Shown here: positions 1 to 64,000 of the stretch, in pieces | How the letters are laid out: the number at the start of each line of letters is the position of its first letter | Position numbering within the stretch: the first letter of the stretch is position 1 | DNA from: Henricia sp. BOLD:AAB3569 | Lineage: Eukaryota > Echinodermata > Asteroidea > Spinulosida > Echinasteridae | DNA: 64,000 nt | Direction of reading: 5' to 3' | NCBI GenBank assembly: GCA_037783545.1 | Contig: JBBELK010001401.1 | Span: forward strand, 1 to 64,000 | The notes under the pieces: model-generated | What the model was told of the DNA's origin: nothing | The model's database searches: none | Seen by the model: only the letters and a program-made list of their open reading frames with translations | Translations under genes and position numbers: made by a program

Positions 1-3000
1 CAATGCGCGATTTCGTTCAATGTCGACCGGCGGAGTCCTGGCTCGCTCCGGGCGGGGCTTTCGGGGGATTTCAATGGGCCGATTTCGTTCAATGTCGACC
101 GGGGGAGTCCTGGCTCGCTCTGGCGGGGCTTTCGGGGGATTTCAATGGGCCGATTTCGTTCAATGTCGACCGGGGAGTCCTGGCTCGCTCTGGGCGGGGC
201 TTTCGGGGGATTTCAATGGGCCGATTTCGTTCAATGTCGACCGGGGGAGTCCTGGCTCGCTCCGGCGGGGCTTTCGGGGGATTTCAATGGGCCGATTTCG
301 TTCAATGTCGACCGGGCGGAGTCCTGGCTCGCTCCGGGCGGGGCTTTCGGGGGATTTCAATGGGCCGATTTCGTTCAATGTCGACCGGGGGAGTCCTGGC
401 TCGCTCCGGGCGGGGCTTTCGGGGGATTTCAATGGGCCGATTTCGTTCAATGTCGACCGGGGGAGTCCTGGCTCGCTCCGGGCGGGGCTTTCGGGGATTT
501 CAATGGGCCGATTTCGTTCAATGTCGACCGGGCGGAGTCCTGGGCTCGCTCCGGGCGGGGCTTTTGGGGATTTCAATGGGCCGATTTCGTTCAATGTCGA
601 CCGGGGGAGTCCTGGCTCGCTCTGGGCGGGGCTTTTGGGGGATTTCAATGGGCCGATTTCGTTCAATGTCGACCGGGCGGAGTCCTGGCTCGCTCTGGGC
701 GGGGCTTTTGGGGATTTCAATGGGCCGATTTCGTTCAATGTCGACCGGCGGAGTCCTGGCTCGCTCCGGGCGGGGCTTTCGGGGATTTCAATGGGCCGAT
801 TTCGTTCAATGTCGACCGGGGGAGTCCTGCTCGCTCCGGGCGGGGCTTTCGGGGGATTTCAATGGGCCGATTTCGTTCAATGTCGACCGGCGGAGTCCTG
901 GCTCGCTTCCGGCGGGGCTTTCGGGGGATTTCAATGGGCCGATTTCGTTCAATGTCGACCGGCGGAGTCCTGGCTCGCTCCTGGGCGGGCTTTCGGGGGA
1001 TTTCAATGGGCCGATTTCGTTCAATGTCGACCCGGGGAGTCCTGGCTCGCTCTGGGCGGGGCTTTCGGGGGATTTCAATGGGCCGATTTCGTTCAATGTC
1101 GACCGGCGGAGTCCTGGCTCGCTCCGGGCGGGGCTTTTCGGGGGATTTCAATGGGCCGATTTCGTTCAATGTCGACCGGGGGAGTCCTGGCTCGCTCTGG
1201 GCGGGGCTTTTGGGGGATTTCAATGGGCCGATTTCGTTCAATGTCGACCGGCGGAGTCCTGGCTCGCTCTGGGCGGGGCTTTCGGGGGATTTCAATGGGC
1301 CGATTTCGTTCAATGTCGACCGGGGGAGTCCTGGCTCGCTCCGGGCGGGGCTTTCGGGGGATTTCAATGGGCCGATTTCGTTCAATGTCGACCGGCGGAG
1401 TCCTGGCTCGCTCCGGGCGGGGCTTTCGGGGGATTTCAATGGGCCGATTTCGTTCAATGTCGACCGGCGGAGTCCTGGCTCGCTCCGGGCGGGGCTTTCG
1501 GGGGATTTCAATGGGCCGATTTCGTTCAATGTCGACCGGGGGAGTCCTGGCTCGCTCCGGGCGGGGCTTTTGGGGGATTTCAATGGGCCGATTTCGTTCA
1601 ATGTCGACCGGCGGAGTCCTGGCTCGCTCCGGGCGGGGCTTTTGGGGGATTTCAATGGGCCGATTTCGTTCAATGTCGACCGGCGGAGTCCTGGCTCGCT
1701 CTGGGCGGGGCTTTTGGGGGATTTCAATGGGCCGATTTCGTTCAATGTCGACCGGCGGAGTCCTGGCTCGTCTGGGCGGGGCTTTCGGGGGATTTCAATG
1801 GGCCGATTTCGTTCAATGTCGACCGGGGGAGTCCTGGCTCGCTCCGGCGGGGCTTTCGGGGGATTTCAATGGGCCGATTTCGTTCAATGTCGACCGGGGG
1901 AGTCCTAGCTCGCTCCGGGCGGGGCTTTCGGGGGAATTCAATGGGCCGATTTCGTTCAATGTCGACCGGGGAGTCCTGGCTCGCTCTGGGCGGGGCTTTC
2001 GGGGGATTTCAATGGGCCGATTTCGTTCAATGTCGACCGGGGGAGTCCTGGCTCGCTCCGGGCGGGGCTTTCGGGGGATTTCAATGGGCCGATTTCGTTC
2101 AATGTCGACCGGGGGAGTCCTGACTCGCTCCGGGCGGGGCTTTCGGGGGATTTCAATGGGCCGATTTCGTTCAATGTCGACCGGCGGAGTCCTGGCTCGC
2201 TCCGGGCGGGGCTTTCGGGGGATTTCAATGGGCCGATTTCGTTCAATGTCGACCGGGGAGTCCTGCTCGCTCCGGGCGGGGCTTTTGGGGGATTTCAATG
2301 GGCCGATTTCGTTCAATGTCGACCGGGGAGTCCTGGCTCGCTCCGGGCGGGCTTTCGGGGGATTTCAATGGGCCGATTTCGTTCAATGTCGACCGGCGGA
2401 GTCCTGGCTCGCTCTGGGCGGGGCTTTCGGGGGATTTCAATGGGCCGATTTCGTTCAATGTCGACCGGGGGAGTACTGGCTCGCTCCGGGCGGGGCTTTC
2501 GGGGGATTTCAATGGGCCGATTTCGTTCAATGTCGACCGGGGGAGTCCTGGCTCGCTCCGGGCGGGGCTTTCGGGGGATTTCAATGGGCCGATTTCGTTC
2601 AATGTCGACCGGGGGAGTCCTGGCTCGCTCCGGGCGGGGCTTTCGGGGGATTTCAATGGGCCGATTTCGTTCAATGTCGACCGGCGGAGTCCTGGCTCGC
2701 TCTGGGCGGGGCTTTCGGGGGATTTCAATGGGCCGATTTCGTTCAATGTCGACCGGCGGAGTCCTGGCTCGCTCCGGCGGGGCTTTTGGGGGATTTCAAT
2801 GGGCCGATTTCGTTCAATGTCGACCGGGGAGTCCTGGCTCGCTCTGGGCGGGGCTTTTGGGGGATTTCAATGGGCCGATTTCGTTCAATGTCGACCGGCG
2901 GAGTCCTGGCTCGCTCTGGGCGGGGCTTTCGGGGGATTTCAATGGGCCGATTTCGTTCAATGTCGACCGGGGGAGTCCTGGCTCGCTCCGGGCGGGGCTT

Positions 3001-6000
3001 TCGGGGGATTTCAATGGGCCGATTTTGTTCAATGTCGACCGGCGGAGTCCTGGCTCGCTCCGGCGGGGCTTTCGGGGATTTCAATGGGCCGATTTCGTTC
3101 AATGTCGACCGGCGGAGTCCTGGCTCGCTCCGGGCGGGGCTTTGGGGGGATTTCAATGGGCCGATTTCGTTCAATGTCGACCGGGGGAGTCCTGGCTCGC
3201 TCCGGGCGGGGGCTTTCGGGGATTTCAATGGGCCGATTTCGTTCAATGTCGACCGGGGGAGTCCTGGCTCGCTCCGGGCGGGGCTTTCGGGGGATTTCAA
3301 TGGGCCGATTTCGTTCAATGTCGACCGGGGGAGTCCTGGCTCGCTCCGGGCGGGGCTTTCGGGGGATTTCAATGGGCCGATTTCGTTCAATGTCGACCGG
3401 GGAGTCCTAGGCTCGCTCCGGGCGGGGCTTTCGGGGGATTTCAATGGGCCGATTTCGTTCAATGTCGACCGGGGGAGTCCTGGCTCGCTCCGGGCGGGGC
3501 TTTCGGGGGATTTCAATGGGCCGATTTCGTTCAATGTCGACCGGGGGAGTCCTGGCTCGCTCCGGGCGGGGCTTTCGGGGGATTTCAATGGGCCGATTTC
3601 GTTCAATGTCGACCGGGGGAGTCCTGCTCGCTCCGGGCGGGGCTTTCGGGGGATTTCAATGGCCGATTTCGTTCAATGTCGACCGGGGGAGTCCTGGCTC
3701 GCTCCGGGCGGGGCTTTCGGGGGATTTCAATGGGCCGATTTCGTTCAATGTCGACCGGGGGAGTCCTGGCTCGCTCCGGGCGGGGCTTTCGGGGGATTTC
3801 AATGGGCCGATTTCGTTCAATGTCGACCGGGGGAGTCCTGGCTCGCTCCGGGCGGGGCTTTCGGGGGATTTCAATGGGCCGATTTCGTTCAATGTCGACC
3901 GGGGGAGTCCTGGCTCGCTCCGGGCGGGGCTTTCGGGGGATTTCAATGGGCCGATTTCGTTCAATGTCGACCGGGGGAGTCCTGGCTCGCTCCGGGCGGG
4001 GCTTTCGGGGGATTTCAATGGGCCGATTTCGTTCAATGTCGACCGGGGGAGTCCTAGGCTCGCTCCGGGCGGGGCTTTCGGGGATTTCAATGGGCCGATT
4101 TCGTTCAATGTCGACCGGGGGAGTCCTGGCTCGCTCCGGGCGGGGCTTTCGGGGGATTTCAATGGGCCGATTTCGTTCAATGTCGACCGGGGGAGTCCTG
4201 GCTCGCTCTGGGCGGGGCTTTCGGGGGATTTCAATGGGCCGATTTCGTTCAATGTCGACCGGGGGAGTCCTGGCTCGCTCCGGGCGGGGCTTTCGGGGGA
4301 TTTCAATGGGCCGATTTCGTTCAATGTCGACCGGGGGAGTCCTGGCTCGCTCCGGGCGGGGCTTTCGGGGGATTTCAATGGGCCGATTTCGTTCAATGTC
4401 GACCGGGGGAGTCCTGGCTCGCTCCGGGCGGGGCTTTCGGGGGATTTCAATGGGCCGATTTCGTTCAATGTCGACCGGCGGAGTCCTGGCTCGCTCTGGG
4501 CGGGGCTTTCGGGGGATTTCAATGGGCCGATTTCGTTCAATGTCGACCGGCGGGAGTCCTGGCTCGCTCCGGGCGGGGCTTTCGGGGGATTTCAATGGGC
4601 CGATTTCGTTCAATGTCGACCGGGGGAGTCCTGGCTCGCTCGGGCGGGGCTTTCGGGGGATTTCAATGGGCCGATTTCGTTCAATGTCGACCGCGGGAGT
4701 CCTGGCTCGCTCGGGCGGGGCTTTTGGGGATTTCAATGGGCCGATTTCGTTCAATGTCGACCGGCGGAGTCCTGGCTCGCTCTGGGCGGGGCTTTCGGGG
4801 ATTTCAATGGGCCGATTTCGTTCAATGTCGACCGGGGGAGTCCTGGCTCGCTCCGGGCGGGGCTTTCGGGGGATTTCAATGGGCCGATTTGTTCAATGTC
4901 GACCGGGGGAGTCCTGGCTCGCTCCGGGCGGGGCTTTCGGGGGATTTCAATGGGCCGATTTCGTTCAATGTCGACCGGCGGAGTCCTGGCTCGCTCTCGG
5001 GCGGGGCTTTGGGGGATTTCAATGGGCCGATTTCGTTCAATGTCGACCGGGGGAGTCCTGGCTCGCTCTGGGCGGGGGCTTTCGGGGGATTCAATGGGCC
5101 GATTTCGTTCAATGTCGACCGGCGGAGTCCTGGCTCGCTCCGGGCGGGGCTTTCGGGGGATTTCAATGGGCCGATTTCGTTCAATGTCGACCGGGGGAGT
5201 CCTGGCTCGCTCCGGGCGGGGCTTTCGGGGGATTTCAATGGGCCGATTTCGTTCAATGTCGACCGGGGAGTCCTAGGCTCGCTCCGGGCGGGGCTTTTGG
5301 GGGATTTCAATGGGCCGATTTCGTTTCAATGTCGACCGGGGGAGTCCTGGCTCGCTCGGGCGGGGCTTTCGGGGGATTTCAATGGGCCGATTTCGTTCAA
5401 TGTCGACCGGGGGAGTCCTGGCTCGCTCCGGGCGGGGCTTTCGGGGGATTTCAATGGGCCGATTTCGTTCAATGTCGACCGGCGGAGTCCTGGCTCGCTC
5501 CGGGCGGGGCTTTCGGGGGATTTCAATGGGCCGATTTCGTTCAATGTCGACCGGGGAGTCCTGGCTCGCTCCGGGCGGGGCTTTTGGGGGATTTCAATGG
5601 GCCGATTTCGTTCAATGTCGACCGGGGAGTCCTGGCTCGCTCCGGGCGGGGCTTTCGGGGGGATTTCAATGGGCCGATTTCGTTCAATGTCGACCGGCGG
5701 AGTCCTGGCTCGCTCGGGCGGGGCTTTCGGGGGATTTCAATGGGCCGATTTCGTTCAATGTCGACCGGGGGAGTCCTAGCTCGCTCGGGCGGGGCTTTCG
5801 GGGGATTTCAATGGGCCGATTTCGTTCAATGTCGACCGGGGGAGTCCTGGCTCGCTCTGGGCGGGGCTTTCGGGGGATTTCAATGGGCCGATTTCGTTCA
5901 ATGTCGACCGGGGGAGTCCTGGCTCGCTCCGGGCGGGGCTTTCGGGGGATTTCAATGGGCCGATTTCGTTCAATGTCGACCGGGGGAGTCCCTGGCTCGC

Positions 6001-7387
6001 TCCGGGCGGGGCTTTCGGGGGATTTCAATGGGCCGATTTCGTTCAATGTCGACCGGGGGAGTCCTGGCTCGCTCCGGGCGGGGCTTTCGGGGGATTTCAA
6101 TGGGCCGATTTCGTTCAATGTCGACCGGGGAGTCCTGGCTCGCTCCGGGCGGGGCTTTCGGGGGATTTCAATGGGCCGATTTCGTTCAATGTCGACCGGG
6201 GAGTCCTGGCTCGCTCCGGGCGGGGCTTTCGGGGGAATTCAATGGGCCGATTTCGTTCAATGTCGACCGGGGGAGTCCTGGCTCGCTCGGGCGGGGCTTT
6301 CGGGGGATTTCAATGGGCCGATTTCGTTCAATGTCGACCGGGGGAGTCCTAGGCTCGCTCCGGGCGGGGCTTTCGGGGGATTTCAATGGGCCGATTTCGT
6401 TCAATGTCGACCGGGGAGTCCTGGCTCGCTCCGGGCGGGGGCTTTCGGGGGATTTCAATGGGCCGATTTCGTTCAATGTCGACCGGGGGAGTCCTGGCTC
6501 GCTCTGGGCGGGGCTTTCGGGGGATTTCAATGGGCCGATTTCGTTCAATGTCGACCGGGGGAGTCCTGGCTCGCTCCGGGCGGGGCTTTTCGGGGGATTT
6601 CAATGGGCCGATTTCGTTCAATGTCGACCGGGGAGTCCTGGCTCGCTCCGGGCGGGGCTTTCGGGGGATTTCAATGGGCCGATTTCGTTCAATGTCGACC
6701 GGGGGAGTCCTGGCTCGCTCCGGGCGGGGCTTTCGGGGGATTTCAATGGCCGATTTCGTTCAATGTCGACCGGCGGAGTCCTGGCTCGCTCTGGGCGGGG
6801 CTTTCGGGGGATTTCAATGGGCCGATTTCGTTCAATGTCGACCGGCGGAGTCCTGGCTCGCTCCGGGCGGGGCTTTTGGGGATTTCAATGGGCCGATTTC
6901 GTTCAATGTCGACCGGGGGAGTCCCTGGCTCGCTCTGGGCGGGCTTTTCGGGGGATTTCAATGGGCCGATTTCGTTCAATGTCGACCGGCGGGAGTCCCT
7001 GGCTCGCTCTGGGCGGGGCTTTTCGGGGGATTTCAATGGGCCGATTTCGTTCAATGTCGACCGGCGGGAGTCCTGGCTCGCTCTGGGCGGGGCTTTCGGG
7101 GGATTTCAATGGGCCGATTTCGTTCAATGTCGACCGGGGGAGTCCTGGCTCGCTCCGGGCGGGGCTTTCGGGGGATTTCAATGGGCCGATTTCGTTCAAT
7201 GTCGACCGGCGGAGTCCTGGCTCGCTCCGGGCGGGGCTTTCGGGGGGATTTCAATGGGCCGATTTCGTTCAATGTCGACCGGCGGAGTCCTGGCTCGCTC
7301 CTGGGCGGGGCTTTTGGGGGATTTCAATGGGCCGATTTCGTTCAATGTCGACCGGGGAGTCCTGGCTCGCTCTGGGCGGGGCTTTTC
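1..7387 (+). repeat. Indel-rich divergent zone of the satellite
   Basis: The monomer is the same as elsewhere, but 1-bp insertions or deletions occur on average every few monomers and often in adjacent ones. Most lie in G or C runs. Examples are tggcgggg near 120, ccggggagtcc near 171, ccgggcggag near 310, cctgggctcg near 540, cctaggctc near 3408, 4053, 5273 and 6349, and cggggggattt near 7241. Spacing drifts, so any reading frame changes repeatedly. Gaattc variants lie at 1934-1939 and 6235-6240. The zone could be an older, less homogenised array edge, or a region of lower consensus accuracy in the assembly. The sequence alone cannot separate these. Confidence 0.9.
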
Positions 7388-10300
7388 GGGGGATTTCAAT
7401 GGGCCGATTTCGTTCAATGTCGACCGGCGGAGTCCTGGCTCGCTCCGGGCGGGGCTTTCGGGGGATTTCAATGGGCCGATTTCGTTCAATGTCGACCGGG
7501 GGAGTCCTGGCTCGCTCCGGGCGGGGCTTTCGGGGGATTTCAATGGGCCGATTTCGTTCAATGTCGACCGGGGGAGTCCTGGCTCGCTCCGGGCGGGGCT
7601 TTTGGGGGATTTCAATGGGCCGATTTCGTTCAATGTCGACCGGGGGAGTCCTGGCTCGCTCCGGGCGGGGCTTTCGGGGGATTTCAATGGGCCGATTTCG
7701 TTCAATGTCGACCGGGGGAGTCCTGGCTCGCTCCGGGCGGGGCTTTCGGGGGATTTCAATGGGCCGATTTCGTTCAATGTCGACCGGCGGAGTCCTGGCT
7801 CGCTCCGGGCGGGGCTTTCGGGGGATTTCAATGGGCCGATTTCGTTCAATGTCGACCGGGGGAGTCCTGGCTCGCTCCGGGCGGGGCTTTTGGGGGATTT
7901 CAATGGGCCGATTTCGTTCAATGTCGACCGGGGGAGTCCTGGCTCGCTCCGGGCGGGGCTTTCGGGGGATTTCAATGGGCCGATTTCGTTCAATGTCGAC
8001 CGGCGGAGTCCTGGCTCGCTCTGGGCGGGGCTTTCGGGGGATTTCAATGGGCCGATTTCGTTCAATGTCGACCGGGGGAGTCCTGGCTCGCTCCGGGCGG
8101 GGCTTTCGGGGGATTTCAATGGGCCGATTTCGTTCAATGTCGACCGGGGGAGTCCTGGCTCGCTCCGGGCGGGGCTTTCGGGGGATTTCAATGGGCCGAT
8201 TTCGTTCAATGTCGACCGGGGGAGTCCTGGCTCGCTCCGGGCGGGGCTTTCGGGGGATTTCAATGGGCCGATTTCGTTCAATGTCGACCGGCGGAGTCCT
8301 GGCTCGCTCTGGGCGGGGCTTTCGGGGGATTTCAATGGGCCGATTTCGTTCAATGTCGACCGGCGGAGTCCTGGCTCGCTCCGGGCGGGGCTTTTGGGGG
8401 ATTTCAATGGGCCGATTTCGTTCAATGTCGACCGGCGGAGTCCTGGCTCGCTCTGGGCGGGGCTTTCGCGGGATTTCAATGGGCCGATTTCGTTCAATGT
8501 CGACCGGGGGAGTCCTGGCTCGCTCCGGGCGGGGCTTTCGGGGGATTTCAATGGGCCGATTTTGTTCAATGTCGACCGGCGGAGTCCTGGCTCGCTCCGG
8601 GCGGGGCTTTCGGGGGATTTCAATGGGCCGATTTCGTTCAATGTCGACCGGCGGAGTCCTGGCTCGCTCCGGGCGGGGCTTTCGGGGGATTTCAATGGGC
8701 CGATTTCGTTCAATGTCGACCGGGGGAGTCCTGGCTCGCTCTGGGCGGGGCTTTTGGGGGATTTCAATGGGCCGATTTCGTTCAATGTCGACCGGCGGAG
8801 TCCTGGCTCGCTCTGGGCGGGGCTTTCGGGGGATTTCAATGGGCCGATTTCGTTCAATGTCGACCGGCGGAGTCCTGGCTCGCTCTGGGCGGGGCTTTTG
8901 GGGGATTTCAATGGGCCGATTTCGTTCAATGTCGACCGGCGGAGTCCTGGCTCGCTCTGGGCGGGGCTTTCGGGGGATTTCAATGGGCCGATTTCGTTCA
9001 ATGTCGACCGGGGGAGTCCTGGCTCGCTCCGGGCGGGGCTTTCGGGGGATTTCAATGGGCCGATTTTGTTCAATGTCGACCGGCGGAGTCCTGGCTCGCT
9101 CCGGGCGGGGCTTTCGGGGGATTTCAATGGGCCGATTTCGTTCAATGTCGACCGGCGGAGTCCTGGCTCGCTCCGGGCGGGGCTTTTGGGGGATTTCAAT
9201 GGGCCGATTTCGTTCAATGTCGACCGGGGGAGTCCTGGCTCGCTCCGGGCGGGGCTTTTGGGGGATTTCAATGGGCCGATTTCGTTCAATGTCGACCGGG
9301 GGAGTCCTGGCTCGCTCCGGGCGGGGCTTTCGGGGGATTTCAATGGGCCGATTTCGTTCAATGTCGACCGGGGGAGTCCTGGCTCGCTCTGGGCGGGGCT
9401 TTCGGGGGATTTCAATGGGCCGATTTCGTTCAATGTCGACCGGCGGAGTCCTGGCTCGCTCTGGGCAGGGCTTTCGGGGGATTTCAATGGGCCGATTTCG
9501 TTCAATGTCGACCGGCGGAGTCCTGGCTCGCTCTGGGCGGGGCTTTCGGGGGATTTCAATGGGCCGATTTCGTTCAATGTCGACCGGGGGAGTCCTGGCT
9601 CGCTCTGGGCGGGGCTTTTGGGGGATTTCAATGGGCCGATTTCGTTCAATGTCGACCGGCGGAGTCCTGGCTCGCTCTGGGCGGGGCTTTCGGGGGATTT
9701 CAATGGGCCGATTTCGTTCAATGTCGACCGGGGGAGTCCTGGCTCGCTCTGGGCGGGGCTTTCGGGGGATTTCAATGGGCCGATTTCGTTCAATGTCGAC
9801 CGGCGGAGTCCTGGCTCGCTCCGGGCGGGGCTTTTGGGGGATTTCAATGGGCCGATTTCGTTCAATGTCGACCGGGGGAGTCCTGGCTCGCTCTGGGCGG
9901 GGCTTTTGGGGGATTTCAATGGGCCGATTTCGTTCAATGTCGACCGGCGGAGTCCTGGCTCGCTCTGGGCGGGGCTTTTGGGGGATTTCAATGGGCCGAT
10001 TTCGTTCAATGTCGACCGGCGGAGTCCTGGCTCGCTCTGGGCGGGGCTTTCGGGGGATTTCAATGGGCCGATTTCGTTCAATGTCGACCGGGGGAGTCCT
10101 GGCTCGCTCCGGGCGGGGCTTTCGGGGGATTTCAATGGGCCGATTTTGTTCAATGTCGACCGGCGGAGTCCTGGCTCGCTCCGGGCGGGGCTTTCGGGGG
10201 ATTTCAATGGGCCGATTTCGTTCAATGTCGACCGGCGGAGTCCTGGCTCGCTCCGGGCGGGGCTTTTGGGGGATTTCAATGGGCCGATTTCGTTCAATGT

Positions 10301-10521
10301 CGACCGGGGGAGTCCTGGCTCGCTCCGGGCGGGGCTTTTGGGGGATTTCAATGGGCCGATTTCGTTCAATGTCGACCGGGGGAGTCCTGGCTCGCTCCGG
10401 GCGGGGCTTTCGGGGGATTTCAATGGGCCGATTTCGTTCAATGTCGACCGGGGGAGTCCTGGCTCGCTCTGGGCGGGGCTTTTGGGGGATTTCAATGGGC
10501 CGATTTCGTTCAATGTCGACC
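7388..10521 (+). repeat. Regular 72-bp tract
   Basis: About 43 monomers lie here with no length change, between two indel-rich zones. Variation is almost entirely at sites 23, 41 and 54, with occasional C6 to T (gattttg near 8562, 9065 and 10145). It contains the 1,080-bp-offset duplication described separately. The sharp change from the indel-rich zone to perfect register near 7387 is a real discontinuity in the sequence as given. Confidence 0.9.
8828..10482 (+). repeat. Internal duplication with 1,080-bp offset
   Basis: Positions 8828-9402 match 9908-10482 base for base by line comparison, an offset of 15 monomers. Both copies carry the rare gattttg variant (9065 and 10145) in the same allele context. 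The match ends where site 54 differs (9403 C versus 10483 T) and starts after a site-54 difference at 8827/9907. This is consistent with unequal exchange or a slippage-type duplication of a multi-monomer block. Confidence 0.85.
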
Positions 10522-11465
10522 GGGGAGTCCTGGCTCGCTCCGGGCGGGCTTTCGGGGGATTTCAATGGGCCGATTTCGTTCAATGTCGACCGGGGGAGTC
10601 CTGGCTCGCTCCGGGCGGGGCTTTCGGGGGATTTCAATGGGCCGATTTCGTTCAATGTCGACCGGCGGAGTCCTGGCTCGCTCTGGGCAGGGGCTTTCGG
10701 GGGATTTCAATGGGCCGATTTCGTTCAATGTCGACCGGCGGAGTCCTGGCTCGCTCTGGGCGGGGCTTTCGGGGGATTTCAATGGGGCCGATTTCGTTCA
10801 ATGTCGACCGGGGAGTCCTGGCTCGCTCCGGGCGGGGCTTTCGGGGGATTTCAATGGGCCGATTTCGTTCAATGTCGACCGGGCGGAGTCCTGGCTCGCT
10901 CTGGGCAGGGCTTTCGGGGGATTTCAATGGGCCGATTTCGTTCAATGTCGACCGCGGAGTCCTGGCTCGCTCTGGGCGGGGCTTTCGGGGGATTTCAATG
11001 GGCCGATTTCGTTCAATGTCGACCGGCGGAGTCCTGGCTCGCTCCGGGCGGGGCTTTTGGGGGATTTCAATGGGCCGATTTCGTTCAATGTCGACCGGGG
11101 GAGTCCTGGCTCGCTCTGGGCGGGGCTTTTGGGGATTTCAATGGGCCGATTTCGTTCAATGTCGACCGGGGGAGTCCTGGCTCGCTCTGGCGGGGCTTTT
11201 GGGGGATTTCAATGGGCCGATTTCGTTCAATGTCGACCGGCCGAGTCCTGGCTCGCTCCGGGCGGGGCTTTTGGGGGATTTCAATGGGCCGATTTCGTTC
11301 AATGTCGACCGGGGGAGTCCTGGCTCGCTCCGGGCGGGGCTTTCGGGGGATTTCAATGGGCCGATTTCGTTCAATGTCGACCGGGGGAGTCCTGGCTCGC
11401 TCCGGGCGGGGCTTTCGGGGATTTCAATGGGCCGATTTCGTTCAATGTCGACCCGGCGGAGTCCC
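10522..11465 (+). repeat. Second indel cluster
   Basis: About 13 monomers hold a dozen 1-bp length changes. They include the G5 to G4 loss at 10522-10525, cgggcgggctt near 10547, gggcaggggc near 10687, aatggggccg near 10785, gaccgcggag near 10953, cgacccggcgg near 11450 and gtccctggc near 11463. Long regular tracts lie on both sides. It resembles the 1-7387 zone and may be a displaced block of it, or a local error cluster. Confidence 0.85.
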
Positions 11466-14400
11466 TGGCTCGCTCTGGGCGGGGCTTTCGGGGGATTTCA
11501 ATGGGCCGATTTCGTTCAATGTCGACCGGCGGAGTCCTGGCTCGCTCCGGGCGGGGCTTTTGGGGGATTTCAATGGGCCGATTTCGTTCAATGTCGACCG
11601 GCGGAGTCCTGGCTCGCTCTGGGCGGGGCTTTCGCGGGATTTCAATGGGCCGATTTTGTTCAATGTCGACCGGCGGAGTCCTGGCTCGCTCCGGGCGGGG
11701 CTTTCGGGGGATTTCAATGGGCCGATTTCGTTCAATGTCGACCGGCGGAGTCCTGGCTCGCTCCGGGCGGGGCTTTCGGGGGATTTCAATGGGCCGATTT
11801 CGTTCAATGTCGACCGGGGGAGTCCTGGCTCGCTCTGGGCGGGGCTTTTGGGGGATTTCAATGGGCCGATTTCGTTCAATGTCGACCGGCGGAGTCCTGG
11901 CTCGCTCTGGGCGGGGCTTTCGGGGGATTTCAATGGGCCGATTTCGTTCAATGTCGACCGGGGGAGTCCTGGCTCGCTCCGGGCGGGGCTTTCGGGGGAT
12001 TTCAATGGGCCGATTTTGTTCAATGTCGACCGGCGGAGTCCTGGCTCGCTCCGGGCGGGGCTTTCGGGGGATTTCAATGGGCCGATTTCGTTCAATGTCG
12101 ACCGGCGGAGTCCTGGCTCGCTCCGGGCGGGGCTTTCGGGGGATTTCAATGGGCCGATTTCGTTCAATGTCGACCGGGGGAGTCCTGGCTCGCTCCGGGC
12201 GGGGCTTTTGGGGGATTTCAATGGGCCGATTTCGTTCAATGTCGACCGGCGGAGTCCTGGCTCGCTCCGGGCGGGGCTTTTGGGGGATTTCAATGGGCCG
12301 ATTTCGTTCAATGTCGACCGGGGGAGTCCTGGCTCGCTCTGGGCGGGGCTTTTGGGGGATTTCAATGGGCCGATTTCGTTCAATGTCGACCGGCGGAGTC
12401 CTGGCTCGCTCTGGGCGGGGCTTTTGGGGGATTTCAATGGGCCGATTTCGTTCAATGTCGACCGGCGGAGTCCTGGCTCGTTCTGGGCGGGGCTTTCGGG
12501 GGATTTCAATGGGCCGATTTCGTTCAATGTCGACCGGGGGAGTCCTGGCTCGCTCCGGGCGGGGCTTTCGGGGGATTTCAATGGGCCGATTTCGTTCAAT
12601 GTCGACCGGGGGAGTCCTAGCTCGCTCCGGGCGGGGCTTTCGGGGGAATTCAATGGGCCGATTTCGTTCAATGTCGACCGGGGGAGTCCTGGCTCGCTCT
12701 GGGCGGGGCTTTCGGGGGATTTCAATGGGCCGATTTCGTTCAATGTCGACCGGGGGAGTCCTGGCTCGCTCCGGGCGGGGCTTTCGGGGGATTTCAATGG
12801 GCCGATTTCGTTCAATGTCGACCGGGGGAGTCCTAACTCGCTCCGGGCGGGGCTTTCGGGGGATTTCAATGGGCCGATTTCGTTCAATGTCGACCGGCGG
12901 AGTCCTGGCTCGCTCCGGGCGGGGCTTTCGGGGGATTTCAATGGGCCGATTTCGTTCAATGTCGACCGGGGGAGTCCTGGCTCGCTCCGGGCGGGGCTTT
13001 TGGGGGATTTCAATGGGCCGATTTCGTTCAATGTCGACCGGGGGAGTCCTGGCTCGCTCCGGGCGGGGCTTTCGGGGGATTTCAATGGGCCGATTTCGTT
13101 CAATGTCGACCGGCGGAGTCCTGGCTCGCTCTGGGCGGGGCTTTCGGGGGATTTCAATGGGCCGATTTCGTTCAATGTCGACCGGGGGAGTACTGGCTCG
13201 CTCCGGGCGGGGCTTTTGGGGGATTTCAATGGGCCGATTTCGTTCAATGTCGACCGGGGGAGTCCTGGCTCGCTCCGGGCGGGGCTTTCGGGGGATTTCA
13301 ATGGGCCGATTTCGTTCAATGTCGACCGGGGGAGTCCTGGCTCGCTCCGGGCGGGGCTTTCGGGGGATTTCAATGGGCCGATTTCGTTCAATGTCGACCG
13401 GCGGAGTCCTGGCTCGCTCTGGGCGGGGCTTTCGGGGGATTTCAATGGGCCGATTTCGTTCAATGTCGACCGGCGGAGTCCTGGCTCGCTCCGGGCGGGG
13501 CTTTTGGGGGATTTCAATGGGCCGATTTCGTTCAATGTCGACCGGGGGAGTCCTGGCTCGCTCTGGGCGGGGCTTTTGGGGGATTTCAATGGGCCGATTT
13601 CGTTCAATGTCGACCGGCGGAGTCCTGGCTCGCTCTGGGCGGGGCTTTTGGGGGATTTCAATGGGCCGATTTCGTTCAATGTCGACCGGCGGAGTCCTGG
13701 CTCGCTCTGGGCGGGGCTTTCGGGGGATTTCAATGGGCCGATTTCGTTCAATGTCGACCGGGGGAGTCCTGGCTCGCTCCGGGCGGGGCTTTCGGGGGAT
13801 TTCAATGGGCCGATTTTGTTCAATGTCGACCGGCGGAGTCCTGGCTCGCTCCGGGCGGGGCTTTCGGGGGATTTCAATGGGCCGATTTCGTTCAATGTCG
13901 ACCGGCGGAGTCCTGGCTCGCTCCGGGCGGGGCTTTTGGGGGATTTCAATGGGCCGATTTCGTTCAATGTCGACCGGGGGAGTCCTGGCTCGCTCCGGGC
14001 GGGGCTTTCGGGGGATTTCAATGGGCCGATTTCGTTCAATGTCGACCGGGGGAGTCCTGGCTCGCTCCGGGCGGGGCTTTCGGGGGATTTCAATGGGCCG
14101 ATTTCGTTCAATGTCGACCGGGGGAGTCCTGGCTCGCTCCGGGCGGGGCTTTCGGGGGATTTCAATGGGCCGATTTCGTTCAATGTCGACCGGGGGAGTC
14201 CTAGCTCGCTCCGGGCGGGGCTTTCGGGGGAATTCAATGGGCCGATTTCGTTCAATGTCGACCGGGGGAGTCCTGGCTCGCTCTGGGCGGGGCTTTCGGG
14301 GGATTTCAATGGGCCGATTTCGTTCAATGTCGACCGGGGGAGTCCTGGCTCGCTCCGGGCGGGGCTTTCGGGGGATTTCAATGGGCCGATTTCGTTCAAT

Positions 14401-17400
14401 GTCGACCGGGGGAGTCCTGGCTCGCTCCGGGCGGGGCTTTCGGGGGATTTCAATGGGCCGATTTCGTTCAATGTCGACCGGGGGAGTCCTGGCTCGCTCC
14501 GGGCGGGGCTTTCGGGGGATTTCAATGGGCCGATTTCGTTCAATGTCGACCGGGGGAGTCCTGGCTCGCTCCGGGCGGGGCTTTCGGGGGAATTCAATGG
14601 GCCGATTTCGTTCAATGTCGACCGGGGGAGTCCTGGCTCGCTCTGGGCGGGGCTTTCGGGGGATTTCAATGGGCCGATTTCGTTCAATGTCGACCGGGGG
14701 AGTCCTAGCTCGCTCCGGGCGGGGCTTTCGGGGGAATTCAATGGGCCGATTTCGTTCAATGTCGACCGGGGGAGTCCTGGCTCGCTCCGGGCGGGGCTTT
14801 CGGGGGATTTCAATGGGCCGATTTCGTTCAATGTCGACCGGCGGAGTCCTGGCTCGCTCCGGGCGGGGCTTTCGGGGGATTTCAATGGGCCGATTTCGTT
14901 CAATGTCGACCGGGGGAGTCCTGGCTCGCTCCGGGCGGGGCTTTTGGGGGATTTCAATGGGCCGATTTCGTTCAATGTCGACCGGGGGAGTCCTGGCTCG
15001 CTCCGGGCGGGGCTTTCGGGGGATTTCAATGGGCCGATTTCGTTCAATGTCGACCGGCGGAGTCCTGGCTCGCTCTGGGCGGGGCTTTCGGGGGATTTCA
15101 ATGGGCCGATTTCGTTCAATGTCGACCGGGGGAGTCCTGGCTCGCTCCGGGCGGGGCTTTTGGGGGATTTCAATGGGCCGATTTCGTTCAATGTCGACCG
15201 GGGGAGTCCTGGCTCGCTCCGGGCGGGGCTTTCGGGGGATTTCAATGGGCCGATTTCGTTCAATGTCGACCGGGGGAGTCCTGGCTCGCTCCGGGCGGGG
15301 CTTTCGGGGGATTTCAATGGGCCGATTTCGTTCAATGTCGACCGGCGGAGTCCTGGCTCGCTCTGGGCGGGGCTTTCGGGGGATTTCAATGGGCCGATTT
15401 CGTTCAATGTCGACCGGCGGAGTCCTGGCTCGCTCCGGGCGGGGCTTTTGGGGGATTTCAATGGGCCGATTTCGTTCAATGTCGACCGGGGAGTCCTGGC
15501 TCGCTCTGGGCGGGGCTTTTGGGGGATTTCAATGGGCCGATTTCGTTCAATGTCGACCGGCGGAGTCCTGGCTCGCTCTGGGCGGGGCTTTTGGGGGATT
15601 TCAATGGGCCGATTTCGTTCAATGTCGACCGGCGGAGTCCTGGCTCGCTCTGGGCGGGGCTTTCGGGGGATTTCAATGGGCCGATTTCGTTCAATGTCGA
15701 CCGGGGGAGTCCTGGCTCGCTCCGGGCGGGGCTTTCGGGGGATTTCAATGGGCCGATTTCGTTCAATGTCGACCGGCGGAGTCCTGGCTCGCTCCGGGCG
15801 GGGCTTTCGGGGGATTTCAATGGGCCGATTTCGTTCAATGTCGACCGGCGGAGTCCTGGCTCGCTCCGGGCGGGGCTTTCGGGGGATTTCAATGGGCCGA
15901 TTTCGTTCAATGTCGACCGGGGAGTCCTGGCTCGCTCCGGGCGGGGCTTTTGGGGGATTTCAATGGGCCGATTTCGTTCAATGTCGACCGGGGGAGTCCT
16001 GGCTCGCTCCGGGCGGGGCTTTCGGGGGATTTCAATGGGCCGATTTCGTTCAATGTCGACCGGGGGAGTCCTGGCTCGCTCCGGGCGGGGCTTTCGGGGG
16101 ATTTCAATGGGCCGATTTCGTTCAATGTCGACCGGCGGAGTCCTGGCTCGCTCCGGGCGGGGCTTTCGGGGGATTTCAATGGGCCGATTTCGTTCAATGT
16201 CGACCGGGGGAGTCCTGGCTCGCTCCGGGCGGGGCTTTTGGGGGATTTCAATGGGCCGATTTCGTTCAATGTCGACCGGGGGAGTCCTGGCTCGCTCCGG
16301 GCGGGGCTTTCGGGGGATTTCAATGGGCCGATTTCGTTCAATGTCGACCGGCGGAGTCCTGGCTCGCTCCGGGCGGGGCTTTCGGGGGATTTCAATGGGC
16401 CGATTTCGTTCAATGTCGACCGGGGGAGTCCTGGCTCGCTCCGGGCGGGGCTTTTGGGGGATTTCAATGGGCCGATTTCGTTCAATGTCGACCGGGGGAG
16501 TCCTGGCTCGCTCCGGGCGGGGCTTTCGGGGGATTTCAATGGGCCGATTTCGTTCAATGTCGACCGGGGGAGTCCTGGCTCGCTCCGGGCGGGGCTTTCG
16601 GGGGATTTCAATGGGCCGATTTCGTTCAATGTCGACCGGCGGAGTCCTGGCTCGCTCCGGGCGGGGCTTTTGGGGGATTTCAATGGGCCGATTTCGTTCA
16701 ATGTCGACCGGGGGAGTCCTGGCTCGCTCTGGGCGGGGCTTTTGGGGGATTTCAATGGGCCGATTTCGTTCAATGTCGACCGGCGGAGTCCTGGCTCGCT
16801 CTGGGCGGGGCTTTTGGGGGATTTCAATGGGCCGATTTCGTTCAATGTCGACCGGCGGAGTCCTGGCTCGCTCTGGGCGGGGCTTTCGGGGGATTTCAAT
16901 GGGCCGATTTCGTTCAATGTCGACCGGGGGAGTCCTGGCTCGCTCCGGGCGGGGCTTTCGGGGGATTTCAATGGGCCGATTTCGTTCAATGTCGACCGGG
17001 GGAGTCCTGGCTCGCTCCGGGCGGGGCTTTTGGGGGATTTCAATGGGCCGATTTCGTTCAATGTCGACCGGGGGAGTCCTGGCTCGCTCCGGGCGGGGCT
17101 TTCGGGGGATTTCAATGGGCCGATTTCGTTCAATGTCGACCGGGGGAGTCCTGGCTCGCTCTGGGCGGGGCTTTTGGGGGATTTCAATGGGCCGATTTCG
17201 TTCAATGTCGACCGGGGGAGTCCTGGCTCGCTCCGGGCGGGGCTTTCGGGGGATTTCAATGGGCCGATTTCGTTCAATGTCGACCGGGGGAGTCCTGGCT
17301 CGCTCCGGGCGGGGCTTTCGGGGGATTTCAATGGGCCGATTTCGTTCAATGTCGACCGGCGGAGTCCTGGCTCGCTCTGGGCAGGGCTTTCGGGGGATTT

Positions 17401-18250
17401 CAATGGGCCGATTTCGTTCAATGTCGACCGGCGGAGTCCTGGCTCGCTCTGGGCGGGGCTTTCGGGGGATTTCAATGGGCCGATTTCGTTCAATGTCGAC
17501 CGGGGGAGTCCTGGCTCGCTCCGGGCGGGGCTTTCGGGGGATTTCAATGGGCCGATTTCGTTCAATGTCGACCGGCGGAGTCCTGGCTCGCTCTGGGCAG
17601 GGCTTTCGGGGGATTTCAATGGGCCGATTTCGTTCAATGTCGACCGGCGGAGTCCTGGCTCGCTCTGGGCGGGGCTTTCGGGGGATTTCAATGGGCCGAT
17701 TTCGTTCAATGTCGACCGGCGGAGTCCTGGCTCGCTCCGGGCGGGGCTTTTGGGGGATTTCAATGGGCCGATTTCGTTCAATGTCGACCGGGGGAGTCCT
17801 GGCTCGCTCTGGGCGGGGCTTTTGGGGGATTTCAATGGGCCGATTTCGTTCAATGTCGACCGGGGGAGTCCTGGCTCGCTCTGGGCGGGGCTTTTGGGGG
17901 ATTTCAATGGGCCGATTTCGTTCAATGTCGACCGGCCGAGTCCTGGCTCGCTCCGGGCGGGGCTTTTGGGGGATTTCAATGGGCCGATTTCGTTCAATGT
18001 CGACCGGCGGAGTCCTGGCTCGCTCTGGGCGGGGCTTTCGGGGGATTTCAATGGGCCGATTTCGTTCAATGTCGACCGGGGGAGTCCTGGCTCGCTCCGG
18101 GCGGGGCTTTCGGGGGATTTCAATGGGCCGATTTTGTTCAATGTCGACCGGCGGAGTCCTGGCTCGCTCCGGGCGGGGCTTTCGGGGGATTTCAATGGGC
18201 CGATTTCGTTCAATGTCGACCGGCGGAGTCCTGGCTCGCTCTGGGCGGGG
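11466..18250 (+). repeat. Regular 72-bp tract before the first truncated monomer
   Basis: Monomers keep exact 72-bp register apart from two single-G losses in the 21-25 G run (15488-15491 and 15919-15922). The tract is marked by monomers with cctagctc (near 12618, 14202 and 14706). Each of these is followed by a gaattc (EcoRI) variant in the same monomer (12646, 14230 and 14734), and one further gaattc lies at 14590. Other rare markers are agtact near 13190 and cctaactc near 12834. It contains the 1,944-bp-offset duplication. Confidence 0.88.
12840..15870 (+). repeat. Duplicated block with 1,944-bp offset
   Basis: The series of site-23/41/54 alleles from about 12840 to 13930 recurs from about 14780 to 15870, an offset of 27 monomers. 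The offset becomes 1,943 after the single-G loss at 15488. Differences include the agtact variant near 13190 and the gattttg variant near 13814, present only in the left copy. The ends are approximate because they were judged from allele order. Confidence 0.7.
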
Positions 18251-18290
18251 CTTTCGGGGGATTTCAATGGCTTTCGGGGGATTTCAATGG
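18251..18290 (+). repeat. 20-bp truncated monomer junction, locus 1
   Basis: The last 20 bp of the unit before gcc (ctttcggggg plus atttcaatgg) occurs twice in direct succession (18251-18270 and 18271-18290). This equals a 20-bp monomer lacking 52 bp, or a 20-bp duplication. A shared GG at the breakpoint (aatgg / gcgggg) suggests microhomology. It is the first such unit in the window and a single copy. The first 62-bp monomer rearrangement follows 404 bp later. Confidence 0.95.
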
Positions 18291-20944
18291 GCCGATTTCG
18301 TTCAATGTCGACCGGGGGAGTCCTGGCTCGCTCCGGGCGGGGCTTTTGGGGGATTTCAATGGGCCGATTTCGTTCAATGTCGACCGGCGGAGTCCTGGCT
18401 CGCTCTGGGCGGGGCTTTCGGGGGATTTCAATGGGCCGATTTCGTTCAATGTCGACCGGCGGAGTCCTGGCTCGCTCCGGGCGGGGCTTTTGGGGGATTT
18501 CAATGGGCCGATTTCGTTCAATGTCGACCGGGGGAGTCCTGGCTCGCTCCGGGCGGGGCTTTCGGGGGATTTCAATGGGCCGATTTCGTTCAATGTCGAC
18601 CGGGGGAGTCCTGGCTCGCTCCGGGCGGGGCTTTTGGGGGATTTCAATGGGCCGATTTCGTTCAATGTCGACCGAGCGAGCTCTGGGCGGGGCTTTCGGG
18701 GGATTTCAATGGGCCGATTTCGTTCAATGTCGACCGGGGGAGTCCTGGCTCGCTCCGGGCGGGGCTTTTGGGGGATTTCAATGGGCCGATTTCGTTCAAT
18801 GTCGACCGGGGGAGTCCTGGCTCGCTCCGGGCGGGGCTTTTGGGGGATTTCAATGGGCCGATTTCGTTCAATGTCGACCGGGGGAGTCCTGGCTCGCTCC
18901 GGGCGGGGCTTTCGGGGGATTTCAATGGGCCGATTTCGTTCAATGTCGACCGGCGGAGTCCTGGCTCGCTCTGGGCGGGGCTTTCGGGGGATTTCAATGG
19001 GCCGATTTCGTTCAATGTCGACCGGGGGAGTCCTGGCTCGCTCCGGGCGGGGCTTTCGGGGGATTTCAATGGGCCGATTTCGTTCAATGTCGACCGGGGG
19101 AGTCCTGGCTCGCTCCGGGCGGGGCTTTTGGGGGATTTCAATGGGCCGATTTCGTTCAATGTCGACCGGGGGAGTCCTGGCTCGCTCCGGGCGGGGCTTT
19201 CGGGGGATTTCAATGGGCCGATTTCGTTCAATGTCGACCGGGGGAGTCCTGGCTCGCTCCGGGCGGGGCTTTCGGGGGATTTCAATGGGCCGATTTCGTT
19301 CAATGTCGACCGGGGGAGTCCTGGCTCGCTCCGGGCGGGGCTTTCGGGGGATTTCAATGGGCCGATTTCGTTCAATGTCGACCGGCGGAGTCCTGGCTCG
19401 CTCAGGGCGGGGCTTTCGGGGGATTTCAATGGGCCGATTTCGTTCAATGTCGACCGGCGGAGTCCTGGCTCGCTCCGGGCGGGGCTTTTGGGGGATTTCA
19501 ATGGGCCGATTTCGTTCAATGTCGACCGGGGGAGTCCTGGCTCGCTCTGGGCGGGGCTTTTGGGGGATTTCAATGGGCCGATTTCGTTCAATGTCGACCG
19601 GCGGAGTCCTGGCTCGCTCTGGGCGGGGCTTTTGGGGGATTTCAATGGGCCGATTTCGTTCAATGTCGACCGGCGGAGTCCTGGCTCGTTCTGGGCGGGG
19701 CTTTCGGGGGATTTCAATGGGCCGATTTCGTTCAATGTCGACCGGGGGAGTCCTGGCTCGCTCCGGGCGGGGCTTTCGGGGGATTTCAATGGGCCGATTT
19801 CGTTCAATGTCGACCGGGGGAGTCCTAGCTCGCTCCGGGCGGGGCTTTTGGGGGATTTCAATGGGCCGATTTCGTTCAATGTCGACCGGGGGAGTCCTGG
19901 CTCGCTCCGGGCGGGGCTTTCGGGGGATTTCAATGGGCCGATTTCGTTCAATGTCGACCGGGGGAGTCCTGGCTCGCTCCGGGCGGGGCTTTCGGGGGAT
20001 TTCAATGGGCCGATTTCGTTCAATGTCGACCGGGGGAGTCCTGGCTCGCTCCGGGCGGGGCTTTCGGGGGATTTCAATGGGCCGATTTCGTTCAATGTCG
20101 ACCGGCGGAGTCCTGGCTCGCTCTGGGCAGGGCTTTCGGGGGATTTCAATGGGCCGATTTCGTTCAATGTCGACCGGCGGAGTCCTGGCTCGCTCTGGGC
20201 GGGGCTTTCGGGGGATTTCAATGGGCCGATTTCGTTCAATGTCGACCGGGGGAGTCCTGGCTCGCTCCGGGCGGGGCTTTCGGGGGATTTCAATGGGCCG
20301 ATTTCGTTCAATGTCGACCGGCGGAGTCCTGGCTCGCTCTGGGCAGGGCTTTCGGGGGATTTCAATGGGCCGATTTCGTTCAATGTCGACCGGCGGAGTC
20401 CTGGCTCGCTCTGGGCGGGGCTTTCGGGGGATTTCAATGGGCCGATTTCGTTCAATGTCGACCGGGGGAGTCCTGGCTCGCTCCGGGCGGGGCTTTTGGG
20501 GGATTTCAATGGGCCGATTTCGTTCAATGTCGACCGGGGGAGTCCTGGCTCGCTCCGGGCGGGGCTTTCGGGGGATTTCAATGGGCCGATTTCGTTCAAT
20601 GTCGACCGGGGGAGTCCTGGCTCGCTCTGGGCGGGGCTTTTGGGGGATTTCAATGGGCCGATTTCGTTCAATGTCGACCGGGGGAGTCCTGGCTCGCTCC
20701 GGGCGGGGCTTTCGGGGGATTTCAATGGGCCGATTTCGTTCAATGTCGACCGGGGGAGTCCTGGCTCGCTCCGGGCGGGGCTTTCGGGGGATTTCAATGG
20801 GCCGATTTCGTTCAATGTCGACCGGGGGAGTCCTGGCTCGCTCCGGGCGGGGCTTTTGGGGGATTTCAATGGGCCGATTTCGTTCAATGTCGACCGGCGG
20901 AGTCCTGGCTCGCTCTGGGCGGGGCTTTCGGGGGATTTCAATGG
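18271..20944 (+). repeat. Higher-order segment U1 (2,674 bp)
   Basis: This is the segment between successive 20-bp junctions. It contains one 62-bp monomer (18654-18715), a ctcaggg variant near 19403, a cgttctggg variant near 19687 and the cctagctc monomer (stop at 19826-19828 in one frame). The order 62-bp monomer, cgttctggg, cctagctc, 20-bp junction is repeated in later segments. Confidence 0.85.
18654..18715 (+). repeat. 62-bp rearranged monomer 1
   Basis: After gtcgaccg the usual 19 bases up to the site-41 T are replaced by agcgagctc (18675-18683), so the unit is 10 bp short and gains a GAGCTC SacI site. The bases agcgagc are the reverse complement of gctcgct from the normal unit. The change could therefore be a templated foldback insertion, or simply a 10-bp deletion plus three substitutions. 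All 18 copies in the window carry this identical junction, so they descend from one event. Confidence 0.95.
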
Positions 20945-20964
20945 CTTTCGGGGGATTTCAATGG
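20925..20964 (+). repeat. 20-bp truncated monomer junction, locus 2
   Basis: Single junction with direct copies at 20925-20944 and 20945-20964. The 62-bp junction core starts at 21349, again exactly 404 bp after the second copy, as at locus 1. Confidence 0.95.
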
Positions 20965-23900
20965 GCCGATTTCGTTCAATGTCGACCGGGGGAGTCCTGG
21001 CTCGCTCCGGGCGGGGCTTTTGGGGGATTTCAATGGGCCGATTTCGTTCAATGTCGACCGGCGGAGTCCTGGCTCGCTCTGGGCGGGGCTTTCGGGGGAT
21101 TTCAATGGGCCGATTTCGTTCAATGTCGACCGGCGGAGTCCTGGCTCGCTCCGGGCGGGGCTTTTGGGGGATTTCAATGGGCCGATTTCGTTCAATGTCG
21201 ACCGGGGGAGTCCTGGCTCGCTCCGGGCGGGGCTTTCGGGGGATTTCAATGGGCCGATTTCGTTCAATGTCGACCGGGGGAGTCCTGGCTCGCTCCGGGC
21301 GGGGCTTTTGGGGGATTTCAATGGGCCGATTTCGTTCAATGTCGACCGAGCGAGCTCTGGGCGGGGCTTTCGGGGGATTTCAATGGGCCGATTTCGTTCA
21401 ATGTCGACCGGGGGAGTCCTGGCTCGCTCCGGGCGGGGCTTTTGGGGGATTTCAATGGGCCGATTTCGTTCAATGTCGACCGGGGGAGTCCTGGCTCGCT
21501 CCGGGCGGGGCTTTCGGGGGATTTCAATGGGCCGATTTCGTTCAATGTCGACCGGCGGAGTCCTGGCTCGCTCTGGGCGGGGCTTTCGGGGGATTTCAAT
21601 GGGCCGATTTCGTTCAATGTCGACCGGCGGAGTCCTGGCTCGCTCTGGGCGGGGCTTTCGGGGGATTTCAATGGGCCGATTTCGTTCAATGTCGACCGGG
21701 GGAGTCCTGGCTCGCTCCGGGCGGGGCTTTCGGGGGATTTCAATGGGCCGATTTCGTTCAATGTCGACCGGGGGAGTCCTGGCTCGCTCCGGGCGGGGCT
21801 TTCGGGGGATTTCAATGGGCCGATTTCGTTCAATGTCGACCGGGGGAGTCCTGGCTCGCTCCGGGCGGGGCTTTCGGGGGATTTCAATGGGCCGATTTCG
21901 TTCAATGTCGACCGGGGGAGTCCTGGCTCGCTCCGGGCGGGGCTTTCGGGGGATTTCAATGGGCCGATTTCGTTCAATGTCGACCGGCGGAGTCCTGGCT
22001 CGCTCAGGGCGGGGCTTTCGGGGGATTTCAATGGGCCGATTTCGTTCAATGTCGACCGGCGGAGTCCTGGCTCGCTCCGGGCGGGGCTTTTGGGGGATTT
22101 CAATGGGCCGATTTCGTTCAATGTCGACCGGGGGAGTCCTGGCTCGCTCTGGGCGGGGCTTTTGGGGGATTTCAATGGGCCGATTTCGTTCAATGTCGAC
22201 CGGCGGAGTCCTGGCTCGCTCTGGGCGGGGCTTTTGGGGGATTTCAATGGGCCGATTTCGTTCAATGTCGACCGGCGGAGTCCTGGCTCGTTCTGGGCGG
22301 GGCTTTCGGGGGATTTCAATGGGCCGATTTCGTTCAATGTCGACCGGGGGAGTCCTGGCTCGCTCCGGGCGGGGCTTTCGGGGGATTTCAATGGGCCGAT
22401 TTCGTTCAATGTCGACCGGGGGAGTCCTAGCTCGCTCCGGGCGGGGCTTTTGGGGGATTTCAATGGGCCGATTTCGTTCAATGTCGACCGGGGGAGTCCT
22501 GGCTCGCTCCGGGCGGGGCTTTCGGGGGATTTCAATGGGCCGATTTCGTTCAATGTCGACCGGGGGAGTCCTGGCTCGCTCCGGGCGGGGCTTTCGGGGG
22601 ATTTCAATGGGCCGATTTCGTTCAATGTCGACCGGGGGAGTCCTGGCTCGCTCCGGGCGGGGCTTTCGGGGGATTTCAATGGGCCGATTTCGTTCAATGT
22701 CGACCGGCGGAGTCCTGGCTCGCTCCGGGCGGGGCTTTCGGGGGATTTCAATGGGCCGATTTCGTTCAATGTCGACCGGCGGAGTCCTGGCTCGCTCCGG
22801 GCGGGGCTTTCGGGGGATTTCAATGGGCCGATTTCGTTCAATGTCGACCGGGGGAGTCCTGGCTCGCTCCGGGCGGGGCTTTTGGGGGATTTCAATGGGC
22901 CGATTTCGTTCAATGTCGACCGGGGGAGTCCTGGCTCGCTCCGGGCGGGGCTTTCGGGGGATTTCAATGGGCCGATTTCGTTCAATGTCGACCGGCGGAG
23001 TCATGGCTCGCTCTGGGCGGGCCTTTCGGGGGATTTCAATGGGCCGATTTCGTTCAATGTCGACCGGGGGAGTCCTGGCTCGCTCCGGGCGGGGCTTTTG
23101 GGGGATTTCAATGGGCCGATTTCGTTCAATGTCGACCGGGGGAGTCCTGGCTCGCTCCGGGCGGGGCTTTCGGGGGATTTCAATGGGCCGATTTCGTTCA
23201 ATGTCGACCGGGGGAGTCCTGGCTCGCTCCGGGCGGGGCTTTCGGGGGATTTCAATGGGCCGATTTCGTTCAATGTCGACCGGCGGAGTCCTGGCTCGCT
23301 CTGGGCGGGGCTTTCGGGGGATTTCAATGGGCCGATTTCGTTCAATGTCGACCGGCGGAGTCCTGGCTCGCTCTGGGCGGGGCTTTCGGGGGATTTCAAT
23401 GGGCCGATTTCGTTCAATGTCGACCGGCGGAGTCCTGGCTCGCTCCGGGCGGGGCTTTTGGGGGATTTCAATGGGCCGATTTCGTTCAATGTCGACCGGG
23501 GGAGTCCTGGCTCGCTCTGGGCGGGGCTTTTGGGGGATTTCAATGGGCCGATTTCGTTCAATGTCGACCGGCGGAGTCCTGGCTCGCTCTGGGCGGGGCT
23601 TTTGGGGGATTTCAATGGGCCGATTTCGTTCAATGTCGACCGGCGGAGTCCTGGCTCGCTCCGGGCGGGGCTTTTGGGGGATTTCAATGGGCCGATTTCG
23701 TTCAATGTCGACCGGGGGAGTCCTGGCTCGCTCCGGGCGGGGCTTTCGGGGGATTTCAATGGGCCGATTTCGTTCAATGTCGACCGGGGGAGTCCTGGCT
23801 CGCTCCGGGCGGGGCTTTCGGGGGATTTCAATGGGCCGATTTCGTTCAATGTCGACCGGGGGAGTCCTGGCTCGCTCTGGGCGGGGCTTTCGGGGGATTT

Positions 23901-24142
23901 CAATGGGCCGATTTCGTTCAATGTCGACCGGCGGAGTCCTGGCTCGCTCCGGGCGGGGCTTTTGGGGGATTTCAATGGGCCGATTTCGTTCAATGTCGAC
24001 CGGCGGAGTCCTGGCTCGCTCTGGGCGGGGCTTTCGGGGGATTTCAATGGCTTTCGGGGGATTTCAATGGGCCGATTTCGTTCAATGTCGACCGGGGAAG
24101 TCCTGGCTCGCTCCGGGCGGGGCTTTCGGGGGATTTCAATGG
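20945..24142 (+). repeat. Higher-order segment U2 (3,198 bp)
   Basis: Contains one 62-bp monomer, ctcaggg near 22003, cgttctggg near 22290 and cctagctc (22428-22430) in the same order as U1. A monomer unique to this segment lies near 22981, with tcatggctc and gggcgggcc in place of tcctggctc and gggcggggc. The segment closes with the first double 20-bp junction. Confidence 0.85.
21328..21389 (+). repeat. 62-bp rearranged monomer 2
   Basis: Same agcgagctc junction (21349-21357). It is followed by a G-C-T monomer and then G-C-C and two C-T-C monomers (alleles at sites 23-41-54). Confidence 0.95.
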
Positions 24143-24162
24143 CTTTCGGGGGATTTCAATGG
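24031..24162 (+). repeat. Double 20-bp junction, locus 3
   Basis: Two 20-bp junctions (24031-24070 and 24123-24162) start 92 bp apart, so one full 72-bp monomer lies between two truncated ones. That monomer carries the rare ggggaagtcc variant, shared only with locus 4. This paired form replaces the single junction seen at loci 1 and 2. Confidence 0.95.
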
Positions 24163-24525
24163 GCCGATTTCGTTCAATGTCGACCGGGGGAGTCCTGGCT
24201 CGCTCCGGGCGGGGCTTTTGGGGGATTTCAATGGGCCGATTTCGTTCAATGTCGACCGGCGGAGTCCTGGCTCGCTCTGGGCGGGGCTTTCGGGGGATTT
24301 CAATGGGCCGATTTCGTTCAATGTCGACCGGCGGAGTCCTGGCTCGCTCCGGGCGGGGCTTTTGGGGGATTTCAATGGGCCGATTTCGTTCAATGTCGAC
24401 CGGGGGAGTCCTGGCTCGCTCCGGGCGGGGCTTTCGGGGGATTTCAATGGGCCGATTTCGTTCAATGTCGACCGGGGGAGTCCTGGCTCGCTCCGGGCGG
24501 GGCTTTTGGGGGATTTCAATGGGCC

Positions 24526-24587
24526 GATTTCGTTCAATGTCGACCGAGCGAGCTCTGGGCGGGGCTTTCGGGGGATTTCAATGGGCC
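24526..24587 (+). repeat. 62-bp rearranged monomer 3
   Basis: Junction agcgagctc at 24547-24555, 404 bp after the 20-bp copy at 24143. It starts an 854-bp block (62 bp plus 11 monomers) that ends at the next 62-bp monomer. Confidence 0.95.
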
Positions 24588-25379
24588 GATTTCGTTCAAT
24601 GTCGACCGGGGGAGTCCTGGCTCGCTCCGGGCGGGGCTTTTGGGGGATTTCAATGGGCCGATTTCGTTCAATGTCGACCGGGGGAGTCCTGGCTCGCTCT
24701 GGGCGGGGCTTTCGGGGGATTTCAATGGGCCGATTTCGTTCAATGTCGACCGGGGGAGTCCTGGCTCGCTCCGGGCGGGGCTTTTGGGGGATTTCAATGG
24801 GCCGATTTCGTTCAATGTCGACCGGGGGAGTCCTGGCTCGCTCCGGGCGGGGCTTTTGGGGGATTTCAATGGGCCGATTTCGTTCAATGTCGACCGGGGG
24901 AGTCCTGGCTCGCTCTGGGCGGGGCTTTCGGGGGATTTCAATGGGCCGATTTCGTTCAATGTCGACCGGGGGAGTCCTGGCTCGCTCCGGGCGGGGCTTT
25001 TGGGGGATTTCAATGGGCCGATTTCGTTCAATGTCGACCGGGGGAGTCCTGGCTCGCTCTGGGCGGGGCTTTTGGGGGATTTCAATGGGCCGATTTCGTT
25101 CAATGTCGACCGGCGGAGTCCTGGCTCGCTCTGGGCGGGGCTTTTGGGGGATTTCAATGGGCCGATTTCGTTCAATGTCGACCGGCGGAGTCCTGGCTCG
25201 TTCTGGGCGGGGCTTTCGGGGGATTTCAATGGGCCGATTTCGTTCAATGTCGACCGGGGGAGTCCTGGCTCGCTCCGGGCGGGGCTTTCGGGGGATTTCA
25301 ATGGGCCGATTTCGTTCAATGTCGACCGGGGGAGTCCTGGCTCGCTCCGGGCGGGGCTTTTGGGGGATTTCAATGGGCC

Positions 25380-25441
25380 GATTTCGTTCAATGTCGACCG
25401 AGCGAGCTCTGGGCGGGGCTTTCGGGGGATTTCAATGGGCC
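25380..25441 (+). repeat. 62-bp rearranged monomer 4
   Basis: Junction at 25401-25409. It is followed by two G-C-T monomers, a C-T-C monomer and a G-C-C monomer, then a gattttg variant near 25734. Confidence 0.95.
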
Positions 25442-26887
25442 GATTTCGTTCAATGTCGACCGGGGGAGTCCTGGCTCGCTCCGGGCGGGGCTTTTGGGGG
25501 ATTTCAATGGGCCGATTTCGTTCAATGTCGACCGGGGGAGTCCTGGCTCGCTCCGGGCGGGGCTTTTGGGGGATTTCAATGGGCCGATTTCGTTCAATGT
25601 CGACCGGCGGAGTCCTGGCTCGCTCTGGGCGGGGCTTTCGGGGGATTTCAATGGGCCGATTTCGTTCAATGTCGACCGGGGGAGTCCTGGCTCGCTCCGG
25701 GCGGGGCTTTCGGGGGATTTCAATGGGCCGATTTTGTTCAATGTCGACCGGCGGAGTCCTGGCTCGCTCCGGGCGGGGCTTTCGGGGGATTTCAATGGGC
25801 CGATTTCGTTCAATGTCGACCGGCGGAGTCCTGGCTCGCTCCGGGCGGGGCTTTCGGGGGATTTCAATGGGCCGATTTCGTTCAATGTCGACCGGGGGAG
25901 TCCTGGCTCGCTCCGGGCGGGGCTTTTGGGGGATTTCAATGGGCCGATTTCGTTCAATGTCGACAGGGGGAGTCCTGGCTCGCTCCGGGCGGGGCTTTCG
26001 GGGGATTTCAATGGGCCGATTTCGTTCAATGTCGACCGGGGGAGTCCTGGCTCGCTCCGGGCGGGGCTTTTGGGGGATTTCAATGGGCCGATTTCGTTCA
26101 ATGTCGACCGGGGGAGTCCTGGCTCGCTCTGGGCGGGGCTTTTGGGGGATTTCAATGGGCCGATTTCGTTCAATGTCGACCGGCGGAGTCCTGGCTCGCT
26201 CCGGGCGGGGCTTTTGGGGGATTTCAATGGGCCGATTTCGTTCAATGTCGACCGGGGGAGTCCTGGCTCGCTCTGGGCGGGGCTTTTGGGGGATTTCAAT
26301 GGGCCGATTTCGTTCAATGTCGACCGGCGGAGTCCTGGCTCGCTCCGGGCGGGGCTTTCGGGGGATTTCAATGGGCCGATTTCGTTCAATGTCGACCGGG
26401 GGAGTCCTGGCTCGCTCCGGGCGGGGCTTTCGGGGGATTTCAATGGGCCGATTTCGTTCAATGTCGACCGGCGGAGTCCTGGCTCGCTCTGGGCGGGGCT
26501 TTCGGGGGATTTCAATGGGCCGATTTCGTTCAATGTCGACCGGCGGAGTCCTGGCTCGCTCTGGGCGGGGCTTTCGGGGGATTTCAATGGGCCGATTTCG
26601 TTCAATGTCGACCGGCGGAGTCCTGGCTCGCTCCGGGCGGGGCTTTTGGGGGATTTCAATGGGCCGATTTCGTTCAATGTCGACCGGGGGAGTCCTGGCT
26701 CGCTCTGGGCGGGGCTTTTGGGGGATTTCAATGGGCCGATTTCGTTCAATGTCGACCGGCGGAGTCCTGGCTCGCTCTGGGCGGGGCTTTCGGGGGATTT
26801 CAATGGGCCGATTTCGTTCAATGTCGACCGGGGGAGTCCTGGCTCGCTCCGGGCGGGGCTTTCGGGGGATTTCAATGGGCCGATTTT

Positions 26888-28559
26888 GTTCAATGTCGAC
26901 CGGCGGAGTCCTGGCTCGCTCCGGGCGGGGCTTTCGGGGGATTTCAATGGGCCGATTTCGTTCAATGTCGACCGGCGGAGTCCTGGCTCGCTCCGGGCGG
27001 GGCTTTCGGGGGATTTCAATGGGCCGATTTCGTTCAATGTCGACCGGGGGAGTCCTGGCTCGCTCCGGGCGGGGCTTTTGGGGGATTTCAATGGGCCGAT
27101 TTCGTTCAATGTCGACCGGCGGAGTCCTGGCTCGCTCCGGGCGGGGCTTTTGGGGGATTTCAATGGGCCGATTTCGTTCAATGTCGACCGGGGGAGTCCT
27201 GGCTCGCTCTGGGCGGGGCTTTTGGGGGATTTCAATGGGCCGATTTCGTTCAATGTCGACCGGCGGAGTCCTGGCTCGCTCTGGGCGGGGCTTTTGGGGG
27301 ATTTCAATGGGCCGATTTCGTTCAATGTCGACCGGCGGAGTCCTGGCTCGTTCTGGGCGGGGCTTTCGGGGGATTTCAATGGGCCGATTTCGTTCAATGT
27401 CGACCGGGGGAGTCCTAGCTCGCTCCGGGCGGGGCTTTTGGGGGATTTCAATGGGCCGATTTCGTTCAATGTCGACCGGGGGAGTCCTGGCTCGCTCCGG
27501 GCGGGGCTTTCGGGGGATTTCAATGGGCCGATTTCGTTCAATGTCGACCGGGGGAGTCCTGGCTCGCTCCGGGCGGGGCTTTCGGGGGATTTCAATGGGC
27601 CGATTTCGTTCAATGTCGACCGGCGGAGTCCTGGCTCGCTCCGGGCGGGGCTTTCGGGGGATTTCAATGGGCCGATTTCGTTCAATGTCGACCGGCGGAG
27701 TCCTGGCTCGCTCCGGGCGGGGCTTTCGGGGGATTTCAATGGGCCGATTTCGTTCAATGTCGACCGGGGGAGTCCTGGCTCGCTCCGGGCGGGGCTTTTG
27801 GGGGATTTCAATGGGCCGATTTCGTTCAATGTCGACCGGCGGAGTCCTGGCTCGCTCCGGGCGGGGCTTTTGGGGGATTTCAATGGGCCGATTTCGTTCA
27901 ATGTCGACCGGGGGAGTCCTGGCTCGCTCTGGGCGGGGCTTTTGGGGGATTTCAATGGGCCGATTTCGTTCAATGTCGACCGGCGGAGTCCTGGCTCGCT
28001 CTGGGCGGGGCTTTTGGGGGATTTCAATGGGCCGATTTCGTTCAATGTCGACCGGCGGAGTCCTGGCTCGTTCTGGGCGGGGCTTTCGGGGGATTTCAAT
28101 GGGCCGATTTCGTTCAATGTCGACCGGGGGAGTCCTAGCTCGCTCCGGGCGGGGCTTTTGGGGGATTTCAATGGGCCGATTTCGTTCAATGTCGACCGGG
28201 GGAGTCCTGGCTCGCTCCGGGCGGGGCTTTCGGGGGATTTCAATGGGCCGATTTCGTTCAATGTCGACCGGGGGAGTCCTGGCTCGCTCCGGGCGGGGCT
28301 TTCGGGGGATTTCAATGGGCCGATTTCGTTCAATGTCGACCGGCGGAGTCCTGGCTCGCTCCGGGCGGGGCTTTCGGGGGATTTCAATGGGCCGATTTCG
28401 TTCAATGTCGACCGGCGGAGTCCTGGCTCGCTCCGGGCGGGGCTTTCGGGGGATTTCAATGGGCCGATTTCGTTCAATGTCGACCGGGGGAGTCCTGGCT
28501 CGCTCCGGGCGGGGCTTTTGGGGGATTTCAATGGGCCGATTTCGTTCAATGTCGACCGG
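26888..28559 (+). repeat. 720-bp tandem duplication (10 monomers)
   Basis: Positions 26888-27839 match 27608-28559, an offset of exactly 10 monomers. The repeated unit includes the cgttctggg monomer (27350 and 28070) and the cctagctc monomer (27418 and 28138). The equivalent block in the neighbouring copy (near 32910) is single, so the duplication happened after or during the 5,564-bp event, in one copy only. Confidence 0.88.
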
Positions 28560-29594
28560 GGGAGTCCTGGCTCGCTCCGGGCGGGGCTTTCGGGGGATTT
28601 CAATGGGCCGATTTCGTTCAATGTCGACCGGCGGAGTCCTGGCTCGCTCTGGGCGGGGCTTTCGGGGGATTTCAATGGGCCGATTTCGTTCAATGTCGAC
28701 CGGGGGAGTCCTGGCTCGCTCCGGGCGGGGCTTTTGGGGGATTTCAATGGGCCGATTTCGTTCAATGTCGACCGGGGGAGTCCTGGCTCGCTCCGGGCGG
28801 GGCTTTCGGGGGATTTCAATGGGCCGATTTCGTTCAATGTCGACCGGGGGAGTCCTGGCTCGCTCCGGGCGGGGCTTTCGGGGGATTTCAATGGGCCGAT
28901 TTCGTTCAATGTCGACCGGGGGAGTCCTGGCTCGCTCTGGGCGGGGCTTTCGGGGGATTTCAATGGGCCGATTTCGTTCAATGTCGACCGGCGGAGTCCT
29001 GGCTCGCTCTGGGCGGGGCTTTCGGGGGATTTCAATGAGCCGATTTCGTTCAATGTCGACCGGCGGAGTCCTGGCTCGCTCTGGGCGGGGCTTTTGGGGG
29101 ATTTCAATGGGCCGATTTCGTTCAATGTCGACCGGCGGAGTCCTGGCTCGCTCTGGGCGGGGCTTTTGGGGGATTTCAATGGGCCGATTTCGTTCAATGT
29201 CGACCGGCGGAGTCCTGGCTCGCTCCGGGCGGGGCTTTTGGGGGATTTCAATGGGCCGATTTCGTTCAATGTCGACCGGGGGAGTCCTGGCTCGCTCCGG
29301 GCGGGGCTTTCGGGGGATTTCAATGGGCCGATTTCGTTCAATGTCGACCGGGGGAGTCCTGGCTCGCTCCGGGCGGGGCTTTCGGGGGATTTCAATGGGC
29401 CGATTTCGTTCAATGTCGACCGGGGGAGTCCTGGCTCGCTCTGGGCGGGGCTTTCGGGGGATTTCAATGGGCCGATTTCGTTCAATGTCGACCGGCGGAG
29501 TCCTGGCTCGCTCCGGGCGGGGCTTTTGGGGGATTTCAATGGGCCGATTTCGTTCAATGTCGACCGGCGGAGTCCTGGCTCGCTCTGGGCGGGG

Positions 29595-29726
29595 CTTTCG
29601 GGGGATTTCAATGGCTTTCGGGGGATTTCAATGGGCCGATTTCGTTCAATGTCGACCGGGGAAGTCCTGGCTCGCTCCGGGCGGGGCTTTCGGGGGATTT
29701 CAATGGCTTTCGGGGGATTTCAATGG
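29595..29726 (+). repeat. Double 20-bp junction, locus 4
   Basis: Junctions at 29595-29634 and 29687-29726, 92 bp apart, with the ggggaagtcc variant in the enclosed monomer. It is the direct duplicate of locus 3 at a 5,564-bp offset. Confidence 0.95.
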
Positions 29727-30089
29727 GCCGATTTCGTTCAATGTCGACCGGGGGAGTCCTGGCTCGCTCCGGGCGGGGCTTTTGGGGGATTTCAATGGGC
29801 CGATTTCGTTCAATGTCGACCGGCGGAGTCCTGGCTCGCTCTGGGCGGGGCTTTCGGGGGATTTCAATGGGCCGATTTCGTTCAATGTCGACCGGCGGAG
29901 TCCTGGCTCGCTCCGGGCGGGGCTTTTGGGGGATTTCAATGGGCCGATTTCGTTCAATGTCGACCGGGGGAGTCCTGGCTCGCTCCGGGCGGGGCTTTCG
30001 GGGGATTTCAATGGGCCGATTTCGTTCAATGTCGACCGGGGGAGTCCTGGCTCGCTCCGGGCGGGGCTTTTGGGGGATTTCAATGGGCC

Positions 30090-30151
30090 GATTTCGTTCA
30101 ATGTCGACCGAGCGAGCTCTGGGCGGGGCTTTCGGGGGATTTCAATGGGCC
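30090..30151 (+). repeat. 62-bp rearranged monomer 5
   Basis: Junction at 30111-30119. It is the counterpart of monomer 3 at the 5,564-bp offset and lies 404 bp after the 20-bp copy at 29707. Confidence 0.95.
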
Positions 30152-30943
30152 GATTTCGTTCAATGTCGACCGGGGGAGTCCTGGCTCGCTCCGGGCGGGG
30201 CTTTTGGGGGATTTCAATGGGCCGATTTCGTTCAATGTCGACCGGGGGAGTCCTGGCTCGCTCTGGGCGGGGCTTTCGGGGGATTTCAATGGGCCGATTT
30301 CGTTCAATGTCGACCGGGGGAGTCCTGGCTCGCTCCGGGCGGGGCTTTTGGGGGATTTCAATGGGCCGATTTCGTTCAATGTCGACCGGGGGAGTCCTGG
30401 CTCGCTCCGGGCGGGGCTTTTGGGGGATTTCAATGGGCCGATTTCGTTCAATGTCGACCGGGGGAGTCCTGGCTCGCTCTGGGCGGGGCTTTCGGGGGAT
30501 TTCAATGGGCCGATTTCGTTCAATGTCGACCGGGGGAGTCCTGGCTCGCTCCGGGCGGGGCTTTTGGGGGATTTCAATGGGCCGATTTCGTTCAATGTCG
30601 ACCGGGGGAGTCCTGGCTCGCTCTGGGCGGGGCTTTTGGGGGATTTCAATGGGCCGATTTCGTTCAATGTCGACCGGCGGAGTCCTGGCTCGCTCTGGGC
30701 GGGGCTTTTGGGGGATTTCAATGGGCCGATTTCGTTCAATGTCGACCGGCGGAGTCCTGGCTCGTTCTGGGCGGGGCTTTCGGGGGATTTCAATGGGCCG
30801 ATTTCGTTCAATGTCGACCGGGGGAGTCCTGGCTCGCTCCGGGCGGGGCTTTCGGGGGATTTCAATGGGCCGATTTCGTTCAATGTCGACCGGGGGAGTC
30901 CTGGCTCGCTCCGGGCGGGGCTTTTGGGGGATTTCAATGGGCC

Positions 30944-31005
30944 GATTTCGTTCAATGTCGACCGAGCGAGCTCTGGGCGGGGCTTTCGGGGGATTTCAAT
31001 GGGCC
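30944..31005 (+). repeat. 62-bp rearranged monomer 6
   Basis: Junction at 30965-30973, 854 bp after the previous one, and the counterpart of monomer 4. The next C-T-C monomer present after monomer 4 is missing here. Confidence 0.95.
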
Positions 31006-33934
31006 GATTTCGTTCAATGTCGACCGGGGGAGTCCTGGCTCGCTCCGGGCGGGGCTTTTGGGGGATTTCAATGGGCCGATTTCGTTCAATGTCGACCGGG
31101 GGAGTCCTGGCTCGCTCCGGGCGGGGCTTTTGGGGGATTTCAATGGGCCGATTTCGTTCAATGTCGACCGGGGGAGTCCTGGCTCGCTCCGGGCGGGGCT
31201 TTCGGGGGATTTCAATGGGCCGATTTTGTTCAATGTCGACCGGCGGAGTCCTGGCTCGCTCCGGGCGGGGCTTTCGGGGGATTTCAATGGGCCGATTTCG
31301 TTCAATGTCGACCGGCGGAGTCCTGGCTCGCTCCGGGCGGGGCTTTCGGGGGATTTCAATGGGCCGATTTCGTTCAATGTCGACCGGGGGAGTCCTGGCT
31401 CGCTCCGGGCGGGGCTTTTGGGGGATTTCAATGGGCCGATTTCGTTCAATGTCGACAGGGGGAGTCCTGGCTCGCTCCGGGCGGGGCTTTCGGGGGATTT
31501 CAATGGGCCGATTTCGTTCAATGTCGACCGGGGGAGTCCTGGCTCGCTCCGGGCGGGGCTTTTGGGGGATTTCAATGGGCCGATTTCGTTCAATGTCGAC
31601 CGGGGGAGTCCTGGCTCGCTCTGGGCGGGGCTTTTGGGGGATTTCAATGGGCCGATTTCGTTCAATGTCGACCGGCGGAGTCCTGGCTCGCTCCGGGCGG
31701 GGCTTTTGGGGGATTTCAATGGGCCGATTTCGTTCAATGTCGACCGGGGGAGTCCTGGCTCGCTCTGGGCGGGGCTTTTGGGGGATTTCAATGGGCCGAT
31801 TTCGTTCAATGTCGACCGGCGGAGTCCTGGCTCGCTCCGGGCGGGGCTTTCGGGGGATTTCAATGGGCCGATTTCGTTCAATGTCGACCGGGGGAGTCCT
31901 GGCTCGCTCCGGGCGGGGCTTTCGGGGGATTTCAATGGGCCGATTTCGTTCAATGTCGACCGGCGGAGTCCTGGCTCGCTCTGGGCGGGGCTTTCGGGGG
32001 ATTTCAATGGGCCGATTTCGTTCAATGTCGACCGGCGGAGTCCTGGCTCGCTCCGGGCGGGGCTTTCGGGGGATTTCAATGGGCCGATTTCGTTCAATGT
32101 CGACCGGCGGAGTCCTGGCTCGCTCCGGGCGGGGCTTTTGGGGGATTTCAATGGGCCGATTTCGTTCAATGTCGACCGGGGGAGTCCTGGCTCGCTCTGG
32201 GCGGGGCTTTTGGGGGATTTCAATGGGCCGATTTCGTTCAATGTCGACCGGCGGAGTCCTGGCTCGCTCTGGGCGGGGCTTTCGGGGGATTTCAATGGGC
32301 CGATTTCGTTCAATGTCGACCGGGGGAGTCCTGGCTCGCTCCGGGCGGGGCTTTCGGGGGATTTCAATGGGCCGATTTTGTTCAATGTCGACCGGCGGAG
32401 TCCTGGCTCGCTCCGGGCGGGGCTTTCGGGGGATTTCAATGGGCCGATTTCGTTCAATGTCGACCGGCGGAGTCCTGGCTCGCTCCGGGCGGGGCTTTCG
32501 GGGGATTTCAATGGGCCGATTTCGTTCAATGTCGACCGGGGGAGTCCTGGCTCGCTCCGGGCGGGGCTTTTGGGGGATTTCAATGGGCCGATTTCGTTCA
32601 ATGTCGACCGGCGGAGTCCTGGCTCGCTCCGGGCGGGGCTTTTGGGGGATTTCAATGGGCCGATTTCGTTCAATGTCGACCGGGGGAGTCCTGGCTCGCT
32701 CTGGGCGGGGCTTTTGGGGGATTTCAATGGGCCGATTTCGTTCAATGTCGACCGGCGGAGTCCTGGCTCGCTCTGGGCGGGGCTTTTGGGGGATTTCAAT
32801 GGGCCGATTTCGTTCAATGTCGACCGGCGGAGTCCTGGCTCGTTCTGGGCGGGGCTTTCGGGGGATTTCAATGGGCCGATTTCGTTCAATGTCGACCGGG
32901 GGAGTCCTAGCTCGCTCCGGGCGGGGCTTTTGGGGGATTTCAATGGGCCGATTTCGTTCAATGTCGACCGGGGGAGTCCTGGCTCGCTCCGGGCGGGGCT
33001 TTCGGGGGATTTCAATGGGCCGATTTCGTTCAATGTCGACCGGGGGAGTCCTGGCTCGCTCCGGGCGGGGCTTTCGGGGGATTTCAATGGGCCGATTTCG
33101 TTCAATGTCGACCGGCGGAGTCCTGGCTCGCTCCGGGCGGGGCTTTCGGGGGATTTCAATGGGCCGATTTCGTTCAATGTCGACCGGCGGAGTCCTGGCT
33201 CGCTCCGGGCGGGGCTTTCGGGGGATTTCAATGGGCCGATTTCGTTCAATGTCGACCGGGGGAGTCCTGGCTCGCTCCGGGCGGGGCTTTTGGGGGATTT
33301 CAATGGGCCGATTTCGTTCAATGTCGACCGGGGGAGTCCTGGCTCGCTCCGGGCGGGGCTTTCGGGGGATTTCAATGGGCCGATTTCGTTCAATGTCGAC
33401 CGGCGGAGTCCTGGCTCGCTCTGGGCGGGGCTTTCGGGGGATTTCAATGGGCCGATTTCGTTCAATGTCGACCGGGGGAGTCCTGGCTCGCTCCGGGCGG
33501 GGCTTTTGGGGGATTTCAATGGGCCGATTTCGTTCAATGTCGACCGGGGGAGTCCTGGCTCGCTCCGGGCGGGGCTTTCGGGGGATTTCAATGGGCCGAT
33601 TTCGTTCAATGTCGACCGGGGGAGTCCTGGCTCGCTCCGGGCGGGGCTTTCGGGGGATTTCAATGGGCCGATTTCGTTCAATGTCGACCGGGGGAGTCCT
33701 GGCTCGCTCTGGGCGGGGCTTTCGGGGGATTTCAATGGGCCGATTTCGTTCAATGTCGACCGGCGGAGTCCTGGCTCGCTCTGGGCGGGGCTTTCGGGGG
33801 ATTTCAATGAGCCGATTTCGTTCAATGTCGACCGGCGGAGTCCTGGCTCGCTCCGGGCGGGGCTTTTGGGGGATTTCAATGGGCCGATTTCGTTCAATGT
33901 CGACCGGCGGAGTCCTGGCTCGCTCTGGGCGGGG

Positions 33935-34066
33935 CTTTCGGGGGATTTCAATGGCTTTCGGGGGATTTCAATGGGCCGATTTCGTTCAATGTCGACCGGG
34001 GGAGTCCTGGCTCGCTCCGGGCGGGGCTTTCGGGGGATTTCAATGGCTTTCGGGGGATTTCAATGG
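33935..34066 (+). repeat. Double 20-bp junction, locus 5
   Basis: Junctions at 33935-33974 and 34027-34066 enclose a consensus monomer. Unlike loci 3 and 4, no 62-bp monomer follows at 404 bp. The array instead continues with C-T-C and C-C-T monomers. Confidence 0.95.
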
Positions 34067-36966
34067 GCCGATTTCGTTCAATGTCGACCGGCGGAGTCCT
34101 GGCTCGCTCTGGGCGGGGCTTTCGGGGGATTTCAATGGGCCGATTTCGTTCAATGTCGACCGGCGGAGTCCTGGCTCGCTCCGGGCGGGGCTTTTGGGGG
34201 ATTTCAATGGGCCGATTTCGTTCAATGTCGACCGGGGGAGTCCTGGCTCGCTCCGGGCGGGGCTTTCGGGGGATTTCAATGGGCCGATTTCGTTCAATGT
34301 CGACCGGGGGAGTCCTGGCTCGCTCCGGGCGGGGCTTTTGGGGGATTTCAATGGGCCGATTTCGTTCAATGTCGACCGGGGGAGTCCTGGCTCGCTCTGG
34401 GCGGGGCTTTTGGGGGATTTCAATGGGCCGATTTCGTTCAATGTCGACCGGCGGAGTCCTGGCTCGCTCTGGGCGGGGCTTTTGGGGGATTTCAATGGGC
34501 CGATTTCGTTCAATGTCGACCGGCGGAGTCCTGGCTCGTTCTGGGCGGGGCTTTCGGGGGATTTCAATGGGCCGATTTCGTTCAATGTCGACCGGGGGAG
34601 TCCTAGCTCGCTCCGGGCGGGGCTTTTGGGGGATTTCAATGGGCCGATTTCGTTCAATGTCGACCGGGGGAGTCCTGGCTCGCTCCGGGCGGGGCTTTCG
34701 GGGGATTTCAATGGGCCGATTTCGTTCAATGTCGACCGGGGGAGTCCTGGCTCGCTCCGGGCGGGGCTTTCGGGGGATTTCAATGGGCCGATTTCGTTCA
34801 ATGTCGACCGGGGGAGTCCTGGCTCGCTCCGGGCGGGGCTTTCGGGGGATTTCAATGGGCCGATTTCGTTCAATGTCGACCGGCGGAGTCCTGGCTCGCT
34901 CTGGGCGGGGCTTTCGGGGGATTTCAATGGGCCGATTTCGTTCAATGTCGACCGGCGGAGTCCTGGCTCGCTCCGGGCGGGGCTTTCGGGGGATTTCAAT
35001 GGGCCGATTTCGTTCAATGTCGACCGGCGGAGTCCTGGCTCGCTCCGGGCGGGGCTTTTGGGGGATTTCAATGGGCCGATTTCGTTCAATGTCGACCGGG
35101 GGAGTCCTGGCTCGCTCTGGGCGGGGCTTTTGGGGGATTTCAATGGGCCGATTTCGTTCAATGTCGACCGGCGGAGTCCTGGCTCGCTCTGGGCGGGGCT
35201 TTCGGGGGATTTCAATGGGCCGATTTCGTTCAATGTCGACCGGGGGAGTCCTGGCTCGCTCCGGGCGGGGCTTTCGGGGGATTTCAATGGGCCGATTTTG
35301 TTCAATGTCGACCGGCGGAGTCCTGGCTCGCTCCGGGCGGGGCTTTCGGGGGATTTCAATGGGCCGATTTCGTTCAATGTCGACCGGCGGAGTCCTGGCT
35401 CGCTCCGGGCGGGGCTTTCGGGGGATTTCAATGGGCCGATTTCGTTCAATGTCGACCGGGGGAGTCCTGGCTCGCTCCGGGCGGGGCTTTTGGGGGATTT
35501 CAATGGGCCGATTTCGTTCAATGTCGACCGGCGGAGTCCTGGCTCGCTCCGGGCGGGGCTTTTGGGGGATTTCAATGGGCCGATTTCGTTCAATGTCGAC
35601 CGGGGGAGTCCTGGCTCGCTCTGGGCGGGGCTTTTGGGGGATTTCAATGGGCCGATTTCGTTCAATGTCGACCGGCGGAGTCCTGGCTCGCTCTGGGCGG
35701 GGCTTTTGGGGGATTTCAATGGGCCGATTTCGTTCAATGTCGACCGGCGGAGTCCTGGCTCGTTCTGGGCGGGGCTTTCGGGGGATTTCAATGGGCCGAT
35801 TTCGTTCAATGTCGACCGGGGGAGTCCTAGCTCGCTCCGGGCGGGGCTTTTGGGGGATTTCAATGGGCCGATTTCGTTCAATGTCGACCGGGGGAGTCCT
35901 GGCTCGCTCCGGGCGGGGCTTTCGGGGGATTTCAATGGGCCGATTTCGTTCAATGTCGACCGGGGGAGTCCTGGCTCGCTCCGGGCGGGGCTTTCGGGGG
36001 ATTTCAATGGGCCGATTTCGTTCAATGTCGACCGGCGGAGTCCTGGCTCGCTCCGGGCGGGGCTTTCGGGGGATTTCAATGGGCCGATTTCGTTCAATGT
36101 CGACCGGCGGAGTCCTGGCTCGCTCCGGGCGGGGCTTTCGGGGGATTTCAATGGGCCGATTTCGTTCAATGTCGACCGGGGGAGTCCTGGCTCGCTCCGG
36201 GCGGGGCTTTTGGGGGATTTCAATGGGCCGATTTCGTTCAATGTCGACCGGGGGAGTCCTGGCTCGCTCCGGGCGGGGCTTTCGGGGGATTTCAATGGGC
36301 CGATTTCGTTCAATGTCGACCGGCGGAGTCCTGGCTCGCTCTGGGCGGGGCTTTCGGGGGATTTCAATGGGCCGATTTCGTTCAATGTCGACCGGGGGAG
36401 TCCTGGCTCGCTCCGGGCGGGGCTTTTGGGGGATTTCAATGGGCCGATTTCGTTCAATGTCGACCGGGGGAGTCCTGGCTCGCTCCGGGCGGGGCTTTCG
36501 GGGGATTTCAATGGGCCGATTTCGTTCAATGTCGACCGGGGGAGTCCTGGCTCGCTCCGGGCGGGGCTTTCGGGGGATTTCAATGGGCCGATTTCGTTCA
36601 ATGTCGACCGGGGGAGTCCTGGCTCGCTCTGGGCGGGGCTTTCGGGGGATTTCAATGGGCCGATTTCGTTCAATGTCGACCGGCGGAGTCCTGGCTCGCT
36701 CTGGGCGGGGCTTTCGGGGGATTTCAATGAGCCGATTTCGTTCAATGTCGACCGGCGGAGTCCTGGCTCGCTCCGGGCGGGGCTTTTGGGGGATTTCAAT
36801 GGGCCGATTTCGTTCAATGTCGACCGGCGGAGTCCTGGCTCGCTCTGGGCGGGGCTTTCGGGGGATTTCAATGGCTTTCGGGGGATTTCAATGGGCCGAT
36901 TTCGTTCAATGTCGACCGGGGGAGTCCTGGCTCGCTCCGGGCGGGGCTTTCGGGGGATTTCAATGG
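34047..36966 (+). repeat. Higher-order segment U5 (2,920 bp)
   Basis: This segment has no 62-bp monomer but has two cgttctggg/cctagctc blocks (stops at 34606 and 35830) and one caatgagcc variant near 36728. The unit length equals the offset of the surrounding duplication. Confidence 0.85.
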
Positions 36967-36986
36967 CTTTCGGGGGATTTCAATGG
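36855..36986 (+). repeat. Double 20-bp junction, locus 6
   Basis: Junctions at 36855-36894 and 36947-36986. The preceding cctagctc monomer ends 1,025 bp upstream (35830), the same distance as at loci 5, 7 and 9. Confidence 0.95.
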
Positions 36987-38590
36987 GCCGATTTCGTTCA
37001 ATGTCGACCGGCGGAGTCCTGGCTCGCTCTGGGCGGGGCTTTCGGGGGATTTCAATGGGCCGATTTCGTTCAATGTCGACCGGCGGAGTCCTGGCTCGCT
37101 CCGGGCGGGGCTTTTGGGGGATTTCAATGGGCCGATTTCGTTCAATGTCGACCGGGGGAGTCCTGGCTCGCTCCGGGCGGGGCTTTTGGGGGATTTCAAT
37201 GGGCCGATTTCGTTCAATGTCGACCGGGGGAGTCCTGGCTCGCTCTGGGCGGGGCTTTTGGGGGATTTCAATGGGCCGATTTCGTTCAATGTCGACCGGC
37301 GGAGTCCTGGCTCGCTCTGGGCGGGGCTTTTGGGGGATTTCAATGGGCCGATTTCGTTCAATGTCGACCGGCGGAGTCCTGGCTCGTTCTGGGCGGGGCT
37401 TTCGGGGGATTTCAATGGGCCGATTTCGTTCAATGTCGACCGGGGGAGTCCTAGCTCGCTCCGGGCGGGGCTTTTGGGGGATTTCAATGGGCCGATTTCG
37501 TTCAATGTCGACCGGGGGAGTCCTGGCTCGCTCCGGGCGGGGCTTTCGGGGGATTTCAATGGGCCGATTTCGTTCAATGTCGACCGGGGGAGTCCTGGCT
37601 CGCTCCGGGCGGGGCTTTCGGGGGATTTCAATGGGCCGATTTCGTTCAATGTCGACCGGCGGAGTCCTGGCTCGCTCCGGGCGGGGCTTTCGGGGGATTT
37701 CAATGGGCCGATTTCGTTCAATGTCGACCGGCGGAGTCCTGGCTCGCTCCGGGCGGGGCTTTCGGGGGATTTCAATGGGCCGATTTCGTTCAATGTCGAC
37801 CGGGGGAGTCCTGGCTCGCTCCGGGCGGGGCTTTTGGGGGATTTCAATGGGCCGATTTCGTTCAATGTCGACCGGGGGAGTCCTGGCTCGCTCCGGGCGG
37901 GGCTTTCGGGGGATTTCAATGGGCCGATTTCGTTCAATGTCGACCGGCGGAGTCCTGGCTCGCTCTGGGCGGGGCTTTCGGGGGATTTCAATGGGCCGAT
38001 TTCGTTCAATGTCGACCGGGGGAGTCCTGGCTCGCTCCGGGCGGGGCTTTTGGGGGATTTCAATGGGCCGATTTCGTTCAATGTCGACCGGGGGAGTCCT
38101 GGCTCGCTCCGGGCGGGGCTTTCGGGGGATTTCAATGGGCCGATTTCGTTCAATGTCGACCGGGGGAGTCCTGGCTCGCTCCGGGCGGGGCTTTCGGGGG
38201 ATTTCAATGGGCCGATTTCGTTCAATGTCGACCGGGGGAGTCCTGGCTCGCTCTGGGCGGGGCTTTCGGGGGATTTCAATGGGCCGATTTCGTTCAATGT
38301 CGACCGGCGGAGTCCTGGCTCGCTCTGGGCGGGGCTTTCGGGGGATTTCAATGAGCCGATTTCGTTCAATGTCGACCGGCGGAGTCCTGGCTCGCTCCGG
38401 GCGGGGCTTTTGGGGGATTTCAATGGGCCGATTTCGTTCAATGTCGACCGGCGGAGTCCTGGCTCGCTCTGGGCGGGGCTTTCGGGGGATTTCAATGGCT
38501 TTCGGGGGATTTCAATGGGCCGATTTCGTTCAATGTCGACCGGGGGAGTCCTGGCTCGCTCCGGGCGGGGCTTTCGGGGGATTTCAATGG
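36967..38590 (+). repeat. Higher-order segment U6 (1,624 bp)
   Basis: This is the shortest complete segment. It has one cgttctggg monomer (37386), one cctagctc monomer (37454), one caatgagcc variant (about 38351) and then the next double junction. From the cctagctc monomer onward it matches the U5 counterpart at a 1,624-bp offset. It may represent the minimal higher-order unit. Confidence 0.85.
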
Positions 38591-38610
38591 CTTTCGGGGG
38601 ATTTCAATGG
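38479..38610 (+). repeat. Double 20-bp junction, locus 7
   Basis: Junctions at 38479-38518 and 38571-38610 around a consensus monomer. The 62-bp junction follows at 38995, restoring the 404-bp spacing. Confidence 0.95.
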
Positions 38611-38973
38611 GCCGATTTCGTTCAATGTCGACCGGGGGAGTCCTGGCTCGCTCCGGGCGGGGCTTTTGGGGGATTTCAATGGGCCGATTTCGTTCAATGT
38701 CGACCGGCGGAGTCCTGGCTCGCTCTGGGCGGGGCTTTCGGGGGATTTCAATGGGCCGATTTCGTTCAATGTCGACCGGCGGAGTCCTGGCTCGCTCCGG
38801 GCGGGGCTTTTGGGGGATTTCAATGGGCCGATTTCGTTCAATGTCGACCGGGGGAGTCCTGGCTCGCTCCGGGCGGGGCTTTCGGGGGATTTCAATGGGC
38901 CGATTTCGTTCAATGTCGACCGGGGGAGTCCTGGCTCGCTCCGGGCGGGGCTTTTGGGGGATTTCAATGGGCC

Positions 38974-39035
38974 GATTTCGTTCAATGTCGACCGAGCGAG
39001 CTCTGGGCGGGGCTTTCGGGGGATTTCAATGGGCC
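38974..39035 (+). repeat. 62-bp rearranged monomer 7
   Basis: Junction at 38995-39003. The block that follows carries the rare gtccttgctc variant (about 39211), which recurs only near 55758. Confidence 0.95.
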
Positions 39036-39827
39036 GATTTCGTTCAATGTCGACCGGGGGAGTCCTGGCTCGCTCCGGGCGGGGCTTTTGGGGGATTTCA
39101 ATGGGCCGATTTCGTTCAATGTCGACCGGGGGAGTCCTGGCTCGCTCCGGGCGGGGCTTTCGGGGGATTTCAATGGGCCGATTTCGTTCAATGTCGACCG
39201 GGGGAGTCCTTGCTCGCTCCGGGCGGGGCTTTTGGGGGATTTCAATGGGCCGATTTCGTTCAATGTCGACCGGGGGAGTCCTGGCTCGCTCCGGGCGGGG
39301 CTTTTGGGGGATTTCAATGGGCCGATTTCGTTCAATGTCGACCGGGGGAGTCCTGGCTCGCTCTGGGCGGGGCTTTCGGGGGATTTCAATGGGCCGATTT
39401 CGTTCAATGTCGACCGGGGGAGTCCTGGCTCGCTCCGGGCGGGGCTTTTGGGGGATTTCAATGGGCCGATTTCGTTCAATGTCGACCGGGGGAGTCCTGG
39501 CTCGCTCTGGGCGGGGCTTTTGGGGGATTTCAATGGGCCGATTTCGTTCAATGTCGACCGGCGGAGTCCTGGCTCGCTCTGGGCGGGGCTTTTGGGGGAT
39601 TTCAATGGGCCGATTTCGTTCAATGTCGACCGGCGGAGTCCTGGCTCGTTCTGGGCGGGGCTTTCGGGGGATTTCAATGGGCCGATTTCGTTCAATGTCG
39701 ACCGGGGGAGTCCTGGCTCGCTCCGGGCGGGGCTTTCGGGGGATTTCAATGGGCCGATTTCGTTCAATGTCGACCGGGGGAGTCCTGGCTCGCTCCGGGC
39801 GGGGCTTTTGGGGGATTTCAATGGGCC

Positions 39828-39889
39828 GATTTCGTTCAATGTCGACCGAGCGAGCTCTGGGCGGGGCTTTCGGGGGATTTCAATGGGCC
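39828..39889 (+). repeat. 62-bp rearranged monomer 8
   Basis: Junction at 39849-39857, 854 bp after monomer 7. It is followed by G-C-T, G-T-C and G-C-T monomers, the usual allele series after this junction from here on. Confidence 0.95.
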
Positions 39890-40753
39890 GATTTCGTTCA
39901 ATGTCGACCGGGGGAGTCCTGGCTCGCTCCGGGCGGGGCTTTTGGGGGATTTCAATGGGCCGATTTCGTTCAATGTCGACCGGGGGAGTCCTGGCTCGCT
40001 CTGGGCGGGGCTTTCGGGGGATTTCAATGGGCCGATTTCGTTCAATGTCGACCGGGGGAGTCCTGGCTCGCTCCGGGCGGGGCTTTTGGGGGATTTCAAT
40101 GGGCCGATTTCGTTCAATGTCGACCGGGGGAGTCCTGGCTCGCTCCGGGCGGGGCTTTCGGGGGATTTCAATGGGCCGATTTCGTTCAATGTCGACCGGC
40201 GGAGTCCTGGCTCGCTCCGGGCGGGGCTTTCGGGGGATTTCAATGGGCCGATTTCGTTCAATGTCGACCGGGGGAGTCCTGGCTCGCTCCGGGCGGGGCT
40301 TTCGGGGGATTTCAATGGGCCGATTTCGTTCAATGTCGACCGGGGGAGTCCTAGCTCGCTCCGGGCGGGGCTTTCGGGGGATTTCAATGGGCCGATTTCG
40401 TTCAATGTCGACCGGGGGAGTCCTGGCTCGCTCCGGGCGGGGCTTTCGGGGGATTTCAATGGGCCGATTTCGTTCAATGTCGACCGGGGGAGTCCTGGCT
40501 CGCTCCGGGCGGGGCTTTCGGGGGATTTCAATGGGCCGATTTCGTTCAATGTCGACGGGCGGAGTCCTGGCTCGCTCCGGGCGGGGCTTTCGGGGGATTT
40601 CAATGGGCCGATTTCGTTCAATGTCGACCGGCGGAGTCCTGGCTCGCTCCGGGCGGGGCTTTCGGGGGATTTCAATGGGCCGATTTCGTTCAATGTCGAC
40701 CGGGGGAGTCCTGGCTCGCTCCGGGCGGGGCTTTTGGGGGATTTCAATGGGCC

Positions 40754-40815
40754 GATTTCGTTCAATGTCGACCGAGCGAGCTCTGGGCGGGGCTTTCGGG
40801 GGATTTCAATGGGCC
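40754..40815 (+). repeat. 62-bp rearranged monomer 9
   Basis: Junction at 40775-40783, 926 bp after monomer 8. The block before it contains gacgggcgg near 40555 and a cctagctc monomer at 40354. Confidence 0.95.
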
Positions 40816-42615
40816 GATTTCGTTCAATGTCGACCGGGGGAGTCCTGGCTCGCTCCGGGCGGGGCTTTTGGGGGATTTCAATGGGCCGATTTCGTTCAAT
40901 GTCGACCGGGGGAGTCCTGGCTCGCTCTGGGCGGGGCTTTCGGGGGATTTCAATGGGCCGATTTCGTTCAATGTCGACCGGGGGAGTCCTGGCTCGCTCC
41001 GGGCGGGGCTTTTGGGGGATTTCAATGGGCCGATTTCGTTCAATGTCGACCGGGGGAGTCCTGGCTCGCTCCGGGCGGGGCTTTCGGGGGATTTCAATGG
41101 GCCGATTTCGTTCAATGTCGACCGGCGGAGTCCTGGCTCGCTCCGGGCGGGGCTTTCGGGGGATTTCAATGGGCCGATTTCGTTCAATGTCGACCGGGGG
41201 AGTCCTGGCTCGCTCCGGGCGGGGCTTTCGGGGGATTTCAATGGGCCGATTTCGTTCAATGTCGACCGGGGGAGTCCTGGCTCGCTCTGGGCGGGGCTTT
41301 CGGGGGATTTCAATGGGCCGATTTCGTTCAATGTCGACCGGGGGAGTCCTGGCTCGCTCCGGGCGGGGCTTTTGGGGGATTTCAATGGGCCGATTTCGTT
41401 CAATGTCGACCGGGGGAGTCCTGGCTCGCTCCGGGCGGGGCTTTTGGGGGATTTCAATGGGCCGATTTCGTTCAATGTCGACCGGGGGAGTCCTGGCTCG
41501 CTCTGGGCGGGGCTTTCGGGGGATTTCAATGGGCCGATTTCGTTCAATGTCGACCGGGGGAGTCCTGGCTCGCTCCGGGCGGGGCTTTCGGGGGATTTCA
41601 ATGGGCCGATTTCGTTCAATGTCGACCGGCGGAGTCCTGGCTCGCTCCGGGCGGGGCTTTCGGGGGATTTCAATGGGCCGATTTCGTTCAATGTCGACCG
41701 GGGGAGTCCTGGCTCGCTCCGGGCGGGGCTTTCGGGGGATTTCAATGGGCCGATTTCGTTCAATGTCGACCGGCGGAGTCCTGGCTCGCTCAGGGCGGGG
41801 CTTTCGGGGGATTTCAATGGGCCGATTTCGTTCAATGTCGACCGGCGGAGTCCTGGCTCGCTCCGGGCGGGGCTTTTGGGGGATTTCAATGGGCCGATTT
41901 CGTTCAATGTCGACCGGGGGAGTCCTGGCTCGCTCTGGGCGGGGCTTTTGGGGGATTTCAATGGGCCGATTTCGTTCAATGTCGACCGGCGGAGTCCTGG
42001 CTCGCTCTGGGCGGGGCTTTTGGGGGATTTCAATGGGCCGATTTCGTTCAATGTCGACCGGCGGAGTCCTGGCTCGTTCTGGGCGGGGCTTTCGGGGGAT
42101 TTCAATGGGCCGATTTCGTTCAATGTCGACCGGGGGAGTCCTGGCTCGCTCCGGGCGGGGCTTTCGGGGGATTTCAATGGGCCGATTTCGTTCAATGTCG
42201 ACCGGGGGAGTCCTAGCTCGCTCCGGGCGGGGCTTTTGGGGGATTTCAATGGGCCGATTTCGTTCAATGTCGACCGGGGGAGTCCTGGCTCGCTCCGGGC
42301 GGGGCTTTCGGAGGATTTCAATGGGCCGATTTCGTTCAATGTCGACCGGGGGAGTCCTGGCTCGCTCCGGGCGGGGCTTTCGGGGGATTTCAATGGGCCG
42401 ATTTCGTTCAATGTCGACGGGCGGAGTCCTGGCTCGCTCCGGGCGGGGCTTTCGGGGGATTTCAATGGGCCGATTTCGTTCAATGTCGACCGGCGGAGTC
42501 CTGGCTCGCTCCGGGCGGGGCTTTCGGGGGATTTCAATGGGCCGATTTCGTTCAATGTCGACCGGGGGAGTCCTGGCTCGCTCCGGGCGGGGCTTTTGGG
42601 GGATTTCAATGGGCC

Positions 42616-42677
42616 GATTTCGTTCAATGTCGACCGAGCGAGCTCTGGGCGGGGCTTTCGGGGGATTTCAATGGGCC
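42616..42677 (+). repeat. 62-bp rearranged monomer 10
   Basis: Junction at 42637-42645. It is the first of a trio with spacings 782 and 278 bp, in the left copy of the 5,081-bp duplication. Confidence 0.95.
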
Positions 42678-43397
42678 GATTTCGTTCAATGTCGACCGGG
42701 GGAGTCCTGGCTCGCTCCGGGCGGGGCTTTTGGGGGATTTCAATGGGCCGATTTCGTTCAATGTCGACCGGGGGAGTCCTGGCTCGCTCTGGGCGGGGCT
42801 TTCGGGGGATTTCAATGGGCCGATTTCGTTCAATGTCGACCGGGGGAGTCCTGGCTCGCTCCGGGCGGGGCTTTTGGGGGATTTCAATGGGCCGATTTCG
42901 TTCAATGTCGACCGGGGGAGTCCTGGCTCGCTCCGGGCGGGGCTTTCGGGGGATTTCAATGGGCCGATTTCGTTCAATGTCGACCGGCGGAGTCCTGGCT
43001 CGCTCCGGGCGGGGCTTTCGGGGGATTTCAATGGGCCGATTTCGTTCAATGTCGACCGGGGGAGTCCTGGCTCGCTCTGGGCGGGGCTTTTGGGGGATTT
43101 CAATGGGCCGATTTCGTTCAATGTCGACCGGCGGAGTCCTGGCTCGCTCTGGGCGGGGCTTTTGGGGGATTTCAATGGGCCGATTTCGTTCAATGTCGAC
43201 CGGCGGAGTCCTGGCTCGTTCTGGGCGGGGCTTTCGGGGGATTTCAATGGGCCGATTTCGTTCAATGTCGACCGGGGGAGTCCTGGCTCGCTCCGGGCGG
43301 GGCTTTCGGGGGATTTCAATGGGCCGATTTCGTTCAATGTCGACCGGGGGAGTCCTGGCTCGCTCCGGGCGGGGCTTTTGGGGGATTTCAATGGGCC

Positions 43398-43459
43398 GAT
43401 TTCGTTCAATGTCGACCGAGCGAGCTCTGGGCGGGGCTTTCGGGGGATTTCAATGGGCC
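43398..43459 (+). repeat. 62-bp rearranged monomer 11
   Basis: Junction at 43419-43427. Only three full monomers separate it from the next 62-bp unit. Confidence 0.95.
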
Positions 43460-43675
43460 GATTTCGTTCAATGTCGACCGGGGGAGTCCTGGCTCGCTCC
43501 GGGCGGGGCTTTTGGGGGATTTCAATGGGCCGATTTCGTTCAATGTCGACCGGGGGAGTCCTGGCTCGCTCTGGGCGGGGCTTTCGGGGGATTTCAATGG
43601 GCCGATTTCGTTCAATGTCGACCGGGGGAGTCCTGGCTCGCTCCGGGCGGGGCTTTTGGGGGATTTCAATGGGCC

Positions 43676-43737
43676 GATTTCGTTCAATGTCGACCGAGCG
43701 AGCTCTGGGCGGGGCTTTCGGGGGATTTCAATGGGCC
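43676..43737 (+). repeat. 62-bp rearranged monomer 12
   Basis: Junction at 43697-43705, 278 bp after monomer 11. The G5 to G4 loss at 43902-43905 lies shortly downstream. Confidence 0.95.
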
Positions 43738-46700
43738 GATTTCGTTCAATGTCGACCGGGGGAGTCCTGGCTCGCTCCGGGCGGGGCTTTTGGGGGATTT
43801 CAATGGGCCGATTTCGTTCAATGTCGACCGGGGGAGTCCTGGCTCGCTCTGGGCGGGGCTTTCGGGGGATTTCAATGGGCCGATTTCGTTCAATGTCGAC
43901 CGGGGAGTCCTGGCTCGCTCCGGGCGGGGCTTTTGGGGGATTTCAATGGGCCGATTTCGTTCAATGTCGACCGGGGGAGTCCTGGCTCGCTCCGGGCGGG
44001 GCTTTCGGGGGATTTCAATGGGCCGATTTCGTTCAATGTCGACCGGCGGAGTCCTGGCTCGCTCCGGGCGGGGCTTTCGGGGGATTTCAATGGGCCGATT
44101 TCGTTCAATGTCGACCGGGGGAGTCCTGGCTCGCTCCGGGCGGGGCTTTCGGGGGATTTCAATGGGCCGATTTCGTTCAATGTCGACCGGGGGAGTCCTG
44201 GCTCGCTCCGGGCGGGGCTTTCGGGGGATTTCAATGGGCCGATTTCGTTCAATGTCGACCGGGGGAGTCCTGGCTCGCTCCGGGCGGGGCTTTCGGGGGA
44301 TTTCAATGGGCCGATTTCGTTCAATGTCGACCGGGGGAGTCCTGGCTCGCTCCGGGCGGGGCTTTCGGGGGATTTCAATGGGCCGATTTCGTTCAATGTC
44401 GACCGGCGGAGTCCTGGCTCGCTCTGGGCGGGGCTTTCGGGGGATTTCAATGGGCCGATTTCGTTCAATGTCGACCGGCGGAGTCCTGGCTCGCTCCGGG
44501 CGGGGCTTTTGGGGGATTTCAATGGGCGGATTTCGTTCAATGTCGACCGGCGGAGTCCTGGCTCGCTCTGGGCGGGGCTTTTGGGGGATTTCAATGGGCC
44601 GATTTCGTTCAATGTCGACCGGCGGAGTCCTGGCTCGCTCTGGGCGGGGCTTTCGGGGGATTTCAATGGGCCGATTTCGTTCAATGTCGACCGGGGGAGT
44701 CCTGGCTCGCTCCGGGCGGGGCTTTCGGGGGATTTCAATGGGCCGATTTCGTTCAATGTCGACCGGGGGAGTCCTGGCTCGCTCCGGGCGGGGCTTTCGG
44801 GGGATTTCAATGGGCCGATTTCGTTCAATGTCGACCGGGGGAGTCCTGGCTCGCTCCGGGCGGGGCTTTCGGGGGATTTCAATGGGCCGATTTCGTTCAA
44901 TGTCGACCGGCGGAGTCCTGGCTCGCTCTGGGCGGGGCTTTCGGGGGATTTCAATGGGCCGATTTCGTTCAATGTCGACCGGCGGAGTCCTGGCTCGCTC
45001 TGGGCGGGGCTTTCGGGGGATTTCAATGGGCCGATTTCGTTCAATGTCGACCGGCGGAGTCCTGGCTCGCTCCGGGCGGGGCTTTTGGGGGATTTCAATG
45101 GGCCGATTTCGTTCAATGTCGACCGGGGGAGTCCTGGCTCGCTCTGGGCGGGGCTTTTGGGGGATTTCAATGGGCCGATTTCGTTCAATGTCGACCGGCG
45201 GAGTCCTGGCTCGCTCCGGGCGGGGCTTTCGGGGGATTTCAATGGGCCGATTTCGTTCAATGTCGACCGGCGGAGTCCTGGCTCGCTCTGGGCGGGGCTT
45301 TTGGGGGATTTCAATGGGCCGATTTCGTTCAATGTCGACCGGGGGAGTCCTGGCTCGCTCCGGGCGGGGCTTTCGGGGGATTTCAATGGGCCGATTTCGT
45401 TCAATGTCGACCGGGGGAGTCCTGGCTCGCTCCGGGCGGGGCTTTTGGGGGATTTCAATGGGCCGATTTCGTTCAATGTCGACCGGCGGAGTCCTGGCTC
45501 GCTCTGGGCAGGGCTTTCGGGGGATTTCAATGGGCCGATTTCGTTCAATGTCGACCGGCGGAGTCCTGGCTCGCTCCGGGCGGGGCTTTTGGGGGATTTC
45601 AATGGGCCGATTTCGTTCAATGTCGACCGGGGGAGTCCTGGCTCGCTCTGGGCGGGGCTTTTGGGGGATTTCAATGGGCCGATTTCGTTCAATGTCGACC
45701 GGCGGAGTCCTGGCTCGCTCTGGGCGGGGCTTTCGGGGGATTTCAATGGGCCGATTTCGTTCAATGTCGACCGGGGGAGTCCTGGCTCGCTCCGGGCGGG
45801 GCTTTCGGGGGATTTCAATGGGCCGATTTTGTTCAATGTCGACCGGCGGAGTCCTGGCTCGCTCCGGGCGGGGCTTTCGGGGGATTTCAATGGGCCGATT
45901 TCGTTCAATGTCGACCGGCGGAGTCCTGGCTCGCTCCGGGCGGGGCTTTCGGGGGATTTCAATGGGCCGATTTCGTTCAATGTAGACCGGGGGAGTCCTG
46001 GCTCGCTCCGGGCGGGGCTTTTGGGGGATTTCAATGGGCCGATTTCGTTCAATGTCGACCGGCGGAGTCCTGGCTCGCTCCGGGCGGGGCTTTTGGGGGA
46101 TTTCAATGGGCCGATTTCGTTCAATGTCGACCGGGGGAGTCCTGGCTCGCTCTGGGCGGGGCTTTTGGGGGATTTCAATGGGCCGATTTCGTTCAATGTC
46201 GACCGGCGGAGTCCTGGCTCGCTCTGGGCGGGGCTTTTGGGGGATTTCAATGGGCCGATTTCGTTTAATGTCGACCGGCGGAGTCCTGGCTCGCTCTGGG
46301 CAGGGCTTTCGGGGGATTTCAATGGGCCGATTTCGTTCAATGTCGACCGGCGGAGTCCTGGCTCGCTCTGGGCGGGGCTTTCGGGGGATTTCAATGGGCC
46401 GATTTCGTTCAATGTCGACCGGCGGAGTCCTGGCTCGCTCCGGGCGGGGCTTTTGGGGGATTTCAATGGGCCGATTTCGTTCAATGTCGACCGGGGGAGT
46501 CCTGGCTCGCTCTGGGCGGGGCTTTTGGGGGATTTCAATGGGCCGATTTCGTTCAATGTCGACCGGCGGAGTCCTGGCTCGCTCTGGGCGGGGCTTTCGG
46601 GGGATTTCAATGGGCCGATTTCGTTCAATGTCGACCGGGGGAGTCCTGGCTCGCTCCGGGCGGGGCTTTCGGGGGATTTCAATGGGCCGATTTTGTTCAA

Positions 46701-47696
46701 TGTCGACCGGCGGAGTCCTGGCTCGCTCCGGGCGGGGCTTTCGGGGGATTTCAATTGGCCGATTTCGTTCAATGTCGACCGGCGGAGTCCTGGCTCGCTC
46801 CGGGCGGGGCTTTCGGGGGATTTCAATGGGCCGATTTCGTTCAATGTCGACCGGGGGAGTCCTGGCTCGCTCCGGGCGGGGCTTTTGGGGGATTTCAATG
46901 GGCCGATTTCGTTCAATGTCGACCGGCGGAGTCCTGGCTCGCTCCGGGCGGGGCTTTTGGGGGATTTCAATGGGCCGATTTCGTTCAATGTCGACCGGGG
47001 GAGTCCTGGCTCGCTCTGGGCGGGGCTTTTGGGGGATTTCAATGGGCCGATTTCGTTCAATGTCGACCGGCGGAGTCCTGGCTCGCTCTGGGCGGGGCTT
47101 TTGGGGGATTTCAATGGGCCGATTTCGTTCAATGTCGACCGGCGGAGTCCTGGCTCGTTCTGGGCGGGGCTTTCGGGGGATTTCAATGGGCCGATTTCGT
47201 TCAATGTCGACCGGGGGAGTCCTGGCTCGCTCCGGGCGGGGCTTTCGGGGGATTTCAATGGGCCGATTTCGTTCAATGTCGACCGGGGGAGTCCTAGCTC
47301 GCTCCGGGCGGGGCTTTTGGGGGATTTCAATGGGCCGATTTCGTTCAATGTCGACCGGGGGAGTCCTGGCTCGCTCCGGGCGGGGCTTTCGGAGGATTTC
47401 AATGGGCCGATTTCGTTCAATGTCGACCGGGGGAGTCCTGGCTCGCTCCGGGCGGGGCTTTCGGGGGATTTCAATGGGCCGATTTCGTTCAATGTCGACG
47501 GGCGGAGTCCTGGCTCGCTCCGGGCGGGGCTTTCGGGGGATTTCAATGGGCCGATTTCGTTCAATGTCGACCGGCGGAGTCCTGGCTCGCTCCGGGCGGG
47601 GCTTTCGGGGGATTTCAATGGGCCGATTTCGTTCAATGTCGACCGGGGGAGTCCTGGCTCGCTCCGGGCGGGGCTTTTGGGGGATTTCAATGGGCC

Positions 47697-47758
47697 GATT
47701 TCGTTCAATGTCGACCGAGCGAGCTCTGGGCGGGGCTTTCGGGGGATTTCAATGGGCC
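47697..47758 (+). repeat. 62-bp rearranged monomer 13
   Basis: Junction at 47718-47726. It is the counterpart of monomer 10 at 5,081 bp. Confidence 0.95.
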
Positions 47759-48478
47759 GATTTCGTTCAATGTCGACCGGGGGAGTCCTGGCTCGCTCCG
47801 GGCGGGGCTTTTGGGGGATTTCAATGGGCCGATTTCGTTCAATGTCGACCGGGGGAGTCCTGGCTCGCTCTGGGCGGGGCTTTCGGGGGATTTCAATGGG
47901 CCGATTTCGTTCAATGTCGACCGGGGGAGTCCTGGCTCGCTCCGGGCGGGGCTTTTGGGGGATTTCAATGGGCCGATTTCGTTCAATGTCGACCGGGGGA
48001 GTCCTGGCTCGCTCCGGGCGGGGCTTTCGGGGGATTTCAATGGGCCGATTTCGTTCAATGTCGACCGGCGGAGTCCTGGCTCGCTCCGGGCGGGGCTTTC
48101 GGGGGATTTCAATGGGCCGATTTCGTTCAATGTCGACCGGGGGAGTCCTGGCTCGCTCTGGGCGGGGCTTTTGGGGGATTTCAATGGGCCGATTTCGTTC
48201 AATGTCGACCGGCGGAGTCCTGGCTCGCTCTGGGCGGGGCTTTTGGGGGATTTCAATGGGCCGATTTCGTTCAATGTCGACCGGCGGAGTCCTGGCTCGT
48301 TCTGGGCGGGGCTTTCGGGGGATTTCAATGGGCCGATTTCGTTCAATGTCGACCGGGGGAGTCCTGGCTCGCTCCGGGCGGGGCTTTCGGGGGATTTCAA
48401 TGGGCCGATTTCGTTCAATGTCGACCGGGGGAGTCCTGGCTCGCTCCGGGCGGGGCTTTTGGGGGATTTCAATGGGCC

Positions 48479-48540
48479 GATTTCGTTCAATGTCGACCGA
48501 GCGAGCTCTGGGCGGGGCTTTCGGGGGATTTCAATGGGCC
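48479..48540 (+). repeat. 62-bp rearranged monomer 14
   Basis: Junction at 48500-48508. It is the counterpart of monomer 11 at 5,081 bp. Confidence 0.95.
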
Positions 48541-48756
48541 GATTTCGTTCAATGTCGACCGGGGGAGTCCTGGCTCGCTCCGGGCGGGGCTTTTGGGGGA
48601 TTTCAATGGGCCGATTTCGTTCAATGTCGACCGGGGGAGTCCTGGCTCGCTCTGGGCGGGGCTTTCGGGGGATTTCAATGGGCCGATTTCGTTCAATGTC
48701 GACCGGGGGAGTCCTGGCTCGCTCCGGGCGGGGCTTTTGGGGGATTTCAATGGGCC

Positions 48757-48818
48757 GATTTCGTTCAATGTCGACCGAGCGAGCTCTGGGCGGGGCTTTC
48801 GGGGGATTTCAATGGGCC
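48757..48818 (+). repeat. 62-bp rearranged monomer 15
   Basis: Junction at 48778-48786. It is the counterpart of monomer 12 at 5,081 bp, but without the nearby single-G loss. Confidence 0.95.
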
Positions 48819-51800
48819 GATTTCGTTCAATGTCGACCGGGGGAGTCCTGGCTCGCTCCGGGCGGGGCTTTTGGGGGATTTCAATGGGCCGATTTCGTTC
48901 AATGTCGACCGGGGGAGTCCTGGCTCGCTCTGGGCGGGGCTTTCGGGGGATTTCAATGGGCCGATTTCGTTCAATGTCGACCGGGGGAGTCCTGGCTCGC
49001 TCCGGGCGGGGCTTTTGGGGGATTTCAATGGGCCGATTTCGTTCAATGTCGACCGGGGGAGTCCTGGCTCGCTCCGGGCGGGGCTTTCGGGGGATTTCAA
49101 TGGGCCGATTTCGTTCAATGTCGACCGGCGGAGTCCTGGCTCGCTCCGGGCGGGGCTTTCGGGGGATTTCAATGGGCCGATTTCGTTCAATGTCGACCGG
49201 GGGAGTCCTGGCTCGCTCCGGGCGGGGCTTTCGGGGGATTTCAATGGGCCGATTTCGTTCAATGTCGACCGGGGGAGTCCTGGCTCGCTCCGGGCGGGGC
49301 TTTCGGGGGATTTCAATGGGCCGATTTCGTTCAATGTCGACCGGGGGAGTCCTGGCTCGCTCCGGGCGGGGCTTTCGGGGGATTTCAATGGGCCGATTTC
49401 GTTCAATGTCGACCGGGGAGTCCTGGCTCGCTCCGGGCGGGGCTTTCGGGGGATTTCAATGGGCCGATTTCGTTCAATGTCGACCGGCGGAGTCCTGGCT
49501 CGCTCTGGGCGGGGCTTTCGGGGGATTTCAATGGGCCGATTTCGTTCAATGTCGACCGGCGGAGTCCTGGCTCGCTCCGGGCGGGGCTTTTGGGGGATTT
49601 CAATGGGCGGATTTCGTTCAATGTCGACCGGCGGAGTCCTGGCTCGCTCTGGGCGGGGCTTTTGGGGGATTTCAATGGGCCGATTTCGTTCAATGTCGAC
49701 CGGCGGAGTCCTGGCTCGCTCTGGGCGGGGCTTTCGGGGGATTTCAATGGGCCGATTTCGTTCAATGTCGACCGGGGGAGTCCTGGCTCGCTCCGGGCGG
49801 GGCTTTCGGGGGATTTCAATGGGCCGATTTCGTTCAATGTCGACCGGGGAGTCCTGGCTCGCTCCGGGCGGGGCTTTCGGGGGATTTCAATGGGCCGATT
49901 TCGTTCAATGTCGACCGGGGGAGTCCTGGCTCGCTCCGGGCGGGGCTTTCGGGGGATTTCAATGGGCCGATTTCGTTCAATGTCGACCGGCGGAGTCCTG
50001 GCTCGCTCTGGGCGGGGCTTTCGGGGGATTTCAATGGGCCGATTTCGTTCAATGTCGACCGGCGGAGTCCTGGCTCGCTCTGGGCGGGGCTTTCGGGGGA
50101 TTTCAATGGGCCGATTTCGTTCAATGTCGACCGGCGGAGTCCTGGCTCGCTCCGGGCGGGGCTTTTGGGGGATTTCAATGGGCCGATTTCGTTCAATGTC
50201 GACCGGGGGAGTCCTGGCTCGCTCTGGGCGGGGCTTTTGGGGGATTTCAATGGGCCGATTTCGTTCAATGTCGACCGGCGGAGTCCTGGCTCGCTCCGGG
50301 CGGGGCTTTCGGGGGATTTCAATGGGCCGATTTCGTTCAATGTCGACCGGCGGAGTCCTGGCTCGCTCTGGGCGGGGCTTTTGGGGGATTTCAATGGGCC
50401 GATTTCGTTCAATGTCGACCGGGGGAGTCCTGGCTCGCTCCGGGCGGGGCTTTCGGGGGATTTCAATGGGCCGATTTCGTTCAATGTCGACCGGGGGAGT
50501 CCTGGCTCGCTCCGGGCGGGGCTTTTGGGGGATTTCAATGGGCCGATTTCGTTCAATGTCGACCGGCGGAGTCCTGGCTCGCTCTGGGCAGGGCTTTCGG
50601 GGGATTTCAATGGGCCGATTTCGTTCAATGTCGACCGGCGGAGTCCTGGCTCGCTCCGGGCGGGGCTTTTGGGGGATTTCAATGGGCCGATTTCGTTCAA
50701 TGTCGACCGGGGGAGTCCTGGCTCGCTCTGGGCGGGGCTTTTGGGGGATTTCAATGGGCCGATTTCGTTCAATGTCGACCGGCGGAGTCCTGGCTCGCTC
50801 TGGGCGGGGCTTTCGGGGGATTTCAATGGGCCGATTTCGTTCAATGTCGACCGGGGGAGTCCTGGCTCGCTCCGGGCGGGGCTTTCGGGGGATTTCAATG
50901 GGCCGATTTTGTTCAATGTCGACCGGCGGAGTCCTGGCTCGCTCCGGGCGGGGCTTTCGGGGGATTTCAATGGGCCGATTTCGTTCAATGTCGACCGGCG
51001 GAGTCCTGGCTCGCTCCGGGCGGGGCTTTCGGGGGATTTCAATGGGCCGATTTCGTTCAATGTAGACCGGGGGAGTCCTGGCTCGCTCCGGGCGGGGCTT
51101 TTGGGGGATTTCAATGGGCCGATTTCGTTCAATGTCGACCGGCGGAGTCCTGGCTCGCTCCGGGCGGGGCTTTTGGGGGATTTCAATGGGCCGATTTCGT
51201 TCAATGTCGACCGGGGGAGTCCTGGCTCGCTCTGGGCGGGGCTTTTGGGGGATTTCAATGGGCCGATTTCGTTCAATGTCGACCGGCGGAGTCCTGGCTC
51301 GCTCTGGGCGGGGCTTTTGGGGGATTTCAATGGGCCGATTTCGTTTAATGTCGACCGGCGGAGTCCTGGCTCGCTCTGGGCAGGGCTTTCGGGGGATTTC
51401 AATGGGCCGATTTCGTTCAATGTCGACCGGCGGAGTCCTGGCTCGCTCTGGGCGGGGCTTTCGGGGGATTTCAATGGGCCGATTTCGTTCAATGTCGACC
51501 GGCGGAGTCCTGGCTCGCTCCGGGCGGGGCTTTTGGGGGATTTCAATGGGCCGATTTCGTTCAATGTCGACCGGGGGAGTCCTGGCTCGCTCTGGGCGGG
51601 GCTTTTGGGGGATTTCAATGGGCCGATTTCGTTCAATGTCGACCGGCGGAGTCCTGGCTCGCTCTGGGCGGGGCTTTCGGGGGATTTCAATGGGCCGATT
51701 TCGTTCAATGTCGACCGGGGGAGTCCTGGCTCGCTCCGGGCGGGGCTTTCGGGGGATTTCAATGGGCCGATTTTGTTCAATGTCGACCGGCGGAGTCCTG

Positions 51801-53401
51801 GCTCGCTCCGGGCGGGGCTTTCGGGGGATTTCAATTGGCCGATTTCGTTCAATGTCGACCGGCGGAGTCCTGGCTCGCTCCGGGCGGGGCTTTCGGGGGA
51901 TTTCAATGGGCCGATTTCGTTCAATGTCGACCGGGGGAGTCCTGGCTCGCTCCGGGCGGGGCTTTTGGGGGATTTCAATGGGCCGATTTCGTTCAATGTC
52001 GACCGGCGGAGTCCTGGCTCGCTCCGGGCGGGGCTTTTGGGGGATTTCAATGGGCCGATTTCGTTCAATGTCGACCGGGGGAGTCCTGGCTCGCTCTGGG
52101 CGGGGCTTTTGGGGGATTTCAATGGGCCGATTTCGTTCAATGTCGACCGGCGGAGTCCTGGCTCGCTCTGGGCGGGGCTTTTGGGGGATTTCAATGGGCC
52201 GATTTCGTTCAATGTCGACCGGCGGAGTCCTGGCTCGTTCTGGGCGGGGCTTTCGGGGGATTTCAATGGGCCGATTTCGTTCAATGTCGACCGGGGGAGT
52301 CCTGGCTCGCTCCGGGCGGGGCTTTCGGGGGATTTCAATGGGCCGATTTCGTTCAATGTCGACCGGGGGAGTCCTAGCTCGCTCCGGGCGGGGCTTTTGG
52401 GGGATTTCAATGGGCCGATTTCGTTCAATGTCGACCGGGGGAGTCCTGGCTCGCTCCGGGCGGGGCTTTTGGGGGATTTCAATGGGCCGATTTCGTTCAA
52501 TGTCGACCGGGGGAGTCCTGGCTCGCTCCGGGCGGGGCTTTCGGGGGATTTCAATGGGCCGATTTCGTTCAATGTCGACCGGCGGAGTCCTGGCTCGCTC
52601 CGGGCGGGGCTTTCGGGGGATTTCAATGGGCCGATTTCGTTCAATGTCGACCGGGGGAGTCCTGGCTCGCTCTGGGCGGGGCTTTCGGGGGATTTCAATG
52701 GGCCGATTTCGTTCAATGTCGACCGGCGGAGTCCTGGCTCGCTCCGGGCGGGGCTTTTGGGGGATTTCAATGGGCCGATTTCGTTCAATGTCGACCGGGG
52801 GAGTCCTGGCTCGCTCTGGGCGGGGCTTTTGGGGGATTTCAATGGGCCGATTTCGTTCAATGTCGACCGGCGGAGTCCTGGCTCGCTCTGGGCGGGGCTT
52901 TTGGGGGATTTCAATGGGCCGATTTCGTTCAATGTCGACCGGGGGAGTCCTGGCTCGCTCCGGGCGGGGCTTTTGGGGGATTTCAATGGGCCGATTTCGT
53001 TCAATGTCGACCGGGGGAGTCCTGGCTCGCTCCGGGCGGGGCTTTCGGGGGATTTCAATGGGCCGATTTCGTTCAATGTCGACCGGGGGAGTCCTGGCTC
53101 GCTCCGGGCGGGGCTTTTGGGGGATTTCAATGGGCCGATTTCGTTCAATGTCGACCGGGGGAGTCCTGGCTCGCTCTGGGCGGGGCTTTTGGGGGATTTC
53201 AATGGGCCGATTTCGTTCAATGTCGACCGGCGGAGTCCTGGCTCGCTCTGGGCGGGGCTTTCGGGGGATTTCAATGAGCCGATTTCGTTCAATGTCGACC
53301 GGCGGAGTCCTGGCTCGCTCCGGGCGGGGCTTTTGGGGGATTTCAATGGGCCGATTTCGTTCAATGTCGACCGGCGGAGTCCTGGCTCGCTCTGGGCGGG
53401 G

Positions 53402-53533
53402 CTTTCGGGGGATTTCAATGGCTTTCGGGGGATTTCAATGGGCCGATTTCGTTCAATGTCGACCGGGGGAGTCCTGGCTCGCTCCGGGCGGGGCTTTCGG
53501 GGGATTTCAATGGCTTTCGGGGGATTTCAATGG
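53402..53533 (+). repeat. Double 20-bp junction, locus 8
   Basis: Junctions at 53402-53441 and 53494-53533. The caatgagcc variant lies just upstream (about 53276), as at loci 5 to 7. No 62-bp monomer follows at 404 bp. Confidence 0.95.
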
Positions 53534-55209
53534 GCCGATTTCGTTCAATGTCGACCGGCGGAGTCCTGGCTCGCTCTGGGCGGGGCTTTCGGGGGATTTC
53601 AATGGGCCGATTTCGTTCAATGTCGACCGGCGGAGTCCTGGCTCGCTCCGGGCGGGGCTTTTGGGGGATTTCAATGGGCCGATTTCGTTCAATGTCGACC
53701 GGGGGAGTCCTGGCTCGCTCCGGGCGGGGCTTTCGGGGGATTTCAATGGGCCGATTTCGTTCAATGTCGACCGGGGGAGTCCTGGCTCGCTCCGGGCGGG
53801 GCTTTTGGGGGATTTCAATGGGCCGATTTCGTTCAATGTCGACCGGGGGAGTCCTGGCTCGCTCTGGGCGGGGCTTTTGGGGGATTTCAATGGGCCGATT
53901 TCGTTCAATGTCGACCGGCGGAGTCCTGGCTCGCTCTGGGCGGGGCTTTTGGGGGATTTCAATGGGCCGATTTCGTTCAATGTCGACCGGCGGAGTCCTG
54001 GCTCGTTCTGGGCGGGGCTTTCGGGGGATTTCAATGGGCCGATTTCGTTCAATGTCGACCGGGGGAGTCCTAGCTCGCTCCGGGCGGGGCTTTTGGGGGA
54101 TTTCAATGGGCCGATTTCGTTCAATGTCGACCGGGGGAGTCCTGGCTCGCTCCGGGCGGGGCTTTCGGGGGATTTCAATGGGCCGATTTCGTTCAATGTC
54201 GACCGGGGGAGTCCTGGCTCGCTCCGGGCGGGGCTTTCGGGGGATTTCAATGGGCCGATTTCGTTCAATGTCGACCGGCGGAGTCCTGGCTCGCTCCGGG
54301 CGGGGCTTTCGGGGGATTTCAATGGGCCGATTTCGTTCAATGTCGACCGGCGGAGTCCTGGCTCGCTCCGGGCGGGGCTTTCGGGGGATTTCAATGGGCC
54401 GATTTCGTTCAATGTCGACCGGGGGAGTCCTGGCTCGCTCCGGGCGGGGCTTTTGGGGGATTTCAATGGGCCGATTTCGTTCAATGTCGACCGGGGGAGT
54501 CCTGGCTCGCTCCGGGCGGGGCTTTCGGGGGATTTCAATGGGCCGATTTCGTTCAATGTCGACCGGCGGAGTCCTGGCTCGCTCTGGGCGGGGCTTTCGG
54601 GGGATTTCAATGGGCCGATTTCGTTCAATGTCGACCGGGGGAGTCCTGGCTCGCTCCGGGCGGGGCTTTTGGGGGATTTCAATGGGCCGATTTCGTTCAA
54701 TGTCGACCGGGGGAGTCCTGGCTCGCTCCGGGCGGGGCTTTCGGGGGATTTCAATGGGCCGATTTCGTTCAATGTCGACCGGGGGAGTCCTGGCTCGCTC
54801 CGGGCGGGGCTTTCGGGGGATTTCAATGGGCCGATTTCGTTCAATGTCGACCGGGGGAGTCCTGGCTCCTTCTGGGCGGGGCTTTCGGGGGATTTCAATG
54901 GGCCGATTTCGTTCAATGTCGACCGGCGGAGTCCTGGCTCGCTCTGGGCGGGGCTTTCGGGGGATTTCAATGAGCCGATTTCGTTCAATGTCGACCGGCG
55001 GAGTCCTGGCTCGCTCCGGGCGGGGCTTTTGGGGGATTTCAATGGGCCGATTTCGTTCAATGTCGACCGGCGGAGTCCTGGCTCGCTCTGGGCGGGGCTT
55101 TCGGGGGATTTCAATGGCTTTCGGGGGATTTCAATGGGCCGATTTCGTTCAATGTCGACCGGGGGAGTCCTGGCTCGCTCCGGGCGGGGCTTTCGGGGGA
55201 TTTCAATGG
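53514..55209 (+). repeat. Higher-order segment U8 (1,696 bp)
   Basis: A near copy of U6 with one extra monomer: cgttctggg near 54004, cctagctc at 54073, caatgagcc near 54971 and the next double junction 1,025 bp after the cctagctc monomer. Spacing from the 20-bp unit to the cctagctc monomer equals that in U5 (53494 to 54073; 34027 to 34606). A unique ccttctggg monomer lies near 54849. Confidence 0.85.
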
Positions 55210-55229
55210 CTTTCGGGGGATTTCAATGG
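55098..55229 (+). repeat. Double 20-bp junction, locus 9
   Basis: Junctions at 55098-55137 and 55190-55229. The 62-bp junction follows at 55614, giving the sixth instance of the 404-bp spacing. Confidence 0.95.
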
Positions 55230-55592
55230 GCCGATTTCGTTCAATGTCGACCGGGGGAGTCCTGGCTCGCTCCGGGCGGGGCTTTTGGGGGATTTCAATG
55301 GGCCGATTTCGTTCAATGTCGACCGGCGGAGTCCTGGCTCGCTCTGGGCGGGGCTTTCGGGGGATTTCAATGGGCCGATTTCGTTCAATGTCGACCGGCG
55401 GAGTCCTGGCTCGCTCCGGGCGGGGCTTTTGGGGGATTTCAATGGGCCGATTTCGTTCAATGTCGACCGGGGGAGTCCTGGCTCGCTCCGGGCGGGGCTT
55501 TCGGGGGATTTCAATGGGCCGATTTCGTTCAATGTCGACCGGGGGAGTCCTGGCTCGCTCCGGGCGGGGCTTTTGGGGGATTTCAATGGGCC

Positions 55593-55654
55593 GATTTCGT
55601 TCAATGTCGACCGAGCGAGCTCTGGGCGGGGCTTTCGGGGGATTTCAATGGGCC
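55593..55654 (+). repeat. 62-bp rearranged monomer 16
   Basis: Junction at 55614-55622. The following block shares the gtccttgctc variant (about 55758) with the block at 39.2 kb, at an offset of 16,619 bp falling to 16,547 after a one-monomer loss. Confidence 0.95.
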
Positions 55655-56374
55655 GATTTCGTTCAATGTCGACCGGGGGAGTCCTGGCTCGCTCTGGGCG
55701 GGGCTTTCGGGGGATTTCAATGGGCCGATTTCGTTCAATGTCGACCGGGGGAGTCCTTGCTCGCTCCGGGCGGGGCTTTTGGGGGATTTCAATGGGCCGA
55801 TTTCGTTCAATGTCGACCGGGGGAGTCCTGGCTCGCTCCGGGCGGGGCTTTTGGGGGATTTCAATGGGCCGATTTCGTTCAATGTCGACCGGGGGAGTCC
55901 TGGCTCGCTCTGGGCGGGGCTTTCGGGGGATTTCAATGGGCCGATTTCGTTCAATGTCGACCGGGGGAGTCCTGGCTCGCTCCGGGCGGGGCTTTTGGGG
56001 GATTTCAATGGGCCGATTTCGTTCAATGTCGACCGGGGGAGTCCTGGCTCGCTCTGGGCGGGGCTTTTGGGGGATTTCAATGGGCCGATTTCGTTCAATG
56101 TCGACCGGCGGAGTCCTGGCTCGCTCTGGGCGGGGCTTTTGGGGGATTTCAATGGGCCGATTTCGTTCAATGTCGACCGGCGGAGTCCTGGCTCGTTCTG
56201 GGCGGGGCTTTCGGGGGATTTCAATGGGCCGATTTCGTTCAATGTCGACCGGGGGAGTCCTGGCTCGCTCCGGGCGGGGCTTTCGGGGGATTTCAATGGG
56301 CCGATTTCGTTCAATGTCGACCGGGGGAGTCCTGGCTCGCTCCGGGCGGGGCTTTTGGGGGATTTCAATGGGCC

Positions 56375-56436
56375 GATTTCGTTCAATGTCGACCGAGCGA
56401 GCTCTGGGCGGGGCTTTCGGGGGATTTCAATGGGCC
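56375..56436 (+). repeat. 62-bp rearranged monomer 17
   Basis: Junction at 56396-56404, 782 bp after monomer 16. Confidence 0.95.
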
Positions 56437-56652
56437 GATTTCGTTCAATGTCGACCGGGGGAGTCCTGGCTCGCTCCGGGCGGGGCTTTTGGGGGATTTC
56501 AATGGGCCGATTTCGTTCAATGTCGACCGGGGGAGTCCTGGCTCGCTCTGGGCGGGGCTTTCGGGGGATTTCAATGGGCCGATTTCGTTCAATGTCGACC
56601 GGGGGAGTCCTGGCTCGCTCCGGGCGGGGCTTTTGGGGGATTTCAATGGGCC

Positions 56653-56714
56653 GATTTCGTTCAATGTCGACCGAGCGAGCTCTGGGCGGGGCTTTCGGGG
56701 GATTTCAATGGGCC
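56653..56714 (+). repeat. 62-bp rearranged monomer 18
   Basis: Junction at 56674-56682, 278 bp after monomer 17. It is the last one in the window; the next 6.7 kb has no length variant at all. Confidence 0.95.
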
Positions 56715-59162
56715 GATTTCGTTCAATGTCGACCGGGGGAGTCCTGGCTCGCTCCGGGCGGGGCTTTTGGGGGATTTCAATGGGCCGATTTCGTTCAATG
56801 TCGACCGGGGGAGTCCTGGCTCGCTCTGGGCGGGGCTTTCGGGGGATTTCAATGGGCCGATTTCGTTCAATGTCGACCGGGGGAGTCCTGGCTCGCTCCG
56901 GGCGGGGCTTTTGGGGGATTTCAATGGGCCGATTTCGTTCAATGTCGACCGGGGGAGTCCTGGCTCGCTCCGGGCGGGGCTTTCGGGGGATTTCAATGGG
57001 CCGATTTCGTTCAATGTCGACCGGCGGAGTCCTGGCTCGCTCCGGGCGGGGCTTTCGGGGGATTTCAATGGGCCGATTTCGTTCAATGTCGACCGGGGGA
57101 GTCCTGGCTCGCTCCGGGCGGGGCTTTCGGGGGATTTCAATGGGCCGATTTCGTTCAATGTCGACCGGGGGAGTCCTGGCTCGCTCCGGGCGGGGCTTTC
57201 GGGGGATTTCAATGGGCCGATTTCGTTCAATGTCGACCGGGGGAGTCCTGGCTCGCTCCGGGCGGGGCTTTCGGGGGATTTCAATGGGCCGATTTCGTTC
57301 AATGTCGACCGGGGGAGTCCTGGCTCGCTCCGGGCGGGGCTTTCGGGGGATTTCAATGGGCCGATTTCGTTCAATGTCGACCGGCGGAGTCCTGGCTCGC
57401 TCTGGGCGGGGCTTTCGGGGGATTTCAATGGGCCGATTTCGTTCAATGTCGACCGGCGGAGTCCTGGCTCGCTCCGGGCGGGGCTTTTGGGGGATTTCAA
57501 TGGGCGGATTTCGTTCAATGTCGACCGGCGGAGTCCTGGCTCGCTCTGGGCGGGGCTTTTGGGGGATTTCAATGGGCCGATTTCGTTCAATGTCGACCGG
57601 CGGAGTCCTGGCTCGCTCTGGGCGGGGCTTTCGGGGGATTTCAATGGGCCGATTTCGTTCAATGTCGACCGGGGGAGTCCTGGCTCGCTCCGGGCGGGGC
57701 TTTCGGGGGATTTCAATGGGCCGATTTCGTTCAATGTCGACCGGGGGAGTCCTGGCTCGCTCCGGGCGGGGCTTTCGGGGGATTTCAATGGGCCGATTTC
57801 GTTCAATGTCGACCGGGGGAGTCCTGGCTCGCTCCGGGCGGGGCTTTCGGGGGATTTCAATGGGCCGATTTCGTTCAATGTCGACCGGCGGAGTCCTGGC
57901 TCGCTCTGGGCGGGGCTTTCGGGGGATTTCAATGGGCCGATTTCGTTCAATGTCGACCGGCGGAGTCCTGGCTCGCTCTGGGCGGGGCTTTCGGGGGATT
58001 TCAATGGGCCGATTTCGTTCAATGTCGACCGGCGGAGTCCTGGCTCGCTCCGGGCGGGGCTTTTGGGGGATTTCAATGGGCCGATTTCGTTCAATGTCGA
58101 CCGGGGGAGTCCTGGCTCGCTCTGGGCGGGGCTTTTGGGGGATTTCAATGGGCCGATTTCGTTCAATGTCGACCGGCGGAGTCCTGGCTCGCTCCGGGCG
58201 GGGCTTTCGGGGGATTTCAATGGGCCGATTTCGTTCAATGTCGACCGGCGGAGTCCTGGCTCGCTCCGGGCGGGGCTTTCGGGGGATTTCAATGGGCCGA
58301 TTTCGTTCAATGTCGACCGGGGGAGTCCTGGCTCGCTCCGGGCGGGGCTTTCGGGGGATTTCAATGGGCCGATTTCGTTCAATGTCGACCGGCGGAGTCC
58401 TGGCTCGCTCTGGGCGGGGCTTTCGGGGGATTTCAATGGGCCGATTTCGTTCAATGTCGACCGGCGGAGTCCTGGCTCGCTCTGGGCGGGGCTTTCGGGG
58501 GATTTCAATGGGCCGATTTCGTTCAATGTCGACCGGGGGAGTCCTGGCTCGCTCCGGGCGGGGCTTTCGGGGGATTTCAATGGGCCGATTTCGTTCAATG
58601 TCGACCGGGGGAGTCCTGGCTCGCTCCGGCCGGGGCTTTCGGGGGATTTCAATGGGCCGATTTCGTTCAATGTCGACCGGGGGAGTCCTGGCTCGCTCCG
58701 GCCGGGGCTTTCGGGGGATTTCAATGGGCCGATTTCGTTCAATGTCGACCGGGGGAGTCCTGGCTCGCTCCGGGCGGGGCTTTCGGGGGATTTCAATGGG
58801 CCGATTTCGTTCAATGTCGACCGGGGGAGTCCTGGCTCGCTCCGGGCGGGGCTTTCGGGGGATTTCAATGGGCCGATTTCGTTCAATGTCGACCGGGGGA
58901 GTCCTGGCTCGCTCCGGGCGGGGCTTTCGGGGGATTTCAATGGGCCGATTTCGTTCAATGTCGACCGGGGGAGTCCTGGCTCGCTCCGGGCGGGGCTTTC
59001 GGGGGATTTCAATGGGCCGATTTCGTTCAATGTCGACCGGCGGAGTCCTGGCTCGCTCTGGGCGGGGCTTTCGGGGGATTTCAATGGGCCGATTTCGTTC
59101 AATGTCGACCGGCGGAGTCCTGGCTCGCTCCGGGCGGGGCTTTCTGGGGATTTCAATGGGCC

Positions 59163-59234
59163 GATTTCGTTCAATGTCGACCGGGGGAGTCCTGGCTCGC
59201 TCCGGGCGGGGCTTTCGGGGGATTTCAATGGGCC
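59163..59234 (+). repeat. Reference consensus monomer (72 bp)
   Basis: This copy has the commonest allele at each variable site (G23, C41, C54) and opens a run of 12 identical copies. Within the unit, gatttcaatgggcc (59-72) abuts the next unit's gatttcgttcaatgtcgacc (1-20). The two blocks look like diverged copies separated by a gttc insertion, so the 72-mer may itself have grown from a shorter ancestral repeat. The GTCGAC palindrome and the GC-box core are both intact. Confidence 0.95.
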
Positions 59235-60026
59235 GATTTCGTTCAATGTCGACCGGGGGAGTCCTGGCTCGCTCCGGGCGGGGCTTTCGGGGGATTTCAA
59301 TGGGCCGATTTCGTTCAATGTCGACCGGGGGAGTCCTGGCTCGCTCCGGGCGGGGCTTTCGGGGGATTTCAATGGGCCGATTTCGTTCAATGTCGACCGG
59401 GGGAGTCCTGGCTCGCTCCGGGCGGGGCTTTCGGGGGATTTCAATGGGCCGATTTCGTTCAATGTCGACCGGGGGAGTCCTGGCTCGCTCCGGGCGGGGC
59501 TTTCGGGGGATTTCAATGGGCCGATTTCGTTCAATGTCGACCGGGGGAGTCCTGGCTCGCTCCGGGCGGGGCTTTCGGGGGATTTCAATGGGCCGATTTC
59601 GTTCAATGTCGACCGGGGGAGTCCTGGCTCGCTCCGGGCGGGGCTTTCGGGGGATTTCAATGGGCCGATTTCGTTCAATGTCGACCGGGGGAGTCCTGGC
59701 TCGCTCCGGGCGGGGCTTTCGGGGGATTTCAATGGGCCGATTTCGTTCAATGTCGACCGGGGGAGTCCTGGCTCGCTCCGGGCGGGGCTTTCGGGGGATT
59801 TCAATGGGCCGATTTCGTTCAATGTCGACCGGGGGAGTCCTGGCTCGCTCCGGGCGGGGCTTTCGGGGGATTTCAATGGGCCGATTTCGTTCAATGTCGA
59901 CCGGGGGAGTCCTGGCTCGCTCCGGGCGGGGCTTTCGGGGGATTTCAATGGGCCGATTTCGTTCAATGTCGACCGGGGGAGTCCTGGCTCGCTCCGGGCG
60001 GGGCTTTCGGGGGATTTCAATGGGCC
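59163..60026 (+). repeat. Run of 12 identical consensus monomers
   Basis: Twelve successive 72-bp units (864 bp) show no difference by eye. The run is bounded on the left by a tttctgggg monomer and on the right by a C-T-C monomer starting at 60027. This is the longest perfectly homogeneous run I found and marks a local focus of recent amplification. Confidence 0.88.
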
Positions 60027-63000
60027 GATTTCGTTCAATGTCGACCGGCGGAGTCCTGGCTCGCTCTGGGCGGGGCTTTCGGGGGATTTCAATGGGCCGA
60101 TTTCGTTCAATGTCGACCGGCGGAGTCCTGGCTCGCTCTGGGCGGGGCTTTCGGGGGATTTCAATGGGCCGATTTCGTTCAATGTCGACCGGCGGAGTCC
60201 TGGCTCGCTCCGGGCGGGGCTTTTGGGGGATTTCAATGGGCCGATTTCGTTCAATGTCGACCGGGGGAGTCCTGGCTCGCTCTGGGCGGGGCTTTTGGGG
60301 GATTTCAATGGGCCGATTTCGTTCAATGTCGACCGGCGGAGTCCTGGCTCGCTCCGGGCGGGGCTTTCGGGGGATTTCAATGGGCCGATTTCGTTCAATG
60401 TCGACCGGCGGAGTCCTGGCTCGCTCCGGGCGGGGCTTTCGGGGGATTTCAATGGGCCGATTTCGTTCAATGTCGACCGGGGGAGTCCTGGCTCGCTCCG
60501 GGCGGGGCTTTCGGGGGATTTCAATGGGCCGATTTCGTTCAATGTCGACCGGCGGAGTCCTGGCTCGCTCTGGGCGGGGCTTTCGGGGGATTTCAATGGG
60601 CCGATTTCGTTCAATGTCGACCGGCGGAGTCCTGGCTCGCTCCGGGCGGGGCTTTTGGGGGATTTCAATGGGCCGATTTCGTTCAATGTCGACCGGGGGA
60701 GTCCTGGCTCGCTCTGGGCGGGGCTTTTGGGGGATTTCAATGGGCCGATTTCGTTCAATGTCGACCGGCGGAGTCCTGGCTCGCTCCGGGCGGGGCTTTC
60801 GGGGGATTTCAATGGGCCGATTTCGTTCAATGTCGACCGGGGGAGTCCTGGCTCGCTCCGGGCGGGGCTTTCGGGGGATTTCAATGGGCCGATTTCGTTC
60901 AATGTCGACCGGGGGAGTCCTGGCTCGCTCCGGGCGGGGCTTTCGGGGGATTTCAATGGGCCGATTTCGTTCAATGTCGACCGGGGGAGTCCTGGCTCGC
61001 TCCGGGCGGGGCTTTCGGGGGATTTCAATGGGCCGATTTCGTTCAATGTCGACCGGCGGAGTCCTGGCTCGCTCTGGGCGGGGCTTTCGGGGGATTTCAA
61101 TGGGCCGATTTCGTTCAATGTCGACCGGCGGAGTCCTGGCTCGCTCTGGGCGGGGCTTTCTGGGGATTTCAATGGGCCGATTTCGTTCAATGTCGACCGG
61201 CGGAGTCCTGGCTCGCTCCGGGCGGGGCTTTTGGGGGATTTCAATGGGCCGATTTCGTTCAATGTCGACCGGGGGAGTCCTGGCTCGCTCTGGGCGGGGC
61301 TTTTGGGGGATTTCAATGGGCCGATTTCGTTCAATGTCGACCGGCGGAGTCCTGGCTCGCTCCGGGCGGGGCTTTCGGGGGATTTCAATGGGCCGATTTC
61401 GTTCAATGTCGACCGGCGGAGTCCTGGCTCGCTCCGGGCGGGGCTTTCGGGGGATTTCAATGGGCCGATTTCGTTCAATGTCGACCGGGGGAGTCCTGGC
61501 TCGCTCCGGGCGGGGCTTTCGGGGGATTTCAATGGGCCGATTTCGTTCAATGTCGACCGGCGGAGTCCTGGCTCGCTCTGGGCGGGGCTTTCGGGGGATT
61601 TCAATGGGCCGATTTCGTTCAATGTCGACCGGCGGAGTCCTGGCTCGCTCTGGGCGGGGCTTTCGGGGGATTTCAATGGGCCGATTTCGTTCAATGTCGA
61701 CCGGCGGAGTCCTGGCTCGCTCCGGGCGGGGCTTTTGGGGGATTTCAATGGGCCGATTTCGTTCAATGTCGACCGGGGGAGTCCTGGCTCGCTCCGGGCG
61801 GGGCTTTTGGGGGATTTCAATGGGCCGATTTCGTTCAATGTCGACCGGCGGAGTCCTGGCTCGCTCCGGGCGGGGCTTTCGGGGGATTTCAATGGGCCGA
61901 TTTCGTTCAATGTCGACCGGGGGAGTCCTGGCTCGCTCCGGGCGGGGCTTTCGGGGGATTTCAATGGGCCGATTTCGTTCAATGTCGACCGGGGGAGTCC
62001 TGGCTCGCTCCGGGCGGGGCTTTCGGGGGATTTCAATGGGCCGATTTCGTTCAATGTCGACCGGGGGAGTCCTGGCTCGCTCCGGGCGGGGCTTTCGGGG
62101 GATTTCAATGGGCCGATTTCGTTCAATGTCGACCGGCGGAGTCCTGGCTCGCTCCGGGCGGGGCTTTCGGGGGATTTCAATGGGCCGATTTCGTTCAATG
62201 TCGACCGGGGGAGTCCTGGCTCGCTCCGGGCGGGGCTTTCGGGGGATTTCAATGGGCCGATTTCGTTCAATGTCGACCGGGGGAGTCCTGGCTCGCTCCG
62301 GGCGGGGCTTTCGGGGGATTTCAATGGGCCGATTTCGTTCAATGTCGACCGGGGGAGTCCTGGCTCGCTCCGGGCGGGGCTTTCGGGGGATTTCAATGGG
62401 CCGATTTCGTTCAATGTCGACCGGGGGAGTCCTGGCTCGCTCCGGGCGGGGCTTTCGGGGGATTTCAATGGGCCGATTTCGTTCAATGTCGACCGGGGGA
62501 GTCCTGGCTCGCTCCGGGCGGGGCTTTCGGGGGATTTCAATGGGCCGATTTCGTTCAATGTCGACCGGGGGAGTCCTGGCTCGCTCCGGGCGGGGCTTTC
62601 GGGGGATTTCAATGGGCCGATTTCGTTCAATGTCGACCGGCGGAGTCCTGGCTCGCTCTGGGCGGGGCTTTCGGGGGATTTCAATGGGCCGATTTCGTTC
62701 AATGTCGACCGGCGGAGTCCTGGCTCGCTCTGGGCGGGGCTTTCTGGGGATTTCAATGGGCCGATTTCGTTCAATGTCGACCGGCGGAGTCCTGGCTCGC
62801 TCCGGGCGGGGCTTTTGGGGGATTTCAATGGGCCGATTTCGTTCAATGTCGACCGGGGGAGTCCTGGCTCGCTCTGGGCGGGGCTTTTGGGGGATTTCAA
62901 TGGGCCGATTTCGTTCAATGTCGACCGGCGGAGTCCTGGCTCGCTCTGGGCGGGGCTTTCGGGGGATTTCAATGGGCCGATTTCGTTCAATGTCGACCGG

Positions 63001-63387
63001 CGGAGTCCTGGCTCGCTCCGGGCGGGGCTTTTGGGGGATTTCAATGGGCCGATTTCGTTCAATGTCGACCGGGGGAGTCCTGGCTCGCTCTGGGCGGGGC
63101 TTTTGGGGGATTTCAATGGGCCGATTTCGTTCAATGTCGACCGGCGGAGTCCTGGCTCGCTCCGGGCGGGGCTTTCGGGGGATTTCAATGAGCCGATTTC
63201 GTTCAATGTCGACCGGGGGAGTCCTGGCTCGCTCCGGGCGGGGCTTTCGGGGGATTTCAATGGGCCGATTTCGTTCAATGTCGACCGGGGGAGTCCTGGC
63301 TCGCTCCGGGCGGGGCTTTCGGGGGATTTCAATGGGCCGATTTCGTTCAATGTCGACCGGGGGAGTCCTGGCTCGCTCCGGGCGGGG

Positions 63388-63427
63388 CTTTCGGGGGATT
63401 TCAATGGCTTTCGGGGGATTTCAATGG
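63388..63427 (+). repeat. 20-bp truncated monomer junction, locus 10
   Basis: Direct copies at 63388-63407 and 63408-63427. It pairs with locus 11, but at 308 bp instead of the usual 92 bp. Confidence 0.95.
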
Positions 63428-63695
63428 GCCGATTTCGTTCAATGTCGACCGGGGGAGTCCTGGCTCGCTCCGGGCGGGGCTTTCGGGGGATTTCAATGGG
63501 CCGATTTCGTTCAATGTCGACCGGGGGAGTCCTGGCTCGCTCCGGGCGGGGCTTTCGGGGGATTTCAATGGGCCGATTTCGTTCAATGTCGACCGGGGGA
63601 GTCCTGGCTCGCTCCGGGCGGGGCTTTCGGGGGATTTCAATGGGCCGATTTCGTTCAATGTCGACCGGGGGAGTCCTGGCTCGCTCCGGGCGGGG

Positions 63696-63735
63696 CTTTC
63701 GGGGGATTTCAATGGCTTTCGGGGGATTTCAATGG
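63696..63735 (+). repeat. 20-bp truncated monomer junction, locus 11
   Basis: Direct copies at 63696-63715 and 63716-63735. Four consensus monomers lie between this and locus 10, where the other pairs have one. All following monomers to the window end are consensus, and no 62-bp monomer is seen before the window stops. Confidence 0.95.
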
Positions 63736-64000
63736 GCCGATTTCGTTCAATGTCGACCGGGGGAGTCCTGGCTCGCTCCGGGCGGGGCTTTCGGGGGATT
63801 TCAATGGGCCGATTTCGTTCAATGTCGACCGGGGGAGTCCTGGCTCGCTCCGGGCGGGGCTTTCGGGGGATTTCAATGGGCCGATTTCGTTCAATGTCGA
63901 CCGGGGGAGTCCTGGCTCGCTCCGGGCGGGGCTTTCGGGGGATTTCAATGGGCCGATTTCGTTCAATGTCGACCGGGGGAGTCCTGGCTCGCTCCGGGCG

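What the first reader, a model, noticed from the sequence alone, without database searches (positions are those of the whole stretch)
18251..63735. Higher-order organisation marked by two derived monomers at fixed spacing
A 20-bp truncated unit (18 copies) and a 62-bp rearranged unit (18 copies) recur in ordered modules. In six places (18271, 20945, 24143, 29707, 38591 and 55210) the 62-bp junction starts exactly 404 bp after the 20-bp unit. In four places (loci 5, 6, 7 and 9) the cctagctc monomer ends 1,025 bp before the double 20-bp junction. This is a higher-order repeat structure comparable in kind to alpha-satellite HORs.
Basis: seen in the sequence. Interest (0 to 1): 0.72.

Follow-up and report, generated by a model that had tools for sequence, protein, structure and literature searches.

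The report
Nested block duplications in 72-bp satellite
The window is one long satellite DNA array of a 72-base unit, and its two odd-length units keep fixed distances most likely because whole blocks of neighbouring units were copied together several times, an ordinary way for satellite DNA to grow that is unusually easy to read here.

Summary
The window is a 72-bp satellite from end to end; 902 parsed monomers include 18 20-bp and 18 62-bp units. Six of 18 20-bp units have a 62-bp unit at one identical spacing; random placement reached six in 1 of 20,000 trials. The cctagctc spacing holds at five of seven double-20 loci, not four.

The six modules are identical over 442 bp, so the spacing is best read as inherited from one ancestral block. 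The array holds nested tandem duplications of about 5,564, 5,081, 2,920, 1,624 and 720 bp, with 0, 1 or (1,624 bp) 6 substitutions between aligned copies, and whole-monomer losses. Neutral in-register duplication and deletion gave six or more equal spacings in 21-48 of 60 accepted runs when the founders lay close.

The alpha-satellite comparison is partly right: block copying yes, but no array-wide period, and monomers are 97% alike. It resembles local-nested HORs. The first 11.6 kb has an indel excess that looks like consensus error. Host not identified.

The parts
1..64000 (.). 72-bp satellite array (902 parsed monomers, 63% GC, CpG O/E 1.14); runs off both ends of the window
1..11600 (.). 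stretch with an excess of 1-bp indels (85 indels and 24 substitutions, against 5 and 103 in the rest), mostly in about 63-7316 and 10484-11490: probable consensus error; monomer classes here are unreliable
   Evidence: the 11,600 border was chosen
18256..18697 (+). module 1: 20-bp unit, five monomers, 62-bp unit (442 bp)
20930..21371 (+). module 2, identical 442 bp
24128..24569 (+). module 3, identical 442 bp (another 20-bp unit at 24036)
29692..30133 (+). module 4, identical 442 bp (another 20-bp unit at 29600)
38576..39017 (+). module 5, identical 442 bp (another 20-bp unit at 38484)
55195..55636 (+). module 6, identical 442 bp (another 20-bp unit at 55103)
23501..33853 (+). tandem duplication, unit 5,564 bp (23501-29064); second copy 29065-33853 lacks 72 bp and 720 bp; 1 substitution, 17 unmatched bases at the end of the stretch given
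26888..28327 (+). 720-bp (10-monomer) tandem duplication inside the first 5,564-bp copy, 0 differences between copies
31821..37186 (+). tandem duplication, unit 2,920 bp; exact match of 2,446 bp
35533..38780 (+). tandem duplication, unit 1,624 bp; 1,479 bp identical, then 6 substitutions in the last 145 bp of the unit
41806..52469 (+). tandem duplication, unit 5,081 bp; 0 substitutions and three 1-bp gaps in 5.58 kb
53191..58266 (+). region covered by copies of 33724-34811, 37116-39075, 39149-40126, 48101-49418 and 43902-45288 at offsets of 7.9-19.5 kb (inferred: a large older duplication cut down by deletions)
63393..63720 (+). last two 20-bp units, 308 bp apart, among consensus-type monomers

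Best explanation
A young, homogenised 72-bp satellite array. A 20-bp unit (a 52-bp deletion, or equally a 20-bp duplication, with GG shared at the joint) and a 62-bp unit (a small local inversion: GAGCGAGC, the reverse complement of GCTCGCTC of the same monomer, replaces part of it, as in a template switch) each arose once, about six monomers apart in one ancestral block. Homology-driven unequal recombination between misaligned copies (unequal sister-chromatid exchange, or out-of-register break-induced replication) then duplicated and deleted whole-monomer blocks of roughly 0.7-5.6 kb in nested order, carrying both units along as passengers. Shown: identical modules, nested tandem block copies, whole-monomer losses. 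Inferred: single origins, the recombination pathway, the order of events, absence of selection on the spacing.
For: Six modules identical over 442 bp. One junction sequence in 18 of 18 20-bp units (in five different 100-bp contexts) and one 80-bp context in 18 of 18 62-bp units; allowing two errors finds no further near-copies of either junction. Tandem copies at 5,564, 5,081, 2,920, 1,624 and 720 bp: 1, 0, 0, 6 and 0 substitutions in the stretches aligned (the stretches were chosen from exact matches, which favours low counts). Losses of 72 and 720 bp are whole monomers. After 16 kb the only parsed lengths other than 72 bp are the 18+18 derived units and three 71-bp units, so no other out-of-register joint is visible. 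Neutral in-register simulation, close founders: six or more equal spacings in 23, 37, 48 of 60 accepted runs (founders six monomers apart, mean block 10, 25, 50; accepted from 5,658, 3,090, 1,762 tries) and in 21, 30, 27 of 60 (founders 1-50 apart; from 10,074, 6,068, 4,517 tries).
Against: With founders placed anywhere the simulation reaches six in only 1 of 38, 6 of 51 and 10 of 60 accepted runs, so a close founding pair has to be assumed. The locus at 53407 keeps the cctagctc distance with different monomers between: an older copy altered by conversion, or coincidence. Modules 1 and 2 lie in stretches that differ by 41 substitutions and a 48-bp gap over 2.7 kb as aligned, so their copying is older or more complex. 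Exact matches of 700 bp or more sit on 36 different offsets up to 31 kb, which needs more events than the five listed here.
Confidence: 0.88

Rival explanations
1. The spacing is functional: the 20-bp and 62-bp units form a protein- or chromatin-positioning module whose 404-bp spacing is kept by selection.
For: Six identical spacings; a fifth cctagctc spacing with different monomers between.
Against: The six modules are identical at every base, not only in spacing; 6 of 18 20-bp units have their next 62-bp unit more than 2,000 bp away and 12 of 18 62-bp units lie outside the module; neutral simulation suffices with close founders.
Confidence: 0.04
2. Assembly artefact: the duplicated blocks are false expansions made by the assembler.
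For: Copies without substitutions over several kb, with three 1-bp G-run gaps as the only differences in the 5,081-bp pair; the left 11.6 kb has an error-like indel excess.
Against: Some block pairs differ by whole-monomer losses (72 and 720 bp) and by substitutions (1 in the 5,564-bp pair, 6 in the 1,624-bp pair, 41 around modules 1 and 2); several sizes and depths of nesting.
Confidence: 0.07
3. True alpha-satellite-type HOR array: one multi-monomer unit repeated at a fixed period.
For: Local periods of 71, 68 and 24 monomers within segments.
Against: No array-wide period up to 400 monomers, local periods cover about two copies each, monomers 97.2% alike.
Confidence: 0.04
4. Giant repetitive protein gene (72 bp = 24 codons, open frames up to 10,180 codons).
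For: Long open frames.
Against: Three forward and two reverse frames of the consensus monomer lack stops, so length means little; the 20- and 62-bp units and 1-bp indels shift the frame.
Confidence: 0.01

Closest known systems
Local-nested HORs (LN-HORs) of human centromeres, and Arabidopsis centromere arrays, as annotated by HiCAT (PMC10053651; passages seen)
   Same: Tandem amplification of sub-blocks of monomers; runs of single-monomer expansion, reported there for Arabidopsis
   Different: 72-bp GC-rich monomer, no canonical HOR unit found, landmarks are length variants; no centromere evidence here
Alpha-satellite HORs (passages of PMC8997354, and PMC8122249; abstract of PMC2853522)
   Same: Multi-monomer blocks copied together at near identity; pathways proposed there (unequal exchange, BIR) fit
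   Different: No fixed period, monomers already 97% alike, no CENP-B box match, monomer 72 bp instead of about 171 bp
Palorus subdepressus 72-bp pericentric satellite (passage of PMC8122249)
   Same: Monomer length only
   Different: Described there as built of T2A5T octanucleotides and 22-bp inverted-repeat units; the consensus here is 63% GC and has no A5 run

Membership tests
satellite DNA | long head-to-tail array of one unit | tested here: met
   One 72-bp unit covers 1-64000
alpha-satellite-type HOR | one multi-monomer unit repeated in tandem at a fixed period | tested here: not met
   No array-wide period up to lag 400
alpha-satellite-type HOR | monomers inside a unit clearly diverged while unit copies are nearly identical | tested here: not met
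   Block copies nearly identical, but monomers 97.2% alike on average
alpha-satellite-type HOR | CENP-B box core in some monomers | tested here: not met
   TTCG....A..CGGG (pattern recalled): 0 on both strands; not every alpha array has it (passages of PMC8997354: Y chromosome)
local-nested / irregular HOR | ordered blocks of several monomers copied nearby, with nested sub-block amplification | tested here: met
   no published HOR caller was run
centromeric satellite | CENP-A/CENH3 occupancy | not testable with these tools
   Needs ChIP or CUT&RUN; host unknown

The most novel reading that the evidence does not exclude
This is an array caught at the birth of higher-order structure: monomers still about 97% alike, each structural variant of single origin, and block duplications recent enough (0-1 substitutions between copies in four of the five pairs aligned) to be ordered event by event, giving a natural record to separate unequal sister exchange from break-induced replication, perhaps in an active centromere or another rapidly expanding chromosome region.
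Probability: 0.2. Interest if true: 0.45.

Novelty: new member of a known kind. Interest (0 to 1): 0.25.

Why it matters
The process is textbook satellite evolution. The value is practical: two length variants, apparently of single origin, and a few rare base variants act as landmarks that let the duplication history of a nearly uniform array be read, a useful test case for HOR callers and for models of satellite growth. It also warns that a fixed spacing between rare monomers in a satellite can arise by descent and does not by itself indicate function.

Tried and rejected
Identification of host or satellite: no genome is held for the window; no match in plasmids (window 1-432, a stretch with suspected errors) or phages (window 25406-25838); exact monomer patterns gave 0 in genome contigs (37 and 21 bases) and 0 in viral contigs (37 bases); six monomer substrings from both strands gave 0 papers; no Rfam match up to E = 1 for 24000-26000, the only stretch given. 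A text search for 72-bp satellites, tandem repeats or monomers listed 12 papers, of which I opened one (PMC8122249, passages); a search for GC-rich satellites with 72 bp gave 0. Metagenome contigs was not searched. A eukaryotic host is my inference.

Literature for comparison: searches (1 paper listed; 2; 36 found, 10 listed; 104 found, 12 listed) were seen as listings; I then saw passages of PMC8997354, PMC10053651 and PMC8122249 and the abstract and outline of PMC2853522. No paper was read whole.

CENP-B box: 0 matches. G-quadruplex with loops up to 7: 1 match; loops up to 8: 846 on the + strand; not pursued. An older short HOR period: lag 7 is raised at class level (0.204, z 7.9), but the three common sites taken singly show little at lag 7 beyond 12 kb (0.07, 0.06, 0.05), so I do not claim it. 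The circular-shift control I judged uninformative. Protein coding rejected.

Full report
What is there. The window is one tandem array of a 72-bp, 63% GC unit that runs off both ends. Cutting at a conserved anchor gives 902 monomers in 104 distinct sequences, 67 of them seen once. Most variation among the 72-bp monomers sits at three sites with two main alleles each (41 G/C, 59 C/T, 72 C/T in my phase), and all eight combinations occur; mean pairwise identity of the 72-bp monomers is 97.2%.

Checking the claim. There are 18 units of 20 bp and 18 of 62 bp, none before 18,256. Placing 18 and 18 marks at random reached six equal spacings in 1 of 20,000 trials; a circular-shift control reached six in 49 of 901 shifts, which I take to be the same pairs sliding together, untested. 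The 62-bp units also repeat spacings among themselves (854, 782 and 278 bp, three times each; subtraction).

Why the spacing is fixed. The six modules are identical over 442 bp. All 18 20-bp units share one junction, in five different 100-bp contexts, and all 18 62-bp units share one 80-bp context, as expected if each arose once. The 20-bp unit fits a 52-bp deletion (or 20-bp duplication) with GG shared at the joint; the 62-bp unit carries GAGCGAGC, the reverse complement of GCTCGCTC in the same monomer, a small inversion of the template-switch kind (read from the sequences; mechanism inferred).

Block duplications. Exact self-matches of 700 bp or more number 38, on 36 offsets; the longest lie at offsets 5,080/5,081, 2,920, 5,564 and 1,624. 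As aligned: a 5,081-bp unit in tandem with 0 substitutions and three 1-bp gaps over 5.58 kb; a 5,564-bp unit whose second copy has 1 substitution and lacks 72 and 720 bp (plus 17 unmatched bases at the end of the stretch given); a 2,920-bp unit with 0 substitutions, a 72-bp loss, and a 202-bp gap that follows from my giving unequal stretches; a 1,624-bp unit identical over 1,479 bp with 6 substitutions in its last 145 bp; a 720-bp unit with no difference. The stretches were picked from exact matches, which favours low counts. The pair of stretches around modules 1 and 2 shows 41 substitutions and a 48-bp gap over 2.7 kb. The region 53.2-58.3 kb is covered by copies of blocks 7.9-19.5 kb upstream, most simply a large older duplication trimmed by deletions (inferred). 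The longest repeated monomer word is 35 units, against 4-7 in 30 permutations and 7-11 in 30 Markov strings.

Mechanism. The block losses seen are whole monomers, and beyond 16 kb no odd-length joints appear other than the derived units and three 71-bp units, so breakpoints are in register, as in homologous unequal exchange or out-of-register break-induced replication; both models are described in PMC8997354 (passages). A neutral simulation of in-register tandem duplication and deletion gave six or more equal spacings in 23, 37 and 48 of 60 accepted runs (mean block 10, 25, 50 monomers) with founders six monomers apart, in 21, 30 and 27 of 60 with founders 1-50 apart, and in 1 of 38, 6 of 51 and 10 of 60 with founders anywhere. 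Runs were accepted when both marks first numbered 14-22; most tries failed this (60 of 5,658, 3,090 and 1,762 accepted; 60 of 10,074, 6,068 and 4,517, then 38 of 20,000, 51 of 20,000 and 60 of 18,708). Equal spacing is thus common under neutrality once two rare monomers start close together, and uncommon if they start far apart.

Comparison with alpha satellites. HOR in the wide sense fits; HOR in the alpha sense does not: no array-wide period up to 400 monomers and monomers that are hardly diverged. The nearest description seen is local-nested HORs, and the monomer expansion reported for Arabidopsis, in PMC10053651 (passages). No CENP-B box core was found. No published HOR caller could be run here.

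Sequence quality and origin. Up to 11.6 kb there are 85 indels and 24 substitutions against the template; beyond it 5 and 103 (the border was set, and the common alleles at the three sites count as matches). Of the left-side changes, 45 are deletions within base runs, which points to consensus error in that part; a real older region is not excluded. The block analysis rests mainly on 18-64 kb. The host was not identified; CpG O/E is 1.14. Whether the array is centromeric cannot be told here.

Noticed in passing
window 1-11600: Excess of 1-bp indels (85, against 5 in the rest), many in G runs, with a nearly indel-free island at about 7.3-10.4 kb: probable low-quality consensus.
   Followed up: partly
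whole window: All eight combinations of the three common sites occur, and pairwise correlations beyond 12 kb are weak except 41-59 (r 0.345): conversion or recurrent mutation within monomers.
   Followed up: partly
whole window: High CpG (O/E 1.14), and several recurrent variants (sites 24, 59, 64, 72) are CpG transitions, which would fit cytosine methylation in the host.
   Followed up: no
window 43864, 49377, 49808: The only differences between the two 5,081-bp copies are three one-base contractions of the same GGGGG run, possibly residual read error.
   Followed up: partly
window 38250-38251: Two adjacent substitutions are the only differences between 37116-39075 and its copy at 53735-55694.
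   Followed up: no
window 11778-12546: A 769-bp block upstream of all 20- and 62-bp units recurs exactly at 26648, 32140 and 35060, so block copying reaches beyond the coordinates of the finding.
   Followed up: no
whole window, + strand: A G-rich stretch with four G runs (one loop of 8) recurs along the array: 846 matches, but only 1 with loops up to 7.
   Followed up: no
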